A stretch of 43,048 bases of DNA from a virus, in IMG/VR virus record IMGVR_UViG_3300034142_000018, positions 1 to 43,048 of that record, one strand, 5' to 3'. The stretch's first letter is position 1. Each line of letters begins with the position of its first letter. Below the pieces are notes generated by a model, which was given only the letters and a program-made list of their open reading frames with translations, made no database searches and was not told the origin of the DNA. Of this stretch, positions 1 to 43,048 are shown one piece after another. Position numbers and translations under genes: made by a program.

Positions 1-461
1 CGGTGGTCGCCGACGCAGCGGAAAAGGTATTCTCTGCCTTGTTCGCTAATCGGAATCAATGGAATGGGCTCCGACAAGGAGCCTCAGCCGCCGCGGAATC
101 TTTCAACCTCCCCCCAGCGGAGGTCGTCAAGGGGCTGGAGAACTTTGCCCAGATCACGAAGGCGCTCCGCTCCCGGCCGGCGACTGTCGGTGGCCTGCAA
201 CGCGAGGAAGTGTTCCAACTCAGTGGGAAATCCTACGGCGCTGACGCCCTTCGTGTCTTCGGTTTCCTGCCCTTTGAGCAGGTAGCCCGGCGGATCGAGG
301 ACGCTACCATGGCAAAGACCCTCCAGCAGTTCGACAAGATCTTGACAACCCCCGAGGGCGCCGCTAAGCTGGCCGAACTTGGCAAAGTGCCGCCTATGAG
401 CGGAAAGGCACTGGCTATCTTTTCCACCATCGGCGCAGCGACTGCGACGGCTGACCAATAA
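1..461 (+). CDS. Internal virion/ejection-type protein, C-terminal fragment
   Basis: This is the last ~152 codons of the gene that is complete at 37732-39984; its 5' part is cut by the window edge. From about codon 48 on it is the same as the complete copy. Upstream there are many silent changes plus a few conservative ones (Asn/Asp, Glu/Gln, Asn/Ser near the FNLPPAEVVKGLENF stretch), so it looks like a second allele under purifying selection rather than sequencing error. It ends in TAA two bases before dyad 1. Confidence 0.85.
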   Translation, partial: VVADAAEKVFSALFANRNQWNGLRQGASAAAESFNLPPAEVVKGLENFAQITKALRSRPATVGGLQREEVFQLSGKSYGADALRVFGFLPFEQVARRIEDATMAKTLQQFDKILTTPEGAAKLAELGKVPPMSGKALAIFSTIGAATATADQ

Positions 462-462
462 T

Positions 463-492
463 TGTGTAGGTTATGGCGGCATAATCCGCACA
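463..492. promoter_or_regulatory. Dyad operator, site 1
   Basis: Imperfect palindrome: left arm TGTGTAGGTTAT, 6-nt spacer, right arm ATAATCCGCACA. It lies between the stop codon of the ejection-type gene and the SD (AGGAG, 496-500) of the fibre-like gene. CATAAT at 480-485 could serve as a plus-strand -10, but no good -35 is visible 17 bp upstream. Member of the seven-site family. Confidence 0.75.
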
Positions 493-506
493 CATAGGAG
501 ACACTC

Positions 507-1373
507 ATGCCATATAACGGCGTAGGCGGATTTGACCCCTTACCACCCCCGACGTATCCGGCAGTTGCGGGCGATACGATTCGGGCAGCTTACTTCAACG
601 CGGTGATTGACGATATTCGCGCGGGGCTGGCACTGACCTTGGTCCGGGACGGGCAAGCGCCGATTACCGGGAACGTGGACCTGACGAACCATAAGTTCAC
701 GAATGCGCTGAATGCTACGGCGAATCAGGAATTTACCACACTGTCGCAGACGGTAGCAGCTTACTTGAGCCGAACTGTTGACGTCTGGGTCTCTGACAGT
801 AGCGGCGCGAATCGGTTATTTTTTGCTTCAAGTGCCTCTACCTCCTATCGAGGGTACAGTGCGATCCCGCACAGGTTCATCGGCAACTCCGGCACCCTCA
901 TTGCGAACACCAATGACGATGGGCGTCTTACCGCTGGGGCCGACGCCACAGCCCCAGCGGACGTCACCCGACTTGGGCAGGTCAACGCTGCCATCGCTGT
1001 CGGGGTAACGACAGCCACGACCAACGCCACCACAGCTGCAACAAACAATGCAACTGCAGCTGCCGCGGCCGCAGCTCTTGGCGGCACTTCTCAGTCCTAC
1101 CAGGATGTATTCGCTTCTAGGGCGGCGGGGGTAACTTATACTAACTCCACCGGACGGCCAATTGTGGTCATCGCTACTGGGGTATCGAGCGGCGGTTCCC
1201 CTCAGCAAGGTAGTCTTACCGGAAGTGTGAATTCGGCCATAATCTACTATACCAGCCCTTTCTCGAACGCTGGTAATTACGAACATACCATCAGCTTTAT
1301 AGTGCCCATCGGGGCTACTTACTCTGTTGCCCTTGCCAACCTAGCCCTGAGCCGCTGGACAGAACTTCGTTAA
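507..1373 (+). CDS. Putative tail fibre / receptor-binding protein
   Basis: 288 aa. The N-terminal third (FDPLPPPTYPAVAGDTI and the following ITGNVDLTNHKFTN stretch) resembles the attachment regions of podoviral fibres. The centre (about 150-195) is a low-complexity Ala/Thr repeat that reads as a spacer or coiled coil. The C-terminus (about 195-288) is a compact Gly/Ser/Thr-rich beta-type domain that may be the receptor-binding head. It starts at ATG with AGGAG seven bases upstream, just after dyad 1, and is followed directly by the lysis cassette. No enzymatic motif is visible. The fibre role is inferred from composition and position. A second copy is at 40030-40896. Confidence 0.6.
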   Translation: MPYNGVGGFDPLPPPTYPAVAGDTIRAAYFNAVIDDIRAGLALTLVRDGQAPITGNVDLTNHKFTNALNATANQEFTTLSQTVAAYLSRTVDVWVSDSSGANRLFFASSASTSYRGYSAIPHRFIGNSGTLIANTNDDGRLTAGADATAPADVTRLGQVNAAIAVGVTTATTNATTAATNNATAAAAAAALGGTSQSYQDVFASRAAGVTYTNSTGRPIVVIATGVSSGGSPQQGSLTGSVNSAIIYYTSPFSNAGNYEHTISFIVPIGATYSVALANLALSRWTELR

Positions 1374-1382
1374 GGACCCGAG

Positions 1383-1562
1383 ATGCATGATACGCAGTTA
1401 TCCCGCGAGGAGCAGAAAAAGGTTATCAAGGAAGCCATCACGGAATGGCTGGATAACCAGATCATGAAGTTCGGCTGGAATGTGCTTGGATGGGGGCTGG
1501 CGGCAGCCCTCGCCGCAGTTGTATACTTTTCCCTGATTAGCCAGGGCTGGAGACACTCATGA
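1383..1562 (+). CDS. Small lysis-cassette membrane protein (holin/antiholin-like)
   Basis: A 59-aa gene. It starts at ATG 1383 with AAGGA about 7 bases upstream, overlapping the preceding stop region. The first ~30 residues are charged (Ser-Arg-Glu-Glu-Gln-Lys-Lys) and amphipathic. One transmembrane segment follows (about residues 34-52, VLGWGLAAALAAVVYFSL), then a short tail. Its stop overlaps the start of the muramidase as ATGA (1559-1562), so the two are probably translationally coupled. Position and shape fit a holin, antiholin or export helper for the endolysin; which one cannot be told. Second copy at 40906-41085. Confidence 0.7.
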   Translation: MHDTQLSREEQKKVIKEAITEWLDNQIMKFGWNVLGWGLAAALAAVVYFSLISQGWRHS

Positions 1563-2062
1563 ATTTTGACGATGCGTTCGAAAAGCTCCTGGGGCATGAG
1601 GGAGGGTACTCTGATGACCCGAAGGATCGTGGAAATTGGACGACAGGGAAAATCGGGCAGGGGGCGCTGAAGGGGACGAAGTATGGAATCTCCGCAATGT
1701 CGTATCCGCAACTGGATATTAAAAACCTCCGCGTAGATGAGGCAAAGGCGATTTACCTGACGGACTACTGGCTCAAGGCCGGGTGTGACTGCGTGCCGCC
1801 GGAAGTTGCGTTTGACCTATTTGATACGGCAGTTAACTCCGGGCCGAAGACGGCGGCGAAGTTGCTGCAGGCGGCGATCGGGGCTACGGTGGATGGGGCG
1901 ATTGGGCCAGCTACGTTGTTCACGTTACGGTCCTTCACCCCAGCTCGTTTCGTCGCGAGGTTTAACGGAGCGAGACTGCTGGCTATGACGAATATGACTG
2001 CCTGGGAAAGCCAAGGCAAAGGCTGGGCGCGTCGAGTGGCACAAAACTTACTAGGAGCTTGA
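1559..2062 (+). CDS. Endolysin: N-acetylmuramidase, GH108 family
   Basis: 167 aa. It hydrolyses peptidoglycan glycan strands at lysis. The N-terminus carries the glycosyl hydrolase 108 signature around H13-E14-G15-G16-Y17, with E14 the expected catalytic glutamate, followed by the usual DP..RGN and TKYGIS elements. The C-terminal half (about 85-165: ATVDGAIGPATL and the following helix) matches the peptidoglycan-binding domain that normally accompanies this family. No signal peptide is visible, so release should depend on the neighbouring membrane proteins. It overlaps the upstream small membrane gene by ATGA and is followed one base later by the 3TM holin gene. Second copy at 41082-41585. 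Confidence 0.88.
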   Translation: MNFDDAFEKLLGHEGGYSDDPKDRGNWTTGKIGQGALKGTKYGISAMSYPQLDIKNLRVDEAKAIYLTDYWLKAGCDCVPPEVAFDLFDTAVNSGPKTAAKLLQAAIGATVDGAIGPATLFTLRSFTPARFVARFNGARLLAMTNMTAWESQGKGWARRVAQNLLGA

Positions 2063-2063
2063 G

Positions 2064-2585
2064 ATGGACCCGATTACTATTGCAATGGGCTTGGCGCAGT
2101 TCGCCCCTGGGATCATCAAGTGGATCACGGGGAGTGAAAAGGCGGAGGCAGCGGCGGCGAAGGTTGTTGATATTGCAAAAGCTGCCACAGGACAATCGAC
2201 CGGGGAGGCTGCACTGATTACGCTAAAGGCCGATCCGAATGCAGTGATAGCTTTCCGCCAATCCGTCATGGCGAATGAAGCGGAACTGGACAAGGCGTTC
2301 CTGTTGGATCGGCAAAACGCCCGTGGGCGTGATGTAGCGATTGTGCAAGCCGGGCGGTACAATTGGCGGGCGGATGTGCTCGCGGTGTTGGCGGTCGGGG
2401 GATTGGTGTTGTGCGTGTTTTTCATCGCCCGTGATGCCGGATTGCCCGAGCGCGCCGTGAATGCCATCATGTTCGTGGCCGGGGTGTTGGCATCGGCGGT
2501 GCGGGACGTGTATGGGTTTGAGTTTGGGTCCAGCCGGAGTTCGCAGGTCAAAGACGGTACGATCTCCGAGCTGTCCAAACGATAA
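2064..2585 (+). CDS. Holin, GTA_holin_3TM-like
   Basis: 173 aa. The N-terminus is a weakly hydrophobic helix (about 5-21). A charged central region follows (AELDKAF, DRQNARGRD at about 73-90) that is typical of the 3TM holin family found in gene-transfer agents and podoviruses. Two clear membrane segments lie at about 104-122 (VLAVLAVGGLVLCVFFI) and 133-146 (NAIMFVAGVLASAV). It is the last gene of the plus-strand late arm, immediately after the muramidase, and its stop runs into the 2584-2606 terminator. Likely role: inner-membrane pore or export at lysis. Second copy at 41587-42108. Confidence 0.75.
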   Translation: MDPITIAMGLAQFAPGIIKWITGSEKAEAAAAKVVDIAKAATGQSTGEAALITLKADPNAVIAFRQSVMANEAELDKAFLLDRQNARGRDVAIVQAGRYNWRADVLAVLAVGGLVLCVFFIARDAGLPERAVNAIMFVAGVLASAVRDVYGFEFGSSRSSQVKDGTISELSKR

Positions 2586-2606
2586 CCTCAACCTTCAGAG
2601 GTTTTT
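2584..2606 (+). terminator. Intrinsic terminator at the convergence of the two arms
   Basis: Stem AACCTC / GAGGTT with an 8-nt loop, followed by a T-run (to 2606). It ends late plus-strand transcription and overlaps the last codons of the convergent minus-strand gene. The reverse strand also has the stem but lacks a T-run. Duplicated at 42107-42129. Confidence 0.75.
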
Positions 2607-3823
2607 AGCACTGTGCCATTCTGGGCCGTCGCAATGGCGGTTCCAGCGATCAGTGTGTGGGACGAACCTTCCTGGCGGAGGATGATATACCCGGCCCGCA
2701 CACACCCAGCCAACACGTCCTCGAAATCCCTCATCGACGGGAAGAATCCGTGAACGTGGCGATAGGCTTCCGCGTAGGCCACTTTTCCCTTGGTATGAAC
2801 AAAAGACACCAGCCGTTCGGCATACAGGCTGGTGTCGCTTCGTCCGATCTTTGAGAAGACGAACTGCATGTCGGGTTCGAGGTCCGTGACCATGGTGTGG
2901 GCGGTTTCGAGGTGGTCTGCGGTGATCTCGAGAGAATCGCCGGAGGACGCGGCAAGGACCATGGCGAGCTTGTGGATGTGGGTTTGTTTGCGGGCAATGT
3001 AGCCTCCAAAGCGTTCTGGGTCAAGGTTGGCCGGACGGGTGGTGTAGTGGGTTTCGTACCACTTCCGGCCCCAGGCAATAGCCCCTGGGGTTAGGACGTA
3101 TTCACCGATGAGCTGGCCGATGGAATTGAGGTCATCTACGAGTTTTTGCTCTATCTCGCCGAGGTTCTTAGGGACGTCGAGTCCTGGGTAGGCGACGTAT
3201 TTGGCCTTTGCGTCCGCATATACAAAAATCGTTCTCGAAGTAAATCCACCACCGATCATATACTCTGGGAAATTCCCCGCGATCCAAGCTGGGGTTGTGC
3301 ATGCAATAAGATTGATCCAGGGGTTCTGCACCGAATCTTTCCCAGAATGCTTGGTGGCTTTCTCGAAGCTGCCTTGCTTGCCATCCCACAAAGAAACCAG
3401 TAAATCCACCATCTCCTTGTCCTGCGGGTTCAGTAGGTTCCCAAATTCCGAGGATTCCAGGGTCATGGCTGACATAGGGCAGTATTCGCCATTGTACTCG
3501 AAAGCTTCCGTCGCTTCCGCAAACGCTCCGACAAGCGCTGGCCACGTTACTACGTCTGGGCCGAATTTGATCCCATCTACTCGACGGAGAAGGTTCATGG
3601 CAATGCCAGCTGTTGTTGACTTTGAAACAATCCCCGGGGGCGCCACCAGACATATGTAGAAATTCGGATACCACTTGAAATACGCTTGATCGATCCATAC
3701 TTTTCTCCTAAGTGCGCCGGCTACCGCGGAAACCCCCGCCCAGAAATACATGTGCCGAGGAGCTTCGCCGAAACTGGCGTAATCCATGAACGAAGTCAGC
3801 CAATCTTTATAATGTCGTGCCAT
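2588..3823 (-). CDS. DUF3987-type phage ATPase/primase-helicase-like protein
   Basis: 411 aa from ATG 3823 (GGAG seven bases upstream; an in-frame TTG at 3835 is a poorer start). It resembles DUF3987 proteins, which often accompany phage replication genes. A P-loop-like segment lies at residues 61-70 (APPGIVSKST), where the Gly before the Lys is replaced by Ser, so nucleotide binding may be weakened or atypical. The central part (SSEFGNLL, WDGKQGSFEKATKHSGKD, INLIACTTPAWI) is typical of the family. The C-terminal ~100 residues look like a winged-helix region. It is the last gene of the minus arm, downstream of the polymerase. Role in replication is inferred. A 5'-truncated second copy is at 42111-43048. 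Confidence 0.7.
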   Translation of the reverse strand: MARHYKDWLTSFMDYASFGEAPRHMYFWAGVSAVAGALRRKVWIDQAYFKWYPNFYICLVAPPGIVSKSTTAGIAMNLLRRVDGIKFGPDVVTWPALVGAFAEATEAFEYNGEYCPMSAMTLESSEFGNLLNPQDKEMVDLLVSLWDGKQGSFEKATKHSGKDSVQNPWINLIACTTPAWIAGNFPEYMIGGGFTSRTIFVYADAKAKYVAYPGLDVPKNLGEIEQKLVDDLNSIGQLIGEYVLTPGAIAWGRKWYETHYTTRPANLDPERFGGYIARKQTHIHKLAMVLAASSGDSLEITADHLETAHTMVTDLEPDMQFVFSKIGRSDTSLYAERLVSFVHTKGKVAYAEAYRHVHGFFPSMRDFEDVLAGCVRAGYIILRQEGSSHTLIAGTAIATAQNGTVLKTSEG

Positions 3824-3974
3824 GTGTGTCTCCAATAAGGCGCCTCAATATCGCATTGTTCTCGCGGAGGTTCCGGAGAACGCTTTCCCGTCGCCGATGT
3901 AGGGTTTTGGTAATGATATGCGACAGCGTAGGCCTCCATACTGACCTACGTTTGCGGAGTTGCCGCAGTTTCAT
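3807..3974 (-). CDS. Small Arg-rich protein coupled to the DNA polymerase gene
   Basis: 55 aa. Its ATG overlaps the polymerase stop as ATGA (3971-3974), and its 3' end overlaps the start of the DUF3987 gene in another frame by 17 bases, so it fills the gap between the two exactly. It is very basic (about a quarter Arg: LRQLRKRRS, HRRRES, LRRLI), lacks Cys and membrane segments, and could bind nucleic acid or the polymerase. I do not recognise a family. The stop-start overlap is the main evidence that it is real. Confidence 0.55.
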   Translation of the reverse strand: MKLRQLRKRRSVWRPTLSHIITKTLHRRRESVLRNLRENNAILRRLIGDTHGTTL

Positions 3975-6337
3975 TTACATTCGCCCCAAGACCTGTCTGA
4001 CATCTTGATCCCGATAGGAATGGTCAAGGGGTCAGAGTATGGCAAGGCGATTTCGGAAGCTGTGATAATAGCCTGGGCTAGGTGCGGCTTGGAAGTGGGG
4101 AACTGCCCGGCCAGGGAATCGTGGACCTGGAGGAGGATTTCGACCTCGGGCAGGGATTTGTCGATTTCTACATAGGCGCGATTGATGAGGCAGGCTACCG
4201 TGCTTTGAGGAATCCAGGCCGCGGCTTGGTTGAAAATCGTCCCCTCGATTCGGTCAAAGAAGTAGCAGCGATAGCCAAACACGTTCTGTACCATACGGCG
4301 CTTGAAGACCTGATCCTTGAGATCGTCCTGCCACTTTTTGATCCGTGGGAACTTTTCGAAATACCACCGCTGGGTTTTTTCGGCTTCATTGACAGACAGA
4401 CCAAGCCGCTCGGCAAGGCCCTTAGCCGTACCAAGGTAATTGGTTCCGTGGCAGAACGCCTTGAACAATTGACGGCGGGGGTCCTTCTTCGTGAGACTTG
4501 AATCATGATAGAATTCCTTCGCAACTTCGGTGTAGGGGTCCAGGCCTTCCTTGAGCATCCGTTTCATCTCCGGCTCATCAGCCTCCCAAACAACGATTCG
4601 TAAGTCTGCTGAACCGAGGTCAATGTCGAAAAAGGTATATCCTGGATCGGGTATAAAGAGACTGCGAACATTAGGAAGTTCGAGTCCGTTTGAGTCTCCA
4701 CCGTTAGGTATATTCTGCAGGTTGAGTCCGGTTCCAAACGCATTGGTTGAAGAGCTAAAACGGTATGTTTCCGTTCCAGCAATGTTGAAACTGCTTCGCA
4801 TTCGGCTATCAATGTCGAGAGGTGCGTTGACAAAAGTGCTGAGGAACACACCAAGAGACCGCAGCTCCTGTATTTTTCGGATAAGGGGTCGTAGGATAGG
4901 TTCGCGATCAGCGATGATAGAAAGTGCCTCATCATCGCAGGTGACAGTTTTTGTCTTTCGATTGAACTGTTGCTTTTGTCCGAATACTCCATAGAATAAC
5001 TCCTGCATCTGTTTCGGGGACTTGATGTTGACGGATTCCCCGAGGACGTCAAACATCCATTGCTCGCGCTTAGCAATCTCGTCCATAAGGGTCATGGCGA
5101 AAGCGGAACGCCGTGCGGTGTCGACACGAAGCCCACGATTCATGGTACGGAGGACGGGCCAGAACAGGGCTTGCTGGAAATCGTGAACAGGGCGGAGCTG
5201 CATCGCGTCAATTGTCCGCTGCTCAGTTTCATCGACTTCGTAAGTGATAACCGCGTCCTTGCAGTTATAGGACCAGAGTTGATCCTCGCCGGTTTTCGCG
5301 TCCCATTCTTTGCCTTCGTCCTTCCAGTATACGTGGTCCTCGCAGTACATGGAGGATAGGAAGTCAAGTCCCTTCTGCATGTTGGAAAAACAGACATGCT
5401 GGGAGAGCATGGTGTCGCGGACAAGATTGGGGAGGTAGTGGAGATGGCGCCAGAAGTACTGCGCGTCGTAGAGGAAGTTTTGGCCCAGGACGATGCAGTT
5501 GGGATGGGTGAGGATTTGGTAAAGCGCGAACATGAGGACGGTTTCTTCCTCCTCAGTCCAATAGCCTTCGAGCCGTTCGACGCACATCAGGGGGATGCAC
5601 AGGGCTTCCCGTTTTGACCACGCGAAACCGATGCAGGCAATGTGCCCTGCACGGGTTTCAATGTCGACTGCGAGCTTGAAGGGGGCAGCAGTAACGGCCT
5701 TGGCAATGACGGATAGATACTCCAGGACGGTAGAGAAATCTGGTCGGATTATGAAACGATAATCCACACATTTGAAATCTCGACTGTGCGAATGCCCCTT
5801 GGCCCGCCGCAGGTCCTGGAGGACGATCGGGCGCCATGCCCAATTGCGAAGGACGGCGGAGGGGGCGTAGGTCGGGATAACTTTGGGCTTGTAGTCCAGG
5901 GCTAGGTCGAGATCACACTCGAGCCGTGACCCACGCCATGACATAATGCCGGACTTGCCAGTCAGTGCCCACAGGCTGACGTTGCCGAAGGCGATGATGA
6001 CGTTAGGCCGGACCATCTCGATTTCCCGCTTGAGAAGTTCGAGCCCCTCCCACACGGGCGGCAGGCACATCTTGTCCCGAACGAGGCCGTGCTGGGGGGT
6101 AATGTCGCCCTTCCGCACGGGCATGAAGGAGGTCATGTCGTTACCGGGAGGTTTGACACGGACTACGTTGGTGATGAAGCACTGGTTACGGGAAATCCCG
6201 ATCTCGTTGAGCATGCGGGAAAGTTCCTGGCCCGCTGCGCCGACAAAAGGCTCACCACGGCGGACTTCCTCGTCACCTGGGGCTTCGCCGACGATCATGA
6301 TCCGGGCGGGTGCTGGGCCTGTAGGGGATATTTGCAT
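3971..6337 (-). CDS. DNA polymerase I (family A) with N-terminal UDG-like domain
   Basis: 788 aa. Residues 1-180 resemble family 4/5 uracil-DNA glycosylases: GEAPGDEEVRRGEPFVGAAG at 17-36. The usual Fe-S Cys of the KCRPP motif is replaced (VRVKPP, 59-64), and the normal HPS motif reads APS (158-160), so glycosylase activity is doubtful. The 3'-5' exonuclease starts at about 222 with VDIET. The polymerase domain has motif A DLGSADLR (Asp near 573), an O-helix region with RRQLFKAFCHGTNYLG, and motif C VHDS (Asp near 740), where the usual Glu of HDE is Ser. Both catalytic Asp are kept. This is the phage replicative polymerase. It is followed by the coupled 55-aa protein. Confidence 0.9.
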   Translation of the reverse strand: MQISPTGPAPARIMIVGEAPGDEEVRRGEPFVGAAGQELSRMLNEIGISRNQCFITNVVRVKPPGNDMTSFMPVRKGDITPQHGLVRDKMCLPPVWEGLELLKREIEMVRPNVIIAFGNVSLWALTGKSGIMSWRGSRLECDLDLALDYKPKVIPTYAPSAVLRNWAWRPIVLQDLRRAKGHSHSRDFKCVDYRFIIRPDFSTVLEYLSVIAKAVTAAPFKLAVDIETRAGHIACIGFAWSKREALCIPLMCVERLEGYWTEEEETVLMFALYQILTHPNCIVLGQNFLYDAQYFWRHLHYLPNLVRDTMLSQHVCFSNMQKGLDFLSSMYCEDHVYWKDEGKEWDAKTGEDQLWSYNCKDAVITYEVDETEQRTIDAMQLRPVHDFQQALFWPVLRTMNRGLRVDTARRSAFAMTLMDEIAKREQWMFDVLGESVNIKSPKQMQELFYGVFGQKQQFNRKTKTVTCDDEALSIIADREPILRPLIRKIQELRSLGVFLSTFVNAPLDIDSRMRSSFNIAGTETYRFSSSTNAFGTGLNLQNIPNGGDSNGLELPNVRSLFIPDPGYTFFDIDLGSADLRIVVWEADEPEMKRMLKEGLDPYTEVAKEFYHDSSLTKKDPRRQLFKAFCHGTNYLGTAKGLAERLGLSVNEAEKTQRWYFEKFPRIKKWQDDLKDQVFKRRMVQNVFGYRCYFFDRIEGTIFNQAAAWIPQSTVACLINRAYVEIDKSLPEVEILLQVHDSLAGQFPTSKPHLAQAIITASEIALPYSDPLTIPIGIKMSDRSWGECK

Positions 6338-6343
6338 GGTGGG

Positions 6344-6556
6344 TTACTTTGAGTGCAGCCAGTTAAAAAACCGGCGAAATAGGTAGCTGCGGACGAGGGA
6401 GATGATGGTGAAGATGAAGGTGATTGTGGCGTTTTGCATCCCGCTGGGGTAGAAGTCGAACAGGGGGTAGATGTACGCCCCCGCCAGGACGGAGAGGAGA
6501 AATGCGGCAAGGGTGCTGCAGATGACCTCGATGATGGACTGCTGGCGGGATTGCAT
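6344..6556 (-). CDS. Small two-TM protein, DUF7220-like
   Basis: 70 aa from ATG 6556, which overlaps the upstream stop as TAATG. It begins MQSRQQSIIEV, has two membrane segments (about 13-30 and 43-57) and ends in a basic tail with SLVRSYLFRRFFN. That order (SR..S..E at the start, S.vRsy..RR.FN at the end) matches a common uncharacterised phage membrane family. Function unknown; inner-membrane location likely. It sits between the Nmad1-like gene and the DNA polymerase. Confidence 0.7.
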   Translation of the reverse strand: MQSRQQSIIEVICSTLAAFLLSVLAGAYIYPLFDFYPSGMQNATITFIFTIISLVRSYLFRRFFNWLHSK

Positions 6557-7110
6557 TAGAGGGATCTCCAACCGGGTTCGTCGGCGAATTTCCAGGCACT
6601 TATAACTTTCCCCTTCCATTCGTAACCTTCTAGGGGCTTGAGACTGTCTACGATACTTCTCCAAAGATAACAATCATCCTTTGTAGATAAGACTATATTA
6701 TCAGGCGACTGGCGAGTACTTATATGATGCCAGGGCATGAGTAAGATTTTTGACATCGTAGGGGCTGGGACGGCCTGTGGCATAGCCATCTCAACAGCAG
6801 ACTCTGCAACCAACGCTTTCAGCAGCAGACAATAATTAATCAAATCATCAATTCGTCCTTCGATCGGTTCGCTGCTTTTACGAACTTCCCCCTCCGCTTC
6901 GGTTTTGATATAGGTAGCAAGAGAGTCATAATGCTTGGACAGGTAAATCATCAGGACCTGTTTCGGTGTGCAACCAGTTAACTTTGCCCCGCGATGAAAG
7001 TTTGCTAAGCGGTCACCGTTGCCGGCGTACTCTCCACCTTTGACGACTAGGAGTTCCCGGCAAGCAGTGAAGGTTTGGTCAACGATCTTGGAAAATTGGT
7101 GTTGGTTCAT
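6556..7110 (-). CDS. Nmad1-like (MazG-related helical) protein with C-terminal extension
   Basis: 184 aa. Residues 1-105 carry KGGEYAG, DRLANFHRGA, LSKHYDSLATYI and EPIEGRIDDLINYCLLL. This all-helical pattern is seen in the nucleotide-modification-associated domain 1 group and resembles MazG-like NTP-binding folds with Glu/Asp metal ligands. Residues 110-184 are not recognised. The start overlaps the upstream stop (7107-7110) and the stop overlaps the next start as TAATG, so it is part of a tightly coupled string. A role in handling modified or unwanted nucleotides is inferred from the family. Codon use around 6640-6740 is slightly more AT-rich than its neighbours. Confidence 0.6.
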   Translation of the reverse strand: MNQHQFSKIVDQTFTACRELLVVKGGEYAGNGDRLANFHRGAKLTGCTPKQVLMIYLSKHYDSLATYIKTEAEGEVRKSSEPIEGRIDDLINYCLLLKALVAESAVEMAMPQAVPAPTMSKILLMPWHHISTRQSPDNIVLSTKDDCYLWRSIVDSLKPLEGYEWKGKVISAWKFADEPGWRSL

Positions 7111-7481
7111 TTTGGTAGTCTTTTGACTTTGTAAACTGTTAAGGTTTTGCCGACAGCGCGGAGGCCGAGGGCTTCGAGTGCACGGGGTCCTGGGTTGCTT
7201 TTTGTGCCGTTACGGAGTTCCCGGAGGTAGCTGTAACCTATCCGGGTTTCTCTGCTAGCTTCCCGCGCCCCTTCGTAGAACTGGATCAAGGCTTTAACGT
7301 GATCCTCAATGGTGGTGATGGCGTTGAGCTTTAACTCATAGGGCTCCGGCTTGAATATCGGTCCGGGCTTGTAGTTAGGGCCTCTAGGCCGGCCAACAGG
7401 TTTCTTCGCCGGGGGGTCTGGGTTCGGATAACTCCCGCCGATCCATACTGTTTTCAGATCAGATGAGCGAGGGTTGTTCAA
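7107..7481 (-). CDS. DNA-binding-type protein (AT-hook-like segment plus HTH-like C-terminus)
   Basis: About 124 aa. Start uncertain: the frame is open back to an ATG at 7682, but that would overlap the methyltransferase by 220 bp. TTG at 7481, with AAGG upstream, gives a 23-bp overlap. It has a basic Pro-rich hook (KKPVGRPRGPNYKPG) and then a helical region (ALIQFYEGAREASRETRIGYSYLRELRNGTKSNPGPRALE, shown at 7145-7290) typical of Cro-like HTH proteins. It is one of only a few candidates in the genome for a regulator that could bind the dyad sites. No biochemical role can be assigned. Confidence 0.6.
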   Translation of the reverse strand: MNNPRSSDLKTVWIGGSYPNPDPPAKKPVGRPRGPNYKPGPIFKPEPYELKLNAITTIEDHVKALIQFYEGAREASRETRIGYSYLRELRNGTKSNPGPRALEALGLRAVGKTLTVYKVKRLPK

Positions 7482-8841
7482 GGGCCTTGAGACGCTGGAT
7501 TCGCTTGAGCGACATTGCAAAGTATTCTGGATTAAGTTCAGTGCCGACTGCAGTGCATTTAAATCCGTGAGCGGCTTCGAAGAGTGGGCCGGTGCCACAG
7601 AATGGATCGTAGAGGCGGTCGCCGGGGCGGGCAGAGCGCTGGAGGAGGTTTTGGTAAACGGCGACGGGCTTTTGTGCTCCATGGGATAGGTTCTCGTCGG
7701 AGTTGGTGGATAGGACGTCTGGATAGATGTGGGTGACGGTTTTCTTGCCCTTGATCGCGTAGAGGATCATTTCGTACTGGCGGCGTGGGCCTTGGTCAGG
7801 GAGGGGAACGCGGCCGGAGTTTAGTTTGTAGTTGATTAGCGGGGTGCGGAAAACGTACCAGCCGGCGGCGCGCATGAGATCGCGAAGTTCGTGAAAATTG
7901 TCCGGGTCGCAAAAGACGTAAGCGTGGGCTTGGGGGTTGCATACTGCGTAGGACAGGGGAGCCCAGGCTGTCATCAGCTTTTTCCACGAAGCGTAGGAAT
8001 CATCGTAGTGGTGCTCGATGCCGGAGAGCTTGCCGGCGCCGTCGCCGAAATTGTCAGCCCCCATGCCGTAGGGAGGATCGGTGCAGATGACGTCGAACTT
8101 GGCGGTGGTTGGGCTATTGGCTAAGGTCTCCATGTAGGATAGGCAATCCATGTTTAGAAGGTGGTGGAGGTCAGCGTTGAACGTCGCACCAACGGTCTTG
8201 GCTAATTCGATGTTCTTTGTTTGCTCTTCCTGCCGCTTGAGGATCTTGAACGCTTCGTCGGCGGACTTGGCGTTGGCAATGGCAGGGTTGGACAGGTGGC
8301 GCGCGACGATGATCTCGCGGCGGGTGGTTTCTTGGTGAATGCCCTCGGAACTGCCACGGATTTCCTTGGCGGTGTCGGCGATAGTGTGGCCGGGGGCCGT
8401 GACTTGGGCAACCTCACCTGCGAGGAGAATCTGCTCAGACTTCGGCGGACGCTGCTTGACCCGGAGGTTATGCAGCCGTTCGACCGCTGCCGCGTGTTCC
8501 TGCCAGGATAGATCACGTCGCTTAAGGTTCTCATCCAGCTCCGCCTCTTCAATTTCCAGATCGGTCAAATCCCCGATGTTGACAAAGGGCACCATGCCGC
8601 CTTCGTAGAGCTGGCCGTTGTACTGAAATGATCCCCCGAGTTCGAAGATCTCGGAAATCGCCCGAAGCCGCCGTTCGCCAGCAACTAGCACCCAGCCAGT
8701 TCCCTCATAGCGCAGAACTGGGGCATGCATCAACCCGAGGTCTTCGATGGAGTTCTTCAACTCCTGCATGTGCTCAGGTGTGAATTCCTGGCGTTGTCGG
8801 TTGGGTTTGATGAGGATGTCAGAAAATAGGATTGTCGGCAT
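7459..8841 (-). CDS. ParB-like domain fused to DNA methyltransferase
   Basis: 460 aa from ATG 8841 (an in-frame upstream ATG at 8937 adds a low-complexity leader and lacks an SD). Residues 1-110 are a ParB/sulfiredoxin-like nuclease domain (IKPNRQR, VLVAGERRLRA-type motif). About 110-220 is helical linker. The C-terminal half is an N6/N4-type amino-methyltransferase: motif IV DPPY at 255-258 and motif I DPFCGTG at 412-418, so motif IV precedes motif I (beta-class order). It would transfer a methyl group from SAM to adenine or cytosine, perhaps to protect phage DNA from host restriction. No cognate restriction enzyme is seen. The ParB part may direct it to DNA. Confidence 0.85.
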   Translation of the reverse strand: MPTILFSDILIKPNRQRQEFTPEHMQELKNSIEDLGLMHAPVLRYEGTGWVLVAGERRLRAISEIFELGGSFQYNGQLYEGGMVPFVNIGDLTDLEIEEAELDENLKRRDLSWQEHAAAVERLHNLRVKQRPPKSEQILLAGEVAQVTAPGHTIADTAKEIRGSSEGIHQETTRREIIVARHLSNPAIANAKSADEAFKILKRQEEQTKNIELAKTVGATFNADLHHLLNMDCLSYMETLANSPTTAKFDVICTDPPYGMGADNFGDGAGKLSGIEHHYDDSYASWKKLMTAWAPLSYAVCNPQAHAYVFCDPDNFHELRDLMRAAGWYVFRTPLINYKLNSGRVPLPDQGPRRQYEMILYAIKGKKTVTHIYPDVLSTNSDENLSHGAQKPVAVYQNLLQRSARPGDRLYDPFCGTGPLFEAAHGFKCTAVGTELNPEYFAMSLKRIQRLKALEQPSLI

Positions 8842-9099
8842 GGGAAGTCCAAGTAAGAATGCCCAGCGGGCGCCGGGCGGGTGGTTTTTAGGTGTGGGGG
8901 ATAGGGCGTGCCGGGACGGAAACCGGGGGCCACGCATGGCGGCGTGCGGGGGTGGGTGTGGGTATGACCGGGTGGTTTAAATCGCCCATGGGGGCCGGGA
9001 TACATACACACATTTGTCACCTCGGGCAATAGCCTCGATCGTTTAGGGGGATGGCGCCGCTGGATAAGCCCCCAGCGGCCCGGGCAACACTGCGCGGAC
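8842..9099. other. Intergenic region upstream of the methyltransferase gene
   Basis: 258 bp with no convincing gene. On the minus strand it holds a GC hairpin (GCCGCTGG / CCAGCGGC, 9056-9079) downstream of the 9100-9408 gene, with no T-run. It also holds a single half of the dyad sequence (minus-strand TGTGTATGTATC, around 8999-9010) preceded by GTGACA. The second half is absent at the normal spacing, so this is at best a degenerate site. Confidence 0.5.
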
Positions 9100-9408
9100 T
9101 TACGCGGCAGGGGTTTTGGCTTTGTCGTGCTGTGCTTTTTGGTAGGGCATCCAGGAGGCGTAGGATTCATGCTCAGCTTGTCCATGCCTGTCGGCAGGAT
9201 TCGGGTCACGGATAGGCCCCACGATAAGGTCAAAAATTGCGCCGAAGTGACTAATGACGTTTAACCGAACACTGCCGTCCGATTGTATAAAGATTACATC
9301 AGCGCGAAAAGGTTGGGTCTCATCAATGACGTTGCCATCATCAAAAAAGTCGCTGGCTTCGTCAAGCCAAACCCAAACGATCCGGCCGATTGTTGCTGCT
9401 TGTGGCAT
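9100..9408 (-). CDS. Conserved-type phage protein, unknown function
   Basis: 102 aa. The N-terminal part alternates hydrophobic and acidic residues (beta-rich: IGRIVWVWLDEASDFFDDG). A Gly/Pro segment follows, and then a C-terminal YASWMPYQKAQ stretch of a kind common in small proteins of environmental phages. No Cys pairs, signal or membrane segments. It lies between the Gp49-family gene and the methyltransferase and is followed by a hairpin at 9056-9079. I do not recognise a function. Confidence 0.65.
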   Translation of the reverse strand: MPQAATIGRIVWVWLDEASDFFDDGNVIDETQPFRADVIFIQSDGSVRLNVISHFGAIFDLIVGPIRDPNPADRHGQAEHESYASWMPYQKAQHDKAKTPAA

Positions 9409-9423
9409 GCTGTTTCCTTGAAG

Positions 9424-9819
9424 TTACGGAAGGGTTAAGCTGTTCTCAGCGTCGTGCAACTGCTGTCGCAGGGCATAACCCATCAACGGCCAGATCTTGG
9501 CCACGGCGTTAGCGCGGGCGATCTTTTGGCCGATAACGGCGTCGAAGTTCTCCGGGCTGGCGCAAGCGGACTCGCCAGTGACGGTGAAGTTGTTGCGCAG
9601 GACCAGGACGCAGAAAGTGAGGAGGCTGAGCTGCGGGTGTCTCGGCTTGTTTGCGTGCCGGCTCGCGCCCCACTCGCCATTGTCGGCAGTGAAGTAATGC
9701 TCACTGGCGATGTTGGCTTCGATATCGGCCGGAGTGACTCGCGGCGCGGTCAGACCTTTAGCGATGATCTCGCGCTCGATACCTTGATCTGAGTTGTCAG
9801 GTGATGGAATATGGTTCAT
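9424..9819 (-). CDS. Gp49/Gp66-family phage protein
   Basis: 131 aa. It matches the family named after phage N4 Gp49 / Sf6 gene 66. Diagnostic stretches are LTAPRVTPADIEANIASEHYF near 23-44 (shown in part), FCVLVLRNNFTVTGESACAS, and FDAVIGQKIARANAVAKIWP with LMGYALR near the end. The family is widespread in phages and has no established function. Its start lies just downstream of the SSB-like gene's terminator, so it probably needs read-through or its own promoter. Confidence 0.85.
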   Translation of the reverse strand: MNHIPSPDNSDQGIEREIIAKGLTAPRVTPADIEANIASEHYFTADNGEWGASRHANKPRHPQLSLLTFCVLVLRNNFTVTGESACASPENFDAVIGQKIARANAVAKIWPLMGYALRQQLHDAENSLTLP

Positions 9820-9830
9820 GTCGTTTCCCC

Positions 9831-9865
9831 AGGAAAAAGAAAGAAAAAGAGGGCCGAAGCCCTCT
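9831..9865 (-). terminator. Intrinsic terminator after the SSB-like gene
   Basis: Minus-strand stem AAGAGGGC / GCCCTCTT (9846-9865) closed by a TTCG tetraloop and followed by a pyrimidine tract rich in T (9831-9845). Nearly ideal rho-independent terminator. Confidence 0.9.
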
Positions 9866-9883
9866 TGGAACTATCACTTCGTC

Positions 9884-10330
9884 TTACGACTTAGCAACAC
9901 CCTTAACTTCCGCATAGATGTTTTCATCAACAATGCGGTGCTTGACGGAGACCTTGGCTACGCGGCCAGCGAACATGGAAGGTGAGAACGGAACGCCGGG
10001 CTTGTTGAGGTCGAATGCTTCGCGCAAACGGCCCAAGCCTACGTTACGACCCTTGCCCATGTCCAGGCCGCCTGCGTCGGTCAGGTCCAGCATGACGCCT
10101 TGTTTGACGGTGACTTCATCCCGGCCAAGGAGTTGACGGACGTTGGAATCATCTAGCGACCAGATGAGGTCCAAAGTAACGCCGGACTTGGTGGGGTCTG
10201 ATTTACTTGACCAGGTGCGGGAGGTGATCTCTTTGACCACTGCTGTGTACTCGCCTTCGGGGACGGGAGTGACTTTGGTATCGTTGGTTTCGGTGAGTTG
10301 AATGTCGAGGAATTGTGAAGGATCAAACAT
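9884..10330 (-). CDS. Putative ssDNA-binding protein (SSB/DUF669-like)
   Basis: 148 aa. It begins MFDPSQFLDIQL, then PVPEGEYTAVVKEITSRTW, then a WSLDD/VTLDLIW beta segment, a Gly-rich loop (LDMGKGRNVGLGRLREAF) and a C-terminal VAKVSVKHR strand region. This is the pattern of phage DUF669/OB-fold-like proteins encoded next to Sak/Sak4 recombinases. It has its own promoter (10428-10456) and a strong terminator (9831-9865), which fits a protein needed in high amounts. Downstream neighbour of the Sak4-like ATPase. It lacks an acidic SSB-type C-terminal tail; such a tail is found instead on the 13889-14218 product. Confidence 0.65.
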   Translation of the reverse strand: MFDPSQFLDIQLTETNDTKVTPVPEGEYTAVVKEITSRTWSSKSDPTKSGVTLDLIWSLDDSNVRQLLGRDEVTVKQGVMLDLTDAGGLDMGKGRNVGLGRLREAFDLNKPGVPFSPSMFAGRVAKVSVKHRIVDENIYAEVKGVAKS

Positions 10331-10427
10331 GATGTGTAGGCTCGGAAAGGAAAGGTTGAAGGAATGTGCCGCTGGGAGTTATGGGGTGTGCGGTCAGCGA
10401 CGAACCGTTATGCCCCGTGGGAATTGG

Positions 10428-10456
10428 ATTGTGTTGTGTGGGTGATGGGGTGTCAA
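10428..10456 (-). promoter_or_regulatory. Sigma70-type promoter for the SSB-like gene
   Basis: Minus-strand TTGACA (10451-10456), 17-bp spacer, CACAAT (10428-10433). It lies in the 142-bp gap between the Sak4-like and SSB-like genes. The -35 is perfect and the -10 matches four of six. Confidence 0.6.
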
Positions 10457-10472
10457 TTTGTTTCGATGAAGA

Positions 10473-11342
10473 TTACGCCACGCCCCCGCGTGCTTTCCAC
10501 TTCGCCACAATCGGGCCGAAGCTCGGAGGGTTCTTGGAGCTGATCGGGAGGTTGCGGGTTTTGAGATCAGCCTGGGTGTTGGCGGTGTCCCAATGCCAGG
10601 AGGAGCCCTCACGGACGGTAAGGATCACGTCGGAGAACATCGCCGGGATCTTCGGAGCCAAGGCCTTGCCGAGGGTGGATGCCATGAGCTTGATTCCGCC
10701 GAGGACTGCATCGACTTCGCGTTCGACGTGGGCAAGGAGGATGAAGTGGCAATTGCAGCCGTCGCACAGCTTGCGGAGGAGGCCTTCGACTTGTTGTTGG
10801 GCGATGCCCCAATCGGACATGCTGCGCACGGGCTTACCGCCGACGACGAGGGCAAGGGCTGCTTGGTTAATCCCGGTCAGGCCATCGACGGCTAGGGCCT
10901 TGTCCGGTCCCCATGTATTGACGGCGCCGAACTTGCGACCAGTCCGCTGGTCCTCGAATTCGTTCAGGACTCCGAAGAGCTTGATGAACTGGTTGTGCTT
11001 GCCGCGGTTACTGTCGGTCATCTTGGCCAGGGATTCAAGCGACAGCGTGTTGATCTTCGTTGCGCTGTCCATCATGTCAAGGAATGACGTGTCCGGGGCC
11101 TTGAGGATATGCCAGTAGAGGTTAGCAGGGATGGGGAGGTTACGGTCGGTGAAGTAGCCGAGGAGGGATTCCAGGCCGGATTCAAGGCCGAGGTAGAAGA
11201 CCTCGATGCCGGTTTCGACCAGGGTGCCGAGGGCATGGGTTTTGCCACTGCCGGCGGGCCCCATAAGCATGATGTTGAGGCCGGCGAGGGTGTGGGTCGG
11301 GGGGGGTGCCGAGACGGCTGGGGTGGTGGTAGATGTTGTCAT
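10473..11342 (-). CDS. Sak4/RecA-like recombination ATPase
   Basis: 289 aa. After a Thr/Pro-rich leader comes Walker A GPAGSGKT at residues 28-35, followed by the EVFYLGLESGLESLL strand-helix element typical of the phage AAA_24/Sak4 group. A central region ends in CNCHFILLAHVEREVD, probably the Walker B / sensor strand. The C-terminus has a short basic tail. Such proteins are RecA-fold ATPases that help single-strand annealing or strand exchange during phage replication, usually with a dedicated SSB; here the SSB-like gene is directly downstream and the MazG-like and PD-(D/E)XK genes upstream. Cytoplasmic. Confidence 0.8.
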   Translation of the reverse strand: MTTSTTTPAVSAPPPTHTLAGLNIMLMGPAGSGKTHALGTLVETGIEVFYLGLESGLESLLGYFTDRNLPIPANLYWHILKAPDTSFLDMMDSATKINTLSLESLAKMTDSNRGKHNQFIKLFGVLNEFEDQRTGRKFGAVNTWGPDKALAVDGLTGINQAALALVVGGKPVRSMSDWGIAQQQVEGLLRKLCDGCNCHFILLAHVEREVDAVLGGIKLMASTLGKALAPKIPAMFSDVILTVREGSSWHWDTANTQADLKTRNLPISSKNPPSFGPIVAKWKARGGVA

Positions 11343-11350
11343 GATGGGGG

Positions 11351-11722
11351 TTAAACCTTATCCGCACGGGCGATAGCCGCAGCATCGCTGTACTTTTCGC
11401 CATAGCGTTTGGAGAGTTTGTCGATGTTGGCTTCGATGGTTTGCTGACGAGTGATGCCGAGGGATGCGCGAAGGCCTTCGAGGTAGAATTCGAGATCGCC
11501 GAGTTCTTCGACCACGTTGGCGTAGTCCAAGGTTTTCTTGTAAATCACGGCTTTCTTGATCGCGTCGAGAAGTTCGCCGGCTTCTCCACTGATTCCCATG
11601 ACCATGTGAATAAGGTGGGCTTCGACGGGGGTCATAGCCTGGACAATGGCCCGCCCGGGTTTGGCGAGGGCTTCTACCATGTCGGGATGTGTGGGTCGGC
11701 CATCTTTTAATTGCGCGTTCAT
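11351..11722 (-). CDS. MazG-like nucleotide pyrophosphohydrolase
   Basis: 123 aa. It shows the MazG metal-binding pattern: GEAGELLDAIKKA (ExxE) and VVEELGDLEFYLEGL (ExxD), separated by a helix-turn of the expected length. The family hydrolyses (d)NTPs to monophosphates and PPi. Phage members may clean unusual nucleotides or affect (p)ppGpp. It starts with an ATGA overlap (11719-11722) with the upstream zinc protein and ends 8 bp before the Sak4-like gene. Confidence 0.85.
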   Translation of the reverse strand: MNAQLKDGRPTHPDMVEALAKPGRAIVQAMTPVEAHLIHMVMGISGEAGELLDAIKKAVIYKKTLDYANVVEELGDLEFYLEGLRASLGITRQQTIEANIDKLSKRYGEKYSDAAAIARADKV

Positions 11723-12045
11723 TGCGGTTCCTTGTCTGCGGGATATTGATCAAGCCGGATTTGGAGTTCATACGCAAGGACCTCCGGCGGGAGTTCTGCG
11801 AATGTCTGGCGCCAGGGGGCGATGAAGGTGCCGCCGGGCTGGTCGGTGTCGGGGTGGGCGGCGCATCCTCGGGAGATCGGCTGCCAGCGATTACCGACAG
11901 CCTCGACAATTACCCTTCCCCAGGTCTCTCCGCACTTGGTGCAGATGAAGACGAGATTGTCGGTTTCGACAAGGTGGTCAGACCATTGGGGGAGCTGGCG
12001 GGAGGTGGCGAGGAGGCGGGAACCGAGGAAATAGTGGGTGGGCAT
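11719..12045 (-). CDS. Small zinc-ribbon-like protein, unknown function
   Basis: 108 aa from ATG 12045, which overlaps the nuclease stop as TGATG. The centre holds one CxxC (CTKCGETWG) in a strand context and a single later Cys (RGCAAHP), a partial zinc ribbon. The C-terminus is Pro/Leu-rich (TFAELPPEVLAYELQIRL). The frame is open further upstream to 12297, but that part lies inside the nuclease gene and is rejected. Coupled on both sides to recombination and nucleotide genes. No function recognised. Confidence 0.65.
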   Translation of the reverse strand: MPTHYFLGSRLLATSRQLPQWSDHLVETDNLVFICTKCGETWGRVIVEAVGNRWQPISRGCAAHPDTDQPGGTFIAPWRQTFAELPPEVLAYELQIRLDQYPADKEPQ

Positions 12046-13070
12046 CAGGCAGACTCCGGTACGTGTCCCCAACTCGCTTCCCACTCCGGCACGGTCAACT
12101 GCCTCCGCGCCAAGGGGTCCCATACCCGTTGCTCGAACTTCATCGGCAGCCAGCTTTCCGGCGACGGGGATTTGCAGATATCGACCATGGAACACCCGCC
12201 GTACTCGGCACACGCCCCATCCATGGCATAGTCCCAATGACCCTCTTTCCACGCCCGTATGGCCCGTTCTATGTCCCGGATGGATTGATCCAGCCACCGA
12301 TCAATTTCCCATGGCGCGCGGTAGGTCACGGCTTGGATGGTGTCGTATTTGGTTTTGAGGATCGACACGCCCCGGATGATGGCGCCTTGCGGGTTGAGGC
12401 CAGCTTGCTTCGCCGCCCAGATATACCCGGAGAACTGCCCGCGCATTTCCCATTGGCGTGCCCAGCTGGCGCCGAGCTGGGATGCGGTCTTTTCGTCCAC
12501 GACGTACTCGCCGCCCGCGAAGGTTGCGATCATGTCAGACCGGCCGGTGTAGAGGATGGGGTCGCCGGTTACGGGGTGGTTGATGGGCAAGGGCTCGGCG
12601 AAGGAGAATTCAATTCCGCGCTGACCGTTGGCGAAGTAAACGGGGTCCATGCCATCATCGCCGAGGGGATAGCGTTCGAAATAGAATTCCAGCGCACCAG
12701 CCATACGGTCGGGGGACTTGGCGGAATCGGACGGGTGCTCGAAATTGCCATAGGCGGACAGCAGGGCACGGAGGCCTTCGGCTTCGGCACGGTCTTTGTC
12801 GCCGATGGGGTGGGCGGCGAAACCTGTGATCTTGGGAATTTGGTCATCGCCCTCGCCGGAGGTCCATATGGGAAGCTGCCCCTCGAAAAACACCCGGCGT
12901 GCGATTTCAATTCCCTTGGCGAACGCCCCGCCCGCGACGAGGTGAACGGATTCGGAGCGGGGTTTCCAGTGCTCGACGTAGGTGCGAAACATCTTTTGCG
13001 GGCAGGATCGGAATGCTGCCAGCATGGTGGAATCGAATGTATTCGGAAACATTGGACGCTGAATGGTCAT
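12045..13070 (-). CDS. PD-(D/E)XK nuclease (Cas4/RecB-like exonuclease)
   Basis: 341 aa. Nuclease core: GIEFSF (E near 154), GRSDMI (D179) and VVDEKTAS (D192, E193, K194), the PD-(D/E)XK arrangement, followed by a helix with QFSGYIWAAKQ. Cys23 (RSCPQK) and the C-terminal cluster CAEYGGCSMVDIC (about 297-309) could bind an Fe-S cluster as in Cas4/AddB-type enzymes. It probably acts as a 5'-3' exonuclease in the Sak4/SSB recombination pathway encoded downstream. The ATG overlaps the HNH gene stop as ATGA (13067-13070). Confidence 0.85.
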   Translation of the reverse strand: MTIQRPMFPNTFDSTMLAAFRSCPQKMFRTYVEHWKPRSESVHLVAGGAFAKGIEIARRVFFEGQLPIWTSGEGDDQIPKITGFAAHPIGDKDRAEAEGLRALLSAYGNFEHPSDSAKSPDRMAGALEFYFERYPLGDDGMDPVYFANGQRGIEFSFAEPLPINHPVTGDPILYTGRSDMIATFAGGEYVVDEKTASQLGASWARQWEMRGQFSGYIWAAKQAGLNPQGAIIRGVSILKTKYDTIQAVTYRAPWEIDRWLDQSIRDIERAIRAWKEGHWDYAMDGACAEYGGCSMVDICKSPSPESWLPMKFEQRVWDPLARRQLTVPEWEASWGHVPESA

Positions 13071-13525
13071 TGTAATTTACTCCAGTGTGTTCCATGCACT
13101 ATTTTCCAGATGCAGGAACGATTAACTTGAAATTTTCTCGCTATCTCAGATTGCGTTTCCCCTCTGGCAAAAAGCTCTCTAACTTCTAGAACTTGCCCCA
13201 AGGATAACTTAGACATTCCGTTACGACTGCCAGCATTTCCCCGCCCCTTCATCTCTTTATCCAGTACATTTTGCTGGTGAGTTCCGAGGCGTAGGTGGCT
13301 TAGACGTACACAAGCTGGATTATCGCAAGTATGCAAAACCACTAAATCTGGCGGAATAGAGGCTATGCAGGTTTCGTAAGCATATCGGTGGGTAAGCCAA
13401 AGTTTACTGTCTACTCTGATTTGCCCATACCCGAAAGAATGCTTCGCTCCCTGCCATTCCCAACAACCTTCTTCTGGGGTGGTAGTACGGCCTTCAAAAA
13501 GCTTGGGTAGAATGTCTTCGTGCAA
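13067..13525 (-). CDS. HNH endonuclease (homing type) with C-terminal HTH
   Basis: 152 aa. HNH_3-type core: H65-T-C67, N69, C72 (LHTCDNPACVRLSHLRL). The N-terminus has CWEWQGAKHSFGYGQI and LTHRYAYE, usual for these free-standing enzymes. Residues 105-148 form an HTH DNA-binding segment (SLGQVLEVRELFARGETQSE, ARKFQVNRS). The start is TTG 13525 with a strong AGGAG SD. SD and start are enclosed by a short hairpin (13524-13548). The coding sequence is visibly more AT-rich than its neighbours, a sign of recent arrival. It probably spreads itself by cutting homing-less phage DNA. Confidence 0.88.
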   Translation of the reverse strand: MHEDILPKLFEGRTTTPEEGCWEWQGAKHSFGYGQIRVDSKLWLTHRYAYETCIASIPPDLVVLHTCDNPACVRLSHLRLGTHQQNVLDKEMKGRGNAGSRNGMSKLSLGQVLEVRELFARGETQSEIARKFQVNRSCIWKIVHGTHWSKLQ

Positions 13526-13548
13526 GGTTATCTCCTAGAAATAACCTT
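13524..13548 (-). promoter_or_regulatory. Hairpin enclosing the SD and start codon of the HNH gene
   Basis: Minus-strand AAGGTTAT, 9-nt loop TTCTAGGAG, ATAACCTT. The SD (AGGAG) lies in the loop and the TTG start shares bases with the 3' arm. Folding of the mRNA would hide the start codon. Confidence 0.55.
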
Positions 13549-13606
13549 ATTATGCGGAAACGTGGGGAAACGGTCAATAGCTAAGTGTTGGGGAACATGG
13601 GAGTGG

Positions 13607-13885
13607 TCATAACGGTAAACGCTTTCCTGCTTCGATGTGGGTAATAGCGGCTTCTGACAGCGATGCAGAGCCGACAGGGATGACAAACACCCCGCGGCGC
13701 TCGAAGTAGTCGGAGTTGGTAATGTCGATCTGACGGGGGCTGATGTTTACGTCAATGTCTCGCCAAGCAGCTTCGCCGTTGCTGAGACAAGCATTGAAGA
13801 CGAGAGTGTCGCCGACTTCGTGCAGATCGCCATGGACTGTACTGCTGCCGTTGATCAGGGCACACCCTGTTATGAGGCAGGTCAT
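13607..13885 (-). CDS. Small hypothetical protein, possible lipoprotein-like start
   Basis: 92 aa. It starts 3 bases after the upstream stop. The N-terminus reads MTCLITGCALINGSS; the Cys in an ITGC context looks like a lipobox, but the leader is too short for a normal signal peptide, so export is doubtful. The rest is a mixed beta-type sequence (DTLVFNACLSN, ISPRQIDITNSDYFERRG). No family recognised and the SD is weak. Confidence 0.5.
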   Translation of the reverse strand: MTCLITGCALINGSSTVHGDLHEVGDTLVFNACLSNGEAAWRDIDVNISPRQIDITNSDYFERRGVFVIPVGSASLSEAAITHIEAGKRLPL

Positions 13886-13888
13886 GGC

Positions 13889-14218
13889 TTAGAAGGGAAT
13901 GTCGTCAAAGTCGTCAACCTCTTTCGCCACCTGATCCGGCGCAGGCAAGGCCAGCATCTTCTGAATCGTCTGCTCAATGTTGGCCACCATCTTATCGGCT
14001 TCGGCGGCGACCTCTTGCTGCTTCTTCCGCAAGGCTTCGAGATTGCGCTGGAGGATTTCGTCCGAGGAAGCAACTTCAAACGTCACGGTCTGGTGCCCGA
14101 TGCAGACATAGCCACAACTGCTCATGTCGGCGATACTGTGAACGTGGAGATTGTAATCTTGAAGGTCTGTCTGCCCGACGTTTGAGTGCAGGTAGACTGT
14201 CTTACTAATCTGAGTCAT
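13889..14218 (-). CDS. Early phage protein with an SSB-type acidic C-terminal tail
   Basis: 109 aa. Residues 1-50 form a beta-rich domain (ISKTVYLHSNVG, YVCIGHQTVTFEV). Residues 54-92 are a charged coiled coil. The last residues are VDDFDDIPF, which closely resembles the C-terminal tip of bacterial SSB (E. coli DFDDDIPF), the docking peptide for SSB partner proteins. There is no OB-fold visible, so the tail may recruit or distract host SSB-binding enzymes or attach the phage replisome. It lies just downstream of the large inverted repeat at 14246-14410. Confidence 0.7.
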   Translation of the reverse strand: MTQISKTVYLHSNVGQTDLQDYNLHVHSIADMSSCGYVCIGHQTVTFEVASSDEILQRNLEALRKKQQEVAAEADKMVANIEQTIQKMLALPAPDQVAKEVDDFDDIPF

Positions 14219-14245
14219 AGTAGTGGTCCTGTGTTATGCTACAGG

Positions 14246-14410
14246 GAGCGTAGCTGAAAAGGCACCGGAGGTGCTTACAGAAACCATACTGAACCCCTCC
14301 ACGGGGCGCCGTCACCAGGGGATCAGGCCCGGCCGTACTCTTGCGGTGATCAAGCCGCAGACTTGTATGGTTTCTGTAAGCACCCAGAGATGCCCTTGGT
14401 AGCTAGGCTC
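14246..14410. repeat. Large structured inverted repeat (possible RNA)
   Basis: Perfect 20-bp inverted arms at 14270-14289 and 14365-14384 enclose 75 nt. That interior can itself form CCCC/GGGG (14294-14306) and TGCGG/CCGCA (14342-14359) hairpins. The repeat continues outward with GGCA/TGCC (14261-14264, 14391-14394) and GAGCGTAGC/GCTAGGCTC (14246-14254, 14402-14410, one mismatch). It fills the gap between two minus-strand genes. As RNA it would be a long double-stranded stem with a branched head, suited to RNase III processing. Other options are a structured small RNA or a DNA structure used in replication. Confidence 0.75.
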
Positions 14411-14413
14411 GCG

Positions 14414-14662
14414 CTAGCTGACGCACAGGGTGCCGGCTGCGAGCTGGCGTTGGCGGCGGGCGACTTCACGAGCGCCTCCGCCATGGGGGACTTTGAATGC
14501 CGTGGTATGGCGGTAGACCTTCGAGACTTTGCCCTTTCCCTTACCTCGGCTTGCGTAACCCCCGAGTTTGATAATAGCTTCTTCGCGGGTTTGGGCGAGG
14601 CCGGACTCGAGCATCCTAGTGATCCGGGCCATGAAGAGATTGAAGCGGGAGAATGCGGTCAT
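14414..14662 (-). CDS. Small basic phage protein, unknown function
   Basis: 82 aa. It begins MTAFSRFNLFMARITRMLESG, then QTREEAIIKLGGYASRGKGKGK, then SKVYRHTTAFKVPHGG, and ends in an Arg/Gln-rich helix (AREVARRQRQLAAGT). It is strongly basic, so nucleic-acid binding is possible. The pattern is familiar from small proteins of environmental podoviruses but has no assigned function. Second gene of the transcript expected from the dyad-2 promoter. Confidence 0.65.
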   Translation of the reverse strand: MTAFSRFNLFMARITRMLESGLAQTREEAIIKLGGYASRGKGKGKVSKVYRHTTAFKVPHGGGAREVARRQRQLAAGTLCVS

Positions 14663-14714
14663 GATTTACTTTCAGGTTGGTTAAGTGGAAAAACGGAAGG
14701 AAGGGCAGAGGGGC

Positions 14715-14939
14715 TCAGATATCTTCCAGCCCAGACAACAAATCATCCGAGTTGATCGGGGCCTTTTTCGCCGTGGCGCGTGCCCGGGTACCGGAGGTGG
14801 CTTGCGGCACGCCCGCGCGGTCACGGCGAAGGGCTTGGATCGCCTCTTTCATCTCCTCGTGGGTGAGGGTGTTTTCGCGAGCCTTTTGTCGCCATTCGGA
14901 GATCTTGGCGATGAGGGAGGGAGATTGTGCGGTGGTCAT
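14715..14939 (-). CDS. Small helical protein with DDLL..LE C-terminal motif
   Basis: 74 aa from ATG 14939; in-frame sequence upstream runs through the dyad promoter and is rejected. Helical (SLIAKISEWRQKAREN, THEEMKEAIQALRRDRAG), followed by a basic Ala/Thr linker (TRARATAKKAP) and an acidic end INSDDLLSGLEDI. A similar ending occurs on the two paralogues at 18564-19142 and 21309-21833, so this may be a shared docking motif. First gene after dyad-2 promoter. Function unknown. Confidence 0.7.
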   Translation of the reverse strand: MTTAQSPSLIAKISEWRQKARENTLTHEEMKEAIQALRRDRAGVPQATSGTRARATAKKAPINSDDLLSGLEDI

Positions 14940-14974
14940 GGGGGTTTCCTGGTATGCGGGGTGTGGTGGGCATG

Positions 14975-15010
14975 TGTGTATATTATGCGCGGATAACGTA
15001 CACACGTCAA
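14975..15010 (-). promoter_or_regulatory. Dyad operator, site 2, inside a sigma70-type promoter
   Basis: Dyad 14975-15004 (TGTGTATATTAT, 6 nt, ATAACGTACACA; 10 of 12 positions pair). On the minus strand TTGACG (15005-15010), 17-bp spacer and CATAAT (14982-14987) form a good promoter whose spacer and -10 are covered by the dyad. It would drive 14939 and downstream genes, and binding to the dyad would block it. Confidence 0.8.
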
Positions 15011-15027
15011 TGGGGGATGGGTCAGTC

Positions 15028-16341
15028 TTACCCCAAAACCAACGCACGCTTTGGCCGGGTGCATGCGACGTACAGACACCGATAAGCTTCCTGACGATTT
15101 CGGTTCAGCAAAATATCCCGGTAATCGACAAACGCAGTGTCGTATGTTGACCCTTGGGCACGATGGGCTGTCACCGCATACGCGTGGCGCAGGGAATGGA
15201 AAGCGTCTTTGAAGTCCCAGAACTTCCCCCACAGCCGGCCGTTGCTTTTTGCGGCTGCGGCGAGTTCCTCACACCGCTTGTTGTAGTGAAGCTGGGACTC
15301 TTGGTGCAGTACCCGAGCAACGACAGCAGGACCATCGTCAAGAGTGATAGATATACGATAGATTTTGCAGTCACCATGGATTGGATGGTACTCCGTATCC
15401 ACACGATTGATCTCGCCTTCATCGTCAGTGGTGGCGATTGTTTCATCGTCAAGGTCCTTGGCGGGGGAGGTGAAGATCACGCGGTCGGTGGGGAGCCAGA
15501 ATTCCGCAGGGTTGTCGAAGATCGTATCACGGATCATCTTGTTCAGCCCATCAACCGTGACGTTGCGCCATGCGATGGCCTTGCTGCCGTTTTGGCGAGA
15601 GAAGCCCATGATGTTGGCCTCGGCACGGATCATCTGGTCGAAATCCTTGCGGGACTTGAGCCATACGCCTTGGGAGTCGTCAGCGTCGTGGTCTGAAAGG
15701 AGGCGGATTGTCGGGGCTGGGTGATCCACGACGTTGCGGATGCGGGTGGCGAGGGCCAGGATCTGGTTGTCATGGCGCTCGACTTTGAGCAGTTCCGCGC
15801 CGTTCTTGATCCGCCAGATCGGGCTGCGGGCTTCACCGACCGGGGGGAGTTGGGCCGGGTCACCCATGAAGATAAACTTGCACCCGTGTTCCTCCGCGGC
15901 CTGCTTGATAAACGCGCGGAGGTTCTCGTTGATCATGGAGCTTTCATCGACTACGACGACGCGGTAACTGGACAGGTCCACGGGGTCTTCCGGTGCGGAC
16001 AGTTCCTTAACCTCCCCCGACGCTTCGAGGCGGAGCCCGAGCAGGGAGAAGATCGTGCGGCAATCGGGTTTGTATTCCTTCGTCGTGACGCTGCGGCGGA
16101 GTTCCTTTGTCGCTTTGTTCGTGGTCGCGGTGTAGACGATTCTTCCCTTGATGCGATTGGGGAGCTCGCGGATGCAGTAGGTTTTGCCGGTGCCGGCCGA
16201 GCCCTTGAGGACGAAGTAAAATTCCTCCGGGTCGTCGAGGAAGGCGAGCATGAGCTCGATCGCGGCGGTTTGCTCGGGGTTGAAGGGTTGCGACTTGGCT
16301 GACGTCGTAAGGATGGCTTCCAGGGCGGTTTCAATGGTCAT
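15028..16341 (-). CDS. SF1 helicase (RecD/Dda-like)
   Basis: 437 aa from ATG 16341. Walker A GSAGTGKT at 47-54 follows the Q-motif-like NPEQTAAIELML. Walker B-type VVVVDESSMI and the FMGDPAQLPPVG motif are clear. The C-terminal 2A/2B part has YAVTAHRAQGSTYD and ends YVACTRPKRALVL, the UvrD-C2/RecD signature. It is a predicted 5'-3' DNA helicase for replication or recombination. The start overlaps the upstream small gene as ATGA (16338-16341). Immediately downstream is the dyad-2 promoter. Confidence 0.9.
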   Translation of the reverse strand: MTIETALEAILTTSAKSQPFNPEQTAAIELMLAFLDDPEEFYFVLKGSAGTGKTYCIRELPNRIKGRIVYTATTNKATKELRRSVTTKEYKPDCRTIFSLLGLRLEASGEVKELSAPEDPVDLSSYRVVVVDESSMINENLRAFIKQAAEEHGCKFIFMGDPAQLPPVGEARSPIWRIKNGAELLKVERHDNQILALATRIRNVVDHPAPTIRLLSDHDADDSQGVWLKSRKDFDQMIRAEANIMGFSRQNGSKAIAWRNVTVDGLNKMIRDTIFDNPAEFWLPTDRVIFTSPAKDLDDETIATTDDEGEINRVDTEYHPIHGDCKIYRISITLDDGPAVVARVLHQESQLHYNKRCEELAAAAKSNGRLWGKFWDFKDAFHSLRHAYAVTAHRAQGSTYDTAFVDYRDILLNRNRQEAYRCLYVACTRPKRALVLG

Positions 16342-16574
16342 TTTGCTTCTGCTTTTGTGGTATCGGTGGCTGGGAGCTTGTAACCCTCCGGGGCGTAGGT
16401 GTTCCAGACTTCCCCGGAGGGATCGAACTGCTTCTGCGCGATGCGGAGGGTGGTGAGGGCTAAGCGCCCGGCTCGCCACACGCTGCCGTCATCGGAATAC
16501 TCAAACGACCAGTCATGCGCCTTTAGCAGGTTGATGTAGGAGGTGAGATCGGTGGAGGTTGTTTGGAGGGTCAT
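16338..16574 (-). CDS. Small hypothetical protein
   Basis: 78 aa. Acidic-aromatic N-terminal half (YINLLKAHDWSFEYSDDGSVWRAGR), a helix (LTTLRIAQKQFD) and a polar tail. It is sandwiched with overlaps between the helicase (ATGA) and a zinc protein (16571-16574). The overlaps support reality; no function recognised. Confidence 0.65.
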   Translation of the reverse strand: MTLQTTSTDLTSYINLLKAHDWSFEYSDDGSVWRAGRLALTTLRIAQKQFDPSGEVWNTYAPEGYKLPATDTTKAEAK

Positions 16575-16786
16575 GATCGAATCTTTAGAAGTTCTTTGAA
16601 CTTGGTGTATGTTGTGTGGGATGGGATCTCCCCAGCATCAACGCGGTCGACAAAGTATTGCAGACCGGCGCGGAGCCGGAGGATTTCGCTGGGCATGTCG
16701 TTGATGCAGAATAGAAAGGGGGAAGGGCAGCAATCCTCCATACCTGACTCGATCTGCCCGCAGTTGAGGCATTGGTAAGCAGCCAT
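16571..16786 (-). CDS. Small Cys-rich (zinc-binding-like) protein
   Basis: 71 aa from ATG 16786. N-terminal CLNCGQIESGMEDCC (CxxC plus CC) and a further Cys (FLFCIND) suggest a zinc ribbon. A helical C-terminus follows (SEILRLRAGLQYFVDRV). The start overlaps the upstream membrane gene as TAATG and the end overlaps the next start. Unknown function. Confidence 0.65.
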   Translation of the reverse strand: MAAYQCLNCGQIESGMEDCCPSPFLFCINDMPSEILRLRAGLQYFVDRVDAGEIPSHTTYTKFKELLKIRS

Positions 16787-16992
16787 TATTCCCCTTCCTC
16801 CCAAGCCGTAAGGCTCAACACCAAACTGGCCGGAATCCCGATCAGGTGCAGCAGCAACAAAAACATGGCACGGAAGTTCTCAGCGTTGCCAGTCCCGACG
16901 GGCCTCCACCAACTTTCCCCAGTACCAAGCCAGAGCAGGGCGGAGAAGGTTAGCGCGAGGGTGATGATGGCGAGGATGGTTAGCTTGAGCAT
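16786..16992 (-). CDS. Small two-TM membrane protein
   Basis: 68 aa from ATG 16992. Segment 1 at about 3-22 (KLTILAIITLALTFSALLWL) and segment 2 at about 43-60 (MFLLLLHLIGIPASLVLSL), with a short exposed loop containing WW and a short acidic tail (AWEEGE). Likely inner membrane. The start overlaps the end of the upstream gene. It could be an early host-takeover or superinfection-exclusion protein, but nothing in the sequence decides this. Confidence 0.6.
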   Translation of the reverse strand: MLKLTILAIITLALTFSALLWLGTGESWWRPVGTGNAENFRAMFLLLLHLIGIPASLVLSLTAWEEGE

Positions 16993-17186
16993 GGCTTGTC
17001 CCCTTTTGCGGCATCCACTTTTGCAAAATACTCCCGCATCAACCCCATCAAAAACCCTTGCCAAGCCCCGTGCGGCACCTTTTGCTCGAGTTCGGAATAC
17101 AGCATGAGGTCAACCCTGGCGGCAATGTCCTCCGGGAAGGAAAGGTTCTTCCGCACTGGCCGCATGATTTTCTTAGGCTTTGGCAT
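16980..17186 (-). CDS. Small basic RHH-like phage protein
   Basis: 68 aa from ATG 17186. A basic head (PKPKKIMRPVRKN) leads into LSFPEDIAARVDLMLYSELE, then a Gly-Ala-Trp turn and a helix (GFLMGLMREYF). The strand-helix-helix pattern resembles ribbon-helix-helix DNA-binding proteins, and the sequence type is common in phages. Overlaps neighbours on both sides. It is a secondary candidate for binding the dyad sites. Confidence 0.65.
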   Translation of the reverse strand: MPKPKKIMRPVRKNLSFPEDIAARVDLMLYSELEQKVPHGAWQGFLMGLMREYFAKVDAAKGDKPCSS

Positions 17187-17415
17187 CTTTTGGCTCCGGG
17201 GAGTTGAGGTAGTCGATCTTGACTGGGGAACCGGCTTGGGCAAGGTAGTTGAGGGTGAGGAGGATGAGGTCTTGCGCGTCTTTTGACACGAAAACGATGG
17301 CTTTGGCTTCGAGGAACTTCAGCACGGATTGCTTGCGTTCGTATCGGATTGCGTCGCCCTCGGTAGGGAATTGCGTGCCATCGGTGGCTTGCCAGACTGT
17401 GAGGGAAGTGATCAT
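17173..17415 (-). CDS. Small hypothetical phage protein
   Basis: 80 aa. N-terminal ITSLTVWQATDGTQFPTEGD, then a helix (AIRYERKQSVLKFLEA), a hydrophobic strand (AIVFVSK) and a polar Pro/Lys-rich tail. No motif identifies a role. It lies in the dyad-3 transcript and overlaps the next gene by 14 bp. Confidence 0.65.
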   Translation of the reverse strand: MITSLTVWQATDGTQFPTEGDAIRYERKQSVLKFLEAKAIVFVSKDAQDLILLTLNYLAQAGSPVKIDYLNSPEPKDAKA

Positions 17416-17459
17416 GAGGGGGAGGTTCCTTGTGTTGGGTTGGGGAGTGAGGAGGTGAT

Positions 17460-17684
17460 TTAGTACTTAATCGCCGTCATCGGCTTGACCGTGCAAAGGT
17501 CCGTGTCTGGGTCCCAGATCGTTTGATCGGAAAGACTTTCACAATATGCTTTCCGGTTCGCTTCGTATTCCAGTTGCATGGCGCCGAACCAGATCAACAG
17601 AATGGTGAGGCAGAGAACTGCCAAGACCCAGAATGGGCCGTAACTATAATCCTGGTCATTTGAAGTGGAGGTATCGGGGAGCAT
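17460..17684 (-). CDS. Small single-TM protein
   Basis: 74 aa from ATG 17684 (GGAAG upstream; ATG 17699 is an alternative that overlaps the previous gene). A short polar N-terminus precedes one membrane segment (about 18-40, GPFWVLAVLCLTILLIWFGA). The outer part has two Cys (KAYCESL, TDLCTV) that could form a disulfide if periplasmic. Unknown function. Confidence 0.6.
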   Translation of the reverse strand: MLPDTSTSNDQDYSYGPFWVLAVLCLTILLIWFGAMQLEYEANRKAYCESLSDQTIWDPDTDLCTVKPMTAIKY

Positions 17685-17686
17685 GA

Positions 17687-18235
17687 TCAGAACTTCCATT
17701 CCGTTGCGTGCGCCATGATCCAGCCCTTGCTATCCGCGCAACTTGCGCAGGTCTTGACAGGGTAATCAGCGATGACCGTTTCATTCGGCAATGCCGCTTG
17801 GGTGGTTTGTTGTTGCTGCCAGCGGAAACTATCACGTAGGTGGCGGTGGCGCTGGCGGATCATGAGCTGGGTGAACACGGTGTAGGAAGTTCCGCATCCG
17901 CAGGAAAACCGGGAGAACTGACCGACATTCGCCACGTCCAGCCATTCGTGTTTGGCCTCCCATGCCGCGATGCGCTCGGCGTCGGCCCGACGTTCCTCAG
18001 CGGTGATGCCGCCCCGCTTGAGCCGTTCGCGGGAGAGCTTGGCCTCGGCGGTTTCCTTGATTGTCGTGAGGGATTCGGCGAGCAGGGCGTTGAGGTCATC
18101 GAAATCGTCTTCGCGCTCAGCTTCCGGTTCGGGAAGCGCCGCATCCGGCCGCGGCTTCCGATTCGGCGTTTCGAGCAGGTCATTGAGGTCCGCGTCTTGC
18201 TCAAGCTCAAATGCGTTCGGGGTATTGTGTGGCAC
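17687..18235 (-). CDS. Early zinc-finger-like protein, unknown function
   Basis: 182 aa. The acidic N-terminal part (about 8-60) has repeated DLNDLLE / DDLNALLAE blocks. A charged coiled coil follows (KETAEAKLSRERLKRGG). The C-terminal half holds CGCG (FSRFSCGCGTSYTVF) and CASC pairs about 50 residues apart with an RQRHRHLRD segment between, suggesting one zinc site. First gene after the dyad-3 promoter, so it is probably expressed early. No family recognised with confidence. Confidence 0.65.
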   Translation of the reverse strand: MPHNTPNAFELEQDADLNDLLETPNRKPRPDAALPEPEAEREDDFDDLNALLAESLTTIKETAEAKLSRERLKRGGITAEERRADAERIAAWEAKHEWLDVANVGQFSRFSCGCGTSYTVFTQLMIRQRHRHLRDSFRWQQQQTTQAALPNETVIADYPVKTCASCADSKGWIMAHATEWKF

Positions 18236-18290
18236 GAGGTGTCTCCGGTGCGTGGTGGCATTGCGTGTCCGGGATGGATGGTTCGCAATA

Positions 18291-18326
18291 TGTGTATATT
18301 ATGCCATCATAACCCACACACGTCAA
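18291..18326 (-). promoter_or_regulatory. Dyad operator, site 3, inside a sigma70-type promoter
   Basis: Dyad 18291-18320 (TGTGTATATTAT, 6 nt, ATAACCCACACA). On the minus strand TTGACG (18321-18326), 17-bp spacer and CATAAT (18298-18303) form a promoter with the same geometry as site 2. It would drive the 18235 to 15028 gene string. Confidence 0.8.
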
Positions 18327-18353
18327 CCAAGCACTAACCCCCGCCCCTCAAGT

Positions 18354-18390
18354 GAAACAACCCCCGACTAGAAGACACTCCAGTCGGGGG
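18354..18390 (-). terminator. Intrinsic terminator between the paralogue and the dyad-3 promoter
   Basis: Stem CCCCCGACT / AGTCGGGGG (18361-18390) with a 12-nt loop, followed on the minus strand by TTGTTTC. It insulates the 18564-19142 gene from the dyad-3 transcript. A smaller CCGAG/CTCGG hairpin lies beside it (18399-18414). Confidence 0.7.
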
Positions 18391-18490
18391 CTGCGCAACC
18401 GAGCCTTTCCTCGGGGTCATTCAATTAACCATCTTTGACAGGCCGGGACCGTCCCTTGGCGTGGCCGTTTACCCTCGTGCCCAGGAGGTT

Positions 18491-18557
18491 GTCAAGCCTG
18501 CTTGCTCGTTGGCATGACCGGCAATTTGAAAACAGGCTTGACACCGGCCGAAGCCGG
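18491..18557 (-). terminator. Tandem hairpins just after the 18564 gene
   Basis: Minus strand: CCGGC-TTCG-GCCGG (18544-18557) starts 6 nt after the stop codon. A 10-bp stem follows (CAGGCTTGAC / GTCAAGCCTG on the plus strand, 18491-18500 with 18533-18542). A T-run follows only weakly, so this may be a mRNA 3' stabiliser or weak terminator acting with the one at 18354-18390. Confidence 0.5.
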
Positions 18558-18563
18558 GGCCGA

Positions 18564-19142
18564 TCAAACTGCCAGATCGTCCAGCTCACCTAACAACGCA
18601 TCGGTGTTGACCTTGCTACCCTTATTCGCCTTTTCCGATTCGATTTTCTCGATCGTGGGCTTGATCTTGGGGTTGTTGCGCAGGGCAACCTTTTCCGCGT
18701 GGGTCTTGCCGACCAGGAAGGTTTTGATCTGTTCCACGGTCTTGCCGTAGACTTCAACCAACGCCTTAACCAAAACCGAAGTCCCGGCCAACCCGTTCGT
18801 TTCCTTGCGCTGGGTCCAGTCGCCGTTATACAGCCGGTCGATCAGCTCATCAATCGCAATCACACAATCTTCCACGTCATCCAGACCGGCGATCTCGTCA
18901 CCCAGCTTTTGCTCGGCGCCGTGGGCAGCGAACTTCGCCATGAGGTTAGCTGGCACGGTGAACAGGCGGGTGGCGCCGTTGCGGAAGTCCAGGCGAACTT
19001 GCACTTGACCATCTTCCGTGATCGAAGCGGACTTGAGCAGCTTGCGCTTGCCGGCGAATTCCACGATATGGGGACGATCAGGCGTGCTGTCTTCCATTGT
19101 CACGGTTTCGATTTGGGGTTCTTGCTTTTGGGTAGTAGCCAT
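18564..19142 (-). CDS. Early protein, paralogue A
   Basis: 192 aa from ATG 19142 (GGAG eight bases upstream). The first ~55 residues are variable. Then come FRNGATRLF, AHGAEQKLGDEIAGL, IDRLYNGDWTQR, LVKALVEVYGKT, TFLVGK, LRNNPKIKPTIEKIESEKA and a tail VNTDALLGELDDLAV. The same blocks in the same order are found in the 21309-21833 product, so the two are diverged paralogues. It has its own strong promoter (19242-19269) and terminators. Abundant early protein likely; function unknown. I considered a nucleoid- or replication-associated role because both copies flank the origin-like element. Confidence 0.75.
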   Translation of the reverse strand: MATTQKQEPQIETVTMEDSTPDRPHIVEFAGKRKLLKSASITEDGQVQVRLDFRNGATRLFTVPANLMAKFAAHGAEQKLGDEIAGLDDVEDCVIAIDELIDRLYNGDWTQRKETNGLAGTSVLVKALVEVYGKTVEQIKTFLVGKTHAEKVALRNNPKIKPTIEKIESEKANKGSKVNTDALLGELDDLAV

Positions 19143-19241
19143 GGTTTTTCTCCAGATAGGCGTTGGCAGGCAATTGTGGGTTGATCGACGGTCCGCTAGG
19201 GGTGCTTGCCGGTATGCCCCAAACACGGCGTTGATGAATGG

Positions 19242-19269
19242 ATTATGCCGCAGGCAGGTGAGCTGTCAA
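19242..19269 (-). promoter_or_regulatory. Sigma70-type promoter for paralogue A
   Basis: Minus-strand TTGACA (19264-19269), 16-bp spacer, CATAAT (19242-19247), about 100 bp upstream of the start codon. Confidence 0.65.
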
Positions 19270-19282
19270 GCGGGAATCCGTA

Positions 19283-19678
19283 CTACTTATGACAAATAAT
19301 CCATGACCGGCGAAGGATTTTCCATCCTGCCGCTTCCCGCAGCACCGCCTGTTCTTGGACGAGTTGCAGGTCAGCGGAGGCAAAATACCCCTGGATGAGG
19401 TAGCCGTCCGGCTGGCGGCGTTCGAACGTGATGCAAAACGCCTTGTGCCCGCCCCAACCAATCCCTTGCAGTATCGAGCCCACGAGTGACAGGTATTGGA
19501 AATCCCCTTGCGGAGTCTCATAACCGATAAATTCATACTCCCCGAGGGCTTCCCGCAGCTTTTTCCCAAAATAATCCCGGGCAACCTTCATCCGACTGAT
19601 ACCTTGATTCCGCAACAGTCGCGCGATCAACGCATCAATCTCCGGGATACCGTTTAAAATACCTGATTTGAGTACCAT
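19283..19678 (-). CDS. Hypothetical early protein
   Basis: 131 aa. N-terminal helical part (EIDALIARLLRNQGISR, VARDYFGKKLREALGEYEF), then a beta-rich part (SLVGSILQGIGWGGHKAFCI, TFERRQPDGYLIQGYF) and a C-terminal helix (LQLVQEQAVLREAAGWKIL). GAGG lies about 10 bases before ATG 19678, and it overlaps the upstream gene by 25 bp. A rival frame in the same place has poorer composition. No family recognised. Confidence 0.6.
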   Translation of the reverse strand: MVLKSGILNGIPEIDALIARLLRNQGISRMKVARDYFGKKLREALGEYEFIGYETPQGDFQYLSLVGSILQGIGWGGHKAFCITFERRQPDGYLIQGYFASADLQLVQEQAVLREAAGWKILRRSWIICHK

Positions 19679-19986
19679 GATTCAAGTGCCTCTGTTGTTT
19701 GTGATTTCTTTGCCTTGGCCACTAACTCCACCACCAACATCCCGTCCCTGTGCGAAATCTCGGCGACGATTCGGAATTCATCTTCAATCTGGCCATGCGG
19801 GTGCAGGGGAAATTTCTTGAGCGATGCCCGGTATTGGCGGGATAATCGTTGTCTGTCCAGTGCCTTTCCCCGATCTGTGGGCAGAAACAGGCCGATTTCC
19901 GCCCGAGGTTTGTTCCGCAACTCACCAAAAACCTTGGTAAACCATGCCGGGAAGGCGTTTGGGTCCCGCAAGCTCCCCGAGGCCAT
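19654..19986 (-). CDS. Hypothetical early protein
   Basis: 110 aa. It begins MASGSLRDPNAFPAWFTKVFG, then RNKPRAEIGLFLPTDRGKAL, a basic middle (LSRQYRASLKKFPLHPHG) and a beta-type end (EFRIVAEISHRDGMLVVELVA). The start overlaps the upstream stop as TAATG at 19984-19988. No motif indicates a role. Confidence 0.6.
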   Translation of the reverse strand: MASGSLRDPNAFPAWFTKVFGELRNKPRAEIGLFLPTDRGKALDRQRLSRQYRASLKKFPLHPHGQIEDEFRIVAEISHRDGMLVVELVAKAKKSQTTEALESWYSNQVF

Positions 19987-20423
19987 TACGCAGGCTCCCG
20001 TGTATAATACGGGTTTGCCGGTCGGAGGGGCGTGCCAGGACCGGCAGTAGGTGATCCTTCCAACAACAGTAACATACGCGCACTTGACTCTTCAATCTCC
20101 CGATCCTCTGCGGTTTTCGCCGCCCATTGCCCAACCCCGGCTTCCCCGCCCAGGGTTTCCATGATCGCCTGCATACCTTCATACTTCAATTTCCCACGGA
20201 CAAGTAGCACATTTTCCTCAACTGATAACGAAACCGAGTCAATCGCTAGGATCAATTCGTCCGTCGGGGCCAGCTTCGCACGCATTTTCCGGGCAAATGC
20301 GTATGCTTGAAACCGCGTATTTTCCGCAACACTTTTATCCGCACATACGATTTGAAGATCTTCCGCGACTGCTTTACGAAACATTGCGGAGAAAACTCGT
20401 TCTACTTTTGTGTAATCGGTCAT
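19986..20423 (-). CDS. Hypothetical early protein next to the origin-like element
   Basis: 145 aa from ATG 20423 (GGAG upstream; the in-frame extension to 20513 is Gly/Pro low-complexity and rejected). Helical and charged: TKVERVFSAMFRKAVAEDLQ, FARKMRAKLAPTDEL, a hydrophobic stretch (LILAIDSVSLSVEENVLLV), then Ala/Glu-rich helix and a Pro-rich tail. First gene downstream of the origin-like region. A perfect minus-strand TTGACA lies at 20567-20572, but the -10 is unclear. No family recognised; an initiator role cannot be claimed. Confidence 0.6.
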   Translation of the reverse strand: MTDYTKVERVFSAMFRKAVAEDLQIVCADKSVAENTRFQAYAFARKMRAKLAPTDELILAIDSVSLSVEENVLLVRGKLKYEGMQAIMETLGGEAGVGQWAAKTAEDREIEESSARMLLLLEGSPTAGPGTPLRPANPYYTREPA

Positions 20424-20584
20424 CCAGTACTCCAAAATTAATAATGACAATGGCATGTGGGCAGTAATGGTGGACGGGTATAAGCCAAACCCCCCGGTAA
20501 AACCCACCACCAAAGCCGGTCAGCCGACCCCCATGCCTATATTAATTGTGCGTGTTTCCCGGGGGCTGTCAATAACTCATTTGC

Positions 20585-20900
20585 AAGATTTACCGCCATT
20601 TCCCCCCATTTACCCGTATTTCAATCCGTGTGCCCGTATTTACCGGGAATATGCCCGTATTTACCCGGTTCGTCATTGAGCAACAGACCTACCCCCCTTC
20701 CTCTTCCTTGTGTGAGGTCTTAAATAAAAAAAAAATCGTAAACGGTACCAATATCCCAATGGGCTCAATCACATGAGGGAGGGCAAGGGGGGTAGGTCTG
20801 CATCTCAATGACCAATCGGGGAACTTCCATCACATTCCGGATGAAATATCACCAACACCGGGTAAATGATGAAAATATGATAAATCCGGGTAAATAGGCG
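20585..20900. other. Origin-like element: inverted arms, A-tract core and phased repeats
   Basis: Core: inverted arms 20672-20699 and 20785-20812 (9 + 15 matched bases around a 4-nt mismatch; AGACCTACCCCCCTT is the longer block), enclosing 85 bp with a run of ten A (20726-20735) and AT-rich flank. Left flank: ATTT blocks at 20588, 20598, 20608, 20618, 20638 and 20659, four of them reading ATTTACC, and CCCGTATTT three times at 20-21 bp spacing. Right flank: AAAT blocks in the opposite sense at 20844, 20864, 20873, 20882 and 20892, two reading GGTAAAT. This symmetry and phasing fit an iteron-type replication origin or a partition/packaging site. No gene lies here. Confidence 0.6.
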
Positions 20901-21037
20901 ATGGAATGGGCCGGGGATACGTGGGTGGCGAGCTGGTCATGAAAACCGCGCCACGGGCCGGGAAACGGGGTTGGCGGGGCATTGGGAAACGGGTGGTTTG
21001 CCCGGGAAACGCCCGAGCTGCCCGCCCCCGCCCGATA

Positions 21038-21067
21038 TGTGTATGTTATGGATTCATAACCCGCACA
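21038..21067. promoter_or_regulatory. Dyad operator, site 4
   Basis: Left arm TGTGTATGTTAT, spacer 6 nt, right arm ATAACCCGCACA. It lies between the terminator at 21087-21113 and the origin-like element. No TTGAC-type -35 is visible on either strand, so this copy may act as an operator, not a promoter. Confidence 0.75.
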
Positions 21068-21086
21068 TACACCGCCCCCACGAGCG

Positions 21087-21113
21087 AAAACACCACCGGG
21101 TTAGGGTGGTGTT
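21087..21113 (-). terminator. Intrinsic terminator after the paralogue B unit
   Basis: Perfect 9-bp stem AACACCACC / GGTGGTGTT with a 7-nt loop. The minus strand continues TTTTCGC. It separates the paralogue B transcript from dyad 4 and the origin-like region. Confidence 0.75.
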
Positions 21114-21137
21114 GCGGGCTGGTTGGTGGTCAGTATC

Positions 21138-21299
21138 CTATCGAATCAGCCCCATGCGGCGTAACGTCGCCATCCATCGGGCCCGAAACCGTGGGCGTCG
21201 CGGTGGCGGTCGTGTCCAGCCTTTCCCGACCTCCCAACCCGTGCGCCGGACAAGTTCCCAATTCGCATCATGTTCGCTTTTTGCGTTCGGCTTTCCCAT
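21138..21299 (-). CDS. Small basic protein downstream of paralogue B
   Basis: 53 aa from ATG 21299, about 10 bases after the paralogue stop. The GGAAGGGTGA around that stop could serve as SD. It is rich in Arg, Pro and Trp (WELVRRTGWEVGKGWTR, PPPRRPRFRARWM, LRRMGLIR). The terminator follows 25 bp after its stop. No family recognised. It could bind nucleic acid. Evidence is position and composition only. Confidence 0.45.
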   Translation of the reverse strand: MGKPNAKSEHDANWELVRRTGWEVGKGWTRPPPRRPRFRARWMATLRRMGLIR

Positions 21300-21308
21300 G
21301 ATGGTCAA

Positions 21309-21833
21309 TCACCCTTCCAATTCCGCGAGCAAATCATCCGCGTCATCACCGGGTTTGGCAGATTCCGCACGGATCTCCGCGATCACGGCGGCGACCTTCG
21401 GGTTTTTCCGCAACGCCGCTTGTTGCTTATCATCCAACCCGTCGAGGTATGTACGCAAATCCCCTTCCGTCTTTTTCGGGTACATGCGAACCAGGGCGCG
21501 GAACAACAATCCACCTGCACCGGCGCCCGAGCCCCCTTCCCGTGTCTTATTCCACTGCCCCGACACCAACCGATCAAACACTTCCTTCACCGCGTTGTAT
21601 TTGTCATCCGTGCTAGCCGCCCGGCCCGTGTCCGTATTCCGCGAAATCGCAGCGGCATCGACCAACTTCTGCTTCAACCCGTGCAGCAACGCCTGTCGCG
21701 CCACATCCGCATCTAATTGGCCGACATAAAGTTCCAGGGACCGGCCATTGTCAAACGTCAATTTAAGCCCATGATCGTTATTGTTAGGGCCTACCAGGAT
21801 CGCGGTCGAAATCGTTGATTGTTTAGTAGCCAT
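21309..21833 (-). CDS. Early protein, paralogue B
   Basis: 174 aa. Blocks shared with the 18564-19142 product: FDNGRSLEL, LHGLKQKLVDAA, FDRLVSGQWNK, LLFRALVRMYPKK, TYLDGL, LRKNPKVAAVIAEIRAES and an acidic end DDADDLLAELEG. A Gly/Ala stretch (GGSGAGAGG) interrupts the middle. It has an extended -10 promoter (21883-21891) and a terminator downstream. Together with paralogue A it brackets the origin-like element. Function unknown. Confidence 0.75.
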   Translation of the reverse strand: MATKQSTISTAILVGPNNNDHGLKLTFDNGRSLELYVGQLDADVARQALLHGLKQKLVDAAAISRNTDTGRAASTDDKYNAVKEVFDRLVSGQWNKTREGGSGAGAGGLLFRALVRMYPKKTEGDLRTYLDGLDDKQQAALRKNPKVAAVIAEIRAESAKPGDDADDLLAELEG

Positions 21834-21882
21834 GTCATCACCTCAAGAGTTACCGTTGGTGGGAAATTCCACCCGAAGGGGC

Positions 21883-21891
21883 ACTATACCA
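21883..21891 (-). promoter_or_regulatory. Extended -10 promoter for paralogue B
   Basis: Minus-strand TGG-TATAGT (21883-21891), about 50 bp upstream of the start codon. No convincing -35. Confidence 0.45.
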
Positions 21892-21914
21892 TGCCCTATC
21901 GGCTGCCATCGCCC

Positions 21915-22133
21915 TTAGCCTTGCGGCCCTGTCCTATCATAGTCCGATTCCCGCACCGTGCGCAGGATGACGTACCGTCCGTCGCCAAATGTATTGAACA
22001 GCATGCCCGGTAGCATGTTCCAAATTTCATACGCCTGAGCCATGCTATCCGCCTCAATCGTCACGCCCGTCACCCGTTCGGTTTGCAATTCCGCGTTGAC
22101 CACACACACGCTATATATCCCTGTCGTTGTCAT
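21915..22133 (-). CDS. Small hypothetical protein at the head of the early arm
   Basis: 72 aa from the third of three tandem ATG codons (22133), which has the best spacing to AGGGG. Beta-rich (GIYSVCVVNAELQTERVTG) with a helix (SMAQAYEIWNMLPG) and a polar tail. Leftmost coding start of the minus arm, facing the terminase genes. No family recognised. Confidence 0.55.
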   Translation of the reverse strand: MTTTGIYSVCVVNAELQTERVTGVTIEADSMAQAYEIWNMLPGMLFNTFGDGRYVILRTVRESDYDRTGPQG

Positions 22134-22615
22134 CATCATTCCCCTATCACTATCGAACCAGGCCCATCCCGTTTCGTAGTCTCTATTGTGACCGCTGATT
22201 GCCATCCACCTATAGGGTAAACCCTCGATTGCCTAATTATTTTCACCGTTGCGGGCACGCCACACCCAGGTTCAATGGAAATTTTTCGCTACCGGCCTGC
22301 TACCAAGACCATGGGGGGTGGGCCTGCGGCAGGCGGGGGTGCGCTGCGCGGGGTGTTTAGTCGTATACCACCTCCCCGTGCGTGGCCGATTTTTGACTCT
22401 CATCCCCTGACGACGGATTAGAAGGAAACGAATTGGAAGGGGGATGGTGGTTGACCACGATTTCCGGGGATACCCCTTTAACCTTACTGAATCACAAGTG
22501 ACTCTAAAAATTGGGCAGATTATGGTTTCATAACATACACAACTTCCCTGCGCAATTCGTGCTTGACGGACCTATACCGCACCGCGAGACTGGCCGGAAC
22601 AGAAAAGGACCAAAA
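22134..22615. other. Divergent control region between the early and late arms
   Basis: About 480 bp without a convincing gene. It contains dyad 5 (22512-22541), a near-palindrome GAATCACAAGTGACTC (22488-22503), TTGACC at 22451, a GGGG-ATA-CCCC inverted repeat near 22467, and a short AGGGT/ACCCT inverted repeat at 22214-22225. No complete sigma70 promoter with both boxes stands out on either strand, though transcription of both arms should start here. Confidence 0.5.
22512..22541. promoter_or_regulatory. Dyad operator, site 5, upstream of terminase
   Basis: Left arm TGGGCAGATTAT (weaker), spacer 6 nt, right arm ATAACATACACA (strong). About 75 bp before the small terminase start. Most degenerate copy of the family. 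Confidence 0.6.
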
Positions 22616-23194
22616 ATGGACCATGCAGCCGCCACGGAACAGTTCGTCACAGCCCACGCCGCCCACGTTGCCCGGCAATCTCCGCCGCTCCAGGGCACGG
22701 CAAGCGCGGCGCTCGCGATTGATCGGGTAAAGTACACCCATGACGCGATGATTGACTTGATCATCAGCACGCCGGGGGTGAGCCAAGGAACACTTGCCAA
22801 ACACTTCGGCTACACCGCACCCTGGGTCAGCCGGATTCTCAACTCCGACGCTTTCCAGGCCCGGCTGGCGCAGCGGAAATCAGATGTGATTGATCCCTCG
22901 CTGGTGCTGTCGATTGATGAGCGGCTGCGGGCCGTGGCGGCGAAGAGCCTGGATATCGTCCTGGAAAAGCTCGAAGCCACCCAATCCCTCGACGCTGCGC
23001 TCAAAGCAGTCGACATGTCCGTCAAGGCGCTCGGCTACGGCGCGCGGGCCCAGAACGTCGCGGTGCAGCAAAACTTCGTCGTTGCCCTGCCGCCGAAGTC
23101 GGAATCAGCCCTCGCCTGGGCCAAGGAGCACGGGGCACTCGCGGGGGTGAGCCCGGACCTTGTCGAACTCGTCGAGCGGATTGACCAGAAATGA
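22616..23194 (+). CDS. Terminase small subunit
   Basis: 192 aa from ATG 22616 with AAAGGAC upstream; the frame stays open through dyad 5, which is rejected as coding. An HTH lies at about residues 52-80 (GVSQGTLAKHFGYTAPWVSR). A long helical region follows (SIDERLRAVAAKSLDIVLEK, AALKAVDMSVKALGYGA) suited to ring assembly, then a C-terminal tail. It recognises phage DNA for packaging and hands it to the large subunit. First gene of the late arm. The stop overlaps the next start as ATGA. Confidence 0.75.
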   Translation: MDHAAATEQFVTAHAAHVARQSPPLQGTASAALAIDRVKYTHDAMIDLIISTPGVSQGTLAKHFGYTAPWVSRILNSDAFQARLAQRKSDVIDPSLVLSIDERLRAVAAKSLDIVLEKLEATQSLDAALKAVDMSVKALGYGARAQNVAVQQNFVVALPPKSESALAWAKEHGALAGVSPDLVELVERIDQK

Positions 23195-23388
23195 AAACCT
23201 TCAGCTACCCACCCCAACCTCACTGTTCACTGTGCCTTTCTGCCCTCGGCTGGGCGCGGGGACAGGAGATCAAGCAAGTCGCGGAACAAGGCTTCGTTCG
23301 GTACTTCCACTTCCCGATGTTCGAGAAAACCTGCCCGAATGACGGAGCGAGTATCACCATCCCCCTGGTCACTCTGGACAATACCTGA
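23191..23388 (+). CDS. Small coupled protein between the terminase genes
   Basis: 65 aa. Start overlaps the small terminase stop (ATGA) and stop overlaps the large terminase start (TGATG), so translation is coupled on both sides. It contains CSLC near residues 12-15 and a later Cys (FEKTCPND), a possible zinc or redox site, and several aromatic residues (FVRYFHFPMF). Not recognised. Position suggests a packaging accessory or simply a translation link. Confidence 0.65.
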   Translation: MKTFSYPPQPHCSLCLSALGWARGQEIKQVAEQGFVRYFHFPMFEKTCPNDGASITIPLVTLDNT

Positions 23389-24887
23389 TGACTTGGTCCC
23401 CAGCTTCCCCCGGACCCGTCGCGCAAACCGTCATCTGGCAGCCCCAGCCCGGGCCTCAAACCGCTCTACTGTCCTGCCCGATCTACGAGGTCTTCTACGG
23501 CGGCGCTCGGGGGGGTGGCAAGACCGAATCCTCCATCGGGGATTGGCTCCAGCATTCCGCCCAGTACGGCGAGGACGCGATCGGGATCTTTTTCCGCCGG
23601 AAGCTTGTCCAGCTCGCCGAAGTCATCGCGCGGACTAAGCAACTCTTTTCCAAACTCGGGGCAAAGTACAATGAGCAACAGAAAACCTGGACAATGGCGA
23701 ACGGGGCGCGACTTAAATTCGCCTACCTCGAACGTGACTCCGATGCGGAGGAATACCAAGGTCACTCCTACACCCGTGTATACGTCGAGGAACTTACCAA
23801 TTTCCCTATGCCGGGCCCTATCGACAAGCTCCGCGCTACTCTACGTTCCGGAGCTGGTGTTCCTGTTGGGATGCGCCTCACAGGTAACCCAGGCGGCGCA
23901 GGTCATAATTGGGTAAAACGGCGGTATATTGACCCGGATCCTGGCGGATATCGCGTTATAACCGAGCAAACAGAGATTGAACTCGACGGCGTGAAGCAAA
24001 TGGTCTCCCTGTCACGGGTCTTCATCCCGTCGAAGATCGGGGATAACCAGCTCCTCATGCGGAACGATCCGACTTACATCCTCCGGCTCAAGCAATCAGG
24101 GTCAGCGGCGTTGGTCGAGGCATGGCTAAAAGGGAACTGGGACGTTATCGACGGGGCGTTCTTTGACGAATGGGACGAATCCCGTCACGTCATCGACTCC
24201 AACATCGGCGCGCGCATCCTCAAACCCTCGTGGCTGCGGTTCCGGGCGTTCGACTGGGGCAGCGCCAAGCCCTTCTCTTGCGGGTGGTACGCGCTGATCG
24301 AAGAAACCACGCCCCTCCCCGACTCGGAACATCTCCTGCCCAAAGGCGCACTGGTCAAATACCGCGAGTGGTACGGCGCCTCCGGACCTAACAAAGGTCT
24401 CAAGATGACCGCCGATCTCGTGGCCCAGGGCATTGTCGAACGCGAGCGGGGCGAACGTATCCGCTACGGCGCGGCTGACCCTTCCATCTACATCCGTGAC
24501 GGGGGGCCGAGCATCGCTGAGACCATGGCCATCCACCGATGTTCCTGGCGGCGTGCGGATAACAAGCGCAAAGCGGGCGCGGAAGCCCTTCGCCAGCGCC
24601 TGGTCGGGGTCGATGGTAACCCTATGCTGTACTTCCTCGACTGTTGCGAAGACACGATCCGCACTATCCCCACGCTCCAGCACGACGACACCGACCCTGA
24701 AGACGTCGACACGGAAGCGGAGGATCATGCTTACGATGAGACCCGTTACGCAGTCATGTCCAGACCATGGATTCCCGCGCCTCCTAGTGTCCGAGGATCA
24801 GGCTTGCCAAAACTTCCAAGCCAATACACACTTAACGAGTTGGTGGATAAGCTTCGCCAAAAACGTATTAACCAAACTGAACACTGA
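23388..24887 (+). CDS. Terminase large subunit
   Basis: 499 aa. ATPase: Walker A GGARGGGKT at 38-46, Walker B-type YVEE at 132-135 (catalytic Glu 135), and the coupling motif region near TGNPGGAGHNW. Nuclease: FDWGSA with Asp near 288 and a second acidic site near ADPSIY (363), the RNase H-like core that cuts concatemers. It drives DNA into the prohead through the portal. Length is typical. Coupled to the 65-aa protein upstream and followed by an SD (AAAGGA) for the SGNH gene. Confidence 0.93.
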   Translation: MTWSPASPGPVAQTVIWQPQPGPQTALLSCPIYEVFYGGARGGGKTESSIGDWLQHSAQYGEDAIGIFFRRKLVQLAEVIARTKQLFSKLGAKYNEQQKTWTMANGARLKFAYLERDSDAEEYQGHSYTRVYVEELTNFPMPGPIDKLRATLRSGAGVPVGMRLTGNPGGAGHNWVKRRYIDPDPGGYRVITEQTEIELDGVKQMVSLSRVFIPSKIGDNQLLMRNDPTYILRLKQSGSAALVEAWLKGNWDVIDGAFFDEWDESRHVIDSNIGARILKPSWLRFRAFDWGSAKPFSCGWYALIEETTPLPDSEHLLPKGALVKYREWYGASGPNKGLKMTADLVAQGIVERERGERIRYGAADPSIYIRDGGPSIAETMAIHRCSWRRADNKRKAGAEALRQRLVGVDGNPMLYFLDCCEDTIRTIPTLQHDDTDPEDVDTEAEDHAYDETRYAVMSRPWIPAPPSVRGSGLPKLPSQYTLNELVDKLRQKRINQTEH

Positions 24888-24903
24888 TTCGAAAGGAATT
24901 ATC

Positions 24904-26175
24904 ATGGCTGTCGGCGATGCAGGTTATCCACAAGGCTCCGGCCTCCGCCCTTGGACCGAGCGCGGCGGTTCCTTTGATGCGGTAGGCAATAGCGGCGTCA
25001 GCCGTCCCCCCGTTCCTTACCTCGGCGCTGTAGCAAGTCGCTGCGGCCCCCCAATGCTCACCGCTGCGCAGACGAAACTATTCGCCCGCACGAAGCATCA
25101 CGCAATGGAAGACCTTTCCGCCATTGCCTTGGTTTACTCCGCATGGCGGCTTGACGGCGGCGTGTACGAACTCAACATTGACCTAGCCAACTACGCGGCA
25201 AGTATCGAGTACCCGATCGGCTCCACGCCGACCCCGGTTCTTTTCAGTGGCCAGTACTTCGGCGTTGTGCCGGCCGGCGAGGACCTCCGCTCGGACATGA
25301 CGCCCCTGCCGGTTGTGATCCCACGCGGCGCTGCCTTCTACGTGCGGACATTCCAGACCGGTGCCACGATCTCCTACCACACCATCCCAGGCCTGGCGGC
25401 TAACGCGGACAGCGGTGAATTCATCACGTTCGGTTCCGGTTCTGTTGATCTGACCCGCGTGACGACGAACTTGGCCAACCAGCAAGGCGGTATTGCTTTC
25501 CGCCCCACCGCAATCGTCGGCTTCACCACGCGTCCCACGTTCCTGCTCACCGGCGACTCACGCTGCAACGCCGCAGCCTATGACGTGGTGACTGACGGAT
25601 TCGGCCTGTCTGGCGAACTCGAACGTCCCCTCGGCATGCGCTTCGGTACGATCAACGTCGGCATCCAGGGTGAGAAACTGTCCACCGCGGTCACCTCGTT
25701 CACCAAACGCCTTCGCCTGCTGCAGTACACTAGCGCGGTCGCCTGTAACTACGGCATCAACGACTTAGTCTTCGGCGGCGGTACTGCGGCGACCTTGAGC
25801 GCAAGCGTGGCGACTTTCGCAGCCCTGCACGGCAAGCCGCATTACCACTCCACCCTGTCTCCAAACGCCACCACCAGTAACGCTTACGCGGACCTGGCCG
25901 GCCAGACAGTAGGCACAGGTAACGCCCAGCGTGTTCTGTTCAACAACATGGTACGGGCACTCAAGGCTCCTTTGACAGGGTATCTTGAAATCGCTGATGT
26001 GGTTGAATCTTCACGCGATTCTGGTTTGTTCAAGTCAGTCGTCCAGGCCCCTGCGATCACACTGTACGGCAGCACCTTCTCTGCAGGTGTTGTGAACGGT
26101 GATGCCCTGCACATTAACGGCTACGGCGGGCATCTGATCCAAGCCAACGCCGGTCTGCCACCTACCCTGCGCTAA
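24904..26175 (+). CDS. SGNH/GDSL-type hydrolase (possible capsule or O-antigen esterase)
   Basis: 423 aa from ATG 24904 (AAAGGA upstream). The N-terminal ~210 residues are beta-rich with no known motif. The C-terminal half has all three readable SGNH blocks: GDS at 217-219 (nucleophile Ser219), GIND at 284-287 (block III Asn286), and DALH at 400-403 (block V Asp/His). So an active esterase or deacetylase is predicted, probably on cell-surface polysaccharide. There is no signal peptide, so it would act from the virion or after lysis. The place between large terminase and portal is unusual for a receptor-degrading protein. Confidence 0.75.
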   Translation: MAVGDAGYPQGSGLRPWTERGGSFDAVGNSGVSRPPVPYLGAVASRCGPPMLTAAQTKLFARTKHHAMEDLSAIALVYSAWRLDGGVYELNIDLANYAASIEYPIGSTPTPVLFSGQYFGVVPAGEDLRSDMTPLPVVIPRGAAFYVRTFQTGATISYHTIPGLAANADSGEFITFGSGSVDLTRVTTNLANQQGGIAFRPTAIVGFTTRPTFLLTGDSRCNAAAYDVVTDGFGLSGELERPLGMRFGTINVGIQGEKLSTAVTSFTKRLRLLQYTSAVACNYGINDLVFGGGTAATLSASVATFAALHGKPHYHSTLSPNATTSNAYADLAGQTVGTGNAQRVLFNNMVRALKAPLTGYLEIADVVESSRDSGLFKSVVQAPAITLYGSTFSAGVVNGDALHINGYGGHLIQANAGLPPTLR

Positions 26176-26181
26176 CCTACC

Positions 26182-26574
26182 ATGCGATACACCCTTACCC
26201 TCGCCGCTGCCCTCACCCTGCTCCCAGCCCCCGCGCTGGCGCAGGTCAAACCCCTACCCTGGGAGTTTGATCCTATCACGACACCGAATCTACCCCTTCG
26301 GGAAATCGTGACAGCAGACGGGTACGCGGGGATCTGGGTGTATCAAAAGGACGGGAAGCTTCATCGCTATGAAGCCCACTGCACCAGGGAAATATGCAAC
26401 ATCCCGTACCTTCTCCGGGCTGGGGCATCCTACCTAATCAACCCGTCCGAGGCCTTTTGGGCTCGGGCCAAGACCTCCAGCTGCTTCGATCCCAAGGGCT
26501 ACTGGCCTTCCGGCATGGAACAGCGCCTGTGCAACACCGTTCGTCTCGAGTGGGCCGCGTGGGGGCTAAAGTAA
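26182..26574 (+). CDS. Secreted periplasmic-type protein
   Basis: 130 aa. Clear Sec signal: MRYTLTLAAALTLLPAPALA with cleavage predicted before Gln21. The mature ~110 residues contain four Cys (67, 72, 101, 117) able to form two disulfides, aromatic strands (GYAGIWVYQKDGKLHRYEAH) and no membrane anchor. It starts six bases after the SGNH stop. It may act in the envelope, for example in exclusion or receptor masking. No family recognised. Confidence 0.75.
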   Translation: MRYTLTLAAALTLLPAPALAQVKPLPWEFDPITTPNLPLREIVTADGYAGIWVYQKDGKLHRYEAHCTREICNIPYLLRAGASYLINPSEAFWARAKTSSCFDPKGYWPSGMEQRLCNTVRLEWAAWGLK

Positions 26575-26624
26575 CCCCCGCAAGGCAGTCCGGCCCACTC
26601 CCCTACCTCTAATCACGCAGCCCC

Positions 26625-28718
26625 ATGACTGACGAAACAACCCCCCTCTCCCCAGAACAGTCGGCCTCCCTCGTCTCCAAGTGGATGAAGGAGTACGACG
26701 CTGCGAAGAAGCGGGAAAAGACGTTCCGGGCTGCATCAGCAAAAATCGTCCAACTATACGAGGGGGATGAGAAGACTGACTTCCAGTTCAACATCCTTTA
26801 CTCCAACACCGAGACTCTGGCCCCAGCGCTGTACAACAGCATCCCGCGGGCAGTGGTTGATCGTCGCTTCAAGGACGAAGACAAAATCGGTGGGATGGCG
26901 GCGAAGATCACTCAGCGCACGCTGGAATACCTCCTCGATGACGGCATGGCGGAATACGCCAGCTTCGATGATTTGATGAAATCCGCGGTGCTGGAAGCTC
27001 TCGTCCCTGGCCGCGGCCTCACCCGGTTCAAGTACGACGCCAGTATCAAAACTGAGGAAGCGGCAAACCCCACTGACGACGCAGACTCCCCACCTCCGGT
27101 CGAAACCGTCGAGGGCGAAGTCGTGTGTGGGGAGGAAGTCCCTTGGGATCGTTTCTGCCACGGGTATGCGAAAAAGTGGAAAGACGTCCCTTGGGTGGCA
27201 TTTGACCACTTCATGGACAAGGGGGAACTCGTATCGAACTTTGGCGAGATCGGAAACCTCGTCCCTGTCGCCGAATCCGCCTCCGAAGATGACGAAAGCG
27301 GAAAATCCGACGAGGGGCTCAAGGACACCAAGACCGCCGCTGTGATCGAAATCTGGGACAAGCAGACGAAAAAGGTCTACTTCTTTGCCCGGTCTTATCC
27401 TGATGCGCCGGTTAAAGTTGTGGACGATCCCCTCGGCCTGACCGGGTTCTTCCCCAATCCCAAGCCTCTGACCTTCACTCAGAAGATCTCCACCCTCACG
27501 CCTGTTCCCTTATACACCTTCTACGAAGAACAGGCGAAGGAACTCAACGCAATTACCCTCCGCATCAACAGGCTGATCCGGGCCCTCAAGGTCCGCGGTC
27601 TGTACGACGCCACTGTCGAAGGTCTGGACAAGGTCCTCTCCGCTGATGACAACGTTCTCATCCCAGCGGAAAATGTCGCGGCACTACAACAAGGCCAATC
27701 TCTGGAAAAAGCCATTTGGCTGTTCCCGATCGAGAAGCTGATCGTTGTCCTCCAGCAGCTCTACCTCCAGCGTAATCAAGTCAAGCAGGTCATCTACGAG
27801 ATCACCGGCATCGCCGATATCATGCGTGGCAGCTCCTCCGCCAGCGAAACCCTCGGCGCGCAGGAGATCAAGAACCAATGGGGCACCTTGCGGCTCAAGC
27901 GCTCGCAAAAGGAAGTTGGCCGTTACGCGCGGGATTGCCTGCGCATCATGGCGGAAATCGCTGTGTCCAAGTTCAGCGAAGTCACCCTCAAAGGCATGAC
28001 GGGGCTGCAAATCCCCTCCGGCGAGGAAAAGGCGCAAGCCCAGCAAATTCTCGCCGCTGGTCCGCCGATGGGAGCTGACCCCAACATGCAACCTCCGCCC
28101 GAGCTGCTCGAACTCGCCCAAGGTCCTTCCTTCACCGAACTCCTCGACCTCCTCCGCACGGACACCAACCGCAGCTACCGCATCGACATCGAGACAAACT
28201 CAACCATCGATGCCGAAGCCACTGAGGACAAGCAAAACGTCGGGGAACTCCTTAACGCCCTTGCCCAATACCTCAACGGCATTCAGCCCCTGGTCGAATC
28301 CGGCAGCCTGCCATTCGAGGCCGCACAAGGCATGATGCTAGCCATCGTTCGCCGTTTCCGTTTCGGCCCTGAACTCGAAGACCAGTTGAAGAAGATGAAG
28401 GCACCAACCCCCCCGGCCGATCCAAACGAGGCCAAGAACGCCCAGGCTATGGAGTTGGGCAAGCTTGACATGCAGGCCAAGCAAATGGATAATCAGATGA
28501 AGCAGGCGCAAATGGCACAGCAGGCGGAAATTGCCCAAATGCAGCTCCAAATCGCACAACAAGAGCACCAAATGAAGATGGCGGAATTGGAGCAAAAAGG
28601 CCAGCTGGCGGTTGCCGCCCACCAGCAAAAGATGGAAGCGATTTCCATCCAAGCGGCTGCGGCCAGGCAAACGGCGCAAATCGCAGCTGCGAAACCGGCG
28701 CCTGCAAAATCTGTGTAG
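26625..28718 (+). CDS. Portal protein
   Basis: 697 aa, of P22/podovirus portal length. The N-terminal half has FNILYSNTETLAPALYNS and the DRRFKDEDKIGGMA region that are typical of large podoviral portals. The middle has an acidic insert (about 145-165 and 210-235). Then come FYEEQAKELNAITLRINRLI and an ITGIADIMRGSSSASETLGA element. The last ~100 residues are a Met/Gln/Ala/Lys-rich coiled coil, the barrel-like extension. It forms the dodecameric vertex for DNA entry and tail attachment. The stop codon lies inside dyad 6. Confidence 0.88.
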   Translation: MTDETTPLSPEQSASLVSKWMKEYDAAKKREKTFRAASAKIVQLYEGDEKTDFQFNILYSNTETLAPALYNSIPRAVVDRRFKDEDKIGGMAAKITQRTLEYLLDDGMAEYASFDDLMKSAVLEALVPGRGLTRFKYDASIKTEEAANPTDDADSPPPVETVEGEVVCGEEVPWDRFCHGYAKKWKDVPWVAFDHFMDKGELVSNFGEIGNLVPVAESASEDDESGKSDEGLKDTKTAAVIEIWDKQTKKVYFFARSYPDAPVKVVDDPLGLTGFFPNPKPLTFTQKISTLTPVPLYTFYEEQAKELNAITLRINRLIRALKVRGLYDATVEGLDKVLSADDNVLIPAENVAALQQGQSLEKAIWLFPIEKLIVVLQQLYLQRNQVKQVIYEITGIADIMRGSSSASETLGAQEIKNQWGTLRLKRSQKEVGRYARDCLRIMAEIAVSKFSEVTLKGMTGLQIPSGEEKAQAQQILAAGPPMGADPNMQPPPELLELAQGPSFTELLDLLRTDTNRSYRIDIETNSTIDAEATEDKQNVGELLNALAQYLNGIQPLVESGSLPFEAAQGMMLAIVRRFRFGPELEDQLKKMKAPTPPADPNEAKNAQAMELGKLDMQAKQMDNQMKQAQMAQQAEIAQMQLQIAQQEHQMKMAELEQKGQLAVAAHQQKMEAISIQAAAARQTAQIAAAKPAPAKSV

Positions 28719-28741
28719 ATTATAGAACCATAACAGACACA
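28712..28741. promoter_or_regulatory. Dyad operator, site 6
   Basis: TGTGTAGATTAT, 6 nt, ATAACAGACACA. The portal stop TAG lies in the left arm and the next start codon is only 3 bases after the right arm. No room remains for a separate SD, so the downstream gene depends on this element or on coupling. Confidence 0.75.
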
Positions 28742-28744
28742 ATC

Positions 28745-29179
28745 ATGCCAATTTACGATTACCGCTGCCCCACCTGCACTACCCGCAGGGAGGTGTTCAA
28801 AAAGATAGCGGAAATTGACAAGCCGGAACGCTGCCCCAAGTGTGCATTTTTCATGGAACGGCAACTTTCCGCCCCCATCGTCCGGGGGGATATCGCCGCC
28901 TATGACTGCCCCATCACAGGCAAACGGATCGAGGGTCGGCGGCAGCACGAGGAAAACCTCAAGCGCCACGGCTGTCGGGTTCTGGAATCCGGGGAATCCG
29001 AGGCCGCCGCCCGCTACAAATCCTCCGCAGCCGCCGCTCAGGTTGAGGAGGATATCGAAATTGATACCACTGTCGAACAGTTCGTTGAGGCCCTGCCGAC
29101 AGCTAAAAGAGAGCAGCTTGCTGCCGAAATCCAATCTGGCCTCGACATTGACATCTCCCGCAGTACAGCGAGGATTTAG
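28745..29179 (+). CDS. FmdB-like zinc-ribbon protein
   Basis: 144 aa. N-terminal zinc ribbon of the FmdB regulatory type: MPIYDYRCPTC at the start and CPKC about 20 residues later, four Cys in all. Next is a middle with CPITGKRIEGRRQHEENLKR. The C-terminal part is Ala/Glu-rich and helical. It sits between portal and scaffold, where many podoviruses keep a short zinc protein. Possible roles in head assembly or transcription are not resolved. No SD is seen, since dyad 6 ends 3 bases before the ATG. Confidence 0.75.
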   Translation: MPIYDYRCPTCTTRREVFKKIAEIDKPERCPKCAFFMERQLSAPIVRGDIAAYDCPITGKRIEGRRQHEENLKRHGCRVLESGESEAAARYKSSAAAAQVEEDIEIDTTVEQFVEALPTAKREQLAAEIQSGLDIDISRSTARI

Positions 29180-29187
29180 GAGTTATT

Positions 29188-30249
29188 ATGCCTGGGGAAT
29201 TCGAGTTTGATATGTCGTCCGCTGTTGGTGAAATCTCCAGTGGACTTGGTTTTGACACTGACACTGATGGAGCAAATGATGCAAACGACGTCGATCTTTC
29301 TGTTGATCCTATCCCTTCTCCTGCTGATTCTGGGGGTGGCGCTGGGGATATTCCTGGCCAACCGCCTGCAGGATCAAGTCCTGATGGAGACCCCGCTGCC
29401 GACGATTCCGGTAATCCTCCCGCCGGGAGTGACGCCGCCATCGATCCCCTGGCAATTGCGCCTAAAACTTGGCGCAAAGAAGCTGCTGATACGTGGGCAA
29501 CTCTCCCTGCTCAAGTTCGGCAAGAAATCCTAAAGCGGGAAGACGACATCTTCAAGGGGATCGAAGGCTACAAGTCCGAGGCCGCGTATGGCAAATCCTT
29601 TCGGACTGTCCTCGACCCTTTCCTTCCCGCTCTTCGCCAGCATGGCCTTGATCCGGTCGCTCAAGTCGGGCACCTGATGACAGCGCATCACACGCTGGCT
29701 CTTGGCACACCTGAGCAAAAGAACACCCTGTTCCGTCAAATCGCTGCCGATTACAAGATCGATCTCGCCACCTTAACTCCCGCCGACGAACCTTCTTTCA
29801 TCGATCCGGCAGTCAAGGCCTTGCAAACGGAAGTTCAACAACTACACTCGAAACTATCGGCGGGGGAGCAATCTCGTCTAGCCCAGGCCCGCGAACAGCA
29901 GACCAAAGCTATCGAGGCCTTCGCCGCCGATCCCGCAAACCCTCACTTCGAAGACGTTGCCAACGACATGGTGACCTTGATTGAAAAAGGGGTTTGCTCC
30001 ACGTTGCAGGAAGCTTACGAAAAAGCCATCTGGACCAACCCCGCTGTCCGTACCAAGGAACTCACCCGCCAACAAGCGGAGGCTTCCACCAAGGCACGAG
30101 AAGCGGCGGAAAAGAAGGTCGCAGATGCTCGGAAACTGACTGCAGCGAATGTGCGGACGAAAGCGAAAAGTGGGAGTGCTACGACCCCGCTGGGAAGCAT
30201 GGACGACACGCTTGCAGAAACTCTGGCTACCATAAACAGCCGGGCGTGA
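29188..30249 (+). CDS. Scaffolding-type protein
   Basis: 353 aa. The first ~85 residues are an acidic Gly/Ser/Pro/Asp-rich disordered arm. A conserved-looking block follows (PKTWRKEAADTWATLPAQVR, QEILKREDDIFKGIEGYK) that is typical of podoviral scaffolds. The rest is helical and Gln/Ala/Glu-rich, ending in a basic stretch (KKVADARKLTAANVRTKAK). It should guide capsid assembly and leave the prohead. It directly precedes the capsid gene. A second frame within its 5' part encodes a possible membrane protein (29279-29533). Confidence 0.85.
   Translation: MPGEFEFDMSSAVGEISSGLGFDTDTDGANDANDVDLSVDPIPSPADSGGGAGDIPGQPPAGSSPDGDPAADDSGNPPAGSDAAIDPLAIAPKTWRKEAADTWATLPAQVRQEILKREDDIFKGIEGYKSEAAYGKSFRTVLDPFLPALRQHGLDPVAQVGHLMTAHHTLALGTPEQKNTLFRQIAADYKIDLATLTPADEPSFIDPAVKALQTEVQQLHSKLSAGEQSRLAQAREQQTKAIEAFAADPANPHFEDVANDMVTLIEKGVCSTLQEAYEKAIWTNPAVRTKELTRQQAEASTKAREAAEKKVADARKLTAANVRTKAKSGSATTPLGSMDDTLAETLATINSRA
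29279..29533 (+). CDS. Possible overlapping membrane protein inside the scaffold gene
   Basis: 84 aa in another frame, starting at the second of two ATGs (29279) with GGAG six bases upstream. It has one strong membrane segment (residues 6-26, FLLILSLLLLILGVALGIFL), then a Pro-rich part (TPLPTIPVILPPGVTPPSIP) and a basic end. That TM plus Pro-rich layout recalls some lysis accessory proteins. It could equally be a by-product of the low-complexity scaffold arm. Low confidence. Confidence 0.3.
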   Translation: MQTTSIFLLILSLLLLILGVALGIFLANRLQDQVLMETPLPTIPVILPPGVTPPSIPWQLRLKLGAKKLLIRGQLSLLKFGKKS

Positions 30250-30282
30250 ACTTAACATTTTCAGCGAAACTAAGGAACAATC

Positions 30283-31272
30283 ATGGCATCTCCCAATGCA
30301 ATTTTCACGGAACTGGTAACCACCACGTTCCGCAAGCACTCCAAAGACATCAAGGACAACGTCAGCAAGAATAACGCCTTGCTGGCTCGGATCAACGCCA
30401 AGGGCAACAAGCGCAAGGAAGACGGCGGACTGACAATTGTCTCTCCCCTCGACTACGCCGCGAATTCCACCTACCAGCGCTATTCCGGTTATGACATCCT
30501 GAATATCGGCGCGAGCGACACCATCTCCGCTGCTGAGTACCAATGGCGCCAGATCGCCATCAACGTCGTGGCTTCCGGCATGGAACTCCGCACGAACTCA
30601 GGCGAATCGCGAATCATCAACCTGGTTAAGGCCCGGATGAAGAACGCCATGCGCACGTTCAAGAACAATTTCTCCGTTGACGTGTACAGCGACGGCACCC
30701 TGCCTAACCAAATCGGCGGCCTGCAAGCCCTCGTAGCAGACAACGGTCTGGGCACAGTTGGTGGTATCGATTCGTCTGCCTGGGCTTTCTGGCGCAACAT
30801 CGTGCAGTCCGCAGCCGCCCCTCTCCAAGGCGGTGCCGCAATCACCCCGTCAGCCACGACGATTGAATCGTTGATGCTGCCCCTGTGGCTGGCCTTGACT
30901 CGTGGCGATGACCAGCCCGACCTGATCGTTGCGGATACCAACTACTTCACCTTCTTCGAAAACTCCCAAGTTTCGTTCAAGCGTTACACCTCCGACGGTT
31001 CGTCCGCTACGGGTGTCAAGGCTTCGGGTGGTTTCGTGTCGTTGAAGTACAAGACCGCTGACGTGATCTATGATGGCGGCTCCGGTATCCCCACGAACCA
31101 CATGTATTTCCTGAACACGGACTACATGGACCTCGTGGTGCACAAAGACGCCGATATGGAGATCATGGACGAGATGAAGCCTTACAACCAAGACGCAGCC
31201 ATTGTGCCAATCTTGTGGATGGGTAACCTCACCACCTCCAACCGCAGCCTGCAGGGCGTCCTGAAGGCTTGA
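30283..31272 (+). CDS. Major capsid protein
   Basis: 329 aa. It begins MASPNAIFTELVTTTFRKHS, then has IVSPLDYAANSTYQRYSGYD, an A-domain region with FKNNFSVDVYSDGTLPNQIG, and a C-terminal stretch VHKDADMEIMDEMKPYNQDA followed by WMGNLTTSNRSLQGVL. This N4/podovirus-like capsid layout, with the scaffold upstream and a strong GGAAC-type leader, identifies it. It builds the icosahedral shell. The stop codon is six bases before dyad 7. Confidence 0.88.
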   Translation: MASPNAIFTELVTTTFRKHSKDIKDNVSKNNALLARINAKGNKRKEDGGLTIVSPLDYAANSTYQRYSGYDILNIGASDTISAAEYQWRQIAINVVASGMELRTNSGESRIINLVKARMKNAMRTFKNNFSVDVYSDGTLPNQIGGLQALVADNGLGTVGGIDSSAWAFWRNIVQSAAAPLQGGAAITPSATTIESLMLPLWLALTRGDDQPDLIVADTNYFTFFENSQVSFKRYTSDGSSATGVKASGGFVSLKYKTADVIYDGGSGIPTNHMYFLNTDYMDLVVHKDADMEIMDEMKPYNQDAAIVPILWMGNLTTSNRSLQGVLKA

Positions 31273-31277
31273 TGAGT

Positions 31278-31307
31278 TGTGTGGGTTATCGAACCATAAC
31301 CCACACA
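31278..31307. promoter_or_regulatory. Dyad operator, site 7 (perfect)
   Basis: TGTGTGGGTTAT, 6 nt, ATAACCCACACA: all 12 positions pair. Followed by TTTT, so as RNA it could also be a terminator after the capsid gene. It precedes the cement-like gene by 31 bases. Confidence 0.8.
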
Positions 31308-31338
31308 TTTTCAACCACCCTGCACTGAAAGGCCTTCC

Positions 31339-31596
31339 ATGGCACTCGTCATCCCTATGATCGGGGCGCAAGTCTCCCGCCGATCTATTACCAAAGAGTT
31401 CACGCTCGGCACAGCCCAGATGGACGATCAAAACCAAACTTGGGTCTACGTCCGAGCTTCGGAAGTGGTCGCAACTGGCACTTGTACCGTTGGCGCAACC
31501 TTCCTCCTGACCGACGCCGCCGGCAATTACACCGCTGACGTCGCTTTCCTGTCCGGTGATTACGGCTGGGTCCGCAAGACCGCTACTCCGCTGTAA
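31339..31596 (+). CDS. Small head cement/decoration-like protein
   Basis: 85 aa. Beta-rich: QVSRRSITKEFTLGTAQMDD, WVYVRASEVVATGTCTVGAT, DYGWVRKTATPL. The position right after the capsid gene, small size and lack of enzymatic motifs fit a capsid-decorating or stabilising protein. It is enclosed by dyad 7 upstream and a strong terminator downstream, so it could be transcribed separately from the tail genes. Confidence 0.65.
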   Translation: MALVIPMIGAQVSRRSITKEFTLGTAQMDDQNQTWVYVRASEVVATGTCTVGATFLLTDAAGNYTADVAFLSGDYGWVRKTATPL

Positions 31597-31631
31597 GTCG
31601 ACACCAATTACGTTCCGCTCCCCAGGGCGTT

Positions 31632-31664
31632 CCCGAGGTGGTCACAAGCTGCCTCGGGTTTTTT
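31632..31664 (+). terminator. Strong intrinsic terminator between head and tail genes
   Basis: Stem CCCGAGG / CCTCGGG with a 13-nt loop, followed by six T (31659-31664). Confidence 0.9.
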
Positions 31665-31713
31665 GGGGAATATAAGAATCCAATCTCATCCACCTATCTT
31701 CCTGGGGAAGTAT

Positions 31714-32316
31714 ATGTCAATTAGCCAGCAAACCGCCCGACCAGCTTACGTGGTATTCGAAATCCGGTCAGAGGAAGATCGCACAGCGACTTTCGAAACT
31801 GGTAAGTACTGCGCCAAGGACGTCAACTACGCAATCATCACTCCACAAGGGTCGAAAGACCGGATCGAGCGCGAAGTGACGTCGTGGTTCGAGAACCTTG
31901 ACGCGGAAGTCCAGTCCGGCCGCATGCCTGGCGAGTGGGTACAAGCCTACCGCACGAAATATGCCGCTTGGGTCGAAGGTCGAGAGATCCCGGAATTCGG
32001 CACCTCGGTCGCCAACTGGCCCTCGATCTCCCCCGCGCAGGTCCGCATGCTGCAAGAAGCCCGCCTCCGGACAATCGAGGACCTTGCGGCAGCTAACGAA
32101 TCCTCCATCGCCAGCCTCGGCATGGGCGGACGGGCGCTCAAGCAGCGAGCGGTTGAGTGGCTGGCCAGCGCCAAAGACGTCGGCAAAGTTGCCGAGGAAA
32201 TGGCTGCGATGCGGGTGAAGAACGAAACCCTGGAAGCGCAGAACAAATCCATGCAGGCGCAGATCGATGAACTCATCGCTCGCTTGCCCGCTGCCAAGTC
32301 TACCAAGCCCTTGTAA
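31714..32316 (+). CDS. Virion-region protein with HhH-like segment
   Basis: 200 aa from ATG 31714 (GGGGAAG upstream; a longer frame runs into the terminator and is rejected). Residues 1-95 are a mixed domain with WFENLDAEVQSGRMPGEWVQ. Residues 105-150 have a helix-hairpin-helix look (RMLQEARLRTIEDLAAANES then ASLGMGGRALKQRAVEWL). The C-terminus is a coiled coil (MRVKNETLEAQNKSMQAQID). First gene after the terminator. Possibly a head-completion or DNA-binding virion protein. Confidence 0.65.
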   Translation: MSISQQTARPAYVVFEIRSEEDRTATFETGKYCAKDVNYAIITPQGSKDRIEREVTSWFENLDAEVQSGRMPGEWVQAYRTKYAAWVEGREIPEFGTSVANWPSISPAQVRMLQEARLRTIEDLAAANESSIASLGMGGRALKQRAVEWLASAKDVGKVAEEMAAMRVKNETLEAQNKSMQAQIDELIARLPAAKSTKPL

Positions 32317-32324
32317 GGTATCCC

Positions 32325-33035
32325 ATGACCATCCTGACCGTCATCCGTACATTCTGCCAACGCACAGGGCTCCCCGCGCCCGGTTTCGTGGCGGCGTCGC
32401 AGGATGCTCAGGTCGTCCAACTCCTCGCGCTGGCGAATGAAGTCATCGAGGACTTGGTTGATCGGTGGACGTGGCAGGATCTGGTCAAGGAAGCAACTTT
32501 CGTTACTATTGCTGGGGAAGACCAGGGTGCAATTGCTACCATCGCTCCAAGTGGATTCTCTAGAATCCTTCAGGAAACAATTTTCAATCGCACCCTGCGT
32601 CTTCCCCTCTTTGGCCCGCTCGCCGCCAGCCAATGGCAAGGGCTAAAGGCTCTCCCAAATCCTGGCCCAAATTACCGATATCGTATTCGTGGCGGGAGGT
32701 TGCTATTCTCCCCTGCCGGTGTTGTCGGCCAAACCTGCGCATTCGAGTACGCCAGCCGCAATGCCGCTATCGGTGCAGACTCCGTCGCCAAGCCCGCCTT
32801 TACCCTCGACACTGACAATTTCCTCCTCCCCGAATCCCTGCTCATGGCCGGCTTGCGGTGGAAGTGGAAATCGGAAAAGGGCCTAGACTACGCTGAAGAA
32901 TTCCGCCGTTACGAGATCCTGGCAAACAATGCCGCAGGTCGCGACGGCACCAAACCCCGCCTTGCCATGGATGGGGGCTGTGCTTCCGCTGTCCCTGGAA
33001 TCTTTGTACCAGCAGGCAATTGGAACGTACCATGA
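32325..33035 (+). CDS. Head-tail connector / tail tubular A-like protein
   Basis: 236 aa. Helical N-terminus (TILTVIRTFCQRTGLPAPGF, LLALANEVIEDLVDRWTW), a beta domain (ATFVTIAGEDQGAI through LLFSPAGVVGQTCAFEYASR) and a helical C-terminal part (SLLMAGLRWKWKSEKGLDYAEEF) that matches the layout of podoviral adaptor proteins (P22 gp4/T7 gp11-like). It would extend the portal toward the tail. Stop overlaps the next gene start (ATGA, 33032-33035). Confidence 0.75.
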   Translation: MTILTVIRTFCQRTGLPAPGFVAASQDAQVVQLLALANEVIEDLVDRWTWQDLVKEATFVTIAGEDQGAIATIAPSGFSRILQETIFNRTLRLPLFGPLAASQWQGLKALPNPGPNYRYRIRGGRLLFSPAGVVGQTCAFEYASRNAAIGADSVAKPAFTLDTDNFLLPESLLMAGLRWKWKSEKGLDYAEEFRRYEILANNAAGRDGTKPRLAMDGGCASAVPGIFVPAGNWNVP

Positions 33036-34591
33036 TGTTATCCGCAGCAACCACCAAATCCACAAGAGGCCGTCGCAAGGCCTCTACTTACTCCATCCCG
33101 GCTCCGGTCGGCGGGTGGAATGTACTTGACCCCCTGGCCGGGATGAAGGAACGTGACGCGATTGTGCTGGAAAACTGGTTCCCCAAAGCCTCGGATGTGG
33201 TGCTGCGCCCAGGGGCGGAGAATTGGGCAACAGGGGCGCCGACTGACGTGCAGACCTTGCTCACCTGGAACGGTTTGGCGAGTCAAAAGATGTTTGCCGC
33301 CACAGCGACAGGGATTCGTGATGCCACCACCGCTGGCGTAATGGGAGCCTCCCTATCCACCTTGACCAACGGTTACCTCATCTCCACGGATTTCAACGTC
33401 CTCGGGGGAGCCTACCTCATCGCCGTCAACGGAGTGGATAAGCTCAAGCTCTACAACGGCACGGTCTGGGCGGATATTGACGCCGCCAGCGTTCCTGCCA
33501 TCACCGGCGTCGTGACAACTGACCTCGACTACGTAGCCGTGCTCAAGCGTCGCTTGTGGTTTGTCAGGAAAAACACCATGTCCGCGTGGTACCTGCCGGT
33601 GGCTCAAATCGGCGGTGCGCTGGTCGAATTCCCCATGGGACAAGTGTTTACCAAAGGTGGCCGGCTTGTCGCAATTGGTTCCTGGACTATTGATGGTGGG
33701 GCTGGTTCTGACGACTACGGCGTGTTCATCTCTTCCGAAGGTGAGGTCGCGGTTTACCAAGGCTCTGACCCTTCCAGCGCTGCGGACTGGAACCTCGTCG
33801 GGGTGTATTACATCGGTGAACCCCTTGGCAAGAACTGTTTCTGCAAATACGGTGGGGACTTACTCATCCTCACCCGCAACGGCCTGTTCCCCCTGTCCCG
33901 GGCACTACAAGAAGCCTCGATCAATAAGTCAAAAGCCCTCAGTACCAAGATCGACACCGCCCTGATCGACGCGGCAAATCAATACGGAGATAACCTCGGC
34001 TGGTCCGTCACCGTATTCCCCCAGGGCGGTTTCCTCCTCGTCAACGTCCCGATCGCTGTGAACTACGTCCAGCAGTACGTCATGAACACCACCACCGGAG
34101 CATGGTGCAAGTTCCTTGGCTGGAATGCGCATTCCTGGACTGTGTTCAACAAGAAGCTCTACTTCGCCAAAGGCGGGGACGTAGCGCAAGCTTGGAAGGG
34201 TTTGTCCGACTTTGGCAATCTCATCACCGGGAAAGCCCAGCAAGCCTACAACGATTTTCGCCGCCCCGCGCAGCAAAAACACTATAAACTAATCCGGCCA
34301 ATCCTCACCTCCAACGGTAGTCTCGGTGTCAGCCTCTCCCTCGACGTTGACTACGCCTTGTCCCAAAACCCCTCTGTAACCACACCCGCGGCAGTCGGAG
34401 CTGCCGTATGGGATGGGTCTGTGTGGGATGGCGATTCCTGGGCCGGGGACGCAGAAACGCGCCGGGAGTGGGCATCCGTCTTCGCGCGGGAGGGGTACAC
34501 CGCCGCTCTGCGCTTGCAGGTAGCCACCAACGCTGTTAGTCTTAGTTGGTCGGCAACGGACTTCGTGTATGAGGTTGGGGGTATTCTGTGA
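33032..34591 (+). CDS. Tail hub / tail tubular B-like protein
   Basis: 519 aa from ATG 33032. After a basic leader comes PVGGWNVLDPLAGMKERDAI, then repeated beta blades (YLIAVNGVDKLKLYNGTVW, RLWFVRKNTMSAWYLPV, GGDLLILTRNGLFPLSRAL, HSWTVFNKKLYFAKGGDVAQ). This is the propeller-like pattern of P22 gp10/T7 gp12-type tail nozzles. Coupled upstream to the connector and downstream to the GNAT gene (GTGA, 34588-34591). Confidence 0.8.
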   Translation: MMLSAATTKSTRGRRKASTYSIPAPVGGWNVLDPLAGMKERDAIVLENWFPKASDVVLRPGAENWATGAPTDVQTLLTWNGLASQKMFAATATGIRDATTAGVMGASLSTLTNGYLISTDFNVLGGAYLIAVNGVDKLKLYNGTVWADIDAASVPAITGVVTTDLDYVAVLKRRLWFVRKNTMSAWYLPVAQIGGALVEFPMGQVFTKGGRLVAIGSWTIDGGAGSDDYGVFISSEGEVAVYQGSDPSSAADWNLVGVYYIGEPLGKNCFCKYGGDLLILTRNGLFPLSRALQEASINKSKALSTKIDTALIDAANQYGDNLGWSVTVFPQGGFLLVNVPIAVNYVQQYVMNTTTGAWCKFLGWNAHSWTVFNKKLYFAKGGDVAQAWKGLSDFGNLITGKAQQAYNDFRRPAQQKHYKLIRPILTSNGSLGVSLSLDVDYALSQNPSVTTPAAVGAAVWDGSVWDGDSWAGDAETRREWASVFAREGYTAALRLQVATNAVSLSWSATDFVYEVGGIL

Positions 34592-35031
34592 AGCAGATTA
34601 TCGTAGGGCAAGATGATGTGGTAGGCCCCTGGGTGTGCGAGCGGTCCGAAGGGGCGTGGCATGCGGGGCGAGGAACTACGATCGGGCTGTATGATGAGGA
34701 AGCCAAGGAACTGATCGCTGGCGTGCTGTACGAGGACTGGAATGGCGCTAATGTCGTCATGCATGTTTCAGCAGTCCCTGGCAGACGCTGGTTGACTCGG
34801 GAATTCCTTTGGTTCTGCTTTTACTACCCATTCGAGCAGCTCAACGTCAACCGCATCACGATCCTAGTTCCAAGCAACAACCTCGAAGCCCGGCGCTTCG
34901 ATGAACATCTGGGTTTTATTCTTGAGGCAACCCTCAAAGATGCCCATCCTGACGGCGATCTTCTACTCTACGCGATGCGGAAGGAAGATTGCCGATGGCT
35001 CAATCTGAAGAGGGATATTGACAATGGGTAA
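34588..35031 (+). CDS. GNAT-type acetyltransferase
   Basis: 147 aa with GTG start overlapping the tail hub stop. The order of strands and helices is of the GNAT fold: TTIGLYDEEAKELIAGVLYE, VVMHVSAVPGRRWLTREFLW, the acyl-CoA-type turn PGRRWLTREF, and NVNRITILVPSNNLEARRFD (the helix after the beta-bulge), then EHLGFILEATLKDA. It would transfer an acetyl group from acetyl-CoA, perhaps to a virion protein or a host target. It is translationally coupled with virion genes on both sides. Confidence 0.8.
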   Translation: MKQIIVGQDDVVGPWVCERSEGAWHAGRGTTIGLYDEEAKELIAGVLYEDWNGANVVMHVSAVPGRRWLTREFLWFCFYYPFEQLNVNRITILVPSNNLEARRFDEHLGFILEATLKDAHPDGDLLLYAMRKEDCRWLNLKRDIDNG

Positions 35032-35752
35032 GAGTAAAGCACCACCGCCGCCGGACTACACGGGCCAGGCAATTGCCCAGGGCAACTCCAGCAAGTACAG
35101 CGAATCTTCGCCGTTTGGCGAGGTTTCCTGGGCTATCCGTCCTGGGGCTGACCCGCGCAATCCACAGCCCGGGGACTACATCCGCAACACGACACTGGCA
35201 CCGCAGCAACAGCAACTCTACGATCAAAACGTAGGGAATCAGTTGAGTATCGGCTTGGCCGGGAAGAGTCTTGTCGGGGATCTGAACAACGGCGGGGATA
35301 CCCAAGGAACGCAAGACGCCCTCTACCGCCGAGCGACGCAGTACTATGACAAGAACTTCGATCGTTCCGAGGCCTCGCTGGAAACCAAGCTGCAAAACCA
35401 AGGCGTGACGCAAGGCTCGGAAGCGTATAATAACGCAATGGATCAGTTCGGGCAGCAAAAACAAGGGGCCTATGCTGACGCTACGGACCGTTCGATTGTC
35501 CAGGCTGACGGGATTCGAAATACGAACCTGAATAACAGCGTGGCACGGTTGGCTCAGATCATGGCGATGAGTCGCGGGGAATCTCCAACATCAGGTAACA
35601 GCGCTGGTGGGGCGGGGCTAGACTTGATGGGCTCGACGAACGCGCAATATCAAGCCCAACTCGGCGGGGTGAACGCGAACAATGCCGAGGCTGCCGGCAC
35701 AGCATCCACAGTCGGCTCCCTGGCCATGATGGCTGCAGCTTTCGGATTCTGA
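35024..35752 (+). CDS. Virion protein (tail/ejection-type), Gln/Gly-rich
   Basis: 242 aa from ATG 35024. Pro-rich head (GKSKAPPPPDYTGQAIAQGN), a GEVSWAIRPGADPRNPQPGD segment, then Gln/Asn-rich helices (LAPQQQQLYDQNVGNQL, LETKLQNQGVTQGSEAYNNA) and a Gly/Ala-rich end. This type is common directly after the tail hub in podoviruses. Probably a structural or ejected component. Function not established. Confidence 0.65.
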   Translation: MGKSKAPPPPDYTGQAIAQGNSSKYSESSPFGEVSWAIRPGADPRNPQPGDYIRNTTLAPQQQQLYDQNVGNQLSIGLAGKSLVGDLNNGGDTQGTQDALYRRATQYYDKNFDRSEASLETKLQNQGVTQGSEAYNNAMDQFGQQKQGAYADATDRSIVQADGIRNTNLNNSVARLAQIMAMSRGESPTSGNSAGGAGLDLMGSTNAQYQAQLGGVNANNAEAAGTASTVGSLAMMAAAFGF

Positions 35753-35754
35753 CC

Positions 35755-36339
35755 ATGGCCGCAGCCACCCTCCACCAAGAAATCCGCCAGATCCTGGAGA
35801 GTTACTCGAAACTCAACCTGGCGGATTGGCCTACGCTCATCCATAATCTCCGCTTCATCTACCACACCATGCGGGCAAGTGAGTCGATGCTGGCGGTGGC
35901 TGCGGAACTGTCGACGGACGCACTTCGTGCATATTACCTCGCGCATTTGGAAGAGGAACGGGGGCATGATGAGTGGTTATTTGAGGATCTGGAATCCTCC
36001 GGGGAATCCGCCTTCCCGTGCCCACCTGCCGCAGCCGAAATCGCGGGGGCCCAGTACTACCACCTCATGCACACGAACCCGGCAAGCCTTTTGGGATACA
36101 TGATGGTGTTGGAAGGGTTCCCGATGGCGGAAGAGGATCTGGCCACGCTGGAAGCTATACACGGCAAAACCATCCTCCGGACAATCCGCTACCATTCCAC
36201 CCACGATATCGGGCATCTGTCAGACTTGTTCTTGGCCCTCGATTCCCTATCCGACCTGCAACAAGCCGTAGCCCGTAACGTCGCTATCTACACTGCCCAC
36301 GCAATCGCCAAAGCATTAACTGGAGGCCCAAATGCCTAA
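35755..36339 (+). CDS. Haem-oxygenase-like di-iron oxidase (HDO) or related redox protein
   Basis: 194 aa, all-helical. Metal-type ligand pattern: E68-R-G-H71 within HLEEERGHDEWLFEDL, E120 in a helix (GYMMVLEGFP), and H147-x3-D151-x2-H154 (YHSTHDIGHLSDLF). This matches the HDO superfamily (UndA, CADD, SznF type), where E..H, E and H-x3-D-x2-H bind two irons and oxidise varied substrates. It is embedded between two virion genes with a 2-bp gap upstream and an 8-bp overlap downstream. Substrate unknown. A TenA/PqqC-like non-metal relative is an alternative. Confidence 0.65.
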   Translation: MAAATLHQEIRQILESYSKLNLADWPTLIHNLRFIYHTMRASESMLAVAAELSTDALRAYYLAHLEEERGHDEWLFEDLESSGESAFPCPPAAAEIAGAQYYHLMHTNPASLLGYMMVLEGFPMAEEDLATLEAIHGKTILRTIRYHSTHDIGHLSDLFLALDSLSDLQQAVARNVAIYTAHAIAKALTGGPNA

Positions 36340-37726
36340 CCAACTTCCATTCGACTTGCAGTCAAGTCAAAACTCCCTGGACCGCCGCCGGAAGATGGCG
36401 GAGATGATGACAGCGCGGCTCGGGCAACAACAGCAAGGGCAAATGGTCAGCGGGCATTACGTCGCGCCAAACGCGCTGCAAAACATCCTCGGCCCGGCGC
36501 TGTCGATGTTCGCGGCAGAAAAAATGGGCAAGGGGTTTGACGCGGAACAAGCTGGAATCGCGGGGCAACGGAATGAGCAACTGTCTTCGGGGCTGAAGAA
36601 CTACTTTGACACGCGCCAAGGGAAGCCAGGGGAGGTGCTGGGCGATGTGCAAGCGCAAAACCTCATGACCAACGACCAAGCTCCGGCACTTGCCGAACCG
36701 ACTGCGGCTGACCCACGACGCGCAGCTATTGAAGCCCTGACGTCGCAGTTGCCGGAACTGCAAGCCCTGGGGAAGTCCGATATCTCCGGCATGGGGAAGG
36801 AGCAGATGAGCGCAAAGGACATTCTGGGCTTGTCCGGCTTCGACCCAAAATCCCGTCTTGCCGCTGCTCTGTCCGGGGGTAACCTCAGCCAGCTAACGCC
36901 TCAGGCAGAGTACATGAGCGTAGACGGCCGCGTGGTGGATAAGAATAACCCCACGCAGGTCGCTGCGGACTATCGAGAGTCCTTTGGAGCTCCTTTTGAG
37001 CGCGGCGGGGATTGGTATCAAAAAGACTCCCGCGGGAAGGAAATCAAGCTCGACAACGCCCCGAAAACCACTGTCACGGTGGACAATCGCCAGGGCGTGC
37101 AGAAGGGTGTCGGGGAGTATTATAAAGCCACGGGGGAGTCAATCGCCCCTGGCGGGAAGAGCAATGTCTCTGCGGCTGGTGCCCAGGAAGCCCTCAACTC
37201 TAGTGTGGAGGCCCTGCAAGCTATTAACAACGGAGCGCGACAAGGTATTGCCCAACCCGCTATGCAAGTTCTTCGTAAACTCGGCGCAGAACTTGGCATG
37301 CAGAACTCTGAGACAGCCCCCACAGATGCCCTAACAGCCGCGGTGAAATCTTCTGTATTTAAGGATCTCGGAGGCCTAGGCGCTCAAGTTTCAGACGGCG
37401 ATCGAAAGTTTGTGGCAGAATTTACCGGCGACTTGGCCACCGATCCGATGGCAATGAAGCGTATGATGGCGCTTCGTATAGCGGCACAGATTAAAAAGAT
37501 CAACACACACAACAAGGTTGTTTCAAGCTTCGCGACTAAGGCCGACGACCCCACGATTGAAGGCGAAGCCGGCCTGCCGCTCAGCATCACAATCCCGGAT
37601 GAGGAAGTGTCGAACATGGTGCAGAATGTACTGACAGGCAAGCCGACCACCCAGGGCATGCCGCAGTACCAGGTCCCCGGCAAAGGCAAATCAGCTGCCG
37701 CTAAGCCTACCGTCTCTAACTGGTAA
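36332..37726 (+). CDS. Internal virion/ejection-type protein
   Basis: 464 aa. Gln/Met-rich helical N-terminal (QQQQGQMVSGHYVAPNAL, MFAAEKMGKGFD), a middle with repeated DPRRAAIEALTSQLPELQAL and SRLAAALSGGNLSQL blocks, then VEALQAINNGARQGIAQ and LGAELGMQNSETAPTDALTA helices. Composition and position before another long virion protein fit a DNA-ejection protein. Overlaps the HDO-like gene by 8 bp. No enzymatic motif seen. Confidence 0.7.
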   Translation: MPNQLPFDLQSSQNSLDRRRKMAEMMTARLGQQQQGQMVSGHYVAPNALQNILGPALSMFAAEKMGKGFDAEQAGIAGQRNEQLSSGLKNYFDTRQGKPGEVLGDVQAQNLMTNDQAPALAEPTAADPRRAAIEALTSQLPELQALGKSDISGMGKEQMSAKDILGLSGFDPKSRLAAALSGGNLSQLTPQAEYMSVDGRVVDKNNPTQVAADYRESFGAPFERGGDWYQKDSRGKEIKLDNAPKTTVTVDNRQGVQKGVGEYYKATGESIAPGGKSNVSAAGAQEALNSSVEALQAINNGARQGIAQPAMQVLRKLGAELGMQNSETAPTDALTAAVKSSVFKDLGGLGAQVSDGDRKFVAEFTGDLATDPMAMKRMMALRIAAQIKKINTHNKVVSSFATKADDPTIEGEAGLPLSITIPDEEVSNMVQNVLTGKPTTQGMPQYQVPGKGKSAAAKPTVSNW

Positions 37727-37731
37727 TCCCT

Positions 37732-39984
37732 ATGCCACGCAATATCACTGTCACCTTCGGCGATGGCTCCCAGCATGTGTATCAAAATGCCCCGGACAGC
37801 GCCACGCCGGAATCCGTAACCGCCCGCGCGCAACAAGAATTTAACAAACCTGTGACAAAGCTGGATGGGGGAAAAGAGTCGAGTTTCCTTGACACTGCAA
37901 TCCAGAAGGCGAAGTTGTTCGGCAGTGATGTTGTCAAGGGCGTAGCGGCACTGCCAGCACTAGCACTTGACCTAGCCTCGATTGACCCCACGACAGGCAA
38001 GCCACCTACGAAGTTCGGTGGAGTCTCCTCGACTCTGCAAAACTCCATGGCAACGCCGGCAACTACTGCGGACAAATGGCAATCCGCGGTTACCCAAGGG
38101 ATTGCAGGGGGGCTGGCAGGACCTGGTGGAGTAGCCGCGCCGATTCGTGCTGGATTGACAGGCGCTGGCGGGGGCGCCGGTTCTGAGATCGGGGGGCGGC
38201 TGACGAACGACAGCACTCTCGGCCGACTTGCCGGGGCTTTGCTTGGCGGGGTAGGGACTGCCGGTGTCGCGGGGAAGTTGGCTAACGCCTCCCCGCAGAT
38301 CACCACCCTTGCCCACGAGGCTATGGAGGGCCTAACCCCTGACATGCTGAAAAAAGCGCAGACGTTTCAGAGCATGTCTAACGGCAAAGGGGTTGAGATG
38401 GACCTTGCGCAGGCGTTGGAAGGGGTGGGAGCGCCAGCTGGGAATTTGACTACCATCCGCAACGTGCTGGCGAACAACCGTTCGGGCAATGCCGTGCAGG
38501 AAACTCTACGGCAACAACCAGGGCAGTTGGAGGTGCTGGCCGATACGACAGTCGGGGGATTGCCGGGGCAGATTCGCCAGGCAGATGTGGCGGCGAATAA
38601 TATGCAAGCTGCCGCAACAGGACGATTGCAACAAGCTAAAACCGCTCGCAGTGACCTTTGGGCGGATACTGTTGAGACTGTCGGCACAGCGCAAAAACAA
38701 CAGGCTCGAGACTCCCTGACCAAAGCTATGCTTGGGAAAGACGCGGCAGATCTCGGCGTCAAGGGAGCCGTTACTGATATGCAGTCTCGGCTGGCGAATG
38801 CACTGAGTGGTAAAGGGGAGGCGGCGGATTTCTTGGAAGCTGTCAAACCTGTTTCGGCGGCAAATGCAACTGCGCGGGAAGCGGCAGAAGGTGTACGGAT
38901 AGCAAAAACGGATCTGCGGAATGCGAAATCCGTGCCCCCGGAAACTGTATTATCTGCAGCCTCCGACCTCCAGCGACTCATTGCTGGCAGTCCCAACACC
39001 GGCAAAGCTACGGCACTAGCACGGCTGCAGAAATCCTTGTTTGATCCGGCGACAGAAGCCCCAATCACCGACCCCAAAAAGTTGAACGAAATCTTGACCA
39101 GTGAGGCGAACAAACTCAAGTCGATTGACCTGGCTTCGAGTGGGGTTGATGCGGGGACGGCGAAGTGGATTGGAAGCCAAATCCAAGGTTTGCGGGATAA
39201 GTTTGGAGAATCCTTTGCCCCGATTCGGGAGGCAAATAAGCAATACGCTCGGGTAACGAAGGAAGTGATCGATCCGCTGAAACAGAGTGGAGTAGGGCAG
39301 TTTGCCACTCCCCGTGGCTTTAAACCCGACGTGGCGGCATCGCAAGCGAAACTCGTCGCCCTGTTCAACAAAGGGGAAGACCCGATGGCGAAGGGAAGCA
39401 ATATCCGCACTCTGGCGGCGGAGCTGAAAAAGGTTGATCCCGAAGCGTTTCCTGACGCGTTTAAGACTTATCTCAGTGGGAAGCTCGGCGAATCCTTTGC
39501 CCCAACGATTGGGGGCGCGCAGTTGGCTTCCCCCGACGCAGCGGAGAAGGTGTTCTCTGCCTTGTTCTCTAATCGGAATCAGTGGAACGGCCTGCGTCAA
39601 GGAGCCTCGGCCGCCGCGGAATCTTTCGACCTACCCCCAGCGCAAGTTGTCAAGGGACTGGAGAGCTTTGCCCAGATCACGAAGGCGCTCCGCTCCCGGC
39701 CGGCGACTGTCGGTGGCCTGCAACGCGAGGAAGTGTTCCAACTCAGTGGGAAATCCTACGGCGCTGACGCCCTTCGTGTCTTCGGTTTCCTGCCCTTTGA
39801 GCAGGTAGCCCGGCGGATCGAGGACGCTACCATGGCAAAGACCCTCCAGCAGTTCGACAAGATCTTGACAACCCCCGAGGGCGCCGCTAAGCTGGCCGAA
39901 CTTGGCAAAGTGCCGCCTATGAGCGGAAAGGCACTGGCTATCTTTTCCACCATCGGCGCAGCGACTGCGACGGCTGACCAATAA
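37732..39984 (+). CDS. Large internal virion/ejection protein
   Basis: 750 aa. It begins MPRNITVTFGDGSQHVYQNA, a beta-hairpin head seen in several podoviral injection proteins. An Ala/Gly-rich hydrophobic stretch follows (GIAGGLAGPGGVAAPIRAGL, GGVGTAGVAGKLANA) that may insert into membranes. Long charged helices make up the rest (KTARSDLWADTVETVGTAQK). Probably ejected to help the DNA cross the envelope. The same gene's C-terminal 152 codons open the window in a slightly different allele. Confidence 0.75.
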   Translation: MPRNITVTFGDGSQHVYQNAPDSATPESVTARAQQEFNKPVTKLDGGKESSFLDTAIQKAKLFGSDVVKGVAALPALALDLASIDPTTGKPPTKFGGVSSTLQNSMATPATTADKWQSAVTQGIAGGLAGPGGVAAPIRAGLTGAGGGAGSEIGGRLTNDSTLGRLAGALLGGVGTAGVAGKLANASPQITTLAHEAMEGLTPDMLKKAQTFQSMSNGKGVEMDLAQALEGVGAPAGNLTTIRNVLANNRSGNAVQETLRQQPGQLEVLADTTVGGLPGQIRQADVAANNMQAAATGRLQQAKTARSDLWADTVETVGTAQKQQARDSLTKAMLGKDAADLGVKGAVTDMQSRLANALSGKGEAADFLEAVKPVSAANATAREAAEGVRIAKTDLRNAKSVPPETVLSAASDLQRLIAGSPNTGKATALARLQKSLFDPATEAPITDPKKLNEILTSEANKLKSIDLASSGVDAGTAKWIGSQIQGLRDKFGESFAPIREANKQYARVTKEVIDPLKQSGVGQFATPRGFKPDVAASQAKLVALFNKGEDPMAKGSNIRTLAAELKKVDPEAFPDAFKTYLSGKLGESFAPTIGGAQLASPDAAEKVFSALFSNRNQWNGLRQGASAAAESFDLPPAQVVKGLESFAQITKALRSRPATVGGLQREEVFQLSGKSYGADALRVFGFLPFEQVARRIEDATMAKTLQQFDKILTTPEGAAKLAELGKVPPMSGKALAIFSTIGAATATADQ

Positions 39985-39985
39985 T

Positions 39986-40015
39986 TGTGTAGGTTATGGC
40001 GGCATAATCCGCACA
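39986..40015. promoter_or_regulatory. Dyad operator, site 1 (second copy)
   Basis: Same sequence as 463-492, between the ejection-type and fibre-like genes. Confidence 0.75.
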
Positions 40016-40029
40016 CATAGGAGACACTC

Positions 40030-40896
40030 ATGCCATATAACGGCGTAGGCGGATTTGACCCCTTACCACCCCCGACGTATCCGGCAGTTGCGGGCGATAC
40101 GATTCGGGCAGCTTACTTCAACGCGGTGATTGACGATATTCGCGCGGGGCTGGCACTGACCTTGGTCCGGGACGGGCAAGCGCCGATTACCGGGAACGTG
40201 GACCTGACGAACCATAAGTTCACGAATGCGCTGAATGCTACGGCGAATCAGGAATTTACCACACTGTCGCAGACGGTAGCAGCTTACTTGAGCCGAACTG
40301 TTGACGTCTGGGTCTCTGACAGTAGCGGCGCGAATCGGTTATTTTTTGCTTCAAGTGCCTCTACCTCCTATCGAGGGTACAGTGCGATCCCGCACAGGTT
40401 CATCGGCAACTCCGGCACCCTCATTGCGAACACCAATGACGATGGGCGTCTTACCGCTGGGGCCGACGCCACAGCCCCAGCGGACGTCACCCGACTTGGG
40501 CAGGTCAACGCTGCCATCGCTGTCGGGGTAACGACAGCCACGACCAACGCCACCACAGCTGCAACAAACAATGCAACTGCAGCTGCCGCGGCCGCAGCTC
40601 TTGGCGGCACTTCTCAGTCCTACCAGGATGTATTCGCTTCTAGGGCGGCGGGGGTAACTTATACTAACTCCACCGGACGGCCAATTGTGGTCATCGCTAC
40701 TGGGGTATCGAGCGGCGGTTCCCCTCAGCAAGGTAGTCTTACCGGAAGTGTGAATTCGGCCATAATCTACTATACCAGCCCTTTCTCGAACGCTGGTAAT
40801 TACGAACATACCATCAGCTTTATAGTGCCCATCGGGGCTACTTACTCTGTTGCCCTTGCCAACCTAGCCCTGAGCCGCTGGACAGAACTTCGTTAA
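40030..40896 (+). CDS. Putative tail fibre (second copy)
   Basis: Identical in translation to 507-1373 (288 aa; Ala/Thr-rich middle, compact beta C-terminus). In this copy the full upstream ejection-type gene is present, which shows that the fibre and lysis genes really end the late arm. Function as for the first copy. Confidence 0.6.
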   Translation: MPYNGVGGFDPLPPPTYPAVAGDTIRAAYFNAVIDDIRAGLALTLVRDGQAPITGNVDLTNHKFTNALNATANQEFTTLSQTVAAYLSRTVDVWVSDSSGANRLFFASSASTSYRGYSAIPHRFIGNSGTLIANTNDDGRLTAGADATAPADVTRLGQVNAAIAVGVTTATTNATTAATNNATAAAAAAALGGTSQSYQDVFASRAAGVTYTNSTGRPIVVIATGVSSGGSPQQGSLTGSVNSAIIYYTSPFSNAGNYEHTISFIVPIGATYSVALANLALSRWTELR

Positions 40897-40905
40897 GGAC
40901 CCGAG

Positions 40906-41085
40906 ATGCATGATACGCAGTTATCCCGCGAGGAGCAGAAAAAGGTTATCAAGGAAGCCATCACGGAATGGCTGGATAACCAGATCATGAAGTTCGGCTG
41001 GAATGTGCTTGGATGGGGGCTGGCGGCAGCCCTCGCCGCAGTTGTATACTTTTCCCTGATTAGCCAGGGCTGGAGACACTCATGA
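40906..41085 (+). CDS. Small lysis-cassette membrane protein (second copy)
   Basis: Same 59-aa, single-TM product as at 1383-1562, with the ATGA overlap to the muramidase at 41082-41085. Confidence 0.7.
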   Translation: MHDTQLSREEQKKVIKEAITEWLDNQIMKFGWNVLGWGLAAALAAVVYFSLISQGWRHS

Positions 41086-41585
41086 ATTTTGACGATGCGT
41101 TCGAAAAGCTCCTGGGGCATGAGGGAGGGTACTCTGATGACCCGAAGGATCGTGGAAATTGGACGACAGGGAAAATCGGGCAGGGGGCGCTGAAGGGGAC
41201 GAAGTATGGAATCTCCGCAATGTCGTATCCGCAACTGGATATTAAAAACCTCCGCGTAGATGAGGCAAAGGCGATTTACCTGACGGACTACTGGCTCAAG
41301 GCCGGGTGTGACTGCGTGCCGCCGGAAGTTGCGTTTGACCTATTTGATACGGCAGTTAACTCCGGGCCGAAGACGGCGGCGAAGTTGCTGCAGGCGGCGA
41401 TCGGGGCTACGGTGGATGGGGCGATTGGGCCAGCTACGTTGTTCACGTTACGGTCCTTCACCCCAGCTCGTTTCGTCGCGAGGTTTAACGGAGCGAGACT
41501 GCTGGCTATGACGAATATGACTGCCTGGGAAAGCCAAGGCAAAGGCTGGGCGCGTCGAGTGGCACAAAACTTACTAGGAGCTTGA
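41082..41585 (+). CDS. Endolysin GH108 (second copy)
   Basis: Same 167-aa muramidase as at 1559-2062, with the E14-G-G-Y motif and C-terminal peptidoglycan-binding domain intact. Confidence 0.88.
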   Translation: MNFDDAFEKLLGHEGGYSDDPKDRGNWTTGKIGQGALKGTKYGISAMSYPQLDIKNLRVDEAKAIYLTDYWLKAGCDCVPPEVAFDLFDTAVNSGPKTAAKLLQAAIGATVDGAIGPATLFTLRSFTPARFVARFNGARLLAMTNMTAWESQGKGWARRVAQNLLGA

Positions 41586-41586
41586 G

Positions 41587-42108
41587 ATGGACCCGATTAC
41601 TATTGCAATGGGCTTGGCGCAGTTCGCCCCTGGGATCATCAAGTGGATCACGGGGAGTGAAAAGGCGGAGGCAGCGGCGGCGAAGGTTGTTGATATTGCA
41701 AAAGCTGCCACAGGACAATCGACCGGGGAGGCTGCACTGATTACGCTAAAGGCCGATCCGAATGCAGTGATAGCTTTCCGCCAATCCGTCATGGCGAATG
41801 AAGCGGAACTGGACAAGGCGTTCCTGTTGGATCGGCAAAACGCCCGTGGGCGTGATGTAGCGATTGTGCAAGCCGGGCGGTACAATTGGCGGGCGGATGT
41901 GCTCGCGGTGTTGGCGGTCGGGGGATTGGTGTTGTGCGTGTTTTTCATCGCCCGTGATGCCGGATTGCCCGAGCGCGCCGTGAATGCCATCATGTTCGTG
42001 GCCGGGGTGTTGGCATCGGCGGTGCGGGACGTGTATGGGTTTGAGTTTGGGTCCAGCCGGAGTTCGCAGGTCAAAGACGGTACGATCTCCGAGCTGTCCA
42101 AACGATAA
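41587..42108 (+). CDS. Holin, GTA_holin_3TM-like (second copy)
   Basis: Same 173-aa product as at 2064-2585, last gene of the late arm. Confidence 0.75.
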   Translation: MDPITIAMGLAQFAPGIIKWITGSEKAEAAAAKVVDIAKAATGQSTGEAALITLKADPNAVIAFRQSVMANEAELDKAFLLDRQNARGRDVAIVQAGRYNWRADVLAVLAVGGLVLCVFFIARDAGLPERAVNAIMFVAGVLASAVRDVYGFEFGSSRSSQVKDGTISELSKR

Positions 42109-42129
42109 CCTCAACCTTCAGAGGTTTTT
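42107..42129 (+). terminator. Late-arm terminator (second copy)
   Basis: Same AACCTC/GAGGTT stem and T-run as at 2584-2606. Confidence 0.75.
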
Positions 42130-43048
42130 AGCACTGTGCCATTCTGGGCCGTCGCAATGGCGGTTCCAGCGATCAGTGTGTGGGACGAACCTTCCTGGCG
42201 GAGGATGATATACCCGGCCCGCACACACCCAGCCAACACGTCCTCGAAATCCCTCATCGACGGGAAGAATCCGTGAACGTGGCGATAGGCTTCCGCGTAG
42301 GCCACTTTTCCCTTGGTATGAACAAAAGACACCAGCCGTTCGGCATACAGGCTGGTGTCGCTTCGTCCGATCTTTGAGAAGACGAACTGCATGTCGGGTT
42401 CGAGGTCCGTGACCATGGTGTGGGCGGTTTCGAGGTGGTCTGCGGTGATCTCGAGAGAATCGCCGGAGGACGCGGCAAGGACCATGGCGAGCTTGTGGAT
42501 GTGGGTTTGTTTGCGGGCAATGTAGCCTCCAAAGCGTTCTGGGTCAAGGTTGGCCGGACGGGTGGTGTAGTGGGTTTCGTACCACTTCCGGCCCCAGGCA
42601 ATAGCCCCTGGGGTTAGGACGTATTCACCGATGAGCTGGCCGATGGAATTGAGGTCATCTACGAGTTTTTGCTCTATCTCGCCGAGGTTCTTAGGGACGT
42701 CGAGTCCTGGGTAGGCGACGTATTTGGCCTTTGCGTCCGCATATACAAAAATCGTTCTCGAAGTAAATCCACCACCGATCATATACTCTGGGAAATTCCC
42801 CGCGATCCAAGCTGGGGTTGTGCATGCAATAAGATTGATCCAGGGGTTCTGCACCGAATCTTTCCCAGAATGCTTGGTGGCTTTCTCGAAGCTGCCTTGC
42901 TTGCCATCCCACAAAGAAACCAGTAAATCCACCATCTCCTTGTCCTGCGGGTTCAGTAGGTTCCCAAATTCCGAGGATTCCAGGGTCATGGCAGACATGG
43001 GGCAGTATTCGCCATTGTACTCGAAAGCTTCCGTCGCTTCCGCAAAGG
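42111..43048 (-). CDS. DUF3987-type protein, partial second copy
   Basis: C-terminal ~312 codons of the protein complete at 2588-3823; the 5' part is cut by the window end. It carries three substitutions relative to the first copy, all within the last 60 bases of the window, so its end derives from a strain variant or from low-coverage sequence. Confidence 0.85.
   Translation of the reverse strand, partial: FAEATEAFEYNGEYCPMSAMTLESSEFGNLLNPQDKEMVDLLVSLWDGKQGSFEKATKHSGKDSVQNPWINLIACTTPAWIAGNFPEYMIGGGFTSRTIFVYADAKAKYVAYPGLDVPKNLGEIEQKLVDDLNSIGQLIGEYVLTPGAIAWGRKWYETHYTTRPANLDPERFGGYIARKQTHIHKLAMVLAASSGDSLEITADHLETAHTMVTDLEPDMQFVFSKIGRSDTSLYAERLVSFVHTKGKVAYAEAYRHVHGFFPSMRDFEDVLAGCVRAGYIILRQEGSSHTLIAGTAIATAQNGTVLKTSEG

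Follow-up and report, generated by a model that had tools for sequence, protein, structure and literature searches.

Dyads diverging in concert with a predicted ribbon-helix-helix protein point to a self-contained control system in a family of uncultivated 40-kb phages

The 43,048-nucleotide stretch of viral DNA analyzed here (the window) contains eight copies of a long dyad that we read as the operators of a phage-encoded ribbon-helix-helix (RHH) transcription regulator, the predicted product of a small gene at 16980-17186. On the basis of sequence comparison, we put the probability of this reading at roughly 0.72. This protein is very likely the binder of the dyads, and it is likely that transcriptional control is their main role. 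Overall, the analysis suggests a control system that is self-contained and diverges rapidly in a family of uncultivated 40-kb phages.

The initial annotation had described seven dyads of the form TGTG-N4-TTAT-N6-ATAA-N4-CACA. A search of the window for this literal pattern, allowing up to three mismatches and using dinucleotide shuffles as a control, recovered all seven; those at 463, 14975, 18291, 21038, 28712, and 31278 are exact, and the one at 22512 has a single mismatch (TGGG). An eighth dyad, overlooked earlier, lies at 5741-5770 with two mismatches, within the DNA polymerase gene (3971-6337, minus strand), and its position is kept in relatives. The remaining match, at 39986, repeats the site at 463, because positions 1-3525 and 39524-43048 of the window overlap (≈3.5 kb). 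Only 0.02 matches are expected by chance, and nine were never reached in any shuffle. The sister contig G001 (39,525 bp) has all eight dyads, each once. Most of the sites are intergenic as originally described, but the dyad at 28712 overlaps the portal stop codon by seven bases and that at 5741 is in coding sequence. The full sites and the genes to which we refer below are as follows.

Site 1, 461-494 (39984-40017 in the end overlap): between g37732 and the tail-fibre-like gene at 507-1373, ending 12 bp ahead of the ATG of the latter
Site 2, 14973-15006: 3' of the helicase gene, over a minus-strand promoter (TTGACG-N17-CATAAT) ahead of g14715
Site 3, 18289-18322: over a minus-strand promoter (TTGACG-N17-CATAAT) ahead of g17687, with the RHH gene further downstream
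Site 4, 21036-21069: 3' of g21309, ahead of the next early genes
Site 5, 22510-22543: at the early/late divergence, upstream of the small terminase gene
Site 6, 28710-28743: overlapping the portal stop codon, immediately ahead of g28745
Site 7, 31276-31309: a few bases past the stop codon of the major capsid protein gene
Site 8, 5739-5772: inside the DNA polymerase gene, at about residue 194, with both boxes read as codons
RHH gene, 16980-17186, minus strand: predicted RHH protein of 68 residues, the best candidate binder
g17687, 17687-18235, minus strand: conserved early protein, first gene behind the site 3 promoter
g18564, 18564-19226, minus strand: highly conserved early protein, used to gather the family
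g21309, 21309-21833, minus strand: paralogue of g18564, with site 4 on its 3' side

We gathered relatives of the window through portal homologues (56 viral contigs) and again through an alignment of g18564 (79 contigs), a single-sequence helicase query having given two loci only. Among deposited records, ctMlz233 (MW202489.1), an uncultivated phage genome, comes closest. The literal motif is absent from the gathered relatives except G001, and across all viral contigs its exact form gave, outside G001, only scattered single matches, about the yield that we estimate chance would give for 16 fixed bases. Conclusions from a search for the literal motif alone would therefore have misled. When each genome was searched instead for its own repeated palindrome, by expectation-maximisation from dyad seeds, all 12 family genomes examined in detail (the window and 11 divergent relatives, with portals 42-60% identical) yielded a 34-bp dyad of their own, in six to nine copies each. 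These dyads mostly score 25-40 bits, the next match usually reaching 12 or less, and the search objective was 108-194 for the real genomes versus 28-48 for randomised ones. A core of TTA-N8-TAA or a close variant is common to all 12, and the outer ten bases are genome-specific. In the wider set the copies rise to 13 per genome, for a family range of 6-13, and dyads are convincing in about 34 of 47 near-complete genomes. None was convincing in the distant contigs G026, G039, G040, G042, G044, G048-G050, G052, and G053, which may differ in architecture.

The gene positions of the dyads are shared to a marked degree among the 12 family genomes. A dyad follows the capsid gene in 12 of 12, 3-20 bp past the stop codon; one also lies ahead of g17687 and one 3' of g21309 in every genome. 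The dyad ahead of the tail-fibre-like gene is found in 11, as is that 3' of or near the helicase gene, and 10 have a dyad upstream of the small terminase gene and 10 one inside the polymerase gene at about residue 195. The portal-end dyad, site 6, was found in the window, G001, ctMlz233, and G003. Fixed positions together with copies that all change sequence in step are expected of operators that track one co-evolving protein. Loss of the sites from relatives that keep the genes would speak against a shared regulon; the literal motif gives that picture, but with each genome's own motif the sites are retained.

The site inside the polymerase gene is visible in the protein as well. In most relatives the peptide read from it is RP(D/E/S/Q)Y-x-F-x-x-RP(D/S/T/Q)(Y/F), with RPDY...RPDY in some, and in the window it is CVDY-R-F-I-I-RPDF, in line with the TGTGTGG box of the window. 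Because both boxes are read as protein and the window peptide follows its box, operator and codons appear to constrain each other.

The full unit is longer than the motif first noted, spanning about 40-42 bp, and consists of two 10-bp boxes, their centres 24 bp apart, with A/T triplets on either side. A/T accounts for 83-95% of bases at the three positions immediately outside each box (312 sites, 39 genomes), mirroring the inner TTA, and in many genomes the boxes are themselves quasi-palindromic, as in TCCGCCCGGA and TGTGCGCACA. In G012 and G016 the polymerase site is followed, at a distance of exactly 24 bp, by another scoring dyad, and weaker matches occur at the same offset in G003, G009, and ctMlz233. 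A single dimeric regulator had been proposed; one protein still fits, but the two boxes with their 24-bp spacing suggest that probably two dimers occupy each site.

Two candidate binders had been named. The HTH-like product of 7107-7481 (open reading frame 7107-7682) can be set aside, as it is absent from genomes that have the sites; its matches in relatives are short reading frames that overlap the methyltransferase gene at its end. The RHH gene, by comparison, is present in 43 of the 47 near-complete genomes, the other four being contigs covered over their first 40 kb only. Its product has a basic N-terminal arm (MPKPKK) and predicted base contacts at R12, N14, and S16 (R-K-N-L-S-F-P). An AF2 monomer model (36 sequences, pLDDT 84) has an extended segment at 10-17 and helices at 19-29 and 41-61, the strand-helix-helix order expected of an RHH protein, in which the strand pairs only in the dimer. 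Foldseek matched no RHH structure to this monomer model, small monomer models being hard to match. Profile similarity is weak: Pfam RHH_5 matches one member (E 0.09), the EndoAI antitoxin gives E 0.39, and Arc gives E 0.27, yet in the expected register (K-N-L-S-F-P against F-N-L-R-W-P).

The assignment of this protein as binder is favored by co-variation. We screened 3313 alignment columns from 16 conserved proteins for association with box sequence. RHH column 84, the predicted first contact (equivalent to Arc Q9), ranks first of 3313, and column 86, the second contact (equivalent to Arc N11), ranks 6-10; the core-side columns 85, 87, and 89 rank low. The predicted base-touching residues vary strongly among genomes, and the pattern is, as a statistical association, that of alternating strand contacts setting specificity, as in RHH proteins. 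The contact columns were picked after the first 12 genomes had been inspected, and in a hold-out of 27 genomes outside the idea-forming set column 84 is third of 2251, below two columns from other proteins, and column 86 is 76th. Among genomes with Glu or Asp at column 84, Lys at column 86 goes with G at box position 4 (7/7) and Asn with C (7/7; Fisher p = 0.0006, a value inflated by ignoring shared ancestry). GG occupies box positions 8-9 in 16 of 19 Glu/Asp genomes versus 4 of 20 others (p = 9e-5, with the same neglect of ancestry). The three genomes with S-N-S contacts all have GCGCAC in common. The Lys-group genomes are no closer to each other in g18564 (57% identical) than to the Asn group (61%). 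A phage-wide regulon under one protein, as initially proposed, is thus strongly supported by synteny and co-variation, with binding and regulation as the part that we infer.

Promoters bear on what the binding would do. The TTGACG-N17-CATAAT sequences noted over sites 2 and 3 are correct, and these are two of 11 cases in which TTGAC occurs at one exact offset from a dyad (0.7 expected); all 11 have a 17-base spacer followed by a -10-like hexamer in the far half of the dyad. This exact overlap is limited to a subset of genomes, and the majority of sites have no obvious promoter; in G013 and G014 the operator of the g17687 region lies upstream of the promoter rather than over it. At site 5, a late-promoter-like sequence, GCTTGACG, follows about 18 bp downstream, and a (G)CTTGACA-like element comes after the dyad at the early/late divergence in most genomes shown. 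Sites over early sigma70 promoters, together with one ahead of a late-promoter-like sequence, make a transcriptional regulator the most likely identity of the binder, and the placement of site 3 ahead of g17687 and the RHH gene makes autoregulation probable. The earlier claim of control over early promoters is supported by the exact operator-promoter overlap, and a role at late junctions or within the polymerase gene is conjectural.

From these sequence patterns we infer a mechanism that includes binding, the number of dimers, repression, activation, and a roadblock. One RHH dimer would probably contact each box by inserting its beta-ribbon into the major groove, with the basic N-terminal arms (MPKPKK, MARPKK, or MPRGR) probably lying in the minor groove of the A/T triplets (outer TWA, inner TTA). 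As the protein accumulates, it would sit on the early sigma70 promoters at sites 2 and 3 and repress them; since the site 3 promoter would drive the operon of the RHH gene itself, this would amount to self-repression. At the early/late divergence the protein would lie just upstream of the late promoter and could activate or gate late transcription, and at gene junctions and in the polymerase gene it would probably form an elongation roadblock or tuning point.

Several other readings were weighed. The same RHH protein might act in genome organisation (segregation, compaction, replication, or packaging), in the manner of centromere-binding RHH proteins, with the promoter overlap being secondary. 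Sites that run round the whole circle, up to 13 of them, at promoterless junctions and inside the polymerase gene would suit such a role, as would a ParB-N/methyltransferase fusion in the same genomes. We nevertheless consider it unlikely, given that dyads are positioned exactly over early promoters and also ahead of the late-promoter-like sequence; moreover, ParA was not noticed among the proteins scanned, and centromere sites are usually clustered. There is a slim chance that the dyads are bound by another phage protein, namely the ParB-methyltransferase, g18564, g17687, or the small terminase, all four of which are conserved in the family, with some of their columns likewise linked to motif sequence. 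Nonetheless, the highest-ranking column of the whole screen is a predicted RHH contact residue, and the strongest columns outside the RHH protein belong to a PD-(D/E)XK nuclease, a methyltransferase, and a helicase, which follow the same phylogeny.

Two further readings are highly improbable, and we reject both. The dyads could fold, and some lie between co-transcribed late genes, as transcribed RNA hairpins (terminators, or processing or stability elements) might. The arms had been described as varying without compensating changes, and this holds: when half-sites were re-dealt within each genome (312 sites, 39 genomes), those within a site paired slightly less well than the re-dealt ones (z about -3.4), which makes an RNA stem unlikely. 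Primary sequence, moreover, is common to the sites within a genome, two of the window sites overlay -35 and -10 elements, and long T-runs were not seen after the window sites. Sites of a host regulator captured by the phages, such as CtrA (TTAA-N7-TTAA), would account for the A/T core, and Alphaproteobacteria provide known cases of phage promoters under host control (PMC9437464). Against this, the outer boxes vary by genome, following a residue of a phage protein, and the geometry of the dyad is unlike that of CtrA.

The RHH regulator reading may extend to a phage in culture. Homologues of both the RHH protein (ORF 3939-4178, XAI96452.1) and g18564 are encoded by Microcystis phage Mel-JY34, whose RHH contact residues, R-N-S, are those of the window; the RHH protein of ctMlz233 is UOF77856.1. 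Mel-JY34 has six 35-bp dyads, including one after the capsid gene and one downstream of the g18564 homologue, a set that was chosen among several candidates by score gap and position and therefore carries less weight than the dyads of the family core. A search of 84,980 bacterial and archaeal genomes gave no relative of g18564, and we noticed no integrase in scanning the window proteins; these results lend no support to a prophage repressor role. We tentatively suggest, as a possibility with the odds against it, that this is a lytic family in which an RHH regulator and genome-wide fixed operators, including a polymerase-coding one, diverge together and so provide a specificity that prevents cross-regulation between co-infecting relatives, resembling immunity without lysogeny.

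If the main reading is true, sequence alone reveals a regulatory circuit in about 40 genomes, with operator position fixed, operator sequence free, and a protein contact residue tracking the operator. It would supply a partial RHH recognition code (an acidic first contact with GG/CC; at the second, Lys to G or Asn to C at position 4). It would further offer a natural instance in which a single protein and some eight or more sites have changed together, and one in which an operator limits the amino acid sequence of a polymerase. It also suggests a function for an unannotated small protein family, with a member in Mel-JY34.

A literature search turned up no paper on such a system, and several known ones share parts of it. 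P22 Arc is likewise an RHH phage repressor, and its register supplied the contact positions used here, although its sequence similarity to the window protein is not significant; Arc acts at one operator. In phage P1, which is temperate, the single repressor C1 acts at operators dispersed over the genome, but the protein is unrelated and the operators are asymmetric. In the stoperator system of cluster A mycobacteriophages, one repressor has many dispersed sites, at promoters and within transcribed regions, and the motif diverges between genomes with repressor distance (PMC6550527, PMC9283540). Stoperators are, however, asymmetric 13-bp sites, up to about 30 copies and mostly in one orientation, in temperate phages. 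The dyads described here are not asymmetric one-orientation sites; they are symmetric double sites of ≈40 bp in 6-13 copies, with a different kind of protein and without signs of lysogeny. Among archaeal viruses, AvtR of AFV6 and SvtR of SIRV1 are small virus-encoded RHH regulators, as predicted for the window protein, and repress their own promoters; for AvtR there are eight potential genomic sites, which are conserved throughout the genus, and the protein can activate as well as repress (PMC5569661). The double-box, fixed-position form with concerted divergence is not reported for AvtR or for the stoperators in the portions of the sources cited. AvtR and SvtR work with an archaeal RNA polymerase, and AvtR is monomeric and contains two RHH motifs, whereas the present system belongs to tailed phages and combines paired palindromic boxes with operators that diverge in concert between genomes.

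The first and last ≈3.5 kb of the window (1-3525 and 39524-43048) overlap and are identical except for 25 mismatches near the start of the overlap, the 20 listed all falling within its first 125 bases. The genome is ≈39.5 kb long and is circular or circularly permuted.

A gene conserved in all of the family genomes checked is the following:
7459-8937, minus strand, fusion of a ParB N-terminal domain to an N6/N4 DNA methyltransferase

From its sequence, the N terminus of the DNA polymerase (3971-6337, minus strand) reads like a uracil-DNA glycosylase-type domain ahead of the exonuclease domain, and the operator within this gene lies shortly after that putative domain. At the same site, two relatives carry tandem dyads:
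G012 (L081), contig positions 21719 and 21743, 24 bp spacing
G016 (L083), contig positions 28619 and 28643, 24 bp spacing
This 24-bp spacing suggests a three-box array.

Two conserved early proteins, g18564 (18564-19226, minus strand) and g21309 (21309-21833, minus strand), look like paralogs. Several early proteins, including g14715, share an acidic DxLLxxLED-like motif at the C-terminal end.

Other viral contigs contain isolated exact copies of the window motif (L061, L062, L065, and L066), in about the number expected by chance. The relative G022 (L187 and L188), which has the gene for the predicted ribbon-helix-helix (RHH) protein, contains seven copies of a strong dyad with an AAAAT core instead of TTA, possibly reflecting a shifted specificity. 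Microcystis phage Mel-JY34 (L265, PP438425.1) encodes an RHH homolog and has its own set of dyads, which at 35 bp are one base longer than the 34-bp dyads of the family:
1675, 9138, 16381, 25808, 35377, and 44036, dyads of Mel-JY34
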